Positions 1 through 64,000 of a stretch of DNA of 64,000 nucleotides are shown piece after piece. The notes under the pieces were generated by a model. The model was not told the DNA's origin, searched no databases, and was given only the letters and a program-made list of their open reading frames with translations. Source of the DNA: Craspedostauros australis (lineage: Eukaryota > Bacillariophyta > Bacillariophyceae > Mastogloiales > Achnanthaceae). Every line of letters begins with the position of its first letter. Positions within the stretch are counted from its first letter, which is position 1. Location of the stretch: the NCBI GenBank assembly GCA_026770025.1, contig JAMXDE010000014.1, positions 1 through 64,000 of the forward strand. The letters are read 5' to 3'. Both the position numbers and the translations under genes were made by a program.

Positions 1-2817
1 ACGTTGGTCCGCTGGTTGGGCCGCTGGTTGGTCCGCTGGTTGGTCCGCTGGTTGGTCCGCTCGTTGGTCCAGAGGTGGGGCCGGATGTTGGTCCGCTCGT
101 TGGTCCGGATGTTGGTCCGCTCGTTGGTCCGGATGTTGGTCCGCTGGTTGGTCCGCTGGTTGGTCCGCTGGTTGGTCCGCTGGTTGGTCCCGACGTTGGT
201 CCGCTGGTTGGTCCGCTGGTTGGTCCGCTAGTTGGTCCGCTAGTTGGTCCAGAGGTGGGGCCGGATGTTGGTCCGGATGTTGGGCCGCTAGTTGGTCCGC
301 TGGTAGGTCCGCTGGTTGGTCCAGATGTTGGTCCAGATGTTGGGCCGCTGGTTGGTTCTGATGTAGGTCCGCTGGTTGGTCCAGAAGTTGGGCCGGAGGT
401 TGGTCCGCTGGTTGGTCCGCTTGTTGGGCCGGAAGTTGGGCCGCTTGTTGGTCCAGATGTTGGTCCAGAGGTTGGTCCCGACGTTGGTCCGCTGGTTGGG
501 CCGCTGGTTGGTCCGCTAGTTGGTCCGCTAGTTGGTCCAGAGGTGGGGCCGGATGTTGGTCCGCTAGTTGGTCCGGATGTTGGTCCGCTCGTTGGTCCGG
601 ATGTTGGTCCGCTGGTTGGTCCGCTGGTTGGTCCCGACGTTGGTCCGCTAGTTGGGCCGGACGTTGGGCCACTGGTTGGTCCGCTAGTTGGTCCAGAGGT
701 GGGGCCGGATGTTGGTCCGCTCGTTGGTCCGGATGTTGGTCCGCTGGTTGGTCCGCTGGTTGGTCCGCTGGTTGGTCCGCTGGTTGGTCCCGACGTTGGT
801 CCGCTAGTTGGGCCACTGGTTGGTCCGCTAGTTGGGCCGGAAGTTGGGCCGCTTGTTGGTCCAGATGTTGGTCCAGAGGTTGGTCCCGACGTTGGTCCGC
901 TGGTTGGGCCGCTGGTTGGTCCGCTAGTTGGTCCGCTAGTTGGTCCAGAGGTGGGGCCGGATGTTGGTCCGCTAGTTGGTCCGGATGTTGGTCCGCTCGT
1001 TGGTCCGGATGTTGGTCCGCTGGTTGGTCCGCTGGTTGGTCCCGACGTTGGTCCGCTAGTTGGGCCGGACGTTGGGCCACTGGTTGGTCCGCTAGTTGGT
1101 CCAGAGGTGGGGCCGGATGTTGGTCCGCTCGTTGGTCCGGATGTTGGTCCGCTGGTTGGTCCGCTGGTTGGTCCCGACGTTGGTCCGCTAGTTGGGCCGG
1201 ACGTTGGGCCACTGGTTGGTCCGCTAGTTGGTCCAGAGGTGGGGCCGGATGTTGGTCCGCTCGTTGGTCCGGATGTTGGTCCGCTGGTTGGTCCGCTCGT
1301 TGGTCCGCTGGTTGGTCCGCTGGTTGGTCCGCTAGTTGGGCCGGACGTTGGGCCACTGGTTGGTCCGCTAGTTGGGCCGGAAGTTGGGCCGCTTGTTGGT
1401 CCAGATGTTGGTCCAGAGGTTGGTCCCGACGTTGGTCCGCTGGTTGGTCCGGAAGTAGGCCCAGATGTTGGTCCCGAGGTTGGCCCGCTAGTTGGTCCGC
1501 TGGTTGGTCCGCTAGTTGGGCCGGAAGTTGGGCCGCTTGTTGGTCCAGATGTTGGTCCAGAAGTTGGGCCGCTAGTTGGGCCGGACGTTGGGCCACTGGT
1601 TGGTCCGCTGGTTGGTCCCGAAGTTGGGCCGATAGTTGGTCCAGAGGTGGGGCCGGATGTTGGTCCGGATGTTGGGCCGCTTGTTGGTCCGCTGGTTGGT
1701 CCCGAGGTTGGTCCCGAAGTAGGTCCCCAGGTTGGTCCACTGGTTGGTCCGCTAGTTGGTCCAGATGTTGGTCCGCTAGTTGGGCCGGATGTAGGTCCGC
1801 TGGTTGGTCCAGAAGTTGGTCCGCTAGTTGGTCCAGAAGTTGGTCCGCTGGTTGGCCCAGATGTAGGTCCGGACGTTGGTCCGGACGTTGGTCCTGATGT
1901 TGGACCTGAAGTCGGTCCGCTAGTTGGGCCGCTAGTTGGGCCGCTAGTTGGTCCTGAAGTTGGTCCTGAAGTTGGTCCGCTGGTTGGTCCTGAAGTTGGT
2001 CCTGAAGTTGGTCCGCTGGTTGGTCCAGATGTTGGTCCAGAAGTAGGTCCGCTGGTAGGTGCAGATGTTGGTCCAGATGTTGGTCCAGATGTTGGGCCGG
2101 ATGTTGGTCCCGAGGTTGGTCCGGATGTTGGTCCGCTGGTTGGTCCGCTAGTTGGGCCGGAAGTTGGTCCTGAAGTAGGTCCAGATGTTGGGCCGCTAGT
2201 TGGGCCGCTGGTTGGTCCAGAGGTTGGTCCGGAAGTAGGTCCGCTGGTAGGTCCAGATGTCGGGCCAGATGTTGGTCCGCTAGTTGGTCCGCTGGTTGGT
2301 CCAGAAGTAGGTCCACTGGTTGGGCCACTGGTTGGTCCGCTGGTAGGTCCAGAGGTTGGGCCCGAAGTAGGTCCGCTAGTTGGTCCAGAAGTTGGTCCCG
2401 AGGTTGGTCCAGATGTTGGTCCCGAAGTTGGGCCACTAGTTGGTCCGCTCGTTGGTCCGCTGGTTGGGCCCGAAGTTGGTCCCGAAGTTGGGCCGCTGGT
2501 TGGTCCAGACGTTGGTCCGCTGGTTGGTCCGCTAGTTGGCCCAGAGGTTGGTCCAGAGGTCGGTCCAGATGTTGGTCCGCTAGTTGGTCCAGATGTTGGT
2601 CCGCTAGTTGGTCCAGATGTTGGTCCGCTGGTTGGTCCACTGGTTGGTCCGGAGGTTGGTCCGCTAGTTGGTCCGCTGGTTGGTCCAGATGTTGGTCCGC
2701 TTGTTGGCCCGGAAGTTGGGCCAGACGTTGGGCCAGAGGTGGGTCCGCTGGTTGGCCCACTGGTTGGTCCAGAGGTTGGTCCGCTGGTTGGCGCCGAAGT
2801 TGGGGCAGCCGTTGGTT
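1..2817 (-). repeat. Longest (Thr-Ser-Gly-Pro)n array, open at window edge
   Basis: This is a 12-base tandem array of about 234 units, read on the minus strand as TSGP with very few exceptions (for example TSEP near 355-366 and TSAP near 2060). Proline is almost always CCA and glycine is GGA or GGC, while serine uses AGC, TCT, TCC and TCG and threonine uses all four ACN codons. A higher-order structure is visible: a block starting at 431 recurs at 839 (offset 408) and at 1379 (offset 540), both multiples of 12. The array continues beyond the left edge. Confidence 0.95.
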
Positions 2818-5800
2818 CGATACACTCGGTGTTGCATGGAACATCGAAGTAGTACGCAGCAAAGCTGTCTGGATTGCCTGAGCCGCCTTCGCCGTCATCA
2901 CTTGGAAGGCTGCATGCCTCGCAGTTCTCACTGACAAAGTCATCGCCAGTGTAGATGTAGATCACCACATTCGTGGACATGTCCACACACTCGGCAGAAA
3001 GTGAGATTGGAGTGTTCTCTCCGACATTTGTAAACTCAGCGCATTCCTTCATACCAGTCTCAGACTTGTGGTACTTGATGAAGACATGAGGAATGACTCC
3101 GTTGATGATGTTCTGAACGAAGTCGAATTCGACCAGTGTTGCATCGTCGCTCTCGAATGTGAGGATGATTGGCTTGGGGTCGGCAGTGTAGGAAGGATCG
3201 GTGGATTCGACGAGCTTGGCGCCATCTGGATCAACGCAGTTGGTTGGTGCAGCACTGGCTGTTGGTTGGGATGTTGGCTGTGGAGTTGGTCCGCTGGTTG
3301 GTCCAGAAGTTGGTCCGCTGGTTGGTCCAGATGTTGGGCCGGATGTTGGTCCAGAAGTTGGCCCGCTAGTTGGTCCAGATGTTGGGCCGGAGGTTGGGCC
3401 ACTGGTTGGTCCCGAAGTTGGACCGCTAGTAGGTCCAGACGTTGGTCCGCTGGTTGGGCCGGAAGTAGGTCCAGATGTTGGTCCGCTGGTTGGCCCAGAT
3501 GTTGGTCCAGACGTTGGTCCCGAAGTTGGTCCGCTGGTTGGTCCAGATGTTGGGCCGGATGTTGGTCCCGAAGTTGGGCCGCTGGTTGGTCCGCTGGTTG
3601 GTCCGGAAGTTGGTCCACTGGTTGGTCCACTGGTTGGTCCGCTAGTTGGCCCAGAGGTTGGTCCAGATGTTGGGCCGCTAGTTGGTCCAGATGTTGGTCC
3701 GCTGGTTGGGCCTGAAGTAGGTCCGGAGGTTGGTCCAGAGGTTGGTCCGGAAGTAGGTCCAGAGGTTGGTCCAGATGTTGGTCCGCTAGTTGGTCCAGAT
3801 GTTGGGCCGCTGGTTGGACCGGATGTTGGTCCACTGGTTGGTCCGCTAGTTGGTCCCAAGGTAGGCCCAGATGTGGGTCCAGATGTGGGTCCAGATGTGG
3901 GTCCAGATGTTGGCCCAGATGTTGGTCCGGAGGTTGGTCCAGATGTTGGGCCGCTGGTTGGTCCGGATGTTGGTCCGCTGGTTGGTCCAGAAGTTGGGCC
4001 GCTAGTTGGGCCGGAAGTTGGCCCAGATGTTGGTCCGGAGGTAGGTCCAGAGGTTGGTCCACTGGTTGGGCCTGAAGTAGGTCCAGATGTTGGTCCACTG
4101 GTAGGTCCGCTCGTTGGTCCAGATGTTGGTCCAGAAGTAGGTCCGGAAGTAGGTCCGGATGTGGGTCCACTAGTTGGGCCGGAGGTTGGTCCAGATGTTG
4201 GTCCGCTAGTTGGGCCGGAAGTAGGTCCCGAAGTAGGTCCAGAGGTTGGTCCAGATGTTGGTCCGGATGTTGGTCCGCTGGTTGGGCCTGAAGTAGGTCC
4301 GGAGGTTGGTCCAGATGTTGGTCCGCTAGTTGGTCCGCTAGTTGGGCCGGAAGTTGGTCCACTGGTTGGTCCGCTAGTTGGTCCAGAAGTTGGGCCGGAT
4401 GTTGGTCCAGAGGTTGGGCCGGATGTTGGTCCCGAAGTTGGGCCGCTGGTTGGTCCGCTAGTTGGTCCTGATGTAGGTCCACTGGTTGGTCCACTGGTTG
4501 GTCCGCTGGTTGGTCCAGAGGTTGGGCCCGAAGTAGGTCCGCTAGTTGGTCCAGAGGTTGGTCCAGAGGTTGGTCCAGAGGTTGGTCCAGATGTTGGTCC
4601 GCTGGTTGGGCCTGAAGTAGGTCCAGATGTTGGTCCAGAGGTTGGTCCGCTGGTTGGTCCGGATGTTGGGCCGGAAGTCGGCCCGCTAGTTGGTCCAGAG
4701 GTTGGTCCGGAAGTTGGGCCTGAAGTAGGTCCTGACGTTGGTCCGGATGTTGGTCCCGCAGTAGGTTCACTGGTTGGTCCAGATGTTGGTCCAGACGTTG
4801 GTCCAGATGTTGGTCCCGAGGTTGGTCCACTAGTTGGGCCGCTGGTGGGTCCAGAAGTAGGTCCTGAGGTTGGGCCGCTAGTTGGTCCAGAGGTTGGTCC
4901 AGACGTTGGTCCAGACGTTGGTCCGGAAGTTGGGCCACTGGTTGGGCCGCTGGTTGGTCCGCTGGTAGGTCCAGATGTTGGGCCCGAAGTAGGTCCACTG
5001 GTTGGTCCACTGGTTGGTCCACTGGTTGGTCCACTGGTTGGTCCACTGGTTGGTCCACTGGTTGGTCCAGACGTTGGTCCACTGGTTGGTCCAGACGTTG
5101 GGCCACTGGTTGGGCCGCTGGTAGGTCCGCTGGTAGGTCCAGATGTTGGGCCCGAAGTAGGTCCAGAGGTTGGTCCGCTTGTTGGTCCGGAAGTCGGCCC
5201 GCTAGTTGGTCCACTGGTTGGTCCGGAAGTTGGTCCAGAAGTTGGTCCAGATGTTGGGCCAGAGGTTGGTCCGCTAGTAGGTCCAGAAGTTGGTCCGCTG
5301 GTTGGCGCCGAAGTTGGGGCTGCAGTTGGTTCGATACACTCGGTGTTGCATGGAACATCGAAGTAGTACGCAGCAAAGCTGTCTGGATTGCCTGAGCCAC
5401 CTTCGCCGTCATCACTTGGAAGGCTGCATGCCTCGCAGTTCTCACTGACAAAGTCATCACCAGTGTAGATGTAGATCACCACATTCGTGGACATGTCCAC
5501 ACACTCGGCAGAAAGTGAGATTGGAGTGTTCTCTCCGACATTTGTAAACTCAGCGCATTCCTTCATACCAGTCTCAGACTTGTGGTACTTGATGAAGACA
5601 TGAGGTATGACTCCGTTGATGATGTTCTGAACGAAGTCGAACTCAACGAGTGTTGCATCATCGCTCTCGAATGTGAGGATGATTGGCTTGGGGTCGGCAG
5701 TGTAGGAAGGATCAGTGGATTCGACGAGCTTGGCGCCATCTGGATCAACGCAGTTGGTTGGTGCAGCACTGGCTGTTGGCTGGGATGTTGGCTGTGGAGT

Positions 5801-8800
5801 TGGTCCGCTGGTTGGTCCAGAGGTTGGTCCAGCTGTTGGTCCAGATGTTGGGCCGGATGTTGGTCCAGAAGTTGGCCCGCTAGTTGGTCCAGATGTTGGG
5901 CCGGAGGTTGGGCCACTGGTTGGTCCCGAAGTTGGACCGCTAGTAGGTCCAGACGTTGGTCCGCTGGTTGGGCCGGAAGTAGGTCCAGATGTTGGTCCGC
6001 TGGTTGGCCCAGATGTTGGTCCAGACGTTGGTCCAGATGTTGGTCCGCTGGTTGGTCCAGATGTTGGGCCGGATGTTGGTCCCGAAGTTGGGCCGCTGGT
6101 TGGTCCGCTGGTTGGTCCGGAAGTTGGTCCACTGGTTGGTCCACTGGTTGGTCCGCTAGTTGGCCCAGAGGTTGGTCCAGATGTTGGGCCGCTAGTTGGT
6201 CCAGATGTTGGTCCGCTGGTTGGGCCTGAAGTAGGTCCGGAGGTTGGTCCAGAGGTTGGTCCAGAGGTTGGTCCGCTGGTTGGTCCGGATGTTGGTCCGC
6301 TAGTTGGTCCAGAGGTTGGTCCGGAAGTTGGGCCGGATGTAGGTCCACTGGTTGGTCCGCTAGTTGGTCCCAAGGTAGGTCCAGATGTGGGTCCAGATGT
6401 TGGTCCAGACGTTGGTCCAGATGTTGGTCCAGACGTTGGTCCAGATGTTGGTCCAGAAGTTGGTCCGCTGGTTGGTCCGGATGTTGGTCCAGAAGTAGGC
6501 CCAGAAGTAGGTCCGCTGGTTGGGCCGGAAGTAGGTCCAGATGTTGGTCCCGAGGTTGGTCCGCTAGTCGGTCCGCTAGTTGGTCCAGAGGTTGGCCCAG
6601 ATGTTGGGCCACTAGTTGGTGCCGAAGTAGGTCCGGAGGTTGGTCCAGAGGTTGGTCCGCTAGTTGGGCCGGAAGTAGGTCCCGAAGTAGGTCCAGAGGT
6701 TGGTCCAGAGGTTGGTCCAGATGTTGGTCCGCTGGTGGGTCCGCTGGTGGGTCCGCTGGTTGGGCCTGAAGTAGGTCCGGAGGTTGGTCCGCTGGTAGGT
6801 CCGCTCGTTGGTCCAGATGTTGGTCCAGATGTTGGTCCGGAAGTAGGTCCAGAGGTTGGTCCGGATGTGGGTCCACTAGTTGGGCCGGATGTTGGCCCAG
6901 ATGTTGGTCCGGATGTTGGTCCGCTGGTTGGGCCTGAAGTAGGTCCGGAGGTTGGCCCAGATGTTGGTCCGCTAGTTGGTCCGCTAGTTGGTCCAGATGT
7001 GGGTCCGCTGGTTGGGCCTGAAGTAGGTCCGGAAGTTGGTCCCGAAGTTGGTCCAGATGTCGGGCCTGAAGTTGGTCCGCTGGTTGGGCCAGAGGTTGGT
7101 CCAGATGTGGGTCCAGATGTTGGCCCAGATGTTGGTCCGGAGGTTGGTCCAGATGTTGGGCCGCTGGTTGGTCCGGAGGTAGGTCCAGAGGTTGGTCCAC
7201 TGGTTGGTCCACTGGTTGGGCCGGAAGTAGGTCCCGAAGTTGGGCCACTGGTTGGGCCACTGGTTGGGCCTGAAGTTGGTCCCGAAGTTGGTCCAGATGT
7301 CGGGCCTGAAGTTGGTCCACTGGTTGGTCCAGAGGTTGGTCCAGAGGTTGGTCCAGATGTTGGTCCCGAAGTAGGTCCGCTGGTTGGTCCGCTGGTTGGT
7401 CCGCTGGTTGGTCCGCTGGTTGGTCCGCTGGTTGGTCCGCTGGTTGGTCCAGATGTTGGTCCAGAGGTTGGTCCACTGGTTGGTCCGGAAGTTGGTCCGC
7501 TAGTTGGGCCGCTGGTTGGGCCGCTGGTTGGTCCAGAAGTAGGTCCGGAAGTTGGTCCACTGGTTGGGCCAGAGGTTGGGCCGGAAGTTGGTCCAGAAGT
7601 TGGTCCGCTGGTTGGTCCGCTAGTTGGTCCGCTGGTGGGTCCGCTAGTTGGTCCAGAGGTTGGTCCGGAAGTAGGTCCGCTAGTTGGTCCAGATGTTGGG
7701 CCGGATGTTGGTCCAGAGGTTGGGCCGCTGGTTGGTCCAGAGGTTGGGCCGCTGGTTGGACCGGATGTTGGTCCACTGGTTGGGCCGCTGGTTGGTCCGG
7801 ATGTTGGTCCGCTGGTTGGTCCCGAGGTTGGTCCACTGGTTGGTCCACTGGTTGGCCCACTGGTTGGGCCGCTGGTTGGTCCAGATGTTGGGCCGCTGGT
7901 TGGGCCGGAAGTTGGGCCGCTAGTTGGTCCAGATGTTGGTCCACTGGTTGGTCCACTGGTTGGTCCAGACGTTGGTCCTGAAGTTGGTCCTGATGTTGGT
8001 CCGCTGGTTGGGCCGAAAGTAGGTCCCGAAGTTGGTCCCGAAGTTGGTCCGCTGGTTGGGCCGGATGTTGGGCCGCTGGTTGGTCCGCTGGTTGGTCCAC
8101 TGGTTGGGCCAGATGTTGGTCCGGAAGTGGGTCCCGAAGTTGGGCCGGATGTTGGTCCACTGGTTGGTCCAGAGGTTGGTCCAGATGTTGGTCCAGATGT
8201 GGGTCCGCTGGTTGGGCCGCTTGTTGGTCCAGAGGTTGGTCCAGAAGTAGGTCCTGAGGTTGGGCCGCTAGTTGGTCCCGAAGTAGGTCCGCTAGTTGGG
8301 CCGCTAGTTGGTCCAGAAGTAGGTCCAGAGGTTGGTCCGCTGGTTGGCGCCGAAGTTGGGGCTGCAGTTGGCTCGATACACTCGGTGTTGCATGGAACAT
8401 CGAAGTAGTACGCAGCAAAGCTGTCTGGATTGCCTGAGCCACCTTCGCCGTCATCACTTGGAAGGCTGCATGCCTCGCAGTTCTCACTGACAAAGTCATC
8501 ACCAGTGTAGATGTAGATCACCACATTCGTGGACATGTCCACACACTCGGCAGAAAGTGAGATTGGAGTGTTCTCTCCAACATTTGTAAACTCAGCGCAT
8601 TCCTTCATACCAGTCTCAGACTTGCGGTACTTGATGAAGACATGCGGGATGACTCCGTTGATGATGTTCTGAACGAAGTCGAACTCAACGAGTGTTGCAT
8701 CATCGCTCTCGAATGTGAGGATGATTGGCTTGGGGTCGGCAGTGTAGGAAGGATCGGTGGATTCGACGAGCTTGGCGCCATCTGGATCAACGCAGTTGGT

Positions 8801-11800
8801 TGGTGCAGCACTGGCTGTTGGCTGGGATGTTGGCTGTGGAGTTGGTCCGCTGGTTGGTCCAGAAGTAGGTCCAGACGTTGGTCCGCTGGTTGGTCCAGAC
8901 GTTGGTCCAAACGTTGGTCCAGATGTTGGTCCAGAGGTTGGTCTGCTGGTTGGGCCGGAAGTAGGTCCCGAAGTTGGTCCAGAGGTAGGTCCGGATGTTG
9001 GTCCGGATGTTGGTCCGCTGGTTGGCCCAGAGGTTGGTCCAGAGGTTGGTCCTGAAGTTGGTCCTGAAGTTGGTCCTGAAGTTGGTCCACTGGTTGGGCC
9101 GGAAGTTGGTCCCGAAGTTGGGCCTGAAGTTGGTCCGCTAGTTGGTCCAGATGTTGGTCCGCTGGTTGGGCCGCTTGTTGGTCCAGAGGTTGGTCCACTG
9201 GTTGGCCCAGACGTTGGCCCAGAAGTTGGTCCAGAGGTTGGTCCGGAAGTTGGGCCACTGGTTGGGCCACTGGTTGGGCCGCTGGTAGGTCCAGATGTTG
9301 GGCCCGAAGTAGGTCCGCTGGTTGGTCCGCTGGTTGGTCCGGAAGTCGGCCCGCTAGTTGGTCCAGAGGTGGGGCCGGATGTTGGTCCGCTGGTTGGGCC
9401 GCTGGTTGGGCCGCTGGTTGGTTCCGACGTTGGTCCACTGGTTGGTCCACTGGTTGGTCCACTGGTTGGTCCAGAGGTTGGTCCAGAAGTTGGGCCGCTA
9501 GTTGGTCCAGATGTTGGTCCGCTGGTTGGTCCGCTTGTTGGTCCGGAAGTCGGCCCGCTAGTTGGTCCAGAGGTTGGTCCGGAAGTTGGTCCGGAAGTTG
9601 GGCCACTGGTTGGTCCAGACGTTGGTCCTGAAGTTGGTCCTGATGTTGGTCCGCTGGTTGGGCCGAAAGTAGGTCCCGAAGTTGGTCCCGAAGTTGGTCC
9701 GCTGGTTGGGCCGGATGTTGGGCCGCTGGTTGGTCCGCTGGTTGGTCCACTGGTTGGGCCAGATGTTGGTCCGGAAGTGGGTCCCGAAGTTGGGCCGGAT
9801 GTTGGTCCACTGGTTGGTCCAGAGGTTGGTCCAGATGTTGGTCCAGATGTGGGTCCGCTGGTTGGGCCGCTTGTTGGTCCAGAGGTTGGTCCAGAAGTAG
9901 GTCCTGAGGTTGGGCCGCTAGTTGGTCCCGAAGTAGGTCCGCTAGTTGGGCCGCTAGTTGGTCCAGAAGTAGGTCCAGAGGTTGGTCCGCTGGTTGGCGC
10001 CGAAGTTGGGGCTGCAGTTGGCTCGATACACTCGGTGTTGCATGGAACATCGAAGTAGTACGCAGCAAAGCTGTCTGGATTGCCTGAGCCACCTTCGCCG
10101 TCATCACTTGGAAGGCTGCATGCCTCGCAGTTCTCACTGACAAAGTCATCACCAGTGTAGATGTAGATCACCACATTCGTGGACATGTCCACACACTCGG
10201 CAGAAAGTGAGATTGGAGTGTTCTCTCCAACATTTGTAAACTCAGCGCATTCCTTCATACCAGTCTCAGACTTGCGGTACTTGATGAAGACATGAGGTAT
10301 GACTCCGTTGACGATGTTCTGAACGAAGTCGAACTCAACGAGTGTTGCATCATCGCTCTCGAATGTGAGGATGATTGGCTTGGGGTCGGCAGTGTAGGAA
10401 GGATCGGTGGATTCGACGAGCTTGGCGCCATCTGGATCAACGCAGTTGGTTGGTGCAGCACTGGCTGTTGGCTGGGATGTTGGCTGTGGAGTTGGTCCGC
10501 TGGTTGGTCCAGAAGTAGGTCCGGAAGTTGGTCCACTGGTAGGTCCGCTAGTTGGTCCCGAAGTTGGTCCGCTTGTTGGTCCAGAGGTTGGGCCAGATGT
10601 TGGTCCCGAGGTTGGCCCGGAAGTAGGTCCGCTAGTTGGGCCGCTGGTTGGTCCAGAAGTTGGTCCAGAGGTTGGCCGAGAGGTTGGTCCAGAAGTTGGG
10701 CCAGATGTTGGTCCCGAAGTTGGTCCAGAGGTTGGCCCGGATGTTGGTCCAGAGGTGGGGTCGGATGTTGGCCCACTGGATGGTCCGCTAGTTGGTCCAG
10801 ATGTTGGTCCGCTAGTTGGTCCGCTAGTTGGTCCAGATGTTGGTCCGCTGGTTGGTCCAGAAGTTGGTCCGGAGGTTGGTCCACTGGTTGGGCCAGAGGT
10901 TGGGCCGGATGTTGGTCGGCTAGTTGGGCCGCTGGTTGGTCCTGAAGTTGGTCCGCTGGTAGGTCCGCTAGTTGGTCCGGAAGTTGGTCCGGAAGTTGGG
11001 CCCGAAGTAGGTCCGCTGGTTGGTTCGCTGGTTGGTCCGCTGGTAGGTCCAGATGTTGGGCCCGAAGTAGGTCCGCTTGTTGGTCCGGAAGTCGGCCCGC
11101 TAGTTGGTCCAGAGGTTGGGCCGCTGGTTGGTCCAGAAGTTGGTCCAGAGGTTGGCCGAGAGGTTGGTCCGCTAGTTGGGCCAGATGTTGGTCCCGAAGT
11201 TGGTCCAGAGGTTGGGCCGGATGTTGGTCCAGAAGTGGGGCCCGATGTTGGGCCGCTTGTTGGTCCGCTAGTTGGTCCGGAAGTTGGTCCGCTGGTTGGG
11301 CCGGAAGTTGGTCCAGAGGTTGGTCCAGATGTTGGGCCGCTGGTTGGACCGGAAGTTGGGCCGCTAGTTGGGCCGGAAGTAGGTCCCGAAGTTGGTCCTG
11401 AAGTTGGTCCCGAAGTAGGTCCAGACGATGGCCCAGAAGTTGGTCCAGAGGTTGGTCCAGATGTAGGTCCCGATGTAGGTCCGCTAGTTGGTCCACTGGT
11501 TGGGCCGCTGGTTGGTCCGCTGGTTGGTTCCGAAGTAGGTCCAGAAGTTGGGCCGCTGGTTGGGCCGCTGGTTGGTCCAGAGGTTGGTCCGCTGGTTGGT
11601 CCAGAGGTTGGTCCGCTGGTTGGTCCAGAGGTTGGTCCGCTAGTTGGGCCGGAAGTTGGCCCGCTAGTTGGTCCGGATGTGGGCCCACTGGTAGGTCCAG
11701 ATGTGGGTCCAGATGTTGGTCCGCTGGTTGGTCCAGATGTTGGTCCGCTGGTTGGACCGGATGTTGGTCCAGAGGTTGGTCCACTGGTTGGTCCAGACGT

Positions 11801-14800
11801 TGGCCCCGAAGTTGGCCCGCTGGTTGGTCCAGAAGTTGGTCCAGAAGTTGGGCCGCTAGTTGGGCCAAAAGTTGGTCCGCTGGTTGGCCCACTGGTTGGT
11901 CCAGATGTTGGTCCAGAGGTTGGTCCGCTTGTTGGTCCAAAAGTTGGTCCGCTGGTTGGTCCAGAAGTTGGTCCAGAAGTTGGTCCAGATGTTGGTCCAG
12001 ATGTTGGTCCCGAAGTTGGTCCAGAGGTTGGTCCACTGGTTGGTCCAGAGGTTGGTCCAGATGTAGGTCCGCTGGTTGGGGCAGATGTGGGTGATGCGGT
12101 TGGCTCAATGCACTCAGTGTTGCACGGCAGTTCGAAGTAGTACGCCTCGAAGTTGTCCGGGTTGCCGGATCCGGTCTCCCCATCGTCGGTTGGCAGACTG
12201 CATGCTTCGCAATCCTCGCCAGCGAAGTTATCGCCTGTGTAGATATAGATTGTGACCATGGTTGTTTGGTCGATGCACTCAGCAGCGTACGAGAACGTGG
12301 CGTCTTCGCCCGCATTCATGATCTCCGAACACTCATTGATTCCTGTCTCGGCATTACGGTATTTGATAAACACATGTGGAATGACCCCGTTGATGATATT
12401 CTGGACAAAGTCAAATTCAACGAGTGTGCCGTCGTCGCTCTCGAATGTCAGGACAATGGGCTTCGGGTCAGCAGTGTAGTCTGGGTCGGTTGATCCCTTC
12501 AACTTGGCACCATCGGGATCAACGCAGTTGGTCGGCGCGGCGCTGGTGGTTGGAGCAGAAGTAGGTGTGCTGGTTGGTGCGCTGGTTGGGCCGGAAGTCG
12601 GTCCCGAAGTTGGGCCGCTGGTTGGTCCGCTAGTTGGCCCAGAGGTTGGTCCTCCAGTTGGACCGCTCGTTGGGCCGCTTGTTGGGCCGCTCGTGGGTCC
12701 AGAGGTTGGGCCGGAAGTTGGTCCGGATGTTGGTCCAGAGGTGGGCCCACTGGTCGGGCCGGATGTTGGCGCAGATGTTGGTCCCCCAGTTGGGCCGCTG
12801 GTCGGCCCAGAAGTCGGTCCAGAGGTTGGTCCAGAGGTTGGGCCGCTAGTCGGTCCACTGGTGGGTCCGCTGGTTGGTCCAGAAGTGGGGCCCGATGTTG
12901 GTCCAGATGTTGGTCCAGATGTTGGGCCAGAGGTTGGGCCAGATGTTGGACCGGATGTTGGTCCGCCGGTAGGGCCGGGTGTTGGTGCAGATGTTGGTCC
13001 TCCAGTTGGTCCGCTGGTTGGTCCAGATGTTGGTCCAGAGGTCGGTCCAGATGTTGGTCCAGATGTTGGTCCGCTGGTTGGTCCAGAAGTGGGGCCCGAT
13101 GTTGGTCCCGAGGTTGGACCGGACGTTGGTCCTCCGGTCGGTCCAGATGTTGGTCCGGAGGTTGGCCCTGAGGTTGGTGCCAAAGTTGGCGCTGCGGTTG
13201 GATCGATACACTCGGTCTGACATGGAAGCTCAAAGTAGTATGCCTCGAAGTTGTCCGGATTTCCAGAGTCTCCTTCGCCATCCGGGATGCTGCAAGCTTC
13301 ACACTCCTCACTTGGGAAGTTGTCTCCTGTGTAGATGTAGATGGCGACTCCAGTTACGCCAGAGAAACACTCAGCCGCGAGTGGGAAAGTGACACCAGCG
13401 CCGACGTTGTCGAACTGGGCGCAATCCTCTGTTCCAGTTTCCTGGTTGCGGTACTTGATGAAGACATGCGGAATGACTCCGTTGATGATGTTCTGTACGA
13501 AGTCGAACTCCACGCTGGTCCCATCGTCGCTCTCGAAAGTGAGCACGATTGGAAGTGGGTCGGCAGTGTAAGTAGAATCGGTGGAGTCCTTGAAGACAGC
13601 TCCATTTGGATCAACACAGTTGGTTGGTGCTGCGCTGGTGGTTGGTGCGGAGGTTGGGTTGCTGGTTGGTCCGGATGTCGGCCCTGAGGTTGGTGCAGAA
13701 GTTGGTGCCGATGTTGGTCCTCCGGTCGGTCCAGATGTTGGTCCAGAAGTCGGTCCAGAGGTTGGGCCGCTGGTTGGCCCAGATGTTGGCCCACTCGTTG
13801 GTCCAGATGTTGGTCCAGATGTTGGGCTTCCAGTCGGTCCTCCAGTTGGTCCGCTTGTTGGACCGCTGGTAGGTCCGGATGTTGGGCCGGAAGTTGGACC
13901 GCTGGTTGGCGCAGATGTTGGTGCCGAAGTTGGGCCACCTGTTGGGCCACCTGTTGGGCCAGAAGTGGGTCCTCCAGTTGGCCCGGATGTCGGTGCCGAA
14001 GTTGGTCCTCCGGTTGGTCCAGATGTTGGTCCAGAAGTTGGTCCAGATGTTGGTCCAGAAGTTGGTCCGCTCGTAGGGCCAGATGTTGGTCCAGAAGTTG
14101 GTCCAGAAGTTGGTCCAGAAGTTGGTCCGGAGGTTGGGCCGCTGGTAGGTCCAGATGTTGGTCCGGAGGTTGGCCCTGAGGTTGGTGCCAAAGTTGGCGC
14201 TGCGGTTGGATCGATACACTCGGTCTGACATGGAAGCTCAAAGTAGTATGCCTCGAAGTTGTCCGGATTTCCAGAGTCTCCTTCGCCATCCGGGATGCTG
14301 CAAGCTTCACACTCCTCACTTGGGAAGTTGTCTCCTGTGTAGATGTAGATGGCGACTCCAGTTACGCCAGAGAAACACTCAGCCGCGAGTGGGAAAGTGA
14401 CACCAGCGCCGACGTTGTCGAACTGGGCGCAATCCTCTGTTCCAGTTTCCTGGTTGCGGTACTTGATGAAGACATGCGGAATGACTCCGTTGATGATGTT
14501 CTGTACGAAGTCGAACTCCACGCTGGTCCCATCGTCGCTCTCGAAAGTGAGCACGATTGGAAGTGGGTCGGCAGTGTAAGTAGAATCGGTGGAGTCCTTG
14601 AAGACAGCTCCATTTGGATCAACACAGTTGGTTGGTGCTGCGCTGGTGGTTGGTGCGGAGGTTGGGTTGCTGGTTGGTCCGGATGTCGGCCCTGAGGTTG
14701 GTGCAGAAGTTGGTGCCGATGTTGGTCCTCCGGTCGGTCCAGATGTTGGTCCAGAAGTCGGTCCAGAGGTTGGGCCGCTGGTTGGCCCAGATGTTGGTCC

Positions 14801-17800
14801 AGAGGTTGGCCCACTCGTTGGTCCAGATGTTGGTCCAGATGTTGGTCCAGATGTTGGGCTTCCAGTCGGTCCTCCAGTTGGTCCGCTTGTTGGACCGCTG
14901 GTAGGTCCGGATGTTGGGCCGGAAGTTGGACCGCTGGTTGGCGCAGATGTTGGTGCCGAAGTTGGGCCACCTGTTGGGCCACCTGTTGGGCCAGAAGTGG
15001 GTCCTCCAGTTGGCCCGGATGTCGGTGCCGAAGTTGGTCCTCCGGTTGGTCCAGATGTTGGTCCAGAAGTTGGTCCAGATGTTGGTCCAGAAGTTGGTCC
15101 GCTCGTAGGGCCAGATGTTGGTCCAGAAGTTGGTCCAGAAGTTGGTCCAGAAGTTGGTCCGGAGGTTGGGCCGCTGGTAGGTCCAGATGTTGGTCCGGAG
15201 GTTGGCCCTGAGGTTGGTGCCAAAGTTGGCGCTGCGGTTGGATCGATACACTCGGTCTGACATGGAAGCTCAAAGTAGTATGCCTCGAAGTTGTCCGGAT
15301 TTCCAGAGTCTCCTTCGCCATCCGGGATGCTGCAAGCTTCACACTCCTCACTTGGGAAGTTGTCTCCTGTGTAGATGTAGATGGCGACTCCAGTTACGCC
15401 AGAGAAACACTCAGCCGCGAGTGGGAAAGTGACACCAGCGCCGACGTTGTCGAACTGGGCGCAATCCTCTGTTCCAGTTTCCTGGTTGCGGTACTTGATG
15501 AAGACATGCGGAATGACTCCGTTGATGATGTTCTGTACGAAGTCGAACTCCACGCTGGTCCCATCGTCGCTCTCGAAAGTGAGCACGATTGGAAGTGGGT
15601 CGGCAGTGTAAGTAGAATCGGTGGAGTCCTTGAAGACAGCTCCATTTGGATCAACACAGTTGGTTGGTGCTGCGCTGGTGGTTGGTGCGGAGGTTGGGTT
15701 GCTGGTTGGTCCGGATGTCGGCCCTGAGGTTGGTGCAGAAGTTGGTGCCGATGTTGGTCCTCCGGTCGGTCCAGATGTTGGTCCAGAAGTCGGTCCAGAG
15801 GTTGGGCCGCTGGTTGGCCCAGATGTTGGTCCAGAGGTTGGCCCACTCGTTGGTCCACTCGTTGGTCCAGATGTTGGTCCAGATGTTGGGCTTCCAGTCG
15901 GTCCTCCAGTTGGTCCGCTTGTTGGACCGCTGGTAGGTCCGGATGTTGGGCCGGAAGTTGGACCGCTGGTTGGCGCAGATGTTGGTGCCGAAGTTGGGCC
16001 ACCTGTTGGGCCACCTGTTGGGCCAGAAGTGGGTCCTCCAGTTGGCCCGGATGTCGGTGCCGAAGTTGGTCCTCCGGTTGGTCCAGATGTTGGTCCAGAA
16101 GTTGGTCCAGATGTTGGTCCAGAAGTTGGTCCGCTCGTAGGGCCAGATGTTGGTCCAGAAGTTGGTCCAGAAGTTGGTCCAGAAGTTGGTCCGGAGGTTG
16201 GGCCGCTGGTAGGTCCAGATGTTGGTCCGGAGGTTGGCCCTGAGGTTGGTGCCAAAGTTGGCGCTGCGGTTGGATCGATACACTCGGTCTGACATGGAAG
16301 CTCAAAGTAGTATGCCTCGAAGTTGTCCGGATTTCCAGAGTCTCCTTCGCCATCCGGGATGCTGCAAGCTTCACACTCCTCACTTGGGAAGTTGTCTCCT
16401 GTGTAGATGTAGATGGCGACTCCAGTTACGCCAGAGAAACACTCAGCCGCGAGTGGGAAAGTGACACCAGCGCCGACGTTGTCGAACTGGGCGCAATCCT
16501 CTGTTCCAGTTTCCTGGTTGCGGTACTTGATGAAGACATGCGGAATGACTCCGTTGATGATGTTCTGTACGAAGTCGAACTCCACGCTGGTCCCATCGTC
16601 GCTCTCGAAAGTGAGCACGATTGGAAGTGGGTCGGCAGTGTAAGTAGAATCGGTGGAGTCCTTGAAGACAGCTCCATTTGGATCAACACAGTTGGTTGGT
16701 GCTGCGCTGGTGGTTGGTGCGGAGGTTGGGTTGCTGGTTGGTCCGGATGTCGGCCCTGAGGTTGGTGCAGAAGTTGGTGCCGATGTTGGTCCTCCGGTCG
16801 GTCCAGATGTTGGTCCAGAAGTCGGTCCAGAGGTTGGGCCGCTGGTTGGCCCAGATGTTGGCCCACTCGTTGGTCCAGATGTTGGTCCAGATGTTGGGCT
16901 TCCAGTCGGTCCTCCAGTTGGTCCGCTTGTTGGACCGCTGGTAGGTCCGGATGTTGGGCCGGAAGTTGGACCGCTGGTTGGCGCAGATGTTGGTCCAGAA
17001 GTTGGGCCACCTGTTGGGCCACCTGTTGGGCCAGAAGTGGGTCCTCCAGTTGGCCCGGATGTCGGTGCGGATGTTGGTCCTCCGGTTGGTCCAGATGTTG
17101 GTCCAGATGTTGGACCGGATGTTGGTCCGCCGGTAGGGCCGGAAGTTGGTCCAGATGTTGGTCCAGATGTTGGTCCAGATGTTGGTCCAGATGTCGGTCC
17201 GGAGGTTGGTCCCAAGGTTGGGCCGCTGGTTGGCCCTGAGGTTGGTGCCAAAGTTGGCGCTGCGGTTGGATCGATACACTCGGTCTGACATGGAAGCTCA
17301 AAGTAGTATGCCTCGAAGTTGTCCGGATTTCCAGAGTCTCCTTCGCCATCCGGGATGCTGCAAGCTTCACACTCCTCACTTGGGAAGTTGTCTCCTGTGT
17401 AGATGTAGATGGCGACTCCAGTTACGCCAGAGAAACACTCAGCCGCGAGTGGGAAAGTGACACCAGCGCCGACGTTGTCGAACTGGGCGCAATCCTCTGT
17501 TCCAGTTTCCTGGTTGCGGTACTTGATGAAGACATGCGGAATGACTCCGTTGATGATGTTCTGTACGAAGTCGAACTCCACGCTGGTCCCATCGTCGCTC
17601 TCGAAAGTGAGCACGATTGGAAGTGGGTCGGCAGTGTAAGTAGAATCGGTGGAGTCCTTGAAGACAGCTCCATTTGGATCAACACAGTTGGTTGGTGCTG
17701 CGCTGGTGGTTGGTGCGGAGGTTGGGTTGCTGGTTGGTCCGGATGTCGGCCCTGAGGTTGGTGCAGAAGTTGGTGCCGATGTTGGTCCTCCGGTCGGTCC

Positions 17801-20800
17801 AGATGTTGGTCCAGAAGTCGGTCCAGAGGTTGGGCCGCTGGTTGGCCCAGATGTTGGCCCACTCGTTGGTCCAGATGTTGGTCCAGATGTTGGGCTTCCA
17901 GTCGGTCCTCCAGTTGGTCCGCTTGTTGGACCGCTGGTAGGTCCGGATGTTGGGCCGGAAGTTGGACCGCTGGTTGGCGCAGATGTTGGTCCAGAAGTTG
18001 GGCCACCTGTTGGGCCACCTGTTGGGCCAGAAGTGGGTCCTCCAGTTGGCCCGGATGTCGGTGCGGATGTTGGTCCTCCGGTTGGTCCAGATGTTGGTCC
18101 AGATGTTGGACCGGATGTTGGTCCGCCGGTAGGGCCGGAAGTTGGTCCAGATGTTGGTCCAGATGTTGGTCCAGATGTTGGTCCAGATGTCGGTCCGGAG
18201 GTTGGTCCCAAGGTTGGGCCGCTGGTTGGCCCTGAGGTTGGTGCCAAAGTTGGCGCTGCGGTTGGATCGATACACTCGGTCTGACATGGAAGCTCAAAGT
18301 AGTATGCCTCGAAGTTGTCCGGATTTCCAGAGTCTCCTTCGCCATCCGGGATGCTGCAAGCTTCACACTCCTCACTTGGGAAGTTGTCTCCTGTGTAGAT
18401 GTAGATGGCGACTCCAGTTACGCCAGAGAAACACTCAGCCGCGAGTGGGAAAGTGACACCAGCGCCGACGTTGTCGAACTGGGCGCAATCCTCTGTTCCA
18501 GTTTCCTGGCTGCGGTACTTGATGAAGACATGCGGAATGACTCCGTTGATGATGTTCTGCACAAAGTCGAACTCAACACTGGTTCCATCGTCACTCTCGA
18601 AAGTGAGCACGATTGGAAGTGGGTCGGCAGTGTAAGTAGAATCGGTGGAGTCCTTGAAGACGGCTCCATTTGGATCAACACAGTTGGTTGGTGCTGCGCT
18701 GGTGGTTGGTGCGGAGGTTGGCTTGCTGATTGGGCCGGATGTTGGTGTCGACGTTGGTTTGCTGGTTGGCGCAGACGTTGGATCGACACACTCGGTCTGA
18801 CATGGCAATTCGAAGTGATATACATTGAAATTGTCTGGATTTCCTGATTGGCCATCCTCATCTGGAAGGCTGCAAGCTTCGCAGTCCTCACTCGAGAAGT
18901 CGTCGCCGATATACGTATAAATCGTGACGGTGGTGACACCGCCGTAGCAATCGGCAGCCAGTGGGAGCGTAGCACCCTCATCGACATCATCAAATTCAGC
19001 ACATTCCTCGTCTCCGCTTTCCTGACTGCGGTACTTGATGAAGACATGTGGAACGACTCCATTGATGATGTTCTGAACGAAGTCGAACTCAACGAGTGTT
19101 GCATCATCGCTCTCGAATGTGAGGATGATTGGTTTGGGGTCGGCAGTGTAGGAAGGATCGGTGGATTCGACGAGCTTGGCGCCATCTGGATCAACGCAGT
19201 TGGTTGGTGCAGCACTGGCTGTTGGTTGGGATGTTGGCTGTGGGGTTGGTCCAGATGTTGGGCCGGAAGTTGGGTCAGATGTTGGTCCAGATGTTGGTCC
19301 GCTGGTTGGTCCGCTGGTTGGTCCGCTGGTTGGGCCGGATGTTGGTCCGCTGGTTGGTCCAGAAGTTGGGCCGCTGGTTGGTCCCGAAGTTGGGCCCGAG
19401 GTAGGTCCAGAAGTTGGTCCAGATGTTGGGCCAGAGGTTGGTCCAGAAGTTGGTGCAGATGCTGGTGCAGATGTTGGTCCGCTCGTTGGGCCGCCGGTGG
19501 GTCCAGAGGTTGGTCCGCTAGTTGGCTCTCTAGTTGGTCCACTGGTTGGTCCGCTGGTTGGTCCTGAAGTCGGTCCTGAAGTCGGCGCTGAGGTTGGTGC
19601 CGCAGTTGGATCCACGCACTCAGTCTGGCACGGAAGCTCAAAGTAGTATGCACCGAAGTCGTCCGGATTTCCGGATTCGTTGTCCTCCTCTGGAAGGCTG
19701 CAAGCTTCGCAGCCCTCACTCGAGAAGTCATCACCGGTGTAGATGTAGATCGAAACTCCTGTCACTCCTCCAAAACATTCAGCCACGAAGGAGGAAAAAT
19801 CACCCTTATCGACGTTGTCGAACTGGGCGCAATCCTCTGTTCCAGTTTCCTGGCTGCGGTACTTGATGAAGACATGCGGAATGACTCCGTTGATGATGTT
19901 CTGCACAAAGTCGAACTCAACACTGGTTCCATCGTCGCTCTCGAAAGTGAGCACGATTGGAAGTGGGTCGGCAGTGTAAGTAGAATCGGTGGAGTCCTTG
20001 AAGACAGCTCCGTTTGGATCAACACAGTTGGTTGGTGCTGCGCTGGTGGTTGGTGCGGAGGTTGGCTTGATGGTTGGTCCGGATGTCGGCCCTGAGGTTG
20101 GTGCAGAAGTTGGTGCGGATGTTGGTCCCCTTGTTGGTGCAGACGTTGGATCGACACACTCGGTCTGACATGGAAGCTCGAAGTAGTATGCCTCGAAGTT
20201 GTCTGGATTTCCTGATTGGCCATCCTCATCTGGGAGGCAGCAAGCTTGGCATTCCTCCCCTGGCCAGTCATCACCGGTGTAGATGTAGATAACGACGCTC
20301 GTCGTCTTCTCAATGCACTCCGCTGCGAAAGAATATGAAGCATCGACTTTGACATCTCGAAGCTCCGCGCACTCGTCTGTACCTGTGTCCAAATTAATGT
20401 ACTTGATGAACACCCGTGGAATAGCTTCATTCATGATGTTCTGGACGAAGTCAAACTCGATGCTTGTTCCCTCGTCGCTCTCGGAGATGAGAACGATCGG
20501 AAGTGGATCGGCACCGTAGTCAGCGTCTGTAGAATCGATCAGACTTGCACCGTCTGGATCGACACAGTTTGTCGGTGCTGCACTAAGAGTTGGTGAGGAA
20601 GTTGGCGTGCTCGTTGGACCGCTTGTTGGTCCAGAAGTTGGGCCCGAGGTTGGTCCGCTTGTTGGCCCGCTTGTTGGCCCACTTGTTGGTCCAGAAGTTG
20701 GTCCAGATGTTGGGTCGCTAGTTGGGCTCGAGGTTGGCCCGCTTGTTGGTCCAGATGTAGGTCCCGAAGTTGGACCGGATGTTGGTCCGCTGGTTGGTCC

Positions 20801-23782
20801 GCTGGTTGGTCCGCTGGTTGGTCCGCTGGTTGGCCCGCTGGTTGGCTGTGCTGTGGGGCTCGCGGTTGGTTCGCCGCACTCGTTATCACAAAGGATCTCA
20901 AACTCGTATGCTCTGAAGGCTTCGCTTGGCTCGTCGGGAACCGAGCAAATTTCGCACTGCTCCTCTGAGAAGTCGTTTCCTGTGTACACGTATAGGGCGA
21001 CTCGGGCGACAGCGCCGGTGCACTTGGCCTTGTATGTTGACACCTCTCCAGGAGCCGTATGCTCGCGCTCATCGCAGACGAACTCATCAGTCTCGTCGTC
21101 GCGATAGCTCACAAAGACTCGGTTGATTGTATCGTCGAGAATGTCCTGGATAAACTCGAACGTGACACTTGATGCATCAGAGACACTTCCTGTCACGATG
21201 ATCGGATGGGACTCTTTGCGCAACTTTTCTCCCTGGCTCTTGGTGAGAATGGCGCTGTAGGGGTCTGCGCAAACTGTTGGTGCGGGGCTTGATGTTGGGA
21301 CGTTTGTTGGAGGAGTCGGCGTCGTTGGTTGGCTGAAATAGTCGTTTGTGGATGCGCAACTGAATGGTGTCCAGGTGAGTTTTGTGAGCGCGCCGGGTCC
21401 ATTGTAGACGACATCAAGTTGGACGATATCGAACTCCACCAAGTTGATCTCGTAGTATCCGTTCTCGCCTGGTGATTTCATCTCCCTCCTGTGGACTGCG
21501 CCAGATGAAGCTGTCAGAACGACGTAAGGACTCTTCAGGTTGTCATTGCCAACGAGGAATCCCATCATCCCGACGTTCACAGAGTCTTTGAACTCCATGC
21601 TCAGCGTACCTCCGAGATCCGCAGCGTCGGGACAGCTCTTGTCGGACTGCTGGATGATCAGGGCCTTTCCCAGCGGTTCGCAGTTGGAAAAGGAGGACTT
21701 CGGCACGCCTCCACTTCCAACACCTGGACCTCCACCGACGCATTGCTTGTTTGGGGCACCAAGACCAGGCTCGCCATCTCCTGCATCTGGAGCCTTTGGG
21801 CTGTTGGAACAAAGGCTCTGGTCGTAGACAAAGTGTTCACTGATGAAGTCCTCGTGGATTCCGTATGGTCTGAGGGTGTCGAAAACCATCGCGGCGCCAC
21901 CATCGGGAGAATTTCTGGTGAACATTCCTTCGTCGTCTTTCACCGGCGTAAATGCCTGAGCATTCTCCTTTCCGCCCACGTAGATGGCGCGAATCTTCAC
22001 ACCGTACTCGACGTAGAACTGATCATCGACGTAGGTTCCAGCTTCGAAAGCATCGGTGATATCTTGGAGGTTGTAGATGGGGCAAGATTGATCGACGCAG
22101 TCCAATGGGAGCGGGAGATCGCACGTTGGGTCGAATGGGTAGTTGTGGAATTCACTCCCACTGAAGTCGTGGTGAACGCTTCCGCCAACGATGGTACGCC
22201 CGCTCTGTCCAGGCATTGTCATCACCAGATCACCGAACGGGATCAAGATGCTGCCCCAAAACTCTCCGTTCGACCCTTGGTAGTTTCCAAGCCTCACTTC
22301 ATAGGAGTCGTAAAAATTCCACAAGATGTTCTTGGCCACAGATGCGCTGAATTCGAAGATCGAACTTGAGCCGAAAGGGTCAATGAGCTTGGCAATTCCG
22401 GAGAGGGTGGCAATGCCATTGTCGGACTTGACGTTGATCAGGATGGTCTTGCCAGCAAGGCTACGGTCCATCCGGATGTTGTGGGCGGTTGACCATGCAA
22501 GATCTGCGGAGTCGATGTGGAAAACTTGAAGGCATTCGTCGTCTCCTGCCACCAAGCTTGCGTACGCTCCTCCGTGCCTGGAGCGCGGGTTAAAGATGCC
22601 GTTCGCCTCGAGTTTGGACCAATAGATGGACCGGGCTTCGAACTCGTTGAACATGTCATTGTAAGACGACAGATCCATATCCTCGTCGCGCATGGCCGCT
22701 CCAGGACCGTGGAACTCGGCGTCGTTGTCAATGGAGAAAGATCCCTTGTACTTGATGTTACCACCACCAGCGATGCCACCGCCCATGACCCAAACTCCAG
22801 CGTTGTTGAATTTCTCATTCCTGAGATCTCCGCCAACCAGCATGAAGTCACTTCCGGCGGGAGGGACGATGAGCGATCCAACTCCAGCCTGTCCAAGAGA
22901 GTTGACACCATCCGGCTTGATGGTGAAGTCTCCGAAAACGACGATGCGGCCTTCGATTTCGGCGGCTCTCTCCGACAGATAGTCACCTTTGACGAGGAAG
23001 GCGGTGCTGTTGTCGCGGCCCATGACGTATGGACGCTTTGAATCACCGTAGACTCTATCAAGGTTCATGCTCATGATGGAAGGTATGACGGGAGGGCGGA
23101 GACCCGAAGTGCTGACTGGCCCAACCAGATCGAGGAGGTTGGGTTCGCAGACTTGGATCTCGTAGTCGGTTGTTGGGGGGATGAAGTTCTTGGCAGGATC
23201 CGAAGAAGGGTCAGAAGGCTTGTCCTTGGCGGAGTCGCCTGCTCCCATCTTGTTGGCACCACCAAGGGGTGGACGACACTGCTTGTTGCTGTTGCAAACA
23301 AGATTGCCGCAGCACTCTTCGGTCTTGGTGCATGGAGCCCAGTCGACGACCTTTCCGCCGCAGCCTGCGGTTCCCGCGGGGTTGTAGAAGCACTCTGGAT
23401 GGCAGATGCCATCTTTGCCGTTGCACCACATTGGGCACGATCCGTCACCGGTGTCATCGCAGCAACCTTGCATGGGAACGATGGCCTCGTATTGGCCTTC
23501 GGGGAAGCAGGCGTAGTATCCGTCAGGATGGATACTGCAATCGTGGCTCTCGTCGCAGCAGTGCTCCTTCTTGTAACACCCTCCCCAGTACTCACTGCAA
23601 GATGCAGAGAGTTCACGGAAGGGGGGCAGGATGGAACCTTTGGCCGATGCTGGATCGGAGCTGGGCTTGGGAACGGAGGCAAGAGCAGGATCACGGCGGT
23701 CGAGATTAGAAGGACCACTGGAGGTCTCCTTTCCTGCAACCGCAGCGAGCTGCAACATCAACGCAGAGTAGAGGACTCTCAT
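1..23782 (-). CDS. Giant secreted choice-of-anchor-A / TSGP-repeat adhesin-like protein (C-terminus beyond window)
   Basis: The frame is open from the ATG at 23782 to position 1 (at least 7,927 codons) and continues off the window; I saw no stop in the stretches I translated, and no intron is needed. Residues 1-17 (MRVLYSALMLQLAAVAG) form a signal peptide. Residues about 60-170 are Cys-rich, with knottin-like spacing such as CTKTEECCGNLVC. Residues about 260-550 resemble the choice-of-anchor A adhesin domain: a strand-rich stretch, then ILWNFYDSYEVRL, FWGSILIPFGD, TIVGGS and EFHNYPF. From about residue 835 onward, 15 Cys-bearing modules alternate with Thr-Ser-Gly-Pro arrays. The module and array frames stay in phase throughout, and array codons vary only synonymously, which fixes strand and frame. 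A role in the cell wall, mucilage or adhesion is inferred. No C-terminal anchor is visible because the end is missing. Confidence 0.9.
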   Translation of the reverse strand, partial: MRVLYSALMLQLAAVAGKETSSGPSNLDRRDPALASVPKPSSDPASAKGSILPPFRELSASCSEYWGGCYKKEHCCDESHDCSIHPDGYYACFPEGQYEAIVPMQGCCDDTGDGSCPMWCNGKDGICHPECFYNPAGTAGCGGKVVDWAPCTKTEECCGNLVCNSNKQCRPPLGGANKMGAGDSAKDKPSDPSSDPAKNFIPPTTDYEIQVCEPNLLDLVGPVSTSGLRPPVIPSIMSMNLDRVYGDSKRPYVMGRDNSTAFLVKGDYLSERAAEIEGRIVVFGDFTIKPDGVNSLGQAGVGSLIVPPAGSDFMLVGGDLRNEKFNNAGVWVMGGGIAGGGNIKYKGSFSIDNDAEFHGPGAAMRDEDMDLSSYNDMFNEFEARSIYWSKLEANGIFNPRSRHGGAYASLVAGDDECLQVFHIDSADLAWSTAHNIRMDRSLAGKTILINVKSDNGIATLSGIAKLIDPFGSSSIFEFSASVAKNILWNFYDSYEVRLGNYQGSNGEFWGSILIPFGDLVMTMPGQSGRTIVGGSVHHDFSGSEFHNYPFDPTCDLPLPLDCVDQSCPIYNLQDITDAFEAGTYVDDQFYVEYGVKIRAIYVGGKENAQAFTPVKDDEGMFTRNSPDGGAAMVFDTLRPYGIHEDFISEHFVYDQSLCSNSPKAPDAGDGEPGLGAPNKQCVGGGPGVGSGGVPKSSFSNCEPLGKALIIQQSDKSCPDAADLGGTLSMEFKDSVNVGMMGFLVGNDNLKSPYVVLTASSGAVHRREMKSPGENGYYEINLVEFDIVQLDVVYNGPGALTKLTWTPFSCASTNDYFSQPTTPTPPTNVPTSSPAPTVCADPYSAILTKSQGEKLRKESHPIIVTGSVSDASSVTFEFIQDILDDTINRVFVSYRDDETDEFVCDEREHTAPGEVSTYKAKCTGAVARVALYVYTGNDFSEEQCEICSVPDEPSEAFRAYEFEILCDNECGEPTASPTAQPTSGPTSGPTSGPTSGPTSGPTSGPTSGPTSGPTSGPTSSPTSDPTSGPTSGPTSGPTSGPTSGPTSGPTSGPTSGPTSTPTSSPTLSAAPTNCVDPDGASLIDSTDADYGADPLPIVLISESDEGTSIEFDFVQNIMNEAIPRVFIKYINLDTGTDECAELRDVKVDASYSFAAECIEKTTSVVIYIYTGDDWPGEECQACCLPDEDGQSGNPDNFEAYYFELPCQTECVDPTSAPTRGPTSAPTSAPTSGPTSGPTIKPTSAPTTSAAPTNCVDPNGAVFKDSTDSTYTADPLPIVLTFESDDGTSVEFDFVQNIINGVIPHVFIKYRSQETGTEDCAQFDNVDKGDFSSFVAECFGGVTGVSIYIYTGDDFSSEGCEACSLPEEDNESGNPDDFGAYYFELPCQTECVDPTAAPTSAPTSGPTSGPTSGPTSGPTREPTSGPTSGPTGGPTSGPTSAPASAPTSGPTSGPTSGPTSGPTSGPTSGPTSGPTSGPTSGPTSGPTSGPTSGPTSGPTSGPTSDPTSGPTSGPTPQPTSQPTASAAPTNCVDPDGAKLVESTDPSYTADPKPIILTFESDDATLVEFDFVQNIINGVVPHVFIKYRSQESGDEECAEFDDVDEGATLPLAADCYGGVTTVTIYTYIGDDFSSEDCEACSLPDEDGQSGNPDNFNVYHFELPCQTECVDPTSAPTSKPTSTPTSGPISKPTSAPTTSAAPTNCVDPNGAVFKDSTDSTYTADPLPIVLTFESDDGTSVEFDFVQNIINGVIPHVFIKYRSQETGTEDCAQFDNVGAGVTFPLAAECFSGVTGVAIYIYTGDNFPSEECEACSIPDGEGDSGNPDNFEAYYFELPCQTECIDPTAAPTLAPTSGPTSGPTLGPTSGPTSGPTSGPTSGPTSGPTSGPTGGPTSGPTSGPTSGPTGGPTSAPTSGPTGGPTSGPTGGPTGGPTSGPTSAPTSGPTSGPTSGPTSGPTSGPTGGPTGSPTSGPTSGPTSGPTSGPTSGPTSGPTSGPTSGPTGGPTSAPTSAPTSGPTSGPTSNPTSAPTTSAAPTNCVDPNGAVFKDSTDSTYTADPLPIVLTFESDDGTSVEFDFVQNIINGVIPHVFIKYRNQETGTEDCAQFDNVGAGVTFPLAAECFSGVTGVAIYIYTGDNFPSEECEACSIPDGEGDSGNPDNFEAYYFELPCQTECIDPTAAPTLAPTSGPTSGPTLGPTSGPTSGPTSGPTSGPTSGPTSGPTGGPTSGPTSGPTSGPTGGPTSAPTSGPTGGPTSGPTGGPTGGPTSGPTSAPTSGPTSGPTSGPTSGPTSGPTGGPTGSPTSGPTSGPTSGPTSGPTSGPTSGPTSGPTSGPTGGPTSAPTSAPTSGPTSGPTSNPTSAPTTSAAPTNCVDPNGAVFKDSTDSTYTADPLPIVLTFESDDGTSVEFDFVQNIINGVIPHVFIKYRNQETGTEDCAQFDNVGAGVTFPLAAECFSGVTGVAIYIYTGDNFPSEECEACSIPDGEGDSGNPDNFEAYYFELPCQTECIDPTAAPTLAPTSGPTSGPTSGPTSGPTSGPTSGPTSGPTSGPTSGPTSGPTSGPTSGPTSGPTSGPTGGPTSAPTSGPTGGPTSGPTGGPTGGPTSAPTSAPTSGPTSGPTSGPTSGPTSGPTGGPTGSPTSGPTSGPTSGPTSGPTSGPTSGPTSGPTSGPTSGPTSGPTGGPTSAPTSAPTSGPTSGPTSNPTSAPTTSAAPTNCVDPNGAVFKDSTDSTYTADPLPIVLTFESDDGTSVEFDFVQNIINGVIPHVFIKYRNQETGTEDCAQFDNVGAGVTFPLAAECFSGVTGVAIYIYTGDNFPSEECEACSIPDGEGDSGNPDNFEAYYFELPCQTECIDPTAAPTLAPTSGPTSGPTSGPTSGPTSGPTSGPTSGPTSGPTSGPTSGPTSGPTSGPTSGPTSGPTGGPTSAPTSGPTGGPTSGPTGGPTGGPTSAPTSAPTSGPTSGPTSGPTSGPTSGPTGGPTGSPTSGPTSGPTSGPTSGPTSGPTSGPTSGPTSGPTSGPTSGPTGGPTSAPTSAPTSGPTSGPTSNPTSAPTTSAAPTNCVDPNGAVFKDSTDSTYTADPLPIVLTFESDDGTSVEFDFVQNIINGVIPHVFIKYRNQETGTEDCAQFDNVGAGVTFPLAAECFSGVTGVAIYIYTGDNFPSEECEACSIPDGEGDSGNPDNFEAYYFELPCQTECIDPTAAPTLAPTSGPTSGPTSGPTSGPTSGPTSGPTSGPTSGPTSGPTSGPTSGPTSGPTSGPTSGPTGGPTSAPTSGPTGGPTSGPTGGPTGGPTSAPTSAPTSGPTSGPTSGPTSGPTSGPTGGPTGSPTSGPTSGPTSGPTSGPTSGPTSGPTSGPTSGPTGGPTSAPTSAPTSGPTSGPTSNPTSAPTTSAAPTNCVDPNGAVFKDSTDSTYTADPLPIVLTFESDDGTSVEFDFVQNIINGVIPHVFIKYRNQETGTEDCAQFDNVGAGVTFPLAAECFSGVTGVAIYIYTGDNFPSEECEACSIPDGEGDSGNPDNFEAYYFELPCQTECIDPTAAPTLAPTSGPTSGPTSGPTGGPTSGPTSGPTSGPTSGPTSGPTSGPTSGPTSGPTSGPTSGPTGGPTSAPTPGPTGGPTSGPTSGPTSGPTSGPTSGPTSGPTSGPTSGPTSGPTSGPTSGPTSGPTSGPTSGPTGGPTSAPTSGPTSGPTSGPTSGPTSGPTSGPTSGPTSGPTSGPTGGPTSGPTSGPTSGPTSGPTSGPTSAPTSTPTSAPTTSAAPTNCVDPDGAKLKGSTDPDYTADPKPIVLTFESDDGTLVEFDFVQNIINGVIPHVFIKYRNAETGINECSEIMNAGEDATFSYAAECIDQTTMVTIYIYTGDNFAGEDCEACSLPTDDGETGSGNPDNFEAYYFELPCNTECIEPTASPTSAPTSGPTSGPTSGPTSGPTSGPTSGPTSGPTSGPTSGPTSGPTSGPTFGPTSGPTSGPTSGPTSGPTSGPTFGPTSGPTSGPTSGPTSGPTSGPTSGPTSGPTSGPTSGPTSGPTSGPTSGPTSGPTSGPTSGPTSGPTSGPTSGPTSGPTSGPTSGPTSGPTSGPTSGPTSGPTSGPTSGPTSEPTSGPTSGPTSGPTSGPTSGPTSGPTSGPTSGPSSGPTSGPTSGPTSGPTSGPTSGPTSGPTSGPTSGPTSGPTSGPTSGPTSGPTSGPTSGPTSGPTSGPTSGPTSGPTSGPTSGPTSGPTSRPTSGPTSGPTSGPTSGPTSGPTSGPTSGPTSGPTSGPTSGPTSEPTSGPTSGPTSGPTSGPTSGPTSGPTSGPTSGPTSRPTSGPTSGPTSGPTSGPTSGPTSGPTSGPTSGPTSGPTSGPTSGPSSGPTSDPTSGPTSGPTSGPTSGPTSGPTSGPTSRPTSGPTSGPTSGPTSGPTSGPTSGPTSGPTSGPTSGPTSGPTSGPTSGPTSGPTSGPTSGPTPQPTSQPTASAAPTNCVDPDGAKLVESTDPSYTADPKPIILTFESDDATLVEFDFVQNIVNGVIPHVFIKYRKSETGMKECAEFTNVGENTPISLSAECVDMSTNVVIYIYTGDDFVSENCEACSLPSDDGEGGSGNPDSFAAYYFDVPCNTECIEPTAAPTSAPTSGPTSGPTSGPTSGPTSGPTSGPTSGPTSGPTSGPTSGPTSGPTSGPTSGPTSGPTSGPTSGPTSGPTSGPTSGPTSGPTSGPTSGPTSGPTSGPTSGPTSGPTSGPTFGPTSGPTSGPTSGPTSGPTSGPTSGPTSGPTSGPTSGPTSGPTSGPTSGPTSGPTSGPTSGPTSGPTSGPTSGPTSGPTSEPTSGPTSGPTSGPTSGPTSGPTSGPTSGPTSGPTSGPTSGPTSGPTSGPTSGPTSGPTSGPTSGPTSGPTSGPTSGPTSGPTSGPTSGPTSGPTSGPTSGPTSGPTSGPTSGPTSGPTSGPTSGPTSGPTSGPTSGPTSGPTSGPTSGPTSGPTSGPTSRPTSGPTSGPTFGPTSGPTSGPTSGPTSGPTSGPTPQPTSQPTASAAPTNCVDPDGAKLVESTDPSYTADPKPIILTFESDDATLVEFDFVQNIINGVIPHVFIKYRKSETGMKECAEFTNVGENTPISLSAECVDMSTNVVIYIYTGDDFVSENCEACSLPSDDGEGGSGNPDSFAAYYFDVPCNTECIEPTAAPTSAPTSGPTSGPTSGPTSGPTSGPTSGPTSGPTSGPTSGPTSGPTSGPTSGPTSGPTSGPTSGPTSGPTSGPTSGPTSGPTSGPTSGPTSGPTSGPTSGPTSGPTSGPTSGPTFGPTSGPTSGPTSGPTSGPTSGPTSGPTSGPTSGPTSGPTSGPTSGPTSGPTSGPTSGPTSGPTSGPTSGPTSGPTSGPTSGPTSGPTSGPTSGPTSGPTSGPTSGPTSGPTSGPTSGPTSGPTSGPTSGPTSGPTSGPTSGPTSGPTSGPTSGPTSGPTSGPTSGPTSGPTSGPTSGPTSGPTSGPTSGPTSGPTSGPTSGPTSGPTSGPTSGPTSGPTSGPTSGPTSGPTSGPTSGPTSGPTSGPTSGPTSGPTSGPTSGPTSGPTSGPTSGPTSGPTSGPTSGPTSGPTSGPTSGPTSGPTSGPTSGPTSGPTSGPTSGPTSGPTSGPTSGPTSGPTSGPTSGPTSGPTSGPTSGPTSGPTSGPTSGPTSGPTSGPTSGPTSGPTSGPTSGPTSGPTSGPTSGPTSGPTSGPTSGPTSGPTSGPTSGPTSGPTSGPTSGPTSGPTSGPTSGPTSGPTSGPTSAPTSGPTSGPTSGPTSGPTSGPTSGPTSGPTSGPTSGPTSGPTSGPTSGPTSGPTSGPTSGPTSGPTSGPTSGPTSGPTSGPTLGPTSGPTSGPTSGPTSGPTSGPTSGPTSGPTSGPTSGPTSGPTSGPTSGPTSGPTSGPTSGPTSGPTSGPTSGPTSGPTSGPTSGPTSGPTSGPTSGPTSGPTSGPTSGPTSGPTSGPTSGPTSGPTSGPTSGPTSGPTSGPTSGPTSGPTSGPTSGPTSGPTSGPTSGPTSGPTSGPTAGPTSGPTSGPTPQPTSQPTASAAPTNCVDPDGAKLVESTDPSYTADPKPIILTFESDDATLVEFDFVQNIINGVIPHVFIKYHKSETGMKECAEFTNVGENTPISLSAECVDMSTNVVIYIYTGDDFVSENCEACSLPSDDGEGGSGNPDSFAAYYFDVPCNTECIEPTAAPTSAPTSGPTSGPTSGPTSGPTSGPTSGPTSGPTSGPTSGPTSGPTSGPTSGPTSGPTSGPTSGPTSGPTSGPTSGPTSGPTSGPTSGPTSGPTSGPTSGPTSGPTSGPTSGPTSGPTSGPTSGPTSGPTSGPTSGPTSGPTSGPTSGPTSGPTSGPTSGPTSGPTSGPTSGPTSGPTSGPTSEPTAGPTSGPTSGPTSGPTSGPTSGPTSGPTSGPTSGPTSGPTSGPTSGPTSGPTSGPTSGPTSGPTSGPTSGPTSGPTSGPTSGPTSGPTSGPTSGPTSGPTSGPTSGPTSGPTSGPTSGPTSGPTSGPTSGPTSGPTSGPTSGPTSGPTSGPTSGPTSGPTSGPTSGPTSGPTSGPTSGPTSGPTSGPTSGPTSGPTSGPTSGPTSGPTSGPTSGPTSGPTSGPTSGPTSGPTSGPTSGPTSGPTSGPTSGPTSGPTSGPTSGPTSGPTSGPTSGPTSGPTSGPTSGPTSGPTSGPTSGPTLGPTSGPTSGPTSGPTSGPTSGPTSGPTSGPTSGPTSGPTSGPTSGPTSGPTSGPTSGPTSGPTSGPTSGPTSGPTSGPTSGPTSGPTSGPTSGPTSGPTSGPTSGPTSGPTSGPTSGPTSGPTSGPTSGPTSGPTSGPTSGPTSGPTSGPTSGPTSGPTSGPTSGPTSGPTSGPTSGPTSGPTSGPTSGPTPQPTSQPTASAAPTNCVDPDGAKLVESTDPSYTADPKPIILTFESDDATLVEFDFVQNIINGVIPHVFIKYHKSETGMKECAEFTNVGENTPISLSAECVDMSTNVVIYIYTGDDFVSENCEACSLPSDDGEGGSGNPDSFAAYYFDVPCNTECIEPTAAPTSAPTSGPTSGPTSGPTSGPTSGPTSGPTSGPTSGPTSGPTSGPTSGPTSGPTSGPTSGPTSGPTSGPTSGPTSGPTSGPTSGPTSGPTSGPTSGPTSGPTSGPTSGPTSGPTSGPTSGPTSGPTSGPTSGPTSGPTSGPTSGPTSGPTSGPTSGPTSGPTSGPTSGPTSGPTSGPTSGPTSGPTSGPTSGPTSGPTSGPTSGPTSGPTSGPTSGPTSGPTSGPTSGPTSGPTSGPTSGPTSGPTSAPTSGPTSGPTSGPTSGPTSGPTSGPTSGPTSGPTSGPTSGPTSGPTSGPTSGPTSGPTSGPTSGPTSGPTSGPTSGPTSGPTSGPTSGPTSGPTSGPTSGPTSGPTSGPTWGPTSGPTSGPTSGPTSGPTSGPTSGPTSGPTIGPTSGPTSGPTSGPTSGPTSGPTSGPTSGPTSGPTSGPTSGPTSGPTSGPTSGPTSGPTSGPTSGPTSGPTSGPTSGPTSGPTSGPTSGPTSGPTSGPTSGPTSGPTSGPTSGPTSGPTSGPTSGPTSGPTSGPTSGPTSGPTSGPTSGPTSGPTSGPTSGPTSGPTSGPTSGPTSGPTSGPTSGPTSGPTSGPTSGPTSGPTSGPTSGPTSGPTSGPTSGPTSGPTSGPTSGPTSGPTSGPTSGPTSGPTSGPTSGPTSGPTSGPTSGPTSGPTSGPTSGPTSGPTSGPTSGPTSGPTSGPTSGPTSGPTSGPTSGPTSGPTSGPTSGPTSGPTSGPTSGPTSGPTSGPTSGPTSGPTSGPTSGPTSGPTSGPTSGPTSGPTSGPTSGPTSGPTSGPTSGPTSGPTSGPTSGPTSGPTSGPTSEPTSGPTSGPTSGPTSGPTSGPTSGPTSGPTSGPTSGPTSGPTSGPTSGPTSGPTSGPTSGPTSGPTSGPTSGPTSGPTSGPTSGPTSGPTSGPTSGPTSGPTSGPTSGPTSGPTSGPT
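3285..5325 (-). repeat. (Thr-Ser-Gly-Pro)n array between the 14th and 15th modules
   Basis: About 170 twelve-base units are in frame with the flanking Cys modules. The array contains local runs of near-identical units, for example four 'ccagatgtgggt' units near 3865-3910 and six 'ccactggttggt' units near 4990-5065, which indicate recent slippage expansion. Confidence 0.95.
5800..8370 (-). repeat. (Thr-Ser-Gly-Pro)n array between the 13th and 14th modules
   Basis: About 213 twelve-base units make this the longest fully enclosed array. The first part, just downstream of module 14's N-terminal boundary at about 5800-6230, closely parallels 3285-3715, so the module plus adjoining linker was duplicated as a block. 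A run of six identical units lies at about 7378-7447. Confidence 0.95.
7957..10290 (-). repeat. Segmental duplication, 1,650-base offset
   Basis: Sequence at about 7957-8640 recurs at about 9607-10290, almost unchanged and at a constant offset of 1,650 bases. It spans the end of a TSGP array plus the start of a Cys module. The same rare variant units ('ggccgaaagtag', 'ccggaagtgggt') occur in both copies in the same order. Module-sized unequal exchange or tandem duplication is the simplest explanation. Confidence 0.85.
8835..10015 (-). repeat. (Thr-Ser-Gly-Pro)n array between the 12th and 13th modules
   Basis: About 98 twelve-base units encode TSGP on the minus strand, in frame with the modules on both sides. 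The left part at 8835-8935 contains rare variants, for example TSRP near 8940. Confidence 0.9.
10485..12090 (-). repeat. (Thr-Ser-Gly-Pro)n array between the 11th and 12th modules
   Basis: About 134 twelve-base units. Variant units such as 'ggccgagaggtt' (encoding TSRP) occur twice, near 10672 and 11152, with a similar neighbourhood; this marks an internal duplication of about 480 bases. Confidence 0.9.
13354..18417 (-). repeat. Five tandem ~1.0-kb units (Cys module plus TSGP/TGGP linker), near-identical
   Basis: Equivalent points fall at 13354, 14362, 15394, 16426, 17422 and 18418, giving periods of 1008, 1032, 1032, 996 and 996 bases, all multiples of 12. The units at 16426-17421 and 17422-18417 appear identical over their full length (same translation in all frames compared). 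The 14362 and 15394 units differ by only a couple of tetrapeptides. Linkers here mix TSGP with TGGP and TSAP. The size differences equal whole tetrapeptides, so both array slippage and whole-unit duplication act on this stretch. Confidence 0.93.
20600..20880 (-). repeat. First (most N-terminal) TSGP array
   Basis: About 23 twelve-base units lie between the first and second Cys modules at about residues 967-1060. This is short compared with the arrays near the C-terminal side. Confidence 0.9.
22130..23010 (-). other. Choice-of-anchor A-like domain within the giant protein
   Basis: This domain lies at about residues 258-550 of the giant protein. It begins near AFLVKGDYLSERAAEIEGR and IVVFGDFTI, continues through LIVPPAGSDFMLVGGDL, and closes with ILWNFYDSYEVRL, EFWGSILIPFGDLVM, RTIVGGSV and SEFHNYPF. 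The end block matches the family pattern as I know it: an LWNF motif, a GS-[IV]-L-[AI]-P block, a [GN]..I.G core and an E-[FI]-H-N end. In bacteria this domain is found near the N-terminus of secreted, surface-anchored adhesins. Its presence behind a eukaryotic signal peptide in an intron-bearing genome suggests ancient transfer, which is an inference. Confidence 0.7.
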
Positions 23783-26143
23783 GATCGATGTGGTGGCGCT
23801 GGTTTGGCGTTGCCTGTCTTGCTCTTGTCGTCTGATGTAGTGTTTTTCTTTGGTTTGGTTTGGTTTTGTATTGTGTATTGATGTTGATGTTGATGCTGTG
23901 TGCAGTTGCGTGCGCAGATGCAGTTGCGTGTGCAGTTGCAGTTGCGCGTATGTGCGTGCGTTCAATTCGACTCGTACTCGAGTCGCCGAAAGGCTGGAAT
24001 TGCCGAGGGTGATGTCGAGAATTCCTTCGAGAAAAGAAAGCGAAAGAGCACTGTGATGCTGGTCACTTTTATGATCACTCTGTCAGCAGAGCAATGGCAA
24101 TCGATGACCTATTGCGGTCCGCAGCCGTACGTCGCAAAATGCACCGTTGTGCTTGGATGCCGACGCATTGGTTGACGTTGTGCGCAACACTGTGTGAGGA
24201 GTCGATGCCTGTGCCGATCATGCGTGCTGATGTCGATTTTGATGTCGATTTTCATTCCGATTTTGGTTGATGACTGCTCTATTGTGTGGCGATCGAACAG
24301 CGGGTCCACAAGGTGGAATGACCCAGGGAAGTAAACCGGCGATCCCTCTCCCCCCATCGAAGGACGTGGTGTCGTGGGAGGAAGCGAAGAGTTCGGAGAA
24401 CAGAAAAAGCTGGAAGGTTGTGGCCGGTTCTGTCGGCGCCGAAAGGGTTCATGTTCGCTTCAGAAAGAATGATTATGGATGGCGATGCGGCCGCATGACG
24501 TCAGAATTGACCAATCGACGTGTGGCGATGCGTGAGGTGGTTGATGCTGGTTCGCGTCGGATACTCTCTGGTCCATGACTCGTTCCGACGTCAGAGAAGG
24601 GATCGCCGTTGGTGTTCATCTCTCGGCATCGTCGGAAGCCGTCGAGCGGAGCTCGTGCTTGCATGGCGCAACGCTTGTGGCTTTGCTCTGTGGGGGTTGG
24701 GAACAAATGAAGCGCCGCCTTCTTGTGGCCGCCGAAAGGGTTGTTGGTCTGTTCCAGTCATTCCTTGACACGGTGAAATAATGTGGATGCGGAGAACACA
24801 GATTCTCCGATCGTGATTGCATTGCCTTGATTCGTGAAGATGTGGGAATGGATGTCCGTTTGTTCTTGTTCGATTGGTCGAACGTGTCCGTTTCCGATAA
24901 CGGATAACGGTTTCCCAGAATTTGGGAGCTGCGGTAGTCATGAATTAACGTATATATGTACGTACGCTTGTGAACACTCCATGTTCGGGGACGTGTGAAG
25001 ACTCTCTTGATTAGATATGTCTTGTTCTGCAGCTGTCTGCTTTCGTTTCGGTCCGGTCTTTCATGGACTTTGGTGTTTGTTTCATGTTGGCAGAGGGACC
25101 ATCATGGGATTGGCCAATGCGTTTGCTGATGTCTTGGCGGGTGTCTATCATGTTGGTTGTTGTGTTTGTTGTTCCTTCGTGGCTGCGGTAAAGTGAGTTG
25201 AGGCGAGGTGAAATACTGTTCGTCGGTCAATGCGGTGTCTCTTTGTGTTTGGATTGTGATGAGGATGCTGTCATTGTCGCTGCAGCTGCTGCCGCAGACG
25301 CCGGCGTCTTCCACCCTGGTGGTGACTGACAGCGACCATGCACGTGGAGTGTGTGGGATAATCCTCAGTAGCATCGCTCAACTACTACCAGCATGCAGAA
25401 GCCACCAACAATGAGGATCGTGGTGTATGTATTCGCCCTGCACCACGCATGTTGGCACCAGTGCTCTGCTACTCGTGGATCAAACAGGAGATGAAGATCC
25501 CTTCGTCCACACGAGGAACGTGTGGGTGTGCGCAGTGCGTTGTGCAGAAATCTTCGTCTGCACCAAGGAGCGCGAGAGCGCGGCGGGGTGGAATTTCGGA
25601 ACGTGGATTGTTTTCGTGAGTTGGCGCGAAGGACTCTGCCGACCAAAACGACTCGCTCGACTGTTGTATCCAGTCAGTACTCAAGTCACAGAGAGGTGCG
25701 AAGAAACGAGATCGGATCAGATCAAGGTGAAATCAAATCAAGTGACGCAGAACAAAGATCTGACATTCCTCCTCGTCAGCGCTCGCTTTGCGGATACCAA
25801 CATGGGGTCCCGCTGCAGAGAGAATGACGGAGAGAGAACACAAGAGAGACCGTCACGGCACCACCAACATTGTTGACATCACCGACATACACAGCATACA
25901 CGGCATCACTATCACCAACAGTGGTATCCGCTGCGTCGGTATCTACTATCATAGTCGTAAGAGAGCGAAGGTCGGACGAGTACTCTGTCCGGAGAGGAAC
26001 GCTGGCAGCCACAAGTGATTGAAGGACGCCACACCCGCACGATCGACGACGCTGCGCGAAAGAAGGCTCCTCTTGCCACCACAGCGACTCCACACATAGC
26101 GCACATACACACTCTGCTCTTCTCTGCTCTACTCCACTCTAAA
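23783..26143. other. Divergent intergenic region, no gene supported
   Basis: This 2.4-kb gap separates the giant adhesin gene (minus) from the LON-domain gene (plus) and must hold both promoters. It contains T/G-rich low-complexity sequence directly upstream of the giant gene (about 23845-23950, TTGATGT and GCAGTTGCG-like short repeats) and an AT-rich 'cgtatatatgtacgtacg' near 24948-24966. Small open frames in it show no family motif or signal and are not annotated. Confidence 0.6.
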
Positions 26144-27955
26144 ATGAAGTTTTCAACGCAGGTTCTCGCGTTGTGGTTGGGCACGCAGTCTGTGTCTATC
26201 ATGCTGCAGTCGGCTCATGGTTCTACATTGGTGACCGCGTTCACCGCGCCATCCGTTCCGGTCGGACACTCTGCGTCGCAAGTTGCGCTGCTGTCAGAAA
26301 GCAGGGACGGAGGCGCTTCCTCACGGTCGCCTTCGTTGCTGCCATTCTCAAGCTTTCTCGCGCGCCGAGCAGCATCATCGGTATCGCTGCCAATGTCAAT
26401 GTCAATGTCATCGGATGATGACGGTGAAGACTTCGACGATCAGAATCCGCTCAAGGACGGCGTCGACTCCGTCTGCTGGCTGCCATCAGTGGTCGATCAG
26501 AGCGGCGAGCTGGTGGAGACCATTAAGGAGGTGAGTATATCAGAGTGAGTGGTTCATTGATCGATTCATTGATCGATTCGTCGATTGTCAAGAACAGCCA
26601 AACCAACCAGGGCATCTGCTCATTTCTCTTGGGAGCAGGAGGATCGCAAGTCGCACAAATCTTGGCGGTGCCCTATTGCTCCAGAGAGTGCAATAGCCGC
26701 CGTTGGGCGATAGTGCTTGTCGTGCACATCTCACCTTCTACCATTGCAAAACACCATTCATGCCTTCCGTCCTTCCATCTGCCACAATCGAATGGGCCAT
26801 GCTCCACATTCCTTGGTGCGTTGACACACGTACTCATGCACCACACAACATGGACGTGGATGGTCCTTCCTGCAGGGAGCCGAGGTACTGCCGCTGTTTC
26901 CGCTCGGAGGTTTCGTTTACACACCAAACACAGAGCACGTGCTCAACATCTTCGAACCGCGGTACCGCCAGATGTACACGGACATCCTCATGAACGGAAC
27001 GAAGCGTTTCGTCGTCGTCACGTCCCATCCCACCGAAAAGGGACGATTTGCGCAAACGGGGGTGCTGTTCGAGCTGGAGGATCTCAAGGAGGTGAGCGAG
27101 CAGACTGGAGATAAGATCAAGTACATTTGCAACCACAAAGTCACGGGCCGCGTCCGAATCCACAGGATACTCAACCCGGAGGCGTGGGAGTCGAGAGATA
27201 CCTACCTCAAAGTCGAGGGCACCATTGACGACGACAGCGGCAAGGATGCCAAGCCCATGGATGAGGTCTACGGCGCCGTGTTCGCGGCGGCCAAGGCGGC
27301 TCCTGCCGAGGAGAAGCAGCTCAAATCGTCATTCGCAAAGCTCGTGGACCTGCAGCACGAATTGGAGGAGGACGTGCGCTTCACCAAGGGGGCCATCGAC
27401 ACGCTCGCCGTCAAGGACGGTCCGGGCGATGACGGTCTCTGGCAGACCGTGCGACTTTGGCAAAGTTTCGTTGACCAGCGATTGATGGCGCGGCAGAACG
27501 AGCTCCAGCAGGACTTTCAGGAAAAGCTCAAGGAATTCTTGCAGCAGGAGAAGGGCGTCTCGGAGGACGAGCTGCCAAGCGCCATCGGCTTCCAAGAACT
27601 GTCGCCGACTCTGCAGGCGGAGTTGCAAAACCTGCAAAAGCTCATGAGGAACGAGCTCCAACCGCTCGTGTTGGAATCGTCTCTCACGATGCAGAAGATC
27701 CTGGAGGCGCCGGATCATCGTGCGAGGTGTTTGCTGCTCACCTTCTTCGTGGAGTCGGAAACTAGAAGGTTGGGCACCAAGAAGCGGGTGGCGAATATTT
27801 TTTCTGGACTCAATGCCGCGATGGAAGACGATTCGTCGGTACCGGAGGAGGAGCGGATCGCGACGGCCGAAAGCCTGGAGAGTAGCATGCCAACCAAGGA
27901 GGACAAGGGCAATACGAAATCGATCTATCTTGACGAGCCAGACTCCTTTCAGTAA
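26144..27955 (+). CDS. Plastid-targeted LON substrate-binding-domain protein
   Basis: Exons are 26144-26530 and 26876-27955, with a 345-base intron (gtgagt...ctgcag, phase 0); the product is 488 residues. The start was chosen at the AAAATG because it gives a signal peptide ending in VTAFTAP, an ASAFAP-type plastid import motif; the upstream open frame lacks this. Exon 2 opens with the LON N-terminal (substrate-binding) domain: LPLFPLGGFVYTPNTEH, LNIFEPRYRQMYTDIL and KRFVVV. It is followed by a long helical, charged region. There is no AAA+ or Ser-Lys protease domain, so it is not Lon protease. Proteins of this type in algae have no settled function; a role in binding misfolded or regulatory plastid proteins is a guess. 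The intron falls just before the LON domain. Confidence 0.85.
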
Positions 27956-28085
27956 CTCCCGTGCAGCGCGCATGTCCATGTGCATGCGCGTGTACATACA
28001 TCTGTCGAGGAAAGGTATTTGGATAGCTATCACAGTTACGAATACAGAGTACGCTATGTACCATACCACACCATGATTTTCTACT

Positions 28086-30319
28086 CTATTGGTTTTGGTC
28101 GTTAACCTTTGGCGCCAGGCTGATAGCACCGTGCTTCTTAAGAATCTTGATCGCCTTCTTGTTCTTGACTGGGTCCTTCTCCGCCCACCACAGCGGATTT
28201 CCACCACGGCCATGGTTGGTCCGTTCGTTAATTTGGGCGCCTGATGGTGGCCATGTGCACACGTGCATGCATGTGTGAGAGGAGGGGGATGAAGGATGAC
28301 AAGATTGGGGTGACGTTATCACAGACTACTCCACTCCAAACTAGTGGTCATCATCGTCGTCGTCATCATCATTGACAACAATATCGTCCATGACGATACT
28401 ATTATATTAAGGTTGCAAGCACTAAAATAGAGGACAGCAGAAGGACAGCACGAAAACAACACGCTTACCTTCTTGAATGAGATATTCCAATGCTTTCTTT
28501 CTTCCAGATCGTGCAGCTTCGTGGATGGGTCGCTGCGGTAGTTGGATTGCCCGTGAGGTGATCATGAGGAAAGAGGCAAGATGATGTTCGAGCCAATTCG
28601 GGCCGAGTCGAATCGAGGTAGGTTCCGTAAGTAAGGTTGGGTTGAATGTGAGAGGTGATCGCAGGATGCGCGCTGGACAAGAACAATAGGCATACGATAC
28701 TGGAATGACATTCCTCGACAAAAGCGATCGCGGCACTTGGAGCAGCATACATAGGACTCACCCATCCGTTCTTGTCTGGATTGAACAGCTGCGCACGGTC
28801 CTTCTGAGCGATATTCTTCAGCATGACAACATCCCCATCTGCTGCAGCTGTATGGGCGGAGACGAGGCCAAGGATGGCCCGAGTTGGCTTGGGATAGACC
28901 TGTGTGCATTTGTAGATGGCAGAGGGGAGAGCAGCACAGCAGAGATATGTGAGTGAGTGAGTGAGTGAGTAAAGTTATGGCTAGATTCGATGGACGGAAT
29001 ACCCATACAAAGACCAGAGACACGCAAAGCATGAATGTAGTGTAGCAGAGTACCGCACCGCAAAGTGGAGGATGCAACAGCGATGCACAACTTACATTCT
29101 CCACCTTCTCGTATCCCACGTGCTGGTACCACCTTGCCTCATCCTGTGGCCGCATGTACCACAGCAGGCGGGAGGCATGGTCATCGATCTGATCGTCACC
29201 GCCGTCCGCATCAGCACCGTCCGTTGCAGCGGCCGCTCGTTGAGAGAACTTGTCGAACGCGCGCTCGTAGTCATCCCCGATTGTGGATCGCGCGCTGTGC
29301 TTGCGCTCGTGACGCAGGGTATGGCCGACGGGCTCAAAATGGAGGAAGACGTTGGCCATGTACTTGCCCTTGAGCGGAAAGGGGCGGCCATGGATGATGG
29401 AGTGGGATTCGTACAGGAGCATATCGCCGGGTTCCATGGTGATGTTCTTGGCGATGCCGTCATGGCCAATCAGTTCGAGCGGCCATGGCTCGTCGAGCTC
29501 CTGCCCGACGTTGATGATTGCTGACGAGACCAGGGGCAGGCGATCCACGTGCGGCGCCAGGATGGCATTGGAGAGGTAGAGGCGGATGCCGTAGATGGAG
29601 GTTGGTACCAGCGGTTGCTTCGTCCATGCCTCGAGCACGGCCTGCACGTGCGGGATGATCCGATTGGCGATGGAGCTGTGGCGGTGGGTCTGGAGGCTGT
29701 CAGCGTGCAGATTGATGAGGTAGGTTGGTGACTCCCAGTTGTTGACGTAGACGTTTCCCGGTGGCCACGCCTCCTTCATGTTCTCCTCAGAATACGTCTC
29801 CCAGAACTCAGTGAGGATGTCGGTGACCGTCTGCGGCGCCTTGACCTTCGCGTATCCCGCGTGCGTGTAGTTCTGCGAAGCTCTGGGCTGCTGCAGGTTC
29901 ATCTGGAGTCGGTCCGATTCGTGCCTGGCGCAGAGCTCCGGCGTTGAGATCTCTCCACACCCCTGCATGTACATGGCGTACGAATCCATCTGTGCCCTCC
30001 TGAGAGCGTTCGCGCCGTTGCCTTCGTTTGATCCAGACGGATCGTCACCTGGAGCGTGATGCATGGGCCACGACACGTCCACACCATAAACTAGAGGTTC
30101 CTGTTGTTGTTCCTGCTGTTGTTCCTGCTGTTGTTCCTGCTGTTGTTCCTGGTGTTGTGGCTGTGGCTGCGAGTCTTCCTCGTGCGCCACATCTTCAGCA
30201 TGGTTGGCATTTGCTGCCTCACCGCATTCCGCAAGATCCGCAAGGTTGCAAAGGATGAACGCGAGCAGAATGAAGCCCAGCAACGTTGACCGCAACAGAG
30301 GCACGCATGACCCCCGCAT
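28086..30319 (-). CDS. Prolyl 4-hydroxylase-like 2OG-Fe(II) dioxygenase with C-terminal ankyrin repeats
   Basis: Four exons were resolved: 30319-29096, 28899-28762, 28532-28469 and 28240-28086, with phases 0, 0 and 1; the product is 526 residues. The N-terminus (LLRSTLLGFILLAFILCNLA) is a signal peptide or membrane anchor, followed by a Gln/Glu-rich QQQE repeat. The dioxygenase core shows Fe ligands H257-x-D259 (LAPHVDRLP) and H310 (SIIHGRPF), with K319 as the likely 2-oxoglutarate ligand. Joining exons 2-4 restores ankyrin motifs: AHTAAADGDVVMLKNI, then NGW-RPIHEAARSGRKKALEY, then INERTNHGRGGNPLWWAEK. It would hydroxylate prolines of secretory-pathway proteins. The giant Pro-rich protein nearby is a candidate substrate by context only. 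An alternative is a non-prolyl 2OG oxygenase of the same fold. Confidence 0.88.
28951..28970. repeat. (GAGT)5 microsatellite in an intron
   Basis: Five tandem gagt units lie inside the first intron of the prolyl-hydroxylase gene. Confidence 0.9.
30099..30156 (-). repeat. 12-base coding minisatellite (QQQE)n
   Basis: Four to five copies of a 12-base unit (plus strand 'tgttgttcctgc') encode Gln-Gln-Gln-Glu just after the signal anchor of the prolyl-hydroxylase-like protein. Confidence 0.85.
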
Positions 30320-31805
30320 CCTGCTCTTGCAGCGCTCGTTGCTGTTCGCTCTGTGCCGATGAGGGTGTTGTCTTTGTCCTTGCGCTTGCGCTTGATTGTG
30401 CTGTTACGTGATGATGTGAGGTGGAACGATGGTCAATGTGAGATGGCTGCTGTTGCTTGGTGGATGACAAGCGGAAGATGGCAAACCCCACATGATGGTG
30501 CAACATCATTGTTCACAACAACACCTGCGACCACTCAGAGCAAATCATTTCTTCGCGTTTCCATCTTGTGCGGATTCGAAACGACCGTTCGCAAAAGAGT
30601 GTTCACGGGTTGTCGTGTTTTTTGTGACAACACGACCGTTGACGGTGTACTGTCGTGTTTCCAAGTTGTGTCCTCTTGAAAACGACGTGTCAGACTGAAC
30701 GTGTGTCAGGAAGGAAAACGGTTGACTGCCGAGCAACTTGCACCAAAGGGTGGTCAACAGATCGACTAAATAACTCCTACTATCATGAGCATGATCAGCG
30801 ATAAATATATATACATATATTATTAATGCAAGGCTGCAGCGGGTCTATCTGCATCGGCATCCGCCATCAGAGTAGTCCGACAGAGACTTGCACCGATTTC
30901 GTGGAGGTATCGTTTCTGCAGTCTCTGTTCCTTTCGCGAATGCGATTCTTGCCAATATCTGCTCTAGGTTAGACCTGTTGATGTGGATGGGCATTCCTGT
31001 GTGCTCTACTCGATATAGTAGTGTGGTTAAAGCAGCGGCTGGTGGAGGTTAGGGAAGCACAGCCGAAAAGCATCACGGAAAACACAGCCCGCACGCTGCA
31101 CGGTCTCTGCAACTTGAAGAACACCGTGCTGGTCTGAGCCTAGATTACTCTGTTGCTATTTGCTCTGCATCATTCAAAGCCACTGATTGAGCCTTCATGG
31201 GCGAAAATGTTGGCAGACCGCTGCGATTGCGGTGCCCGTCGTTGTTATCCACGACCAATCCAAGCACCGAACGGTCCTGATCGTTCCTTTTTCATTCGTG
31301 GATAGTAGTATTAATTTGCATCGATTGGCGCGATGGAAGTTCGTCACACATTCCCAATTTTTTAATGAAATTTAGCCGTTTCCGTTGACACGCAGAGTGT
31401 CCTGTGCAGAAAAATTTGGTGACGCGAGCCGACGATCCTCTGTGACGCCTGAGAACAAATGAAGGGCAGCCACACAGAGCAGCAACGATGATGTGCCATC
31501 TGCACAGAGAGAGCAGAAACAGACAAGCAGGGAGTGGATGCTCTCTCTGTGGGGAGGTAACAGCCGTCGCAAAAGGAAAGAGCGACAACACAAGACAGAA
31601 GAAACGGGAGCGGAAGAAGTTGAACTCCCGATCACCATCACTTCAACATCACTTCGCCATCACTCCACTTGACAACACTCCGCACTTCTCTGCACACATT
31701 TCGCTAAGTAACAGATTTGAATCTCCTCACATTTCCAGACACAGGTCTGCGTCTCTCCCACTCCCAGGAGACTCCCGAGTATTGCCCTGGGCAGAAGGGA
31801 CGAGG
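30320..31805. other. Divergent intergenic region, no gene supported
   Basis: This 1.5-kb gap lies between the minus-strand prolyl-hydroxylase gene and the plus-strand coiled-coil gene. It holds an AT-rich stretch near 30790-30830 (ataaatatatatacatatatta). The open frame upstream of 31806 is continuous with the next gene but looks like 5' untranslated sequence in composition, so the gene was started at 31806. Confidence 0.55.
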
Positions 31806-34077
31806 ATGGAGGCAGAGTCCAACGGGACCGCCCAGCTTACCCGGCCAGCCAGCACCGCCAACATCATGACCGATGTTGACATCAATGCTGCTGGCAGACA
31901 GCAAAACAAGGTCCTGGCCAGGATCCAGGCCAAGAGCATGCGCATGCTCAGCAGCGTCGAGGCAGGCATCGTCATGAGGCGTCTCGCACCGCCGCCGCAG
32001 ACCATCACCATTCCTGCAGGAGCCATCAACGACGACAGTTCCCACAATACGGGCGGTGCACAGAGCTCCAGAGGTTCGTCTTCCAAGCAGCAACAGCAGC
32101 AGCAGCGACGCAAGAGGAGCATCCAAAAGCAACGTTCGGGGCAGAAGCAAAAGGGGAGGGACGACACCAGCCACAGCAGCAACCACAGTGGCAACCACAG
32201 TGGCAACCACAGTGGCAACTACAGTGGCAACTACAGCAACAGCGGCAACATGGGGGTGCAATCGAGCAATCGACCAGCACGCATGCGCCCTCTCAACGTG
32301 CACGTCGGCGGCGCCGATGATCAGAAGGACTACAGTGCGGCCTCCCCGACGGCCGAAACGATGATCACCACAGCAACCTCCGCCACGCCCAACACGGAAT
32401 CGGAGACCACGACGCCGACGCACCACACGCACTCCAACTCGCGCTCCTACATCCTGCGTTCCAACAGCATCGAATCTCTTTCCGCCGGCCTCCTGGAGGA
32501 AGACGAGCAGATCCTGGGACACCTCGAATGGATATTCAAATCCGCCAACGACCATCGCAGGGACGTCCTCCTGCAACACCTGCAGGCCCAGGTCTACGAC
32601 ATCTTCGGCCAGGACCTCAGCATCGGCAACACCACCTCCCTCGCCAGCAGCAAGCTCAACCTCATCAACGACATCCGCAACGTCACGGCCAACACCACCA
32701 AGCAGGAGATGCTCGAGAAGACGCAGGTCGAGCTCATTCACATGCTGGAGCAGATGCGGGAGTGCCTCAAGACCACGCAGGAGGATCTCATCGAAGAGCG
32801 CATCAAGCGCAAGACCAGGGATCAGAGCATGTACAAGCTCGCCAAGCAGCTGGCCAAGCACAAGAAGATATTGCAGCAGAATGAAGATGACATGGATCAG
32901 GTGAGTTAGGAACAATCAGGGCGCGGTGCAGGTGCAGATCCCTGACATTTTCTGTTCTTGCCATTCTGACCTTTCTCGCACTCACATACATTGTTGCTGA
33001 CACCCGCTATTCTCTTTTCTAATTCCCCCATCTTGTTTTTTCTTCCACAGTTGCAAAACCGTCTGGCATCCAAAACCGAGCATGAGACCCTGTTGCAGAA
33101 GGAAATCGACTCCCTGCGCAAGTCCAATCAAACCATGCGGCAGCAGATCCGATCGGAGCACAGCAGCGAACTCGCCAAGATGCAAGACCTCTACAGCACC
33201 GCCGTCAACGACCACCAGAAGATCGTGTCGCAGATGACGCGCGCGCACTCCAAGCAACGCGAGCAGCTCAACCTCGAGGTCGCCGCGTCCAACAAGGAAC
33301 TGCAAGAAATGCAGCATCACATTGATTTCATCATTCATGGCTCAGAACAGCCAAGCAGACCGAGACGGTGGGGATTCAAGCGTCGCACGCGTCGTCGTCT
33401 TGCCGTTCTTGCGCCCATCGTCTCCATCTTCATCTTTATCGTAAGTGCGCATCGTTTGCAAATGAAGGCGTTTGCATGTACTTTATGAGTGTGCCACGCC
33501 GATCACGTCGCACAGTATCCCACATGCACGCGCTCAACCTTGCTTCCTTTTTTCACTCTGTCTTCTTCTCTCCTGATCTTCCATCACGCGCCACATGCAC
33601 CACCTTTGCCACTCTGTACACAATGTACGTGGAATACAGTTCGCCGTATCCAAGTGGAGGAATGGCGCACCTATCTGGGAATCAGAGACACCCAGCATGG
33701 ATTCTCAGCGCTCCCCCGCATTCGAACCATCGATCATCAGGAACGCGGATGCATCAAAGACTGCCGATGCCCACCAACGTCGCCAGCCAGCGGCGGCATC
33801 TTTTTTTACGCCGTCGCAAACTGTCTTGTCGCTGCCTTCTGACTCCGAACAACGCAAAATGCCGCCCGCATCCAGCCGGTTGTCCCAAAGGATTGCCAGC
33901 TGGCAGGAGGAGACCAAATCCGCGACTCCGAATGGACTGATGCCAAAGCCAAAGACCGCAACGCCTGTGCAGCGGGTCAAGATGCTGGGGGCGCAGATCA
34001 AGAAGATGATCCTCAGTCTCTTCGATTTTATCCTGCGGCCGAATCGGGCAGAGAGGCCGTTGTTGAAAATAGAATGA
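31806..34077 (+). CDS. Coiled-coil, single-pass membrane protein A (paralogue of the 42.4-kb gene)
   Basis: Exons are 31806-32900, 33051-33440 and 33640-34077, all phase 0; the product is 640 residues. The N-terminal half is Ser/Thr/Gln-rich and disordered, with poly-Gln and an SGNH/SGNY repeat. A helical region follows (EERIKRKTRDQSMYKLAKQL; residues about 320-470), predicted coiled coil. An Arg-rich stop and a hydrophobic segment LAVLAPIVSIFIFI continue into FAVSKW across intron 2, giving one TM helix near residue 490. The C-terminus is basic. Intron 1 lies at the same place and phase as in the paralogue at 42.4 kb, whose matching segment is RKKKDKNIMKLAKQLKRR. Function is unknown; the layout fits a tail-anchored-like tether or vesicle protein. 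The start could be the later ATG at about 31867. Confidence 0.75.
32171..32245 (+). repeat. 12-base coding minisatellite (SGNH/SGNY)n
   Basis: Tandem 'aaccacagtggc' units encode Ser-Gly-Asn-His/Tyr within the disordered N-terminal half of coiled-coil protein A. Confidence 0.85.
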
Positions 34078-34276
34078 AGGGAAGGGAGATTGTGCTTGTG
34101 TGTAATATTTGTTTTTGACGTATTGTACAAATGTATCCGTGGATCTGACGAGTCGGTAGTTAAACGTTAGAGGAAGCAGCATGAGTCGCCCATCACAAAC
34201 TACGAGCTACCTCATCCAGTTCAGTCACTTCATAGGAGAACACTCGCGCTATGCTACTCTATTGTCACCTTGCTAT
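34078..34276. other. Short convergent intergenic spacer
   Basis: About 200 bases lie between the stop codons of two convergent genes (coiled-coil A and aconitase X) and must carry both 3' ends. No other feature is seen. Confidence 0.6.
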
Positions 34277-36547
34277 TTACTTCCATGCTCTCCGGATCAA
34301 CGATCTGACAATCATGGATGCATTCGCATTCGGGTGATTGGTGACCCTGCTGGACTGATGGAACGAAGAGATGAACGGACCAGCGGCGGATCGAGGCTTT
34401 CCACACCACAAATGATAGCCGCGAGACTGGATTCTCCACGGCATGCTGTCCTTCCCACGCCTTGGCAGATAGCCGGCCATCGCAGCGTCAACGCAGTCCT
34501 GTAAGCTGCCCAACCGGAACCGTCGTTGCACCAATCCCGGCCCGTAATGCGCGTACTTGCCGCTGTTCGTCAGGATCGTGGAATCCTCCGATGCAGGGAT
34601 CATGGGCGTCTGAAGCAGCATGCACCAGCACGTATCGTTCACGAATTCCACTCCAAACTTGGTTCGCAAAGTTTTGGCAGAATCGGATTGTTCCAACAGT
34701 TCCCGTGCCATGCAAGCGATCATGCGGACGTTGGGATGCCTCGTTTGCTCCTTTCGTTCGAGAATTTTCAACAATTCATCGCATTCCGACAAGCTCAAAT
34801 GGGGATTGCCGAGGGCGATCCATTCGATAGTCTCCTTGTGTGCATCAGTATTGGCATCATCCTGATCGCGATCAGCATCGTCATTATTAGAACGATTTTT
34901 CTGATCCAACATGTCGAAAGTCCTATCCAAATCGTCTGCCGTGACTTCTCGCGTGATATCGCAACCATCGAGCATGCTCTGCAATGCCTTCGCGTCCTTG
35001 GTTTCGGGGGTGATGCCTGCGATGTGGATCAATGGCGATGTCCCGGTGGTCCCGAACGCAGCACAGAAAGCTTTGAGATGATCCTCATTAATTCGATCTT
35101 TGTAATCTTCCATTCCAATCAAGATGGGGACGTGGCCATCGGACAGCGACCCGCAAAGGTGACCGAGGACAGGGAAGAGCAACGAGAATGTTTCATCGTT
35201 GAGCGTGGAATTATCTTCGTTGTTGCCAATTTTGGTTGCACCGGCATTCCTTCCAAAGTCTATGCCAGATGCATCGAGGATGACCTTGGGCCGTCGGTTG
35301 GCGTCGTGGTGAACGCCAACCATCGGCGCCTTGCCGACAATGGCACAGCAGATGTCCAAATAGTCAGCGTACTTCTCAGTCCGTGCTCCGAGCACGGAGT
35401 TGGCGTAGACAACAGCGTTGGATTCACCCCACGCGATCTGATCATTCTGCTGAGGAGCGCTGTCGAGCAGATACGGCGCACACGTGAAGGATCGTCCCGA
35501 ACAGCCCAGCGCCACGTAGGCATCGGCCAACCTGATGGCGTTCAGTTGCGATTCCGTCGCTGCGATCCCGAACGATTTCCAGTTCCGCAGATCCGTTGAC
35601 ACGGAGTTCAGCGTAGTGGGTATCTTCACTTTGCAGCCTTCCGCCACAAACCGCTTCACAAACTCCAATCCTGCCGGGCCGATGTAGGTGCACCCGTCGA
35701 TGTGTGCCTGCGTCGCATCCGTGTAGGTTGGCTTGTCCGATACGATGTGAGCATAACGGATCAAGCACTGCGTGGCCCGCAGTTCCCCGACGTTGCTTGC
35801 CTCTCGCAGCATCCCTTGCTCTTCTTCACTGAGTTCGATTCCATCCAGAATTTGCGGTGCGGATGGCTGTTGATCAGATTCGCTGTCATGTGGCAGCTGC
35901 GCTTGCGTCTCCACTTGTGTTTGCTTTTCATGCTGGGTGTGAGACCCACCTCCAGCTTCACCTTCACCGGTCGTCACAGCCCCAGCGATAGTGCCAGCAT
36001 CAACCCCGGATCCAGCCGTGATAGTCAGGCGACCTTCAGGAACAGAAACGTAACCATGCGAATCCACGTTGTCATCCTCGCTTTGCTTGACCTGCTGCAT
36101 GAGCGAATCGAAGTCCTCCACTTGCAGAATGTCCGGAATCGAAGAATCCGGGAAGACAGCCTGCGCGACGATGGCACCCACGCACACCAGCCCGTCACGA
36201 TCTCGCAGAACAATGGCCCGCGGAGCTTTGCCGTTGACGATGAGCTCAAGCAGAACCTGAGAAGCCGTGCAAGACCCCCGCCCGGATGGCAGGCAGAAGA
36301 TCTTCCCGGAAACGCACTCTCCTGCCAGCGGATGCAGCTGATCGATAATGATGCCGGTGATGGGGTCGATGCCACCCCAGAACGAAAGCGACACATCCGA
36401 TGCCAGAACTTCGTGCGTACGTTGCGTATCAACACCGTCCGTCTCGGCTGCATCCGCCGACACATGATTCCCCTTCACCAACGGTCTGAAGGCGAGGGAT
36501 TCAGGCATTCCTGATCCGGTGATGGTGGAAGACATCCTCATCGTCAT
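34277..36547 (-). CDS. Aconitase X, fused small (swivel) and large (catalytic) domains
   Basis: A single exon encodes 756 residues; the start is the first in-frame ATG (36547), since the frame opens slightly upstream without an ATG. Residues about 1-150 form the small AcnX domain: SFWGGIDPITGIIID, HPLAGECVSGKIFCLPSGRG and ASQVLLELI. A disordered Gly/Thr/Gln linker follows to about residue 235. The large domain then shows EEEQGMLREASNVGELRA, HIDGCTYIGPAGLEF, KIPTTLNSVSTD, GCSGRSFTCAPYLL (Cys), GESNAVVYANSVLGARTEKY and DTCWCMLLQTPMIP (Cys), consistent with an iron-sulfur dehydratase. Known members dehydrate cis-3-hydroxy-L-proline (bacteria) or phosphomevalonate (archaea). Substrate here is undetermined. 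An Asp/Asn-rich insert near residue 560 is unusual. No organelle signal is evident. Confidence 0.88.
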   Translation of the reverse strand: MTMRMSSTITGSGMPESLAFRPLVKGNHVSADAAETDGVDTQRTHEVLASDVSLSFWGGIDPITGIIIDQLHPLAGECVSGKIFCLPSGRGSCTASQVLLELIVNGKAPRAIVLRDRDGLVCVGAIVAQAVFPDSSIPDILQVEDFDSLMQQVKQSEDDNVDSHGYVSVPEGRLTITAGSGVDAGTIAGAVTTGEGEAGGGSHTQHEKQTQVETQAQLPHDSESDQQPSAPQILDGIELSEEEQGMLREASNVGELRATQCLIRYAHIVSDKPTYTDATQAHIDGCTYIGPAGLEFVKRFVAEGCKVKIPTTLNSVSTDLRNWKSFGIAATESQLNAIRLADAYVALGCSGRSFTCAPYLLDSAPQQNDQIAWGESNAVVYANSVLGARTEKYADYLDICCAIVGKAPMVGVHHDANRRPKVILDASGIDFGRNAGATKIGNNEDNSTLNDETFSLLFPVLGHLCGSLSDGHVPILIGMEDYKDRINEDHLKAFCAAFGTTGTSPLIHIAGITPETKDAKALQSMLDGCDITREVTADDLDRTFDMLDQKNRSNNDDADRDQDDANTDAHKETIEWIALGNPHLSLSECDELLKILERKEQTRHPNVRMIACMARELLEQSDSAKTLRTKFGVEFVNDTCWCMLLQTPMIPASEDSTILTNSGKYAHYGPGLVQRRFRLGSLQDCVDAAMAGYLPRRGKDSMPWRIQSRGYHLWCGKPRSAAGPFISSFHQSSRVTNHPNANASMIVRSLIRRAWK

Positions 36548-36994
36548 CTTCACCCTGCTGTCTGACTGTATTTTACGAGCTATGGGCTGTCATGTGATCT
36601 CTCCGCGATCGTGGACGTGTTGTTGTGGTGCGCGCAAGTCGATCATGTACAACTACGTGCCTCGAAGTTCGCACGTGTTGCTCGAGTTGCAGGAGTATCT
36701 TCCAAACATTCCGACCATCTTGCACAGAACATGAGAAGGACATTCTCTTCGCGCGTATCATGCACGACTAGAAAGAAGCGAGTCATGACCAATATTCTAA
36801 ATGTCATTAGTAGCGACCGTCATGCCATACGTGTTGGTTCGCGTTGTGTGCAAATGATTCTGTGTGACCAGGTTGGTTGTGACACAATCCTCGCGGAACG
36901 CTCTTGTTGTTGCCAACACGAAAATCTGTGATGTGCAGAAGGCTCCTCCTCTGCGGTGTCCAATCGTACACATTATACGCATTGCAGATGGACG
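36548..36994. other. Divergent promoter region
   Basis: 447 bases lie between the aconitase X start and the COX15 start. Both genes read away from it, so it should hold both promoters. No recognisable element beyond this arrangement is seen. Confidence 0.5.
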
Positions 36995-38254
36995 ATGTCG
37001 CCTTTCGCAGCAACGAGAGCAACCAAGGCAGCTGCTGCAGCGCTGCTGAAGAATGGATTGCCGCTGGTGACCAAGCGATCGGAGAATGCGTACGCTCCCG
37101 TTGGCAAGTGGCTGTTGGGAACCGCTGGCGCAGTGGTCGGGATGATCCACGTGGGAGGCATCACGCGGCTGACGAAGTCCGGTCTGTCCATGACGGATTG
37201 GAGTCCGCTGGGCTCCCTGCCCCCCACAACGACCGAAGCGTGGATGGAGGAGTTCGAGCGGTACAAGACGTACCCCGAGTGGCAGCAGCGCAAGTCCATG
37301 ACGCTCTCCGAGTTCAAGTTCATCTACGGCTGGGAGTACGGCCATCGCATGCTCGGACGCGCCGTCGGCGTTATCTTCTGCCTGCCGTGGATGTACTTCA
37401 CTGCTCGGGGCAGGATCCCGAAGGGATACCAGGGACGCATGGTGGGCCTGCTGGCGATGGGTGGCACCCAAGGCCTTGTTGGGTGGTGGATGGTCAAGTC
37501 GGGATTGGGCGACGACCGACGCGATGACAAGTCGGAAATCCGGGTCAAGCCCCTCCGTCTGGCGTCCCATCTGTCGATGGCCGTGGCGACGTACGGGGCG
37601 CTGCTGTGGACAGGGCTCGATGTGCTCAGCCTCAACCACACGAACATCTCGGAGCAGGCCTCCAAGCTCAGCAAGGACGCTCTGAGACATGCTGCCAAGC
37701 TGAGGACCGGCAGCATCCACCTCACGGGCATCACGGCTCTCACCATCGTGAGCGGAGCGCTCGTGGCGGGCAACGACGCCGGGAGAGCGTACAACACGTA
37801 TCCCAAGATGGGTGACGACTGGATTCCACCGGGAATCTTCGAGATGCGACCCTTCATCCGCAACTTCACCGAGAACACCGCCCTGGTCCAGTTCAACCAC
37901 CGGTTCCTGGGAACCGCGACGGCTGTCGGCGCCGTCTCATTGATTGCCATCGGCCTGTCGCCCGCCAGAGCCTCGTTGCTCACCCCTCAGGCCAGGAATG
38001 GACTCTACGCTGTTGGCCTCGCTTCTGTGGGTCAAATGACGTTGGGAATCACAACGCTGCTCAATTACGTCCCACTCTCCCTGGCTGCGACGCACCAGCT
38101 CGGAAGCATCGTCGTTCTGACAAGCGGCGTGTACCTCGCCCATTCGTTGCGATATGCTAGACCAGCCATCGTGCGTGCCGCTCGAAATCTTCCAAACCAG
38201 GCCAAGCCGATCATCAAACCAATCACGAACCCAGTGGTCAGCGGCGCTCAGTAG
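36995..38254 (+). CDS. COX15: Heme A synthase COX15 (mitochondrial)
   Basis: A single exon encodes 419 residues. The open frame extends to 36956 but only with a GTG; the first ATG gives MSPFAATRATKAAAAALLKN, an Arg/Ala-rich amphipathic mitochondrial presequence. Family hallmarks are present in order: GGITRLTKSGLSMTDWSP (about 57), EFKFIYGWEYGHRMLGR (about 106), RLASHLSMA (about 189), SGALVAGNDAGRAYNTYPKM (about 254), VQFNHRFLGTATA (about 299) and AATHQLGSIVVL (about 366). The paired histidines in these helices ligate haem b and haem a. The enzyme converts haem O to haem A for cytochrome c oxidase in the inner mitochondrial membrane. Length and TM pattern (about eight helices) are normal for the family. 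Confidence 0.97.
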   Translation: MSPFAATRATKAAAAALLKNGLPLVTKRSENAYAPVGKWLLGTAGAVVGMIHVGGITRLTKSGLSMTDWSPLGSLPPTTTEAWMEEFERYKTYPEWQQRKSMTLSEFKFIYGWEYGHRMLGRAVGVIFCLPWMYFTARGRIPKGYQGRMVGLLAMGGTQGLVGWWMVKSGLGDDRRDDKSEIRVKPLRLASHLSMAVATYGALLWTGLDVLSLNHTNISEQASKLSKDALRHAAKLRTGSIHLTGITALTIVSGALVAGNDAGRAYNTYPKMGDDWIPPGIFEMRPFIRNFTENTALVQFNHRFLGTATAVGAVSLIAIGLSPARASLLTPQARNGLYAVGLASVGQMTLGITTLLNYVPLSLAATHQLGSIVVLTSGVYLAHSLRYARPAIVRAARNLPNQAKPIIKPITNPVVSGAQ

Positions 38255-38948
38255 CAACGTCGTTGTTCGTCTTGCGCTTCTCCGCATGCAGCACATCTTG
38301 GGCAGAATGCATCCTCCTTGGATACACGTACGTACATACGAATAAGCTGAAGATGATGTTCGTCGACATACGAATAATACTCAATCATATCCGTTTCCAT
38401 TCCATTCCCATATTATTATTATGCAACACAATCGGCAACCGAGCTGTCTCTCTCTCTCTCTCTCTCTAAGAGAGGAGGGAGAGCAATAGATCTGTGCAGC
38501 ACTGGTGGTGATGGCGTAGCATAGTTGTGTTTGCAAAAGTCATCAAGCTCGTACCTCCATCTAGATATACACGGAAGTCTACGACGAGATGAGAGTTTGT
38601 TCGAGGTTTTGTTTGTGATCGTACCAATCGGATTCCCACGTCAGTTCGCTGAATCATCACGATCTTTGTTGTCAACGCGAACTGACAACGTTGTGACAAC
38701 CCATCACAATCATCGGTGCCACCGTGTGACCGCCAGCACCGCAACATCCGCTTCCGCTGTCGTTGTTGTTGCCATGCCGATGATTAGTTGGATTCGCGTC
38801 AGCCTCCGGCCCATCACCCACAAACAGCATCAGCAAGACACAATTCTCGTTTTCGATCCGATAGCACAACACCAGATCACCCTTGCAGAGAGAGTATCGT
38901 ATCAGGATTCACGTCTCTCATAACATCACACCGCAACAACTCGCAATC
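38255..38948. other. Intergenic region between COX15 and HCF136
   Basis: This spacer of 694 bases contains a (TC)n microsatellite at 38447-38467 followed by purine-rich 'agagaggagggagag'. The rest has no supported gene and should hold the COX15 3' end and the HCF136 promoter. Confidence 0.6.
38447..38467. repeat. (TC)n microsatellite
   Basis: About ten tandem TC dinucleotides lie downstream of COX15. Confidence 0.95.
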
Positions 38949-40814
38949 ATGTTCGTTCGCCCACTCGTCCTCTCCCTGCTGGTCAGCTGCAGCTCGGCGT
39001 TCACGCCAGTCAGCAAGCCAGGAGGCTTCCAGGTCTCCAACATGGCCCTGTCCGCGCAGACCAGCAGCAACACACCAGAGGAGGACCGCCGATCTTTCGT
39101 CACCAAGGTGCGTACGTGCATACGTATGCATGGTGAATCATATTGAGGTTGGAATTGCAACGCGAAGCAACACTTCGTGGGTCTTTCCTTCGAAGCAGGA
39201 CGGATTGGATTGATGGATGGATGCATTGAATTGAATTGAATTGGACTGGATGCTACTGTTTGCGCTTGCCTGTGGCATCTCAAGCAAACAGAGGCGACGG
39301 ATGGAAACGTGAGATTTCGCACATGCGAACTTGGAGGAAGTGCACAGGAGACTGTCGACAGGATCTTGGAATCATAATTCAACATTGATGTCGTGACGAA
39401 ACTGCTTAGCCTGCAGAGTGAATATCACTTTGACTTGCTCAGCCTCACACTTTCACTTGCACTTGCGACCACCACCTGCGTACACAATCTGTGCAACTCG
39501 TCATGGACGATCCCGTCCGTTGTATTTGGGTCCGTGGTATTTCATGAACCCAACCAAACCCAAACAAAATGAAACATCATCCAACGTATCGTGACTTCAC
39601 GCAATGCGCTGGATTGGTCATCCATCGCGTCGTATCATCACAATGACGCCATTATACATGATGCATTTTGCGATTTGCCACAACCATGCGTCAAACCCTG
39701 CGTACATTGTATGGCATTCATACCAATCTGCATTTTGGTGACACAGACCGGCTCGACCGCCGCCATCGGCGCTCTGTCGACCATGAGCGGAGCCATGGCC
39801 GCCCCACAGGCCGCCGAGGCCGCCTCATCCAAAATGTGGAAGAAGGTGCCACTGCCATTCGAGGACACTTTGTACGACATCGACTTCGACAGCCCAACGC
39901 ACGGGTACCTTGTCGGATCTCGCGGAGCCTTCGCAGAGACCAGCGACGGTGGTAACACATGGGAGGCACGTTCGTTTTCCAACCTCGATGCCGAAGAGGA
40001 AGTCACATACCGTTTCACAGTCGCGTCCTTCACCGACGGAGAGGGTTGGGTGTTGGGTAAGCCAACCCTGATGCTCCACACCAAGGACGCCGGCAAGACG
40101 TGGGAACGCATCCCACTCTCGCCAAAGCTCCCAGGTGAGCCAACCTCCATCCTCTCGCTCGGACCAGGTAAGGCCGAGATGACCACGTCGTCCGGAGCCG
40201 TTTACGTGACAGAGAACGCCGGCAGAAACTGGAAGGCACAGGTGAAGGAGACCATCGATGCCACACTGAACAGAATCAGCAGCAGCGGCGTGAGCGGAGC
40301 ATCCTACTTCACCGGCAGCATCATCAACCAGGTTCGTGACGATCTGGGTTCCTACCTCGCCGTCTCCAGCCGTGGTAACTTCTTCCTCACCTGGGAGCCA
40401 GGTCAGGATTTCTGGATCCCGCACAACCGTGGAACACCGCGCCGCATCCAGAACATGGGCTTCGTGGAGGGAGACATCAAGAAGGGTCTGTGGATGACGC
40501 TGAACGGTGGAAAGCTGTTCTTGAGCAGCCCGGGCGTGGACCTCACCAAGGACGACTTCGACTTCAAGGAGACCAACATCAAGACTGGTGGATACGGAAT
40601 CACCGACGTCGCATGGCGCAACGAGCAGGAGGTGTGGGCCGTCGGCGGATCCAACACCATGTACGTGAGCAAGGACGGTGGCAAGAACTTCGTCTTCGAC
40701 AAGAGCGCCAACGACATCCCAGGCAACCTGTACAACGTCAAGTTCTTCAAGGAGTTCGACAACGCTGGCTGGGCCTTGGGCAGCAACGGACTTCTGTTGA
40801 AGTACGTCGGTTAG
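38949..40814 (+). CDS. HCF136: Photosystem II stability/assembly factor HCF136 (Ycf48-like), plastid lumen
   Basis: Exons are 38949-39107 and 39747-40814 with a 639-base phase-0 intron; the product is 408 residues. The leader is tripartite: a signal peptide ending in SCSSAFTPVS (ASAFAP-type, plastid import), a transit peptide, then a Tat-type thylakoid signal with EDRRSFVTK, a hydrophobic stretch TGSTAAIGALSTMSGAMA and cleavage near AAPQAAEA. The mature part is a beta-propeller with repeated blades such as DTLYDIDFDSPTHGYLVGSR, TSDGGNTWEARSF, TKDAGKTWERIP and VYVTENAGRNWKAQ, ending in GWALGSNGLLLKYVG. The family assists D1 insertion into early photosystem II complexes. Splitting the Tat signal with an intron is notable. 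Confidence 0.96.
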
Positions 40815-42437
40815 GGAACGCAACCTCATCTTTGACACAGTACACGTACGCATAGAGCATGGCAAAAGTACGGCCTACTCTTCGCTTGCTCGTGCTTGTA
40901 TCTGTGATGTGTCTGTGGTGCCATACCAATTGCACTCCATTTCACTCTTTGACATGAAACAGCGCGGCATTGTGGTCGCTTCTGAGGAGGTGATGGTATA
41001 ATAGATGATTACTGATTGGATCTTGCACCGCACGCTACATGGATTGCAAGAGCCCAAGGGCAAACATCACCCCAGCCGTAATCATTGGTACCAACAAACT
41101 ATCACAATCAAACATTTACACAGTAGAATATCCATTCAGCATGCCAGGTCGCCCGCGACGCCTATTGCGAGTTTAGGAAGGGATCGGTTGGCACTATGGG
41201 CAAGCACGATATCATCTACTTGTACGAGTACGTGCGTACCATCGTGAAGTCACCATCATGCTCGTGCGATCAACGCATTGTATCAATGATGGACATGTTG
41301 ATGCAGATGTCGATGCGGATGCTGATAGGTCTGAAGGTCGAATCCTGCATTGTAGGTATTGCGAATGGCGGAGTTGCCAACACCCGCACCTCTCCGACCA
41401 ACAAGGAGAGCAGCCGTTGCCCTGCTGGCGACAACTGACATCACACTGCACTCGTACACGATCTAGTTCACGATCCGGCTTTCTCTTTCTCATCGTGTTT
41501 GGTTGTGTTCTCATCCAAACAGACAGATAGAAAAACACGTTTCCCGGATTTTGTGAAATCGCCAGACACACATGTCCCTTTGTGTGACACAGAACACGAC
41601 GCTTCAGACGCTTCCAACACTCAAACGGTTCCACGAGTCGAAACGAAAGAAAACAAATGATTCGTTGCGGTGGACAAAAATGACAAAGGAGGAACGAGAC
41701 GACAGAGTACGGAGAGGGTGTCTGTTGACCACAAAAGAAAGGCGAGCTACGCACCTCCGTGTCTCGTGGCAGCCCACTATCCCTAAACAACACACCCCAC
41801 ATTCAAATTCTCCAACGTCAACAGAAAACAGCAACAGCAACAGTAACAGCAACTGCAACTGCCATCTTCCGCGCCGTCCCCAATATCTTCAACCAATCGG
41901 TTCAAGAGCGTTGTCATTGCCTTTCGAATCTTCGTACGACTACTATTTCGAGTACTATTGCTATACTAAAATACGATCTGGTGCTGTCATCATCACCACC
42001 ATCATCACTGCCATCATTACTTCATCATTACTTCATCATTGCGATTGTGTTTGCGATTGTGTTTGCGACCGTGATTTCTCCAACTCCTGGTCGCACCCCA
42101 CCATCACAGACTTCCACACAACAGTTCCGATACCAAAATTTCTGCCACAGTTCGCTTCGGTTTCGTTCATCACATCGACAACCTCATCATCCGCCACGCT
42201 GACAGTTCCACCCAACAGTAGCGCTTCCTGTGGCCACACCCACACGGCCACGAGTATCTGGCACAGACACCGCACCTTGCACCTCAGAGAACTCAACGCA
42301 GTTGCACCCCATTCCCGAATCAACAACCACACCCACACAAGCAAATAAGCCAAAGCCAAAGCCAAAGCCAAAGGGTGGAAGAGAGACAATCCCCCTCCAG
42401 CACAACAACAGCAACAGCAACAGCAACGTCAAAGAAC
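40815..42437. other. Intergenic region with CA-rich low-complexity upstream sequence
   Basis: These 1.6 kb lie between HCF136 and coiled-coil protein B. The distal half (about 41800-42430) is C/A-rich with CAACAG- and CCAAAG-type short repeats. Open frames here have low-complexity translations and no family motifs. It probably contains 5' untranslated sequence of the next gene. Confidence 0.5.
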
Positions 42438-43835
42438 ATGTCATCACTAAGGCCAGCCAAAGCAGTCTCGCTGCGAACATCATTGTCGTCGACGGAAGAT
42501 CTCGACGGCGAGGAGGTGGAGGACATCCTGCGCAAGGCCCGCCTCTCCATCGACTCCACCTACGACGTTCTGGCTGCTTCCGACGGCAACGACAGATCTC
42601 CCTCCACCAGCGGCAAGGCCAGACGCAACGAGGTCACGTTTGCGGGCATCCCGCCGTCTCCGCCATCCTCCATCGGCGAGCACAAGGATGCCGGTGGCAT
42701 GGGAGGCAGCGGAGAGATGCTCATTCAGACGCAGAAGCTGCTGGAGAAGGTCAAGCAGACCGAGATCGATCTTTCCGCCGAACGCGCGCTGCGAAAGAAG
42801 AAGGACAAGAACATCATGAAGCTCGCCAAGCAGCTCAAGCGCAGGAATGCCGATTACGACGAAAACCTGGAGCGGCTCAAGGAGGTCAGTGTGTTGATTC
42901 AAAGATCATGCAATATCGTCTTCTACTCTTTTACGATAATATGCATGGCTCCACGAGTAGATCGTCTTGGCGCAAGTCCATTGCTTCGGCACTTTTTCCA
43001 CTCACATCATTGTTACTTGTGCGCCTTCGACTGTTTCTTCCATACTCCTCCAAACTCCTCCCTACCACACTGACATACTCCATACCCCATACAATTCATG
43101 CAACAGCTCACCCAACTGACGAAGGATTTGGAGCAAAAGCTCTTGCTCACGCAAAAGGAGCTGCAGCAGCAAGATATTCTGCACAAGAAGTACACAGACG
43201 AAAGCAAGAAGGAGCACGAGAAGGCACTGTCGCAGCAGCAGGAGAAGTACGCCAAGACATGCGCCGAACACGATGCCCGCATCACCGCCCTCAGCAAGTC
43301 GCACGCGCAGCAGTGCGAGGAGTTGTGCCGCGAGATCCTCAAGACCAACCTCGAAGCGGATCGTCTCCAAACCAGAATCAACACCATCGAGGGCACCAAC
43401 GAACAGCGCGCCATGCCGCTCTCCACCCCTTCCAAATCCACCAGAACTACCAACCGCACGTCGCGCTTCATCTTCCTCTTCGCCGCCGCCCTCAGCATCG
43501 CCGTTGGCATCGTCCATACCGTCAACAAAGACTACCTCTGCGCTCCAGCACGTCTCGGCAGCATCATCAAGGAAGGCACCTCGACTTCCTTCCAGGCACC
43601 GTGGTGGGCGCCCGAATCCACCAAACCCCTCGCCTACCAAACCCTCTGTTCACGTGAAGATATCCCCATGCGTCTAGAGTGGATCGTCGAATCGGGTGGC
43701 TCCAAGATTGTCGTGTGGAAGAATAACAAATCCACCCTGACCAAACGTGCGACGTCCGTGGAAGTCACTGCCGGCGGCATGCGTTTGTGGAACAAGAAGG
43801 GTCACGGTGAGGAGATTGCCACGCCGTGGTCCTAG
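42438..43835 (+). CDS. Coiled-coil, single-pass membrane protein B (paralogue of the 31.8-kb gene)
   Basis: Exons are 42438-42884 and 43107-43835 (phase-0 intron gtcagt...caacag); the product is 391 residues. A Ser/Thr-rich N-terminus precedes a long charged helix starting near MLIQTQKLLEKVKQTEIDLS and RKKKDKNIMKLAKQLKRR, continued in exon 2 as LTKDLEQKLLLTQKELQQQD and on to about residue 300, a predicted coiled coil. The TM helix is RFIFLFAAALSIAVGIVHTV (residues about 275-295 counted from the N-terminus), followed by about 100 residues beyond the membrane. Compared with paralogue A it lacks intron 2 and has a different C-terminal domain. Function is unknown. The open frame begins at a non-ATG codon at 42375; the first ATG is used. 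An upstream exon cannot be excluded. Confidence 0.75.
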
Positions 43836-44836
43836 TGAAAGATAGAATACGATTGCACCATGCATCCCGTACGTGCGCCCAGCGCATGCGGTATTCTGCC
43901 TGCGACGGCGCCAGAGATATGATAGAAAAAAGAAACGGCAGCAGCAGACGCAAAGAGAGAATCGGAAAGACAATGAGAGGGCAACGATGGATGATGCAAT
44001 TATGAAGATTGGCACCATCCAAAGCACACGCATGCTGGCGAGAATCTTCAATCGATGACGGAACAGCGACGGCGATTTGTCATGATGATGTGACGACCGT
44101 CAAACTGTCCATGACAGCGAGAGCACGCGGTACTACCGCGATGGGCATCTTGCATACACACCGTGCCACCTGTACAGTGCGACAGCGACGAGGCCAACAA
44201 ACATGAATATTCCTGAATATCTGGCATCTCTCGGTCGCGATGCATGGTGCAGCACTATGAAATAGAGAATGAGTGGACGCCGCGCCTCCGGTCTTCTCCA
44301 TGTTCTCACACATGCGTAAGGATACTTCTCATGTTGCCTGAACTCTCGATACAACAGCTATTATACGATACCGAGCTCAACGACAAGAACGATTACTAAT
44401 ACCATCGATGTGTGAGCACCCAGATGCGCTCTTTTCTGCCAATACATCACGATCTGACTTTGAACTATTGCATGTGCATGAAGGGATGACGCCTTCGCAT
44501 CGCACTACAACAACCGTCCGACTGCCAATGCTGTTGATGCGGGCACGTGCAGCACATGAAAACAGCATCAATCGTATCGCAGGAGTGCTCTAATGGTACT
44601 ACTGTGTATATTTGCTGACTGGAGTACAGCATCGGCGACACTCTTACTCCGGCCGCTGGACTTCTGCGCGCTTTCTACATTTTGCCTCTAAGCCTGCGCT
44701 CACCGCGCCATATCACACCGTGGTAGGCCGCGTGGGTTGGTGAGTCAACCAGCCAACAGCTTATCAAAAGTGCGGCGGGCGCATGGATGTCTCTGCGCAT
44801 CCGTATCGCATCATGGCTCCCCGTCAATTCGAGGAC
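43836..44836. other. Convergent intergenic region, no gene supported
   Basis: One kilobase lies between the stops of coiled-coil protein B and GRP94. Short frames on both strands show no recognisable motif. Confidence 0.55.
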
Positions 44837-47672
44837 TTACAGTTCGTCCAAGTCGATTCCCATGGACTCCAGATCGATATCCTCCATGTTGAGACCGCCC
44901 ATGGCATCTGAATCAATCTCTGGCGCTTCGTCTTCCTCCTCCGGCGGGTCGACTTCTGCCTCGAGGTCGAACGATTCGACGCCCATGATGGATTTCAGCG
45001 TCTTGAGCATGCGCTGGCTGTGAGCCTCCGAATCGGTGAGCTGGAATCCTCCGCCCAGGAGCGCCATGTCGTGCACCATCCAGGCGGCGTCGGCGATGTC
45101 CTCTGCGACCTCGAACTCTTCGTCGTCATCTTCCGGTGGGCATCCCTCAAGGAGCTTGAGGATGAGCGGGTGACGTGGGTTGATCTCAAGAATCTTCATT
45201 GCTCGCATCTGGAACTCCTGCTGTCCATGATTGAATGCCTGCGCGCGCATGATGCGCTCCATGTTGGCAGAGTGACTGTGCGAGGCGCTGCTGGCAATGG
45301 CAGGGATGGAACCGAGACGCTTCGAGATGGCAACCCGCATGATGGAGGCTCCGTACAGGTTCTTCAACCACTTCGTGAGCGGCTTGAACTTTTTCTTGTA
45401 GTACTTCTCGCGACGCGTCACCAAGTCGGCGTCCTCATCCTGGAACTTGACATCCTCGCTGGAGATGTCGACGAACTTTTTGCTGTCGAAGTCACGGACG
45501 TGGGCGACGACGTACTCGTCGATCGGATCAGTCATGTAGATCACCTCGACGTCTTTTCGCTTGAATTGCTCCAGGAATTGCGACTTCTCGACGGCTTCGG
45601 TGTTGACTCCTGCGACGATGTAGATATCCTTCTGCCATTCCTTCATGTTCTCGATGTAGTCGGCGAGGCTGATCCATTGACCGTCGGATCTGGAGGTCTG
45701 GAAGCGGAGCAGCTTCATGAGCTTCGCACGGTTTGGTTCGTCATCGATGACTCCCATCTTGAGCGATGGAGAGAAGCTCTGGTACCACTTGATGTAGTCC
45801 GACTCCTTCTTCGGCTTATCTGCGGCTTCCTCTTCTCCGTTCTCGGCGGCAGCGGCAGCTTCCTCCTCCTCTTCTTTGGCGAGCTTGGCATCGCTGTCCT
45901 TGATGTACTGTCGGATCATGTCGATGGCCTTGCGCACGATCTTCTTGCGGATGACCTGGATGATCTTGGACTCCTGCAATGTCTCACGGTTGACATTGAG
46001 CGGGAGATCGTCGGAATCCACAACACCACGGATGAAGCTGAGGTAGCGTGGGAGCAGTTCGAACTCGTCGCTGATGAGGACCTTGCGGACGTACAGTCGC
46101 ATTCCGTTGAGGGTCTCCATCATATTTCCCATGCGCACGGATGCAGGGAGGTCGCTGGGGAGGTACAGGATGCTCTTGAAGTTGATGTTACCCTCGGCGT
46201 TGAAATGCGACCAGGTGGCTGCGTCCATGTGCTCGTCCTTGGCAATTGTCTTCCAGAATGCCTGGTACTCTTCGTCCGTGATATCCTCCTTGGAGCGGGT
46301 CCAGATGGCCGGGTTGCCGTTGACGTGCTCCCATTCGAAGGTGGTGACTGTCTTGGTCTCCTTGGGCTTCTCCTCTTCGTCAGTGGAATCTTCGACTTCG
46401 ATGTCCTCTTCTCCCTTCTCGGCATCAGCATCTTCCGCGTCAGCATCCGCGTCTTCTGCATCAGCATCCTCGGCTTCTGTGGTGCTGTCCTCTGGCTCGA
46501 CCTCCACCTCGACCGTCTCGATGGTTCGGAGCATGATCGGGTGCACGACAAACTCGGAGTAGAACTGCGCGAGGCCTCTGAGTCTCATCTCGTTGGCGTA
46601 CTCGAGGCAATCCTCTTTGAGGGTGAGCGTGATTTCGGTACCGCGCTTGAGGGTGTTGCCACGGGGGTCCTGGAACAGCTGAAACTCGGAAGCGCCGTTG
46701 GTGGATGTCCAGACGAACTGCTGGTCGGACTTTGGCGATTTGGATGCCACTTCGATGCGGTCCGCGACGAGGAAGGCCGAGTAGAAACCGACGCCGAACT
46801 GCCCGATCTGCGAAATCTCTCCTGACTGGCTGGATTCTCCCTTCTCCTTGAGGGCCTGGAGGAATTTGGTGGTTCCGCTGCGCGCCACTGTTCCCAAGTT
46901 CTCCACCATCTCGTCGTGAGTCATACCGATGCCGGTGTCGCGGATGACGAGCTGGTTGGTCTCCTCGTTGAATTCGAGCTCCACCTTGAGCTCTGCTTCG
47001 TCCTCCAGCAATTCTGGGCTGGTGAGACCGAGGAAACGGATCTTGTCCAGGGCGTCGCTGGCATTGCTGATCAACTCACGGAGGAAGACGTCCTTGTTCT
47101 GGTAGAGGGAGTTGACGACGATATCCAACATGCGGCTGACCTCGGCCTCGAATGCGAAGCTCTCGGCGCTGTCTGGAAGCTGGAAAGCATCCTCCACCTG
47201 AATCTTGGATGATGCAGCTGCGTCGGCGTCTTCGGCGGCCGCCAGCGACAGCGAGTTGGCTGCCAACGATCATATCATTCGTTGCATCATGTGAGTGGAA
47301 AGGAGGGGAGTTGCGAAGAGATGGAAAGGGTGTGTGAGCGATGGTCTGACTTGATTCGCTGCACTCTGAGGTGCATTGCATTGTATTGCATTGATATGAC
47401 TTGATGTTCGCCTTCATCATTGCATGTGACGGTGACTTCCATACTCGGCGTGTGCACATACGCATCCTCGGGAAGTACGCACATCATCTGCCGTGGCAAT
47501 GACCTTTCTCATGGCTTCAGATGTCTTCATCACCTCTCTCTCTCTCTCTCTCTCCCTATCTCTATCTGCAGAGAGAGTCATGGAGGAACTTACCACGGTC
47601 ATTGAACAAGCTTGGCACCTGGCTGACTGCCAACACTGCCAAAGCCCTGACTGCGAATCGATCAAATCTCAT
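44837..47672 (-). CDS. GRP94: Endoplasmin / GRP94, ER-lumen HSP90
   Basis: Exons are 47672-47594 and 47259-44837 with a 334-base intron (gtaagt...tggcag, phase 1); the product is 833 residues. The main exon has no ATG before the HSP90 domain. The upstream exon supplies the signal peptide MRFDRFAVRALAVLAVSQVP, and its one-base phase joins exactly to exon 2. The ATPase domain shows FLRELISNASDALDKIRF, DTGIGMTHDEM and GQFGVGFYSAFLVAD; an acidic Glu/Asp/Ala linker is followed by the middle domain (FEWEHVNGNPAIWTRSKEDI, LYVRKVLISDEFELLPRYL, GVVDSDDLPLNVNRE). The GRP94-specific FEWE/WDWE region and acidic linker exclude TRAP1. The protein ends in IDLDEL, a KDEL-like retrieval tail. It folds secreted and membrane proteins in the ER. 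Confidence 0.95.
47534..47555. repeat. (CT)n microsatellite in GRP94 intron
   Basis: About eleven CT dinucleotides lie inside the GRP94 intron, interpreted on the plus strand. Confidence 0.9.
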
Positions 47673-49859
47673 TGTGGCTGCGTGTGGAAGAGTGGAGTAT
47701 AGTACTGGTGCTTTGTTGGAATGCTTGTGCTGTGGTTGTGAGGAAGTGTTCCTGGTTGCTTTGGAGTGCTTGGGCGATTATGAGACCGTTGCGGAAATGG
47801 CGTGTTGTGATGGATCCGGAGAAGCGCGAGGATGCGAATGGTTTTTGGAGAATCATCGGTGACCGTTGCGCACGAAGAGTGAGTTGTTTTGGACACACCC
47901 AGTCGCACATTTTTGTGCGTTGGATTGGCTTCTCGGTCGAGAATCGTCGCCTGGCGATTTTCCCGGTCATGGGTCATCCATCAATCGTGCATGCGGGTTT
48001 CCGAGTTCCACGCGGAATGTCGTGTGGTCGCACGAATCAAAACGCATCCGTTGTATGTGTCCGTTGAGACATACATACGACAAATATCAATTATTCGCAT
48101 GGTCTCGTTTGTGTCGTCGTTGTGGAATTTCGTTGTCCGCCATCTTGAGATTCTGTTTGTCATTGCTCAAACAGCGAAGGGATGGAATTTTGATTCTGCA
48201 GAATGAGTCCAATGAATCGCGTGACCAATCATTTCGTGTGCGGCCTGTTTTGAGAGTCTCGGAGAAAACCGACCAAAGCGAGTGGGTTGACGACCATGAC
48301 GGCGCTTCTGCGCGAGCAAAATTGGCGCCGTCTTTGACGCGGCTTCTTTCGTTGGCTCTCTGTGGAACAAAATAGGCAATGTTATTGACGTTGCGACTTC
48401 ATCCAGGAGAGCGCGCCAACAGCGAGGCACGTCACACAGAAAACGCCGAAGACATCGCCTCCTGCGTCCATCACCACGAGTTATCACCGTTCGGTATCCT
48501 TGATTGCGCACAATCGCATACTCCGCTCGTACGTCTCATCGCGTCATTACCAATACTCGAAATACTCGAAGCATACTTGCAGCACGCATTCAGGAGGGCA
48601 GATCGATCAACGAGAGTTGTCCGCATTCACAGCATCGCACGAATACTCATTGCAGTCAGCAGCCCAAGCGACATCAAGAAGTCGTTGAGTGTTGTGCTCG
48701 TATCGTGCTGATACCAACAGAAGAGAAAAAGCAAGAGAGGAACATCGGAACGCCACGAAAAGAGGCCAATCAAGGAGGTTTTCTACTGTTTCGTTTTTTG
48801 TTGTTGCGCGCAGAAGAAGCAAGAGCAGCAGAGAACGAGCAAGACAAGAAGGAGGTGTTGACTTGAATAGAGCAGACCAGAGCAGAAAACTCTCCAGAGA
48901 GTAGAGCAGTCGAGAGCTGACTCTCCCTTCTACACAGACGCACTCAGACAGCCGTCTCACTTGACACATCTTCTGTCCATCATTGGACGCTAGTTGCTTC
49001 ATCGGTCTGTATGCTGCTGCTGCAATCCCACCTTCACCTCAATCACCAACCCCGTTCGCAAAGACTCAGAGAGAACAGTCGGCACACACCTACTTCTACT
49101 CCTACGATCATCAACACGGACATAGGAAGGAGCATTCGCTGCCATTGTGGCCATCACCAACAACAGAAACAGCAGCAGCAGCAGCAGCAGCAGCACCCCT
49201 TTCGAGATCGGGAGCAACCACCCCCGGAACACCATCGGGCGGAATTGGACTTTGTAAGGATACGGAAGAGGGCCTTCATTGGCAGCCACAGGGCGCGAAC
49301 TGTCTGCCTACTTCTGTCCTCGTCATCATCGTCATCTTCTAGGCCAAGTTGATTCATCGCCTCCTCTCTTCTTGCTTCCGTTCACTGCTTGCGCACATCC
49401 TTCACGGCTCTTCTCAACGGCCACCGCTTCTCGACACTCGTACTCGTACCATATCGCAACGTACACATCCCAATCTATCCCATTGGAACCCTTCTCGACG
49501 CAGCATTGGAAGGAGCCATAGGAGCAGGAGTACCATACTCTGCAACATCGTAAACTCGCGCGCACAGCCAAATCGAGTTGGGACGAGGTACTGGAGTGCA
49601 GCCTGATTTGGTTTGATCTGCTGGGCCCTGCGCTGGTCTCGTCCCTGTCTCTTTGTTGGCTTGTGCAGTACTCCCAGCGGCACTCTTGATACGTGCACAT
49701 TCGTTGTTCCAGTCTTGATTTGGGTCGGCGACAGCCACACGCAGAGGACAGGAAACATCATCGAGCAGTGCACGATTCAACGGGACGACACACTGCTCGT
49801 ACGAGTGCTATACTCCCACATACCGTACCATCCAAGTCAGCAAGTTTCAGTCCACCTGC
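47673..49859. other. Divergent intergenic region between GRP94 and the HA-domain gene
   Basis: This 2.2-kb interval must carry the promoter of GRP94 (minus) and that of the HA-domain gene (plus). It includes an (AGC)n trinucleotide repeat at 49171-49195. No small gene with a family motif was recognised; an upstream non-coding exon of the HA gene may lie here. Confidence 0.5.
49171..49195. repeat. (AGC)n trinucleotide repeat
   Basis: About eight AGC units lie in the region upstream of the HA-domain gene. Confidence 0.9.
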
Positions 49860-52800
49860 ATGGCCAAGACCTTCATGGCATCAACAACTGCCGTCTCCCA
49901 TGCAACCTCGCAAGGCGCGAAACGACGACGCGAATCATCCGATGAATTTGGAACGGGATCGCTCGGGAGCATCGGGGGCAGCGCCTTCGAGGGAGGTGGT
50001 GGAGAGATACCGTTGCCACCCACGGCCAACAGTGGTCCGCTTTCCACCTCCAACAAGACTGACACCGTCATACATATTCGCCGGCGACGTGAACCAAATG
50101 AGAAGCAAACGCACGCGAATGATCAAGCAGAGAATCGGGCAGAGGCCCAGACCCAGGTACGGCCTGACATAGCGGTGTCATCCTCCCTATCATCTCCAAC
50201 AGCAATGAGTAACATCGATATGCCCAGAATAAGAGCGCCATCACCAAAACCAACAACGGATTCGACTGCGACGGCTGCTACAACCACGCCGACTGCCACT
50301 GCCGCTGCGGCTAGAGATCCAGTCAAGGCACCGGCGCCGGCGATAGCGGCTTCAACCACAGCCGTTGCAGCACCGGCATCAGGAGCGCCACTCGCACCAT
50401 CACCACCCACAAAAGGACAATCCCCAGCACCAACAATATCGACAGCAAAAACAAAAGCACCAGCACAACCACCGACAACAACAAACGCAGCATCAGCGCC
50501 CGCAACATTACCACCAACATCGACCGCAAAGATACGGACGCCACCATCAGAGGATTCCACAACCGTCAAGGTTCAAGTAAAAGTTGAGACCGAAGGCGCC
50601 ACTGATTCTGCCAATGAGAAGGCCTCGGCCTCCATTGTGGCAGCCACAGCTACAGCTACGAATCATGTAGCGGCGACGAAGACCAAGACTTCAATCCCGG
50701 CACATCGTGCTTCCACTGAATCGATAGAGAGAGCAGCGCCATTGAAAGATGAAGGCAATGCCACATCAGCAGCCACACCGGCTGCTCCTCCTGCTGCTGC
50801 TGCTGCTGCTTTGCCAGCACTAAAAAGTGAACCCGTAGAGACAACCAGCGTTCGACTGAAACCTGCGATCAAAGCGACTGCGACAAAGAAGCTTGCCCGC
50901 AGCCATGCCACTTCACACGGCAGCGAAGGCTCTTTTACCACCTCCGGACCCCCAAAAAAGAGACGGAGAGCTTCGTCTGTCGATTTCAGTCTAACAATCG
51001 GAGATGACGAAGTCTTCCGCATGCTCACTCGCAAATTGCCGTCCAACTTGGAAGCCCAGCCCACCTCCGACGGAGACACGACGAGCGGAGGTCCAATCCG
51101 AGTGGGCAGCGGCGCATCCGTCTCGTCGATTCACACGCACGGAATGGCGTTGGATCACTTGGACGAGCTCGGAGCAGAGGCAGGCGCAGCGGCCGAGGCT
51201 CTCGTGGAACTGGAAGAACGATCTCACGAAGAGATGAGAAGCCGAAAGAGCAGCATGGACTCCCAGAGCAGCAACGGATCGGGCATGCCATACGATCAAC
51301 GCGAGCTGCTGGAAGCATTCTTATCACAGACGGAAGAAAAGCAGATGAAGCGACGAGATCGATTCGAGTCTTGGGGCGGCATGTCGGACCTATCTGGTGG
51401 AGGACTGGACACGGATGCCAACTCCAGCCTGACCGGCAACACAGCAGCTGCAGCAGCCTTCGCAGCGTCGGCACTTAGTTTGGATAGTGACACGTTGGAT
51501 ATCGATGTGTCGGCACACGACTCCGTCTCTGCATTCTTGAACGATGAGGCGAAGACTGGCGAGATTCCTGACAGGGTTGGGTCCGCAAGAACCAGGTTCA
51601 TGTCAGTGACATCAACCGGAACAGAGCCATCTACTTCGTTGATGGACTTCACGGATGCCGAGTTCACACCCCAGCTGCAGGCAATGCTCAAGGGAACCAT
51701 GGAGCTGTACAAGGACGAGATCGCTGGCATTGCAGCCGCGATGGAATCCGGCAGCGTCGTTGACATTGCCAACTTGAAAGACGCCTCAGGAGAAAGCGAC
51801 CATGACAGCGCCACCTCGCTCTTGCTCAACATATCAGACAACAATTCGAAGTGCGACTCAGTGGAGGGACGGTGGAGATCGTCATCGATATCATCGGCCC
51901 TGAACTTCTCATTTGATCTCGATGCCTTGGAACATGCCATGAAAGACACGGATGAGTCCGGCAAAAGATCCGACTTCACAGATGCGCTGCTGTCCTCTAG
52001 CGTCGCTCATTCGCCAGTCGGAAGCGGATGCAGCGTCGGCACGAAAACGAAACGCAGGAGACCGCTTCCGATGCACCGCAAAAAGTCCGCAGATTCCTCG
52101 TCGCTTGACAAGAAGCCAGCTGCAAGACCATCCACTTCACGAGCAAATACGAACGCAATGAAGGCGGTAAGTGGAAGGAACATGGAATTGATTCGCGAAC
52201 GTGCGAGGGCGGCCGCGGGGTATGTACCACCATCATTCGGTTCTTCTCTGCAGCAAAGGCTTCCTGCAAGGAAGAGAATCAAGAAAGAAACGATAGAGCC
52301 CCAAACACCGAAACAGGGGCCCAGTCAGGCTTTCACAACGCCAAAGACCTCGAATGTGGCAGCGAGACCACCGCTGCCAGCATCGCAGGCATCCACCGCA
52401 GGCGAAACTCCAGCATCAGCGAAATCGACACCATCGAAGGTACACAGCAGCCAAAAATGGGACAACACGTTGGAATGCCTGCGGGCGTTTGTGAGGCAGC
52501 GACGTGACGAAGAGACAAAAGGGCTGCCTGAAGACAAGAAGGCGGAATGGGTTTGGGATGGCAACGTGCCGACAACGTACAAAACGAAGAAAGGTCAGGC
52601 GTTGGGACGATGGGTCAATAATCAGCGTTCAGCGAAAAGCAAGGGAACTTTGAAGCCAGAGAGAGAGAAGAAACTGACCGAAGCTGGATTGAAATGGAGT
52701 GTGCTCGCCTCGAATTCTTGGAACGAAATGCTGGCCGAGCTCCGCATTTACATTGATGAGCAAATCAAGGCAGGTCGGCAGTGGGACGGCAATGGTGAGT

Positions 52801-55800
52801 TGCATGATCGAATCGTTGCACCATACTCTGCCCCTCTTGTATTGGCTCATGATGATCTGCAACCTTGTCGTGCTCTTCCATTCGCAATGGTTGATTCTAC
52901 CAGGTTGCCATTGAGGTGTTGGCACGGTGCGAATGGCATTTACTGACTTCTCATACGTGCAACAACGCAATCCCTATCCATCGTGCTCGAGCAGTCCCAA
53001 CAAACTACCGCATCAAGACCAAGGCTGGTGGCAAAAATGTAGATGAAAACAAGAATCTTGGTCGGTGGGTTAACCGACAACGCAGCTTGTACCAAGCAAA
53101 TCGATTGCGAGCAGACCGTCAGGCAGCGCTGGAAGAGGTCGGCCTCAAATGGTCCATGCTGACGACGACTCCGTGGGATTGTATGTTCGAGACATTGCAG
53201 AAGTACATCGCCGACAGAATGCAAGAGAGCGGGGAATGGGATGGGAACGTGCCGGCCAACTACAAGACTCCAGATAAGCAGTGGGCGCTGGGACGATGGG
53301 TCAACCGTCAACGGACCGCCCGGGTCAAGAACAGTCTCAAGCAAGTCTACGCCGACAAATTGGACAAGGTTGGTTTGAAGTGGTCCGTTCATGAACGCCG
53401 ACCCATCACATGCAAAACAACGTCGCCCGCGCCAAGCGCTGCTCAATGGCAGGCAACCGCAGCAAATAGTCCAACGCCGCCGACACCGATGCCAGAGATG
53501 GTTGTATCTGGTACCGTACCGAAGCCGGCAGCATCACCAGTGTTGGCTCTCGCGTCAAAGGGCACAAAGACAAACACCGCTCTCAGACCAATGCTTGTAA
53601 CCTCCACTCTTATGCCACCGCCTGGTGGCACAGCTATCGCCCCCACTTCGACCAGGCTGGTGCCTCCGTCGGTGCTCAAGGCTCCATTGACGGCTCAACC
53701 AAAGCAGTCCTTGGCGGCTGCGGCCGCAGCGGCTAAACTGATGACAGCTGGAAAACCCACAACAACAGCAGCAACAGTCTCAAGGATAGTTGCAGCGGGC
53801 AAGCCACCATCGGCATCTCAGTCGTTGACCCAAGCGAAACATACCACGAGACCACCAGTAGCCTCAATAGCAGCGCGACATGGCGTGCGGACGCAGGCGG
53901 TGGAAACTGCATTTCGAAAGCAACCACCTCCGCCATCGGCAATCTCGAAGAGGCCGATTTCCTCTTCCAATGCTGTTGCTGTGGCTCGCAGACCAGTGCC
54001 TGCGACGTCGATGACCACGACCACGAGGACAAGGACGCCCGCAACAAAACTGGCTTCTACTACGTCGTCAACCGCGGCTGCTCCATCGAATCGAACCCAA
54101 CCATCGATTCCTGTGGTGCAAGCAAAACGACCACTGCCAATGACAGCTCGTGCTATCGGCAAGGCATCACCACAAGTTCGTTTGACAGCCCGTGCACCCA
54201 TCCCACGAGCTTCGATGAAATCTGTTGCTGGGCTGCGGATGACTTCGGCAATAAAGACAGCTCCGGCCAATGCCAAACCGACCACTTGGTCCGCGCCTGC
54301 GTCTGCAGCCAGATCTACGCACAAGACGGTTGCAACGATGCCGGCGAAGATGTTGGCCGCATCCATTCCCATCGCCATAGCACAAGTTGCGCCACCTGGA
54401 GTTGGCGTCCCAGTAGACGCGCCTGTGGCCATTGCAGTCGCCGTCGTCCATCGAACACCAGGGACGGCTGTCCAAGGCACCCCTTCAACAACAGGGAGAG
54501 TCTCAGCTTGCGCGATGCGACCGAAACCAACGGTGAACGGTGTGCGATCTATTGCCGTGCCGTCGAAGGCGGCCGCAGCGAAAACAGCAGTGCCGCCTCC
54601 AAATGTACTCACAACAACAACGACCGCTACACCCACAAAAGCTGTTGCTCCGATGATTCCAACTTCGTCTGCGACTCGTACAATTGGTCAACCTCAACAG
54701 ACAGTGCAAACTACGACGTCTGCTGCTGTTGCTGCTGCCCCCACAAGACCAGTAACAGTATCCACGATGACAGTAACGACGACGGTAGCAACATCAGCAG
54801 TCCGTCTAAAATCAACAGAAGCAACAGCAACCACTGTGCCAGCACATGTCGCGCCGAGACCGCAATTATCAACTTCCACGCCAGCGACAGTTCTCGCTCC
54901 CGTTCCAAGTTTAGCGCTTGCTCCAGCTTCGGCTCAAAAGGCAACACTCCCCGCGGTGACGCTGGCAACGGCACCAATGATTACCACAAAAGTGCCGATG
55001 GCCACGGCGACATCTTTGCCACCATCAACGATGCCAGCAAGAACGGCAACAGTACCACCAAAACTGACACCTGAAGCTGCACCTGCACCTGCAACCACGG
55101 TGAAGGTAGTGGTGAAAGAAACGACCGCGGCACCGACAACAGTGCCAGCGGCGCCAGGAGCCACACAAGTAGCACCTGTAATTGCAACAACAACACAAGC
55201 GAAGCAAAGGGTCGCGGCACCAGAAGCGCCAATACCAGCGTCAGTAAAACCGACTCCAAGAGTTGCAACCGCGGCACAAGCAAAGCAAAAGGTCGTCGCA
55301 CCAGTAGCCGCGCTGGCGGCAGCAACAACATTGGTGGCCACGAAGACGACAGCAGCGCCATTGATGCCAGCGACAGCAATTGCAACGATGGCACCAACGA
55401 CGGCACAGGCGAAGCAAACAGCCCTATCACCAGTGGCAGCAACAGCAGCACCTGTGGTGAAAACGGCGCCACCTGCGAAGCCCACCCCAGTGGTAATCGC
55501 ATCAACTCAACCAAAAACAGCAAGCACGATGGCACTTCTCCCTCAGCGATCTGTTGCATCTGCTGTCCAACATCTGCCCACAGCCTCTCCGACTACGCTT
55601 CCTCCCAGAGTGTCGCCAGAAGCATCGAAAATGAAGACACTCGTGCCATCCAAGGCGATAGTCACCACCACTATGACAACAACGAAGACGATGACAACGG
55701 CGACGTCCAAAGCTCTCCCAGCAGACGTGAGGCCAAACGCGCCCAGTGCTTTGCCTTCGAGGAAACAGGCAAGCAAACCAGCAGTTGCTCCGCTTCCAAC

Positions 55801-56233
55801 AACTACAGCTCCGCTCCTTTCGGTGGACAAAGCAACAATCACAGCAACAACGAAATCACCAATCGCAACTGCAGGAGCTATTTCTCGTGGTGCCTCAAAG
55901 CCGGACCCAGCCAAGCCGACTCAAGGCGTGATGCAAAAATCGCAAGTGCCATCTTCGCAGTCCATCCACTCAGCTGCCACCGTCGGTACGACAAACGCAA
56001 ACACAGGTCTTGGCGCACAAGATGGAGAACGTGCAGCCTCCGCTGCACCTTCAAGCCCCAAAGGCAGTGGTCTTGTGCAAACGACTTCGAATGCAAGTTC
56101 GGTCGCGTGTTCGCTTGCGCTCACGAGTGCGAACCATGGCCAACCAACGAATGCGGCAGTGTTGAAAGCCATCGAACCACCCCATGCCGCCAAAGTCGTG
56201 ACTGTCTCTGAACCCCTGAATTCTAGCAAGTGA
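49860..56233 (+). CDS. Large Ala/Thr/Pro-rich protein with three helicase-associated (HA) domains
   Basis: Exons are 49860-52794 and 52995-56233 (200-base intron, phase 1); the product is 2,057 residues. Residues 1-860 are Ser/Thr/Ala-rich and disordered, with basic clusters (GAKRRRESSDE, PPKKRRRASS) that look like nuclear localisation signals. Three HA domains follow at about 865-945, 952-1045 and 1050-1115. Each has the pattern W-(D/N)-x-x-L-(x)n-GxW-DGNVPxxYK-x-LGRWVxxQR-x-L-x-GLKWS. The intron sits inside the second domain (QWDG-N), and splicing restores WDGNVPTNYR. The last 900 residues are an Ala/Thr/Pro/Lys low-complexity tail. HA domains are thought to bind nucleic acid and are expanded in diatoms. 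A nuclear DNA-binding or chromatin role is inferred. A second intron within the long first exon cannot be excluded. Confidence 0.85.
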
Positions 56234-56621
56234 GGGATCTGCATCCTGTACCACGAGCATACTCCTGATATGGTCCGATTTCAAAGCTTCCCACATGACA
56301 ACATCCCACATGCATCCCTCATAATCGTCAACTCGACGCACGAATGATACCATAGAAAATGTACTGTAAATAATAGGCTAGAGAGAGGGATAATCCATTC
56401 AAATGTTGAGCTACTCGTACGTCCTACTAGCATGTCGCCGTTCGCAATCCGAGTGTTATGGGACTCCTGCAGCGTGCGACACCAGCGATTCTGTCCGCGC
56501 AAGCCACCATGCAGAATGAAGCTGGCCGCTGCGCCGACGATGTGATCGTGGCCACGAGGGTGCTTGGACGATGCCTCGCTCCGATCTTGCTGTCTTTCCG
56601 CGTCGAGAACACCACTCCAAT
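56234..56621. other. Convergent intergenic spacer
   Basis: 388 bases lie between the stops of the HA-domain gene and the rubredoxin gene. No coding signal is seen. Confidence 0.55.
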
Positions 56622-57480
56622 TTACAAGTTGTTGACGGCCCAGATACCGAATGCAATGGTCAAAGCGACACCACCGAAGGAGAAGATGAGAATTGGAGCA
56701 TCGCCACCATCCAAAGTCGTTCCAACACGGTCGCCGACCTTCTTGGCGTACCGACGTCGTGGTCCGGAGCACTGAGGACAACGGAAGCCGGGACCCTGCT
56801 CCTCAAAGTACATTCCAGCGCATTCTTGCTGTTGTTGGCGTGTTTATGCGAATGCGTCAACGCAATATCAATCGCAGTTTTCAGAAATCATTGATGGATG
56901 GAGGGTATCATTGCCGTCGTAAATGTCGGGCAAACGAGTTGTGGGTGGAATAATGGACGTGAGTCAGACATGCAAAACAGAATTGTTGTGACGAAAACAA
57001 AAGGCGGAAGAACAAGAGCAACAACAACAGCAATGACAGCGCACAGGATGTTCACGTTGGCAGAATGATGTCGTTGGACAGAGCAATGTGCGATTGTCTC
57101 ATATCGAAGACACGATGGACATCACCATACGATCGGATGATGTGTTTGCCATCACGTCTGCATCGATCGTGCGGCAAAGCGAACCAATGAGCTTCATTTG
57201 CTTCCGTCTTGGTGTGTCAACCACAGTTGGATGATGGACGTACACGTTGGTAAATGTATCCGCAGTCCTTACAGACCCATTCTCCCTGCCAGTACTTGGC
57301 TGCCAGCTCTTCCTCGCGGGCCTTCTGCGCAGCGGACTTCTTCTTTCCGAAGACGTTGAGGCTGGTGGTGGATGCAGATGGTGCGGTTGTGATGGTTCGT
57401 GGGGCGACTGGTGCGAATCCCCATGTGAAGCTGGAGCACAGGGCCAAGACGAGGATGATGAGGGAAGTGAAGCTCTTCAT
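56622..57480 (-). CDS. Plastid membrane-anchored rubredoxin-like protein
   Basis: Exons are 57480-57244 and 56828-56622 with a 415-base phase-0 intron (gtacgt...aacag); the product is 147 residues. The N-terminus MKSFTSLIILVLALCSSFTW ending in GFAPV is a signal peptide with an ASAFAP-type cleavage motif for plastid import. The rubredoxin domain has its two iron-binding pairs on separate exons: WVCKDCGYIYQR in exon 1 and GFRCPQCSGPRRRYAKK in exon 2. A C-terminal TM helix (ILIFSFGGVALTIAFGIWAV) anchors it. This layout resembles thylakoid rubredoxin RBD1, needed for photosystem II assembly. The loop between the Cys pairs (QECAGMYFEEQGPG) is shorter than in soluble bacterial rubredoxins. The electron-transfer role is known for the family; the PSII role is inferred. 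Confidence 0.9.
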
Positions 57481-58101
57481 GGTTTCGAATCGATTGGAGT
57501 ACTGCGTTGTTACGTTGTTACGTTGTTACTTTGGTGGTTGATGAGGAACTGGATTGGATCGGATTGTGTTCCTTTGTTGTCGTGATGTTTGAGTCTCTCT
57601 GGCTGGGATTGCTTCGGCAGTTCGATGATTTGGTGATTCGGTATCTCGATGCGGTGGTGACGATGGTGTGTTTCATCGCGATCGTCCTCACGTAACAACC
57701 ATTTCCCGCCGTCGTCAGTCCCATCGTCATCGCAGAATGGTTCACTGATGTCAGACACAACATCAGCACGTTTGTTTCATTGATATCTTGTTCTCGACAA
57801 CTTCGACTCAATGGCGAAAACGAACTGACAACTCATGATTGCGTGGCTTCATGGGATTCGCGAAGATCTCGATGGCTGGATCGTGTTCTTTCCTGTTGGT
57901 GGTCAGATCGTCACCAACCCCACACACCCTGCCAGGATGTCATCAACCACCATACCTCAAAGCATAGTAATACCACACAATTGCTGAAGCCAACCACTCA
58001 TACGTCGCTGATTCCAACAACGCGTACTGGACGACCTACTCCACGGTACATGTTCGGATGCATTCAAGAGCCACGAAACCTATTGCACTCATCGCAGTAC
58101 C
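57481..58101. other. Divergent promoter region
   Basis: 621 bases lie between the rubredoxin start (minus) and the PPR start (plus). It contains short 'gttacgttgtta' direct repeats just upstream of the rubredoxin ATG (about 57507-57532). No gene is seen. Confidence 0.5.
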
Positions 58102-60528
58102 ATGATCGCGAGGCTTTTGGTTCGGACAGCCCGTGGCAGCAGCCGAGGTTCTGCAGGAGCGTTGAGGATCGCCGGAGATACTACTGGTATTACTGATGTC
58201 CATCTTACTCGTAAACCAAGCGCCCTTCTTCGAAACCAGCATGCTGGAGCACAGCTGCATGCGAGAGCAGAAAGACATTTGCAACAACTATGGGTGTCAC
58301 GGAGACTGTCAACAACTGCTTCGACGACCATGAGTCCCTCTGCCACCACTAGGAACACTGCGAGCAAGGGCACGCACCAGACTGAGGGGCCGACTCGGCT
58401 GTGGCTGGATCCCAGCCTCCCGTTAAAGGAGCGTGTAAGGAGGTACATGGCCAGAGAACTGGGGATGCTGCATCCTCTCGATGTTGCCATCGCTTCGGTG
58501 GATCTCATCCGCGAGTGCGGGAAGAAGAGGTCCTTCGAGGGGATGCAGCACGCCCGCGATATCCTCGATCGGTTGCTGGAGGAGAAGAGGTTCGTCAATC
58601 AGCAAGCGGGACGAGAGCAGGTCATCGTGCCCGCCAAGGTCTTCCAAACGATCATGTACGGTTGGTCCAACCAGGCAGGTCGCGTCAAGTTTGCCACGGA
58701 GCGGATGAGGGAGATCTTGTCCATCATGGTAGAGGAACACGAATATGACGTGAAGGTGTCCAAGCTTCGCAACAAGGACGGAGGTGAAACAGCGGAGGGG
58801 AAATCGTCTTCCATTAGCGTGAACGCTAATGCCAGCACTGATGCGACGACAAGCACTGACTCTGACAACGAGCCACATGCAGACATTGATGTGTACGAGG
58901 CATCCACTTGCCAGCCCACCACTGACACGTACAACACGCTCATCCAGGGCCTTGCTCAGGCTTCGTACCGTTCCATCAGCGCGGCAGTGGAAGCCGAGAA
59001 GGTCTTGCAGCGCATGAGCAGGGTCAACCGGACTCACGGGTGGCACACGAAGCCGAACACAAAGTCGTACTCCCTCGTCATCAACGCCTACGCTCGGACG
59101 CGTCACAGCACGTGCGGAGACAGGGCCGAGGCATTGCTGCAGCGCATGATCCAAGCGCACCACCAGGAGAAGCTCCTGTACAAGGAGAAATTCGGCCATG
59201 AATACGATCCCATCATCCCCACCAACAACAGACGTCAGATCGTGACTCCGAACGCCGTCATATATTCGGCAGCGATACATGCGCACGCGCAGAGTGGTGC
59301 TTCCGGGTATGGCGCCAAGGTGCTGACGCTGTTGCTCCAGTTCCTTCAAGCCGATGGAATTCGTGCGCCTCCCGACTCCGCCCTCTTCACGAGTGCCATC
59401 GACGCATTTGCCACGTTGGCTCATAAATCAAAATCCGAGAAAAACCGAATTGCTTCAGCAAAACGTGCGGAGGAGATCCTCCTTATGCTTGTGGACGAAA
59501 TCAAGCAACGCAGTGACGGCAGCAACGGCACCGTTAACGAGAGCGGGTTATCATCCTTGCGTGGAGATATCCGACCATTCAATGCGTGCATCAAGGCGTG
59601 GGCGAACACTGATACTCATGACTCGGCGATGCAAGCCGAACGTGTTTTGCACCAGATGTACGATTCCTCAAAACAGCAGCTCACGGGCGTGGAGCCGAAT
59701 ACAGTGTCGTTTAACATAGTCCTGCAGGCATGGGCCAAAGCAGCAAGGAAAGACCCGGGGGCACCTGGAAAGGCCGACGAATTGCTGCGCGTCTTGATCT
59801 CCCAACAGTACCCGACAGCGACAGACAGCGCAGCCGATGTCTCGGACGGGCCAAGTGTATCCTCACAGATCCACCCTGATATCCAATCCTACACCACCGT
59901 GATGAATGCTCATGCTCAATCCGAGCATCCCAACAAGACCGCCAACGCGCGGCGCATATTGCCGGAGCTCATCTCCACATTCAGCGGCCACGATGACACC
60001 ACCATCACCTCCATCCCATTCACCGTCGTCCTCAATGCGGCCGCGCACAGCGACAAAGGGAGTGCATCCGGTGCAAACGTCGTCGATGAGTTTGGCATGT
60101 ACACGGAGGCCAACGACGATCCGTACGAGATCGCAATGCAAACCTATCAGGAGCTCCAGGACGATCTGTACGAGATCGGCGTGTCGCCAGATCATATCGC
60201 ATACGCCACGATGTTGGAAGTGGTGTGGCGGCATACCGCGGATTCTTCGATCGAACGCAAACAGAGGATCGAGCAGGTGTTCCACGATGCCTGCAGCAGC
60301 GGTCAAGTGAGCGCGCTGGTTGTGCGCGCCTTGATGAAGGCTTGCGAATCGCACGGCAGGGTCCAAGAGCTGCTGCAAACGAGGTTGCCCCTCGACCAGA
60401 TCGATACAGTTGGCATGCTTCCCGCCGCGTGGACGAATAACGTTCCAGCGCAATTCCGGCGGATTCAAGAAGATAGCCGGAAGCGGTCGAAGCAGCGAAA
60501 GCAACCGCAGCAAAAACAACAAAGATAG
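58102..60528 (+). CDS. Pentatricopeptide repeat (PPR) protein, probably organellar
   Basis: A single exon encodes 808 residues starting at an ATG. The first 75 residues (MIARLLVRTARGSSRG... RRLSTTAST) are rich in Arg, Ser and Ala without acids, as in a mitochondrial presequence. PPR-type helical repeats are seen at about residues 271 (PTTDTYNTLIQGLAQA), 316 (PNTKSYSLVINAYART), 381 (PNAVIYSAAIHAHAQSG), 490 (RPFNACIKAWANT), 530 (PNTVSFNIVLQAWAKA), 590 (PDIQSYTTVMNAHAQS) and 695 (PDHIAYATMLEVVWRH). Insertions between repeats are long, as in other stramenopile PPR proteins. The tail is Lys/Gln-rich. Family role: sequence-specific binding and processing of organelle RNA. The target is unknown. Confidence 0.9.
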   Translation: MIARLLVRTARGSSRGSAGALRIAGDTTGITDVHLTRKPSALLRNQHAGAQLHARAERHLQQLWVSRRLSTTASTTMSPSATTRNTASKGTHQTEGPTRLWLDPSLPLKERVRRYMARELGMLHPLDVAIASVDLIRECGKKRSFEGMQHARDILDRLLEEKRFVNQQAGREQVIVPAKVFQTIMYGWSNQAGRVKFATERMREILSIMVEEHEYDVKVSKLRNKDGGETAEGKSSSISVNANASTDATTSTDSDNEPHADIDVYEASTCQPTTDTYNTLIQGLAQASYRSISAAVEAEKVLQRMSRVNRTHGWHTKPNTKSYSLVINAYARTRHSTCGDRAEALLQRMIQAHHQEKLLYKEKFGHEYDPIIPTNNRRQIVTPNAVIYSAAIHAHAQSGASGYGAKVLTLLLQFLQADGIRAPPDSALFTSAIDAFATLAHKSKSEKNRIASAKRAEEILLMLVDEIKQRSDGSNGTVNESGLSSLRGDIRPFNACIKAWANTDTHDSAMQAERVLHQMYDSSKQQLTGVEPNTVSFNIVLQAWAKAARKDPGAPGKADELLRVLISQQYPTATDSAADVSDGPSVSSQIHPDIQSYTTVMNAHAQSEHPNKTANARRILPELISTFSGHDDTTITSIPFTVVLNAAAHSDKGSASGANVVDEFGMYTEANDDPYEIAMQTYQELQDDLYEIGVSPDHIAYATMLEVVWRHTADSSIERKQRIEQVFHDACSSGQVSALVVRALMKACESHGRVQELLQTRLPLDQIDTVGMLPAAWTNNVPAQFRRIQEDSRKRSKQRKQPQQKQQR

Positions 60529-60770
60529 ACACAGTAAAGAACTGAACGGCGCACCAACTAGTCGTCACAACGATCACACCATAAGTAGTTCTATGACCGC
60601 CATCTCACTGTGAAGGGGTACACTGCTAGAACTGCGATAGAGCAGAGAAGCAGTATAATATGAACGAGGACTCTATAGGAATGTTCGACCGCTGTGTACT
60701 CGTACGCTGGACTCCTATGGTTTCTTGTCCTTCCAAGGCAACCGTCGAAGACAATTCGTCACGACGCACA
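60529..60770. other. Convergent intergenic spacer
   Basis: About 240 bases separate the PPR stop from the capping-protein stop. Nothing else is seen. Confidence 0.5.
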
Positions 60771-61475
60771 CTACTTGGTCGTCTCCCGCAGAGTCCGGAC
60801 GTTGCGATGCGCTATGACATCCCAGTTCATTCTGGTCTTGGTGACTGGAAGGATCTTGCGCACATCCCGCATCCGCACGGCGGCATTGTCCGGCACAGAG
60901 GCCGCATAGCCCAAGGTGGAATGCTCAAAATCCGCCATCGCCTTGACCACAGCCTTGGCCAGCGTGGGGCATTCCGTGGAAGTCGTGACGGTCTGCGCGG
61001 CAAGCTTGCGTGTGGTGCGCAGCTGGCAGTTGCAGTTCTCGTAGGTGTAGCTGTGCACGTCCATGACGGCGGACACGGTGGCGGAAGTGTCCGAATCCGC
61101 GACGATGTCCCACGAGCCCTTGAGCATGGCGCTGTGCTGGTTGTTCGTGTCATCGTGGGAGACGGTCGTGAGGAGCTTGAGGGCGTTGCCGGAGCTGCCG
61201 TCGAAGCGGAACGTCGTGCTGACGTTGGGTTTTCGGTTGAAGACAGCCTGCTGGTCACCCTCCAGCTCTGCGCTGAGCTCCTTGGCGAGCGGGTGATCTG
61301 GCACGGCTGCCTGACCCTGGTCGATGCCCTTCTCAGCTCTGGCGGCCTCGAGCCAACCGTCCGAGAGCGTGAACTTGCCCACGCTCTGCATCTTCTGGAT
61401 GGCCTCTGCCACAGCGTCGAACTGTCCTGGCGCGGAGGCCGCCAGCATCGTCTTCACGGCTTCTTCCGGTGTCAT
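60771..61475 (-). CDS. CAPZA: F-actin-capping protein subunit alpha
   Basis: 234 residues were counted from the first ATG; the frame continues upstream without an ATG to 61547, so a short upstream exon is possible. The N-terminal MTPEEAVKTMLAASAPGQF matches the family's opening helix (EEKVRIAAKFI.HAPPGEF type). The C-terminal hallmarks are clear: DVHSYTYENCNCQLRTTRKL, followed by a helix and then VRKILPVTKTRMNWDVIAH, the family's RRxLPVTRTKxDWxK signature. As a heterodimer with the beta subunit it caps barbed ends of actin filaments in the cytoplasm. It is slightly shorter than animal CapZ alpha (about 286 residues) because the central region is compact. The beta subunit is not in the window. 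Confidence 0.82.
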   Translation of the reverse strand: MTPEEAVKTMLAASAPGQFDAVAEAIQKMQSVGKFTLSDGWLEAARAEKGIDQGQAAVPDHPLAKELSAELEGDQQAVFNRKPNVSTTFRFDGSSGNALKLLTTVSHDDTNNQHSAMLKGSWDIVADSDTSATVSAVMDVHSYTYENCNCQLRTTRKLAAQTVTTSTECPTLAKAVVKAMADFEHSTLGYAASVPDNAAVRMRDVRKILPVTKTRMNWDVIAHRNVRTLRETTK

Positions 61476-62235
61476 CGTGCGAGAGTTCAAGCCTGAATTA
61501 TGTACAGAGCAGTCGAGAATAGAGTCGGGAATAGTAGTACCATCCACGTATAATAGATTGTAGAGCGGTCGTATGAGGGGATGAACTCAGCCCATCAACT
61601 GTTTCATGAGCCGCCTCTCCTTGTCGACTCGTTTTCTCTCCCCGGTTTTTGGCTTCGATGTGACTGCGATCCTCTTTGCCGAACACGATCATGTCTCCAC
61701 AAGATCCTTTTTTCCAAGATTGGATGACTTACGGGAATGGACTCACTCGATTGGTTCAAATCACAAAGCCCGCCAACACCAACCGATCAAGTTCGATTTT
61801 TTGTGGTGTGAAAACAAAACTGCGCAATGGCGGGCGGGTGGTCGACGGCCCATCAATGAACCATCACCGACAAAGACAATCCCAAGAGAGCCGACAAAGT
61901 GGAGAGGATCATCATCGTCATCATCGTTAACATACTCGTCCTGGTGCTGCCACTATCGGCCTCATCTTCTCCAAACAAGCTTCTGGGTCATCACTCTGCG
62001 TCGATTCAACAGCCAACGTTGGAAGTCAGTCGCAACATATTGGTGGACAGAGAGAGAGAGAGAGAGAGCAAGGAAGTACTCCAACTTCAGTTGCCGTAAC
62101 AACTGCAGTAGTATCGCGTATCCAACCAAGGCCTGCGCTTTCATTCATACCCCCGGCCGTTGACGTTATTACTCTACTTGTCGACACACTTGCCGACACA
62201 CTTGCACGCATTCACACAAGCAGATACAATCAATC
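61476..62235. other. Divergent intergenic region with (GA)n repeat
   Basis: 760 bases lie between the capping protein (minus) and U2A' (plus). It contains a (GA)n run at 62049-62068 and no supported gene. Confidence 0.5.
62049..62068. repeat. (AG)n microsatellite
   Basis: Ten AG dinucleotides lie upstream of the U2A' gene. Confidence 0.95.
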
Positions 62236-63405
62236 ATGAGACTCTCCGCAGAACTCATCGGATCGTCGGAACAGCGGACGAACCCGCTTGGGGAACGTGA
62301 GCTGGTGCTGCGTGGCCTGGCCATCCCGTCCATCGAGCATCTCGCCGTCACTCAGGACGCCTTCGATGCCATCGACTTCACCGACAACAGGCTGCAGCGG
62401 CTCGACAACTTCCCGCGATTACAGCGCCTTGCCTCGCTCAACTGCATGGGCAACAGCATCACATCCATCGACGCGGACAACATAAGGAAGAACGTTGCCA
62501 ACCTCACCTACATCAATCTCTGCAACAACAACATATCCGCGCTGCATGAGGTCGTCAACCTTGGCCAGGCCTGCGAGAAGCTCCAAGTCCTCAGCCTTCA
62601 TGGCAATCCTGTCACTCGTAAGTTACTCGTCGCTTTCGTCTCTTCTCTTCCATTGACCTGCGTGGTTGATCGGCCTGCTTGTCAGCCTGTCCCGTCAGTC
62701 TCCCAATGTCGGGGGTGGCCCGATTGCTGATTGCTGATGGCTGATGCATGACGCACTTATAGCTGTGTTGTGCGGGTAGGCCACAAGTCACAAGATCTCT
62801 CTGTTCTCGACTGCAGGCAGGGCATAGTTTCAACCATGGGAACTTCTAGTCGTATGAATGGCTCCGTATTATCACCAACTGTGTCGGTACAGGTCAATCA
62901 CTCTCTCACATCAATTCACCCATACATCAATCCATCCATCCATCTAATCGCATTTCAATAAACAGGACGACAGCACTACAGGCTGTACACAATAAATCAA
63001 ATACCGTCGTTGAAGACATTGGACTACATAAAAATCAGCAAGTCAGAGCGGCAGCGGGCGGAGCGACTTGCCAAGAGCGCCGCAGGTGCGGCCCTGGAGA
63101 GCGACGTGCAAGGGGAAGCCCGCGAGGCCGCCAAGAACGGCGTCAAGACCTTTGTGCCCGGTGAGGGCGGGTCCGCGGAAGAATCCTTCGTCACCAACTT
63201 CACGCAGGAACAGAAGGACCAGATCCGCCAGATGGTTGCCAACGCCGACTCCGCCACGCAGATCGAGGAGATTGAGCAATCCGTCAAGAGGGGTGTGTTC
63301 CCGGAATCATTTCTCAATCTCATACCAGAGGAGGAATCAAAGAAGCGAAGCTCCGAGGACGACGGCGGCTCCAAGAAGAAGAAAAAGAAGAAGTCCAAGC
63401 ATTGA
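62236..63405 (+). CDS. SNRPA1: U2 small nuclear ribonucleoprotein A' (U2A')
   Basis: Exons are 62236-62617 and 62966-63405 with a 348-base phase-1 intron; the product is 273 residues. The N-terminus MRLSAELIGSSEQRTNPLGE, then ELVLRGLAIPSIEHLAVTQD and FDAIDFTDNRLQRLDNFPRL are typical of U2A' leucine-rich repeats. Splicing joins LSLHGNPVTR to RQHYRLYTINQIPSLKTLDY, the LRR cap with the conserved HYRLY motif. A helical region with a conserved TF.PG-like block (KTFVPGEGG) and a Lys-rich tail (SKKKKKKKSKH) follow. The protein binds U2B'' and U2 snRNA stem-loop IV in the nucleus, acting in branch-point recognition. The sequence is complete and of normal length. Confidence 0.96.
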
Positions 63406-63809
63406 TGTGGCAGTACGACTATTGTTCCACACCATTGTGCAGTATCCCACACTACCTTTTGGCCTGCTCGTGCAAGACTAATACTATCCTCTGGATCGCC
63501 AAGGGATAATGCGACGCATCCAAGATCTCTCGAGATGTTGACAATGGAGGCATGGAATGCCAAGAAAGACCCTTTGATGGAACATCCATCGCGGCTCACA
63601 ACTACAATAGTACCCTGCACAATGAAGTACTTTACTTTACTGGTGCCTCATCGACTCAATGTTTTGAATGTGTGCATGTGGCATCGTGACAGGTCATCTC
63701 CCAGGCTTCCTCTCGGTTTCGTGCCATCGCCTCATGTTGCACAAACAATCAAGCACGTAAGTACTCTATCTCCAGATGTGATACGAAATGGCACTACAAC
63801 ACGGTTCAT
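63406..63809. other. Convergent intergenic spacer
   Basis: 404 bases lie between the U2A' stop and the GPN1-like stop. No feature is recognised. Confidence 0.5.
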
Positions 63810-64000
63810 TCATTCTCCGCCCTGCATGTCCTGCTGCATTCGTCGCACTTCGGCTCTGGAGATGGCCTTCTTCTTGGCCTCCTGCTCTTCGATGCGGTAC
63901 TTGATGTCCTCCAGGTATTCCTCAAAGTCGGCGGTCGCCGCATTCTGGATGATCTGCCAAAAGTCCGATATCCCATCCCCCGTCACGGCTGACACGCCGC
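63810..64000 (-). CDS. GPN1: GPN-loop GTPase 1-like protein, C-terminal fragment
   Basis: Only the last about 63 residues are in the window; the rest lies beyond the right edge. They begin GVSAVTGDGISDFWQIIQNA, matching the G5-type SAxTG motif and following helix of GPN1/XAB1 GTPases. A charged helical tail (EEYLEDIKYRIEEQEAKKKA) ends in a stop at 63810. GPN1 is a cytoplasmic GTPase required for assembly and nuclear import of RNA polymerase II. The call rests on a short fragment; another P-loop GTPase with a SAVTG motif is possible. Confidence 0.6.
   Translation of the reverse strand, partial: GVSAVTGDGISDFWQIIQNAATADFEEYLEDIKYRIEEQEAKKKAISRAEVRRMQQDMQGGE

Follow-up and report, generated by a model that had tools for sequence, protein, structure and literature searches.

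An open reading frame of 7,927 codons at the end of contig C12

The window, that is, the whole stretch of DNA that was analysed (64,000 bp), covers bases 1-64000 of contig C12 in the genome assembly of Craspedostauros australis (74,831,031 bp in 90 contigs, of which the longest, C1, has 3,871,151 bp). The features of the locus are listed in Table 1. On the minus strand, the frame that starts at ATG 23782 stayed open to window base 2, giving 7,927 codons with 0 stops, and the mass calculated for this visible part was 748.4 kDa. The original prediction had described an uninterrupted frame of this length up to the window edge, which was borne out; the giant size stood in codons, but the proposed mass of more than 750 kDa was not reached by the visible part. 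Upstream of the ATG, 100 more codons were open up to a TGA ending at 24085, with no second ATG among them. Since window base 1 is also base 1 of the contig, the open edge of the frame reflects an assembly that stops inside a PTSG array.

The other five frames across 2..23782 contained 40 to 378 stops each; their long open pieces, of which the longest had 986 codons, result from the 12-bp period. In the C12 frame, four-residue arrays (mostly PTSG) made up 4,940 codons, approximately 62% of the total, and the non-array part comprised 2,987 codons. Because openness is cheap in four-residue arrays, the array codons were left out when the number of chance stops was calculated. For the 2,987 non-array codons, approximately 124 stops were expected from the base composition and 105 from a first-order Markov model, and 0 were observed. 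An in-frame stop, which the original prediction had named as evidence against itself, was sought across the whole of 2..23782 and none was present. Modules and arrays followed one another in one open frame, as had been proposed for one giant modular protein, and this openness indicates that the frame is coded without a visible intron. The C12 open frame is thus confirmed: it is genuine and giant, and nothing closes it before the contig ends.

Elsewhere in the window, ordinary genes were recognised by Pfam at 34277-36553 (-), 44837-47266 (-), 49860-56233 (+), and 58102-60528 (+). The Pfam content of these neighbours was aconitase X, HSP90, two helicase-associated-domain frames, and a PPR protein.

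Table 1. Features of the C12 open reading frame, with positions in the window
Feature	Position	Strand	Basis or remark
Open reading frame (7,927 codons) reaching the end of contig C12 without a stop	2..23782	-	sequence
Putative signal peptide, residues 1-17, MRVLYSALMLQLAAVAG	23732..23782	-	sequence, hydropathy
Cys-rich head, residues ~61-175	23258..23602	-	sequence
Choice-of-anchor A (CAA) domain	22130..22996	-	TIGR04215 / PF20597
Post-CAA region, residues ~625-811	21350..21910	-	sequence comparison
First, divergent module	20876..21283	-	38% to type module; seven cysteines kept
Module m1	20150..20581	-	sequence comparison
Module m2	19610..20041	-	sequence comparison
Module m3	18782..19213	-	sequence comparison
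Module m4	18266..18697	-	sequence comparison; modelled, pLDDT 83
Modules m5-m9 with array spacers	13202..17701	-	identical over 432 bp each
Module m10	12104..12541	-	8 nt from C23 counterpart
PTSG array, 137 units	10460..12103	-	unit count
Module m11	10022..10459	-	sequence comparison
PTSG array, 101 units	8810..10021	-	unit count
Module m12	8372..8809	-	sequence comparison
PTSG array, 217 units	5768..8371	-	unit count
Module m13	5330..5767	-	sequence comparison
PTSG array, 173 units	3254..5329	-	unit count
Module m14	2816..3253	-	sequence comparison
Terminal PTSG array of 234 units, interrupted by the contig end	8..2815	-	units 193-209 common (16/17) to second C21 array

The N-terminal region and the CAA domain

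The Cys-rich head, the choice-of-anchor A (CAA) domain, and the alternation of modules and arrays were all present as originally predicted. The protein had also been called secreted; a hydrophobic N-terminus was found (mean Kyte-Doolittle value of 1.78 over residues 3-17 of the C12 protein), and secretion is graded here as probable. No 19-residue stretch above the hydropathy threshold was present in the C12 frame or in the open frame of contig C21 described below. The Cys-rich heads of C12 and of its paralogue on contig C23 gave no Pfam match at E 10, and no match at E 0.001 came from two protein searches in which the head was queried together with its array context. A likeness of the head to fungal cellulose-binding domains was unsupported by the Pfam search and was set aside.

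With the CAA profiles TIGR04215 / PF20597, the C12 CAA domain scored 126.4 bits (cut-off 29) and 101.1 bits (cut-off 23.8), and it was above the cut-off in the scan of its own genome as well. Its predicted fold is an ice-binding-like beta-helix, and the CAA profile gave no match among the sequences of solved structures. The post-CAA region showed 36-38% identity to nine other places in the genome and had no match in Pfam. When an alignment of seven CAA domains was used as the query, 22 matches were obtained among 7,995 scored candidates, and a scan of GTDB genomes gave 3 loci out of 156 pattern matches.

At least seven CAA genes are present in the genome (L010, L011, L013, L014, L015, and L023 are among the loci), one of them with two CAA domains. 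The UniRef entry 'Choice-of-anchor A family protein' of C. australis was identical (526/526) to the CAA locus L015 on contig C2.

A complete paralogue on contig C23 and the seven-cysteine modules

A complete paralogue was found at C23:344492-373438, where one frame from ATG 373438 encodes 9,649 residues with a mass of 893.7 kDa. Its plan starts with a hydrophobic N-terminus, a Cys-rich head, and a CAA domain; 12 modules and arrays (the longest of 574 units) come next, and the tail carries a DUF7633 match and a last Cys-rich segment. The CAA domains of C12 and C23 were 43% identical, and the two genes are separate loci.

The C12 frame contained 15 modules of approximately 145 residues with seven cysteines each. 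Six module-plus-array units of approximately 1 kb were found at window 13202-18697, five of which carry identical modules. The units of m4-m8 were 93-99.7% identical, and the value for the m9 unit was 87-89%. Judged from sequence, the 1-kb unit is a recent tandem duplication (m5-m9), the copy number of which may include an assembly error. Module m10 differed by 8 nt from its C23 counterpart, whereas m5-m9 and m11-m14 differed from theirs by at least 19 nt, and this contrast suggests a sequence exchange between the C12 and C23 paralogues at m10. Furthermore, dN/dS was 0.09-0.38 for 11 of the 12 module pairs; the remaining pair was saturated.

A profile built from 30 modules detected the C23 tail that matches PF24636 (E 5.9e-6, a small set of fetched loci being searched), and a profile grown from the C23 tail in turn detected 15/15 window modules. 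However, two window modules searched against Pfam gave no match at E 10 and did not reach the curated cut-off of DUF7633. The homology shared with DUF7633 (PF24636) is thus one at the profile level, and by profile only the window modules are considered distant relatives of this family. No paper naming DUF7633 or PF24636 was found in the literature searched. The module profile gave no match among the sequences of solved structures; the structural matches of the module were weak, and FN3-type chains made up much of the weak list. The profile search of head and modules proposed in the original prediction therefore placed the modules near DUF7633 and left the head without a Pfam relative.

PTSG arrays and selection at the protein level

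When the arrays of C12, C23, and C21 were read in phase between modules with no filter, 5 of the 3,052 units did not start with Pro-Thr. The minor-base fraction did not exceed 0.001 at positions one and two of the Pro and Thr codons, and the third positions of all four codons gave values between 0.14 and 0.61. Among the units that differed by a single base from the consensus of commonest bases (C12, C21, and C23 pooled), PTSG was kept in 465/472; for comparison, PTSG survives 12 of 36 possible single-base changes. Moreover, the Ser codons of the arrays were of the TCN and AGY types, which are two base changes apart, and AGY occurred in 1,139 of the 3,133 PTSG units. As far as the sequence tells, the C12 frame is selected as a protein. 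Similar shared blocks were observed within the C12 arrays (34/34 and 34/35) and within the C23 arrays (57/63). Arrays and modules would grow through in-frame duplication of blocks of 12-bp units.

The probable missing tail on contig C21

Contig C21 starts inside a PTSG array, and its plus-strand coding frame was open for 3,240 codons, with four modules followed by a tail that was 58% identical to the C23 tail. The four C21 modules were 6-15 nt from m11-m14 of C12 and 21-26 nt from m11/m12 of C23. A 17-unit block was common to the last array of C12 and the second of C21 (16 units identical, score 15), and the score in a shuffle control on that C21 array (n=200) was at most 5. With the best six partners per array considered, the best score of a C23 array with any C12 or C21 array was 6, and the other C12-C21 array pairs scored at most 7; the array evidence for the join therefore comes from this one block. 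An overlap between the facing ends of the C12 and C21 arrays was sought and was not found (score 3). Near C21:9664 (L059 / L049), the homology to the C23 tail switched frame at an A-run and continued to approximately 10133, a switch that is a likely but unproven assembly error.

The tail of the C12 gene is most likely contained in the first ~10 kb of C21. Together, the two open frames comprised 11,167 codons and 1,046 kDa, not counting the gap between them. We infer that C12 and C21 carry two pieces of one gene, which would have at least approximately 11,000 codons and encode at least 1.05 MDa.

Other arrays at contig ends

Contig C39, whose gene also stops in a PTSG array at a contig end and has no tail, was tried as a partner of C21 and was rejected (array scores of at most 3; unit-spectrum similarity of 0.17-0.26 with all arrays). 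On C39 itself (C39:1-~14 kb, L077), a minus-strand frame of 4,704 codons runs off the left end inside a PTSG array. On contig C17, the span of a 6,049-codon minus frame must end at or within ~213 bases of the right end, 1,384,205. A 93-residue module was present with 100% identity in four copies on C17 and five on C39 (the query being one of the C39 copies); each contig had one further copy, with identities of 99% and 90%. C17 is probably the partner of C39, and a second giant PTSG-array gene seems to be split over these two contigs. No CAA match was found on the C39/C17 gene in the own-genome CAA scan, and one stretch of the C17 tail had no Pfam match. Since C39 and C17 seem to be broken in the same way by PTSG arrays, they support the reading of C12 and C21 as one gene. 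Contig C6 likewise ends within an array (L078, C6:3012636-3015035), here of another Pro/Ser-rich type and with an open frame, and a 5,126-codon frame was located at C6:2999669.

A probable Trailin-type adhesive gene

Trailins are reportedly defined by the CAA domain in the 2023 abstract of Zackova Suchanova et al., where four Trailins are also said to have been found in trails. On this criterion, and since its CAA domain has a predicted ice-binding-like beta-helix, the C12 gene belongs with the C. australis Trailins. Our main reading, to which we assign a probability of about 0.8, is that a giant Trailin-type adhesive of the raphid diatom C. australis is encoded here, and that the C12 frame represents the 5' part of its gene, with ~70% of the codons now known. 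The gene would be a further Trailin-type giant of this species, possibly one already named.

In the available text of PMC11420354, CaTrailin4 (~900 kDa) and Ca5609 (>1 MDa) are presented as proteins of the C. australis adhesive trails, and CaTrailin_4 is described with an ice-binding-like beta-helix in the available text of PMC10713564. The earlier claim that the architecture could not be matched to any described protein is not supported in the light of these reports. The exceptional size is real, but with CaTrailin4 and Ca5609 in print it is not unprecedented in C. australis. The C23 product would fit CaTrailin4 by mass alone (893.7 versus ~900 kDa, PMC11420354). The assembly bears the name DD_uo2022 (GCA_026770025.1), and Zackova Suchanova et al. 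2023 is cited for the C. australis genome in the accessible part of PMC12159174. No paper pairing PKZILLA-1 with 'largest protein' was found in the literature searched.

Alternative explanations

It can be argued that C21 is the tail of another gene, in which case no megadalton gene would extend across C12 and C21. No overlap or spanning read connects the two contigs, and the unit-spectrum similarity of the last C12 array and the first C21 array, 0.36, was the lowest of the C12/C21 array pairs compared. However, C12 has a head and reaches the contig end with no tail before it, C21 has a tail and no head, the modules and the shared array block link C21 to C12 and not to C23 or C39, and the same break pattern with identical modules recurs in C17/C39. 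That C21 is the tail of another gene is therefore regarded as improbable. The frame switch in the C21 tail, beside a C23 gene that is complete and open, would also agree with a C12 gene that is a non-expressed or decaying duplicate, i.e. a pseudogene in progress, with the C23 product as the real adhesive. We consider this very improbable, since 7,927 codons carry no stop against 105-124 expected in the non-array part, the dN/dS of 11/12 module pairs stays low, and the one-step array units are synonymous in all but seven pooled cases.

The protein could instead serve in the cell wall or mucilage as a structural glycoprotein, of a mucin-like or ice-binding kind, with no part in gliding adhesion. 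The predicted CAA fold is ice-binding-like, the PTS-rich arrays resemble mucin, and PF20597 is placed under ice-binding proteins in the accessible part of a sea-ice diatom paper (PMC13149256). Nevertheless, CaTrailin4 is reported from C. australis adhesive trails (PMC11420354, available text), its link to a CAA gene here being by mass alone, and we regard a purely structural glycoprotein as unlikely.

Proposed role of the C12 protein

For the Trailin-type adhesive gene that we prefer, the likely role of the product is that of an extensible, load-bearing adhesive tether. The protein would be secreted via the raphe and enter the adhesive trail, and the CAA head with its ice-binding-like beta-helix would be the binding end. 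The cysteine-rich, putative beta-sandwich modules would unfold one by one under load, and the PTSG arrays, probably O-glycosylated, would act as hydrated, extended spacers. The whole would form a micrometre-long extensible tether that would attach the gliding cell to the surface and transmit traction. The anatomy is consistent with such a tether, having many cysteine-rich beta modules in series, long PTSG spacers, and a binding-type head. Moreover, very large trail proteins, ~2 um long, could act as force transducer and adhesive according to the available text of PMC11420354. The adhesive pads of Toxarium undulatum gave sawtooth force curves, which are ascribed to extensible modular proteins in the accessible part of a review (PMC3821603), and a similar force-curve report for a motile pennate species is known from its title in reference lists.

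A joint reading of all contigs is put forward tentatively. C12 and C21 would each hold one half of a so far undescribed megadalton Trailin that differs from CaTrailin4 (at least 11,000 codons and at least 1.05 MDa, with a fully extended length of up to ~4 um) and was missed as a whole because PTSG arrays break the assembly. C39 and C17 would carry a second gene hidden likewise. The diatom would then have three or more array proteins that reach about a megadalton or exceed it, with the sizes of the arrays as a fast-evolving ruler of tether length.

Diatom gliding and biofouling depend on an adhesive whose component molecules have only begun to receive names. With the anatomy of two paralogues at hand (CAA head, seven-cysteine modules, PTSG spacers, and tail), the idea that diatom mucilage contains modular adhesive proteins which unfold sequentially becomes testable module by module. 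In the reference assembly, contig ends interrupt giant adhesive genes, so that the gene models and masses derived from it are possibly too small.

Comparison with known systems

With the C. australis Trailins, as far as CaTrailin4 is described in the available texts, the C12 gene shares the species, probably the assembly, a giant modular protein, and the ice-binding-like beta-helix. Compared with the CaTrailin4 candidate on C23, it is a separate locus that a contig end interrupts, and its mass is 748 kDa on C12 alone and at least 1.05 MDa together with C21. With Ca5609 it shares the megadalton class and C. australis (PMC11420354); in the available text of that paper Ca5609 is not called a Trailin, so it is probably without a CAA domain. 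The C39/C17 gene could be Ca5609 by size and may fit it better than the C12 gene, although this match is unproven. Compared with the bacterial choice-of-anchor A / DUF3494 ice-binding proteins, the CAA domain of the C12 gene is followed by a giant module/array tract. No sequence relation was found to titin-type or fibronectin-type mechanical proteins, and the C12 protein differs from them in that it is probably secreted and has PTSG as its spacer; nevertheless, a likeness of working is suggested by the serial, putative beta-sandwich modules and the disordered spacers between them.
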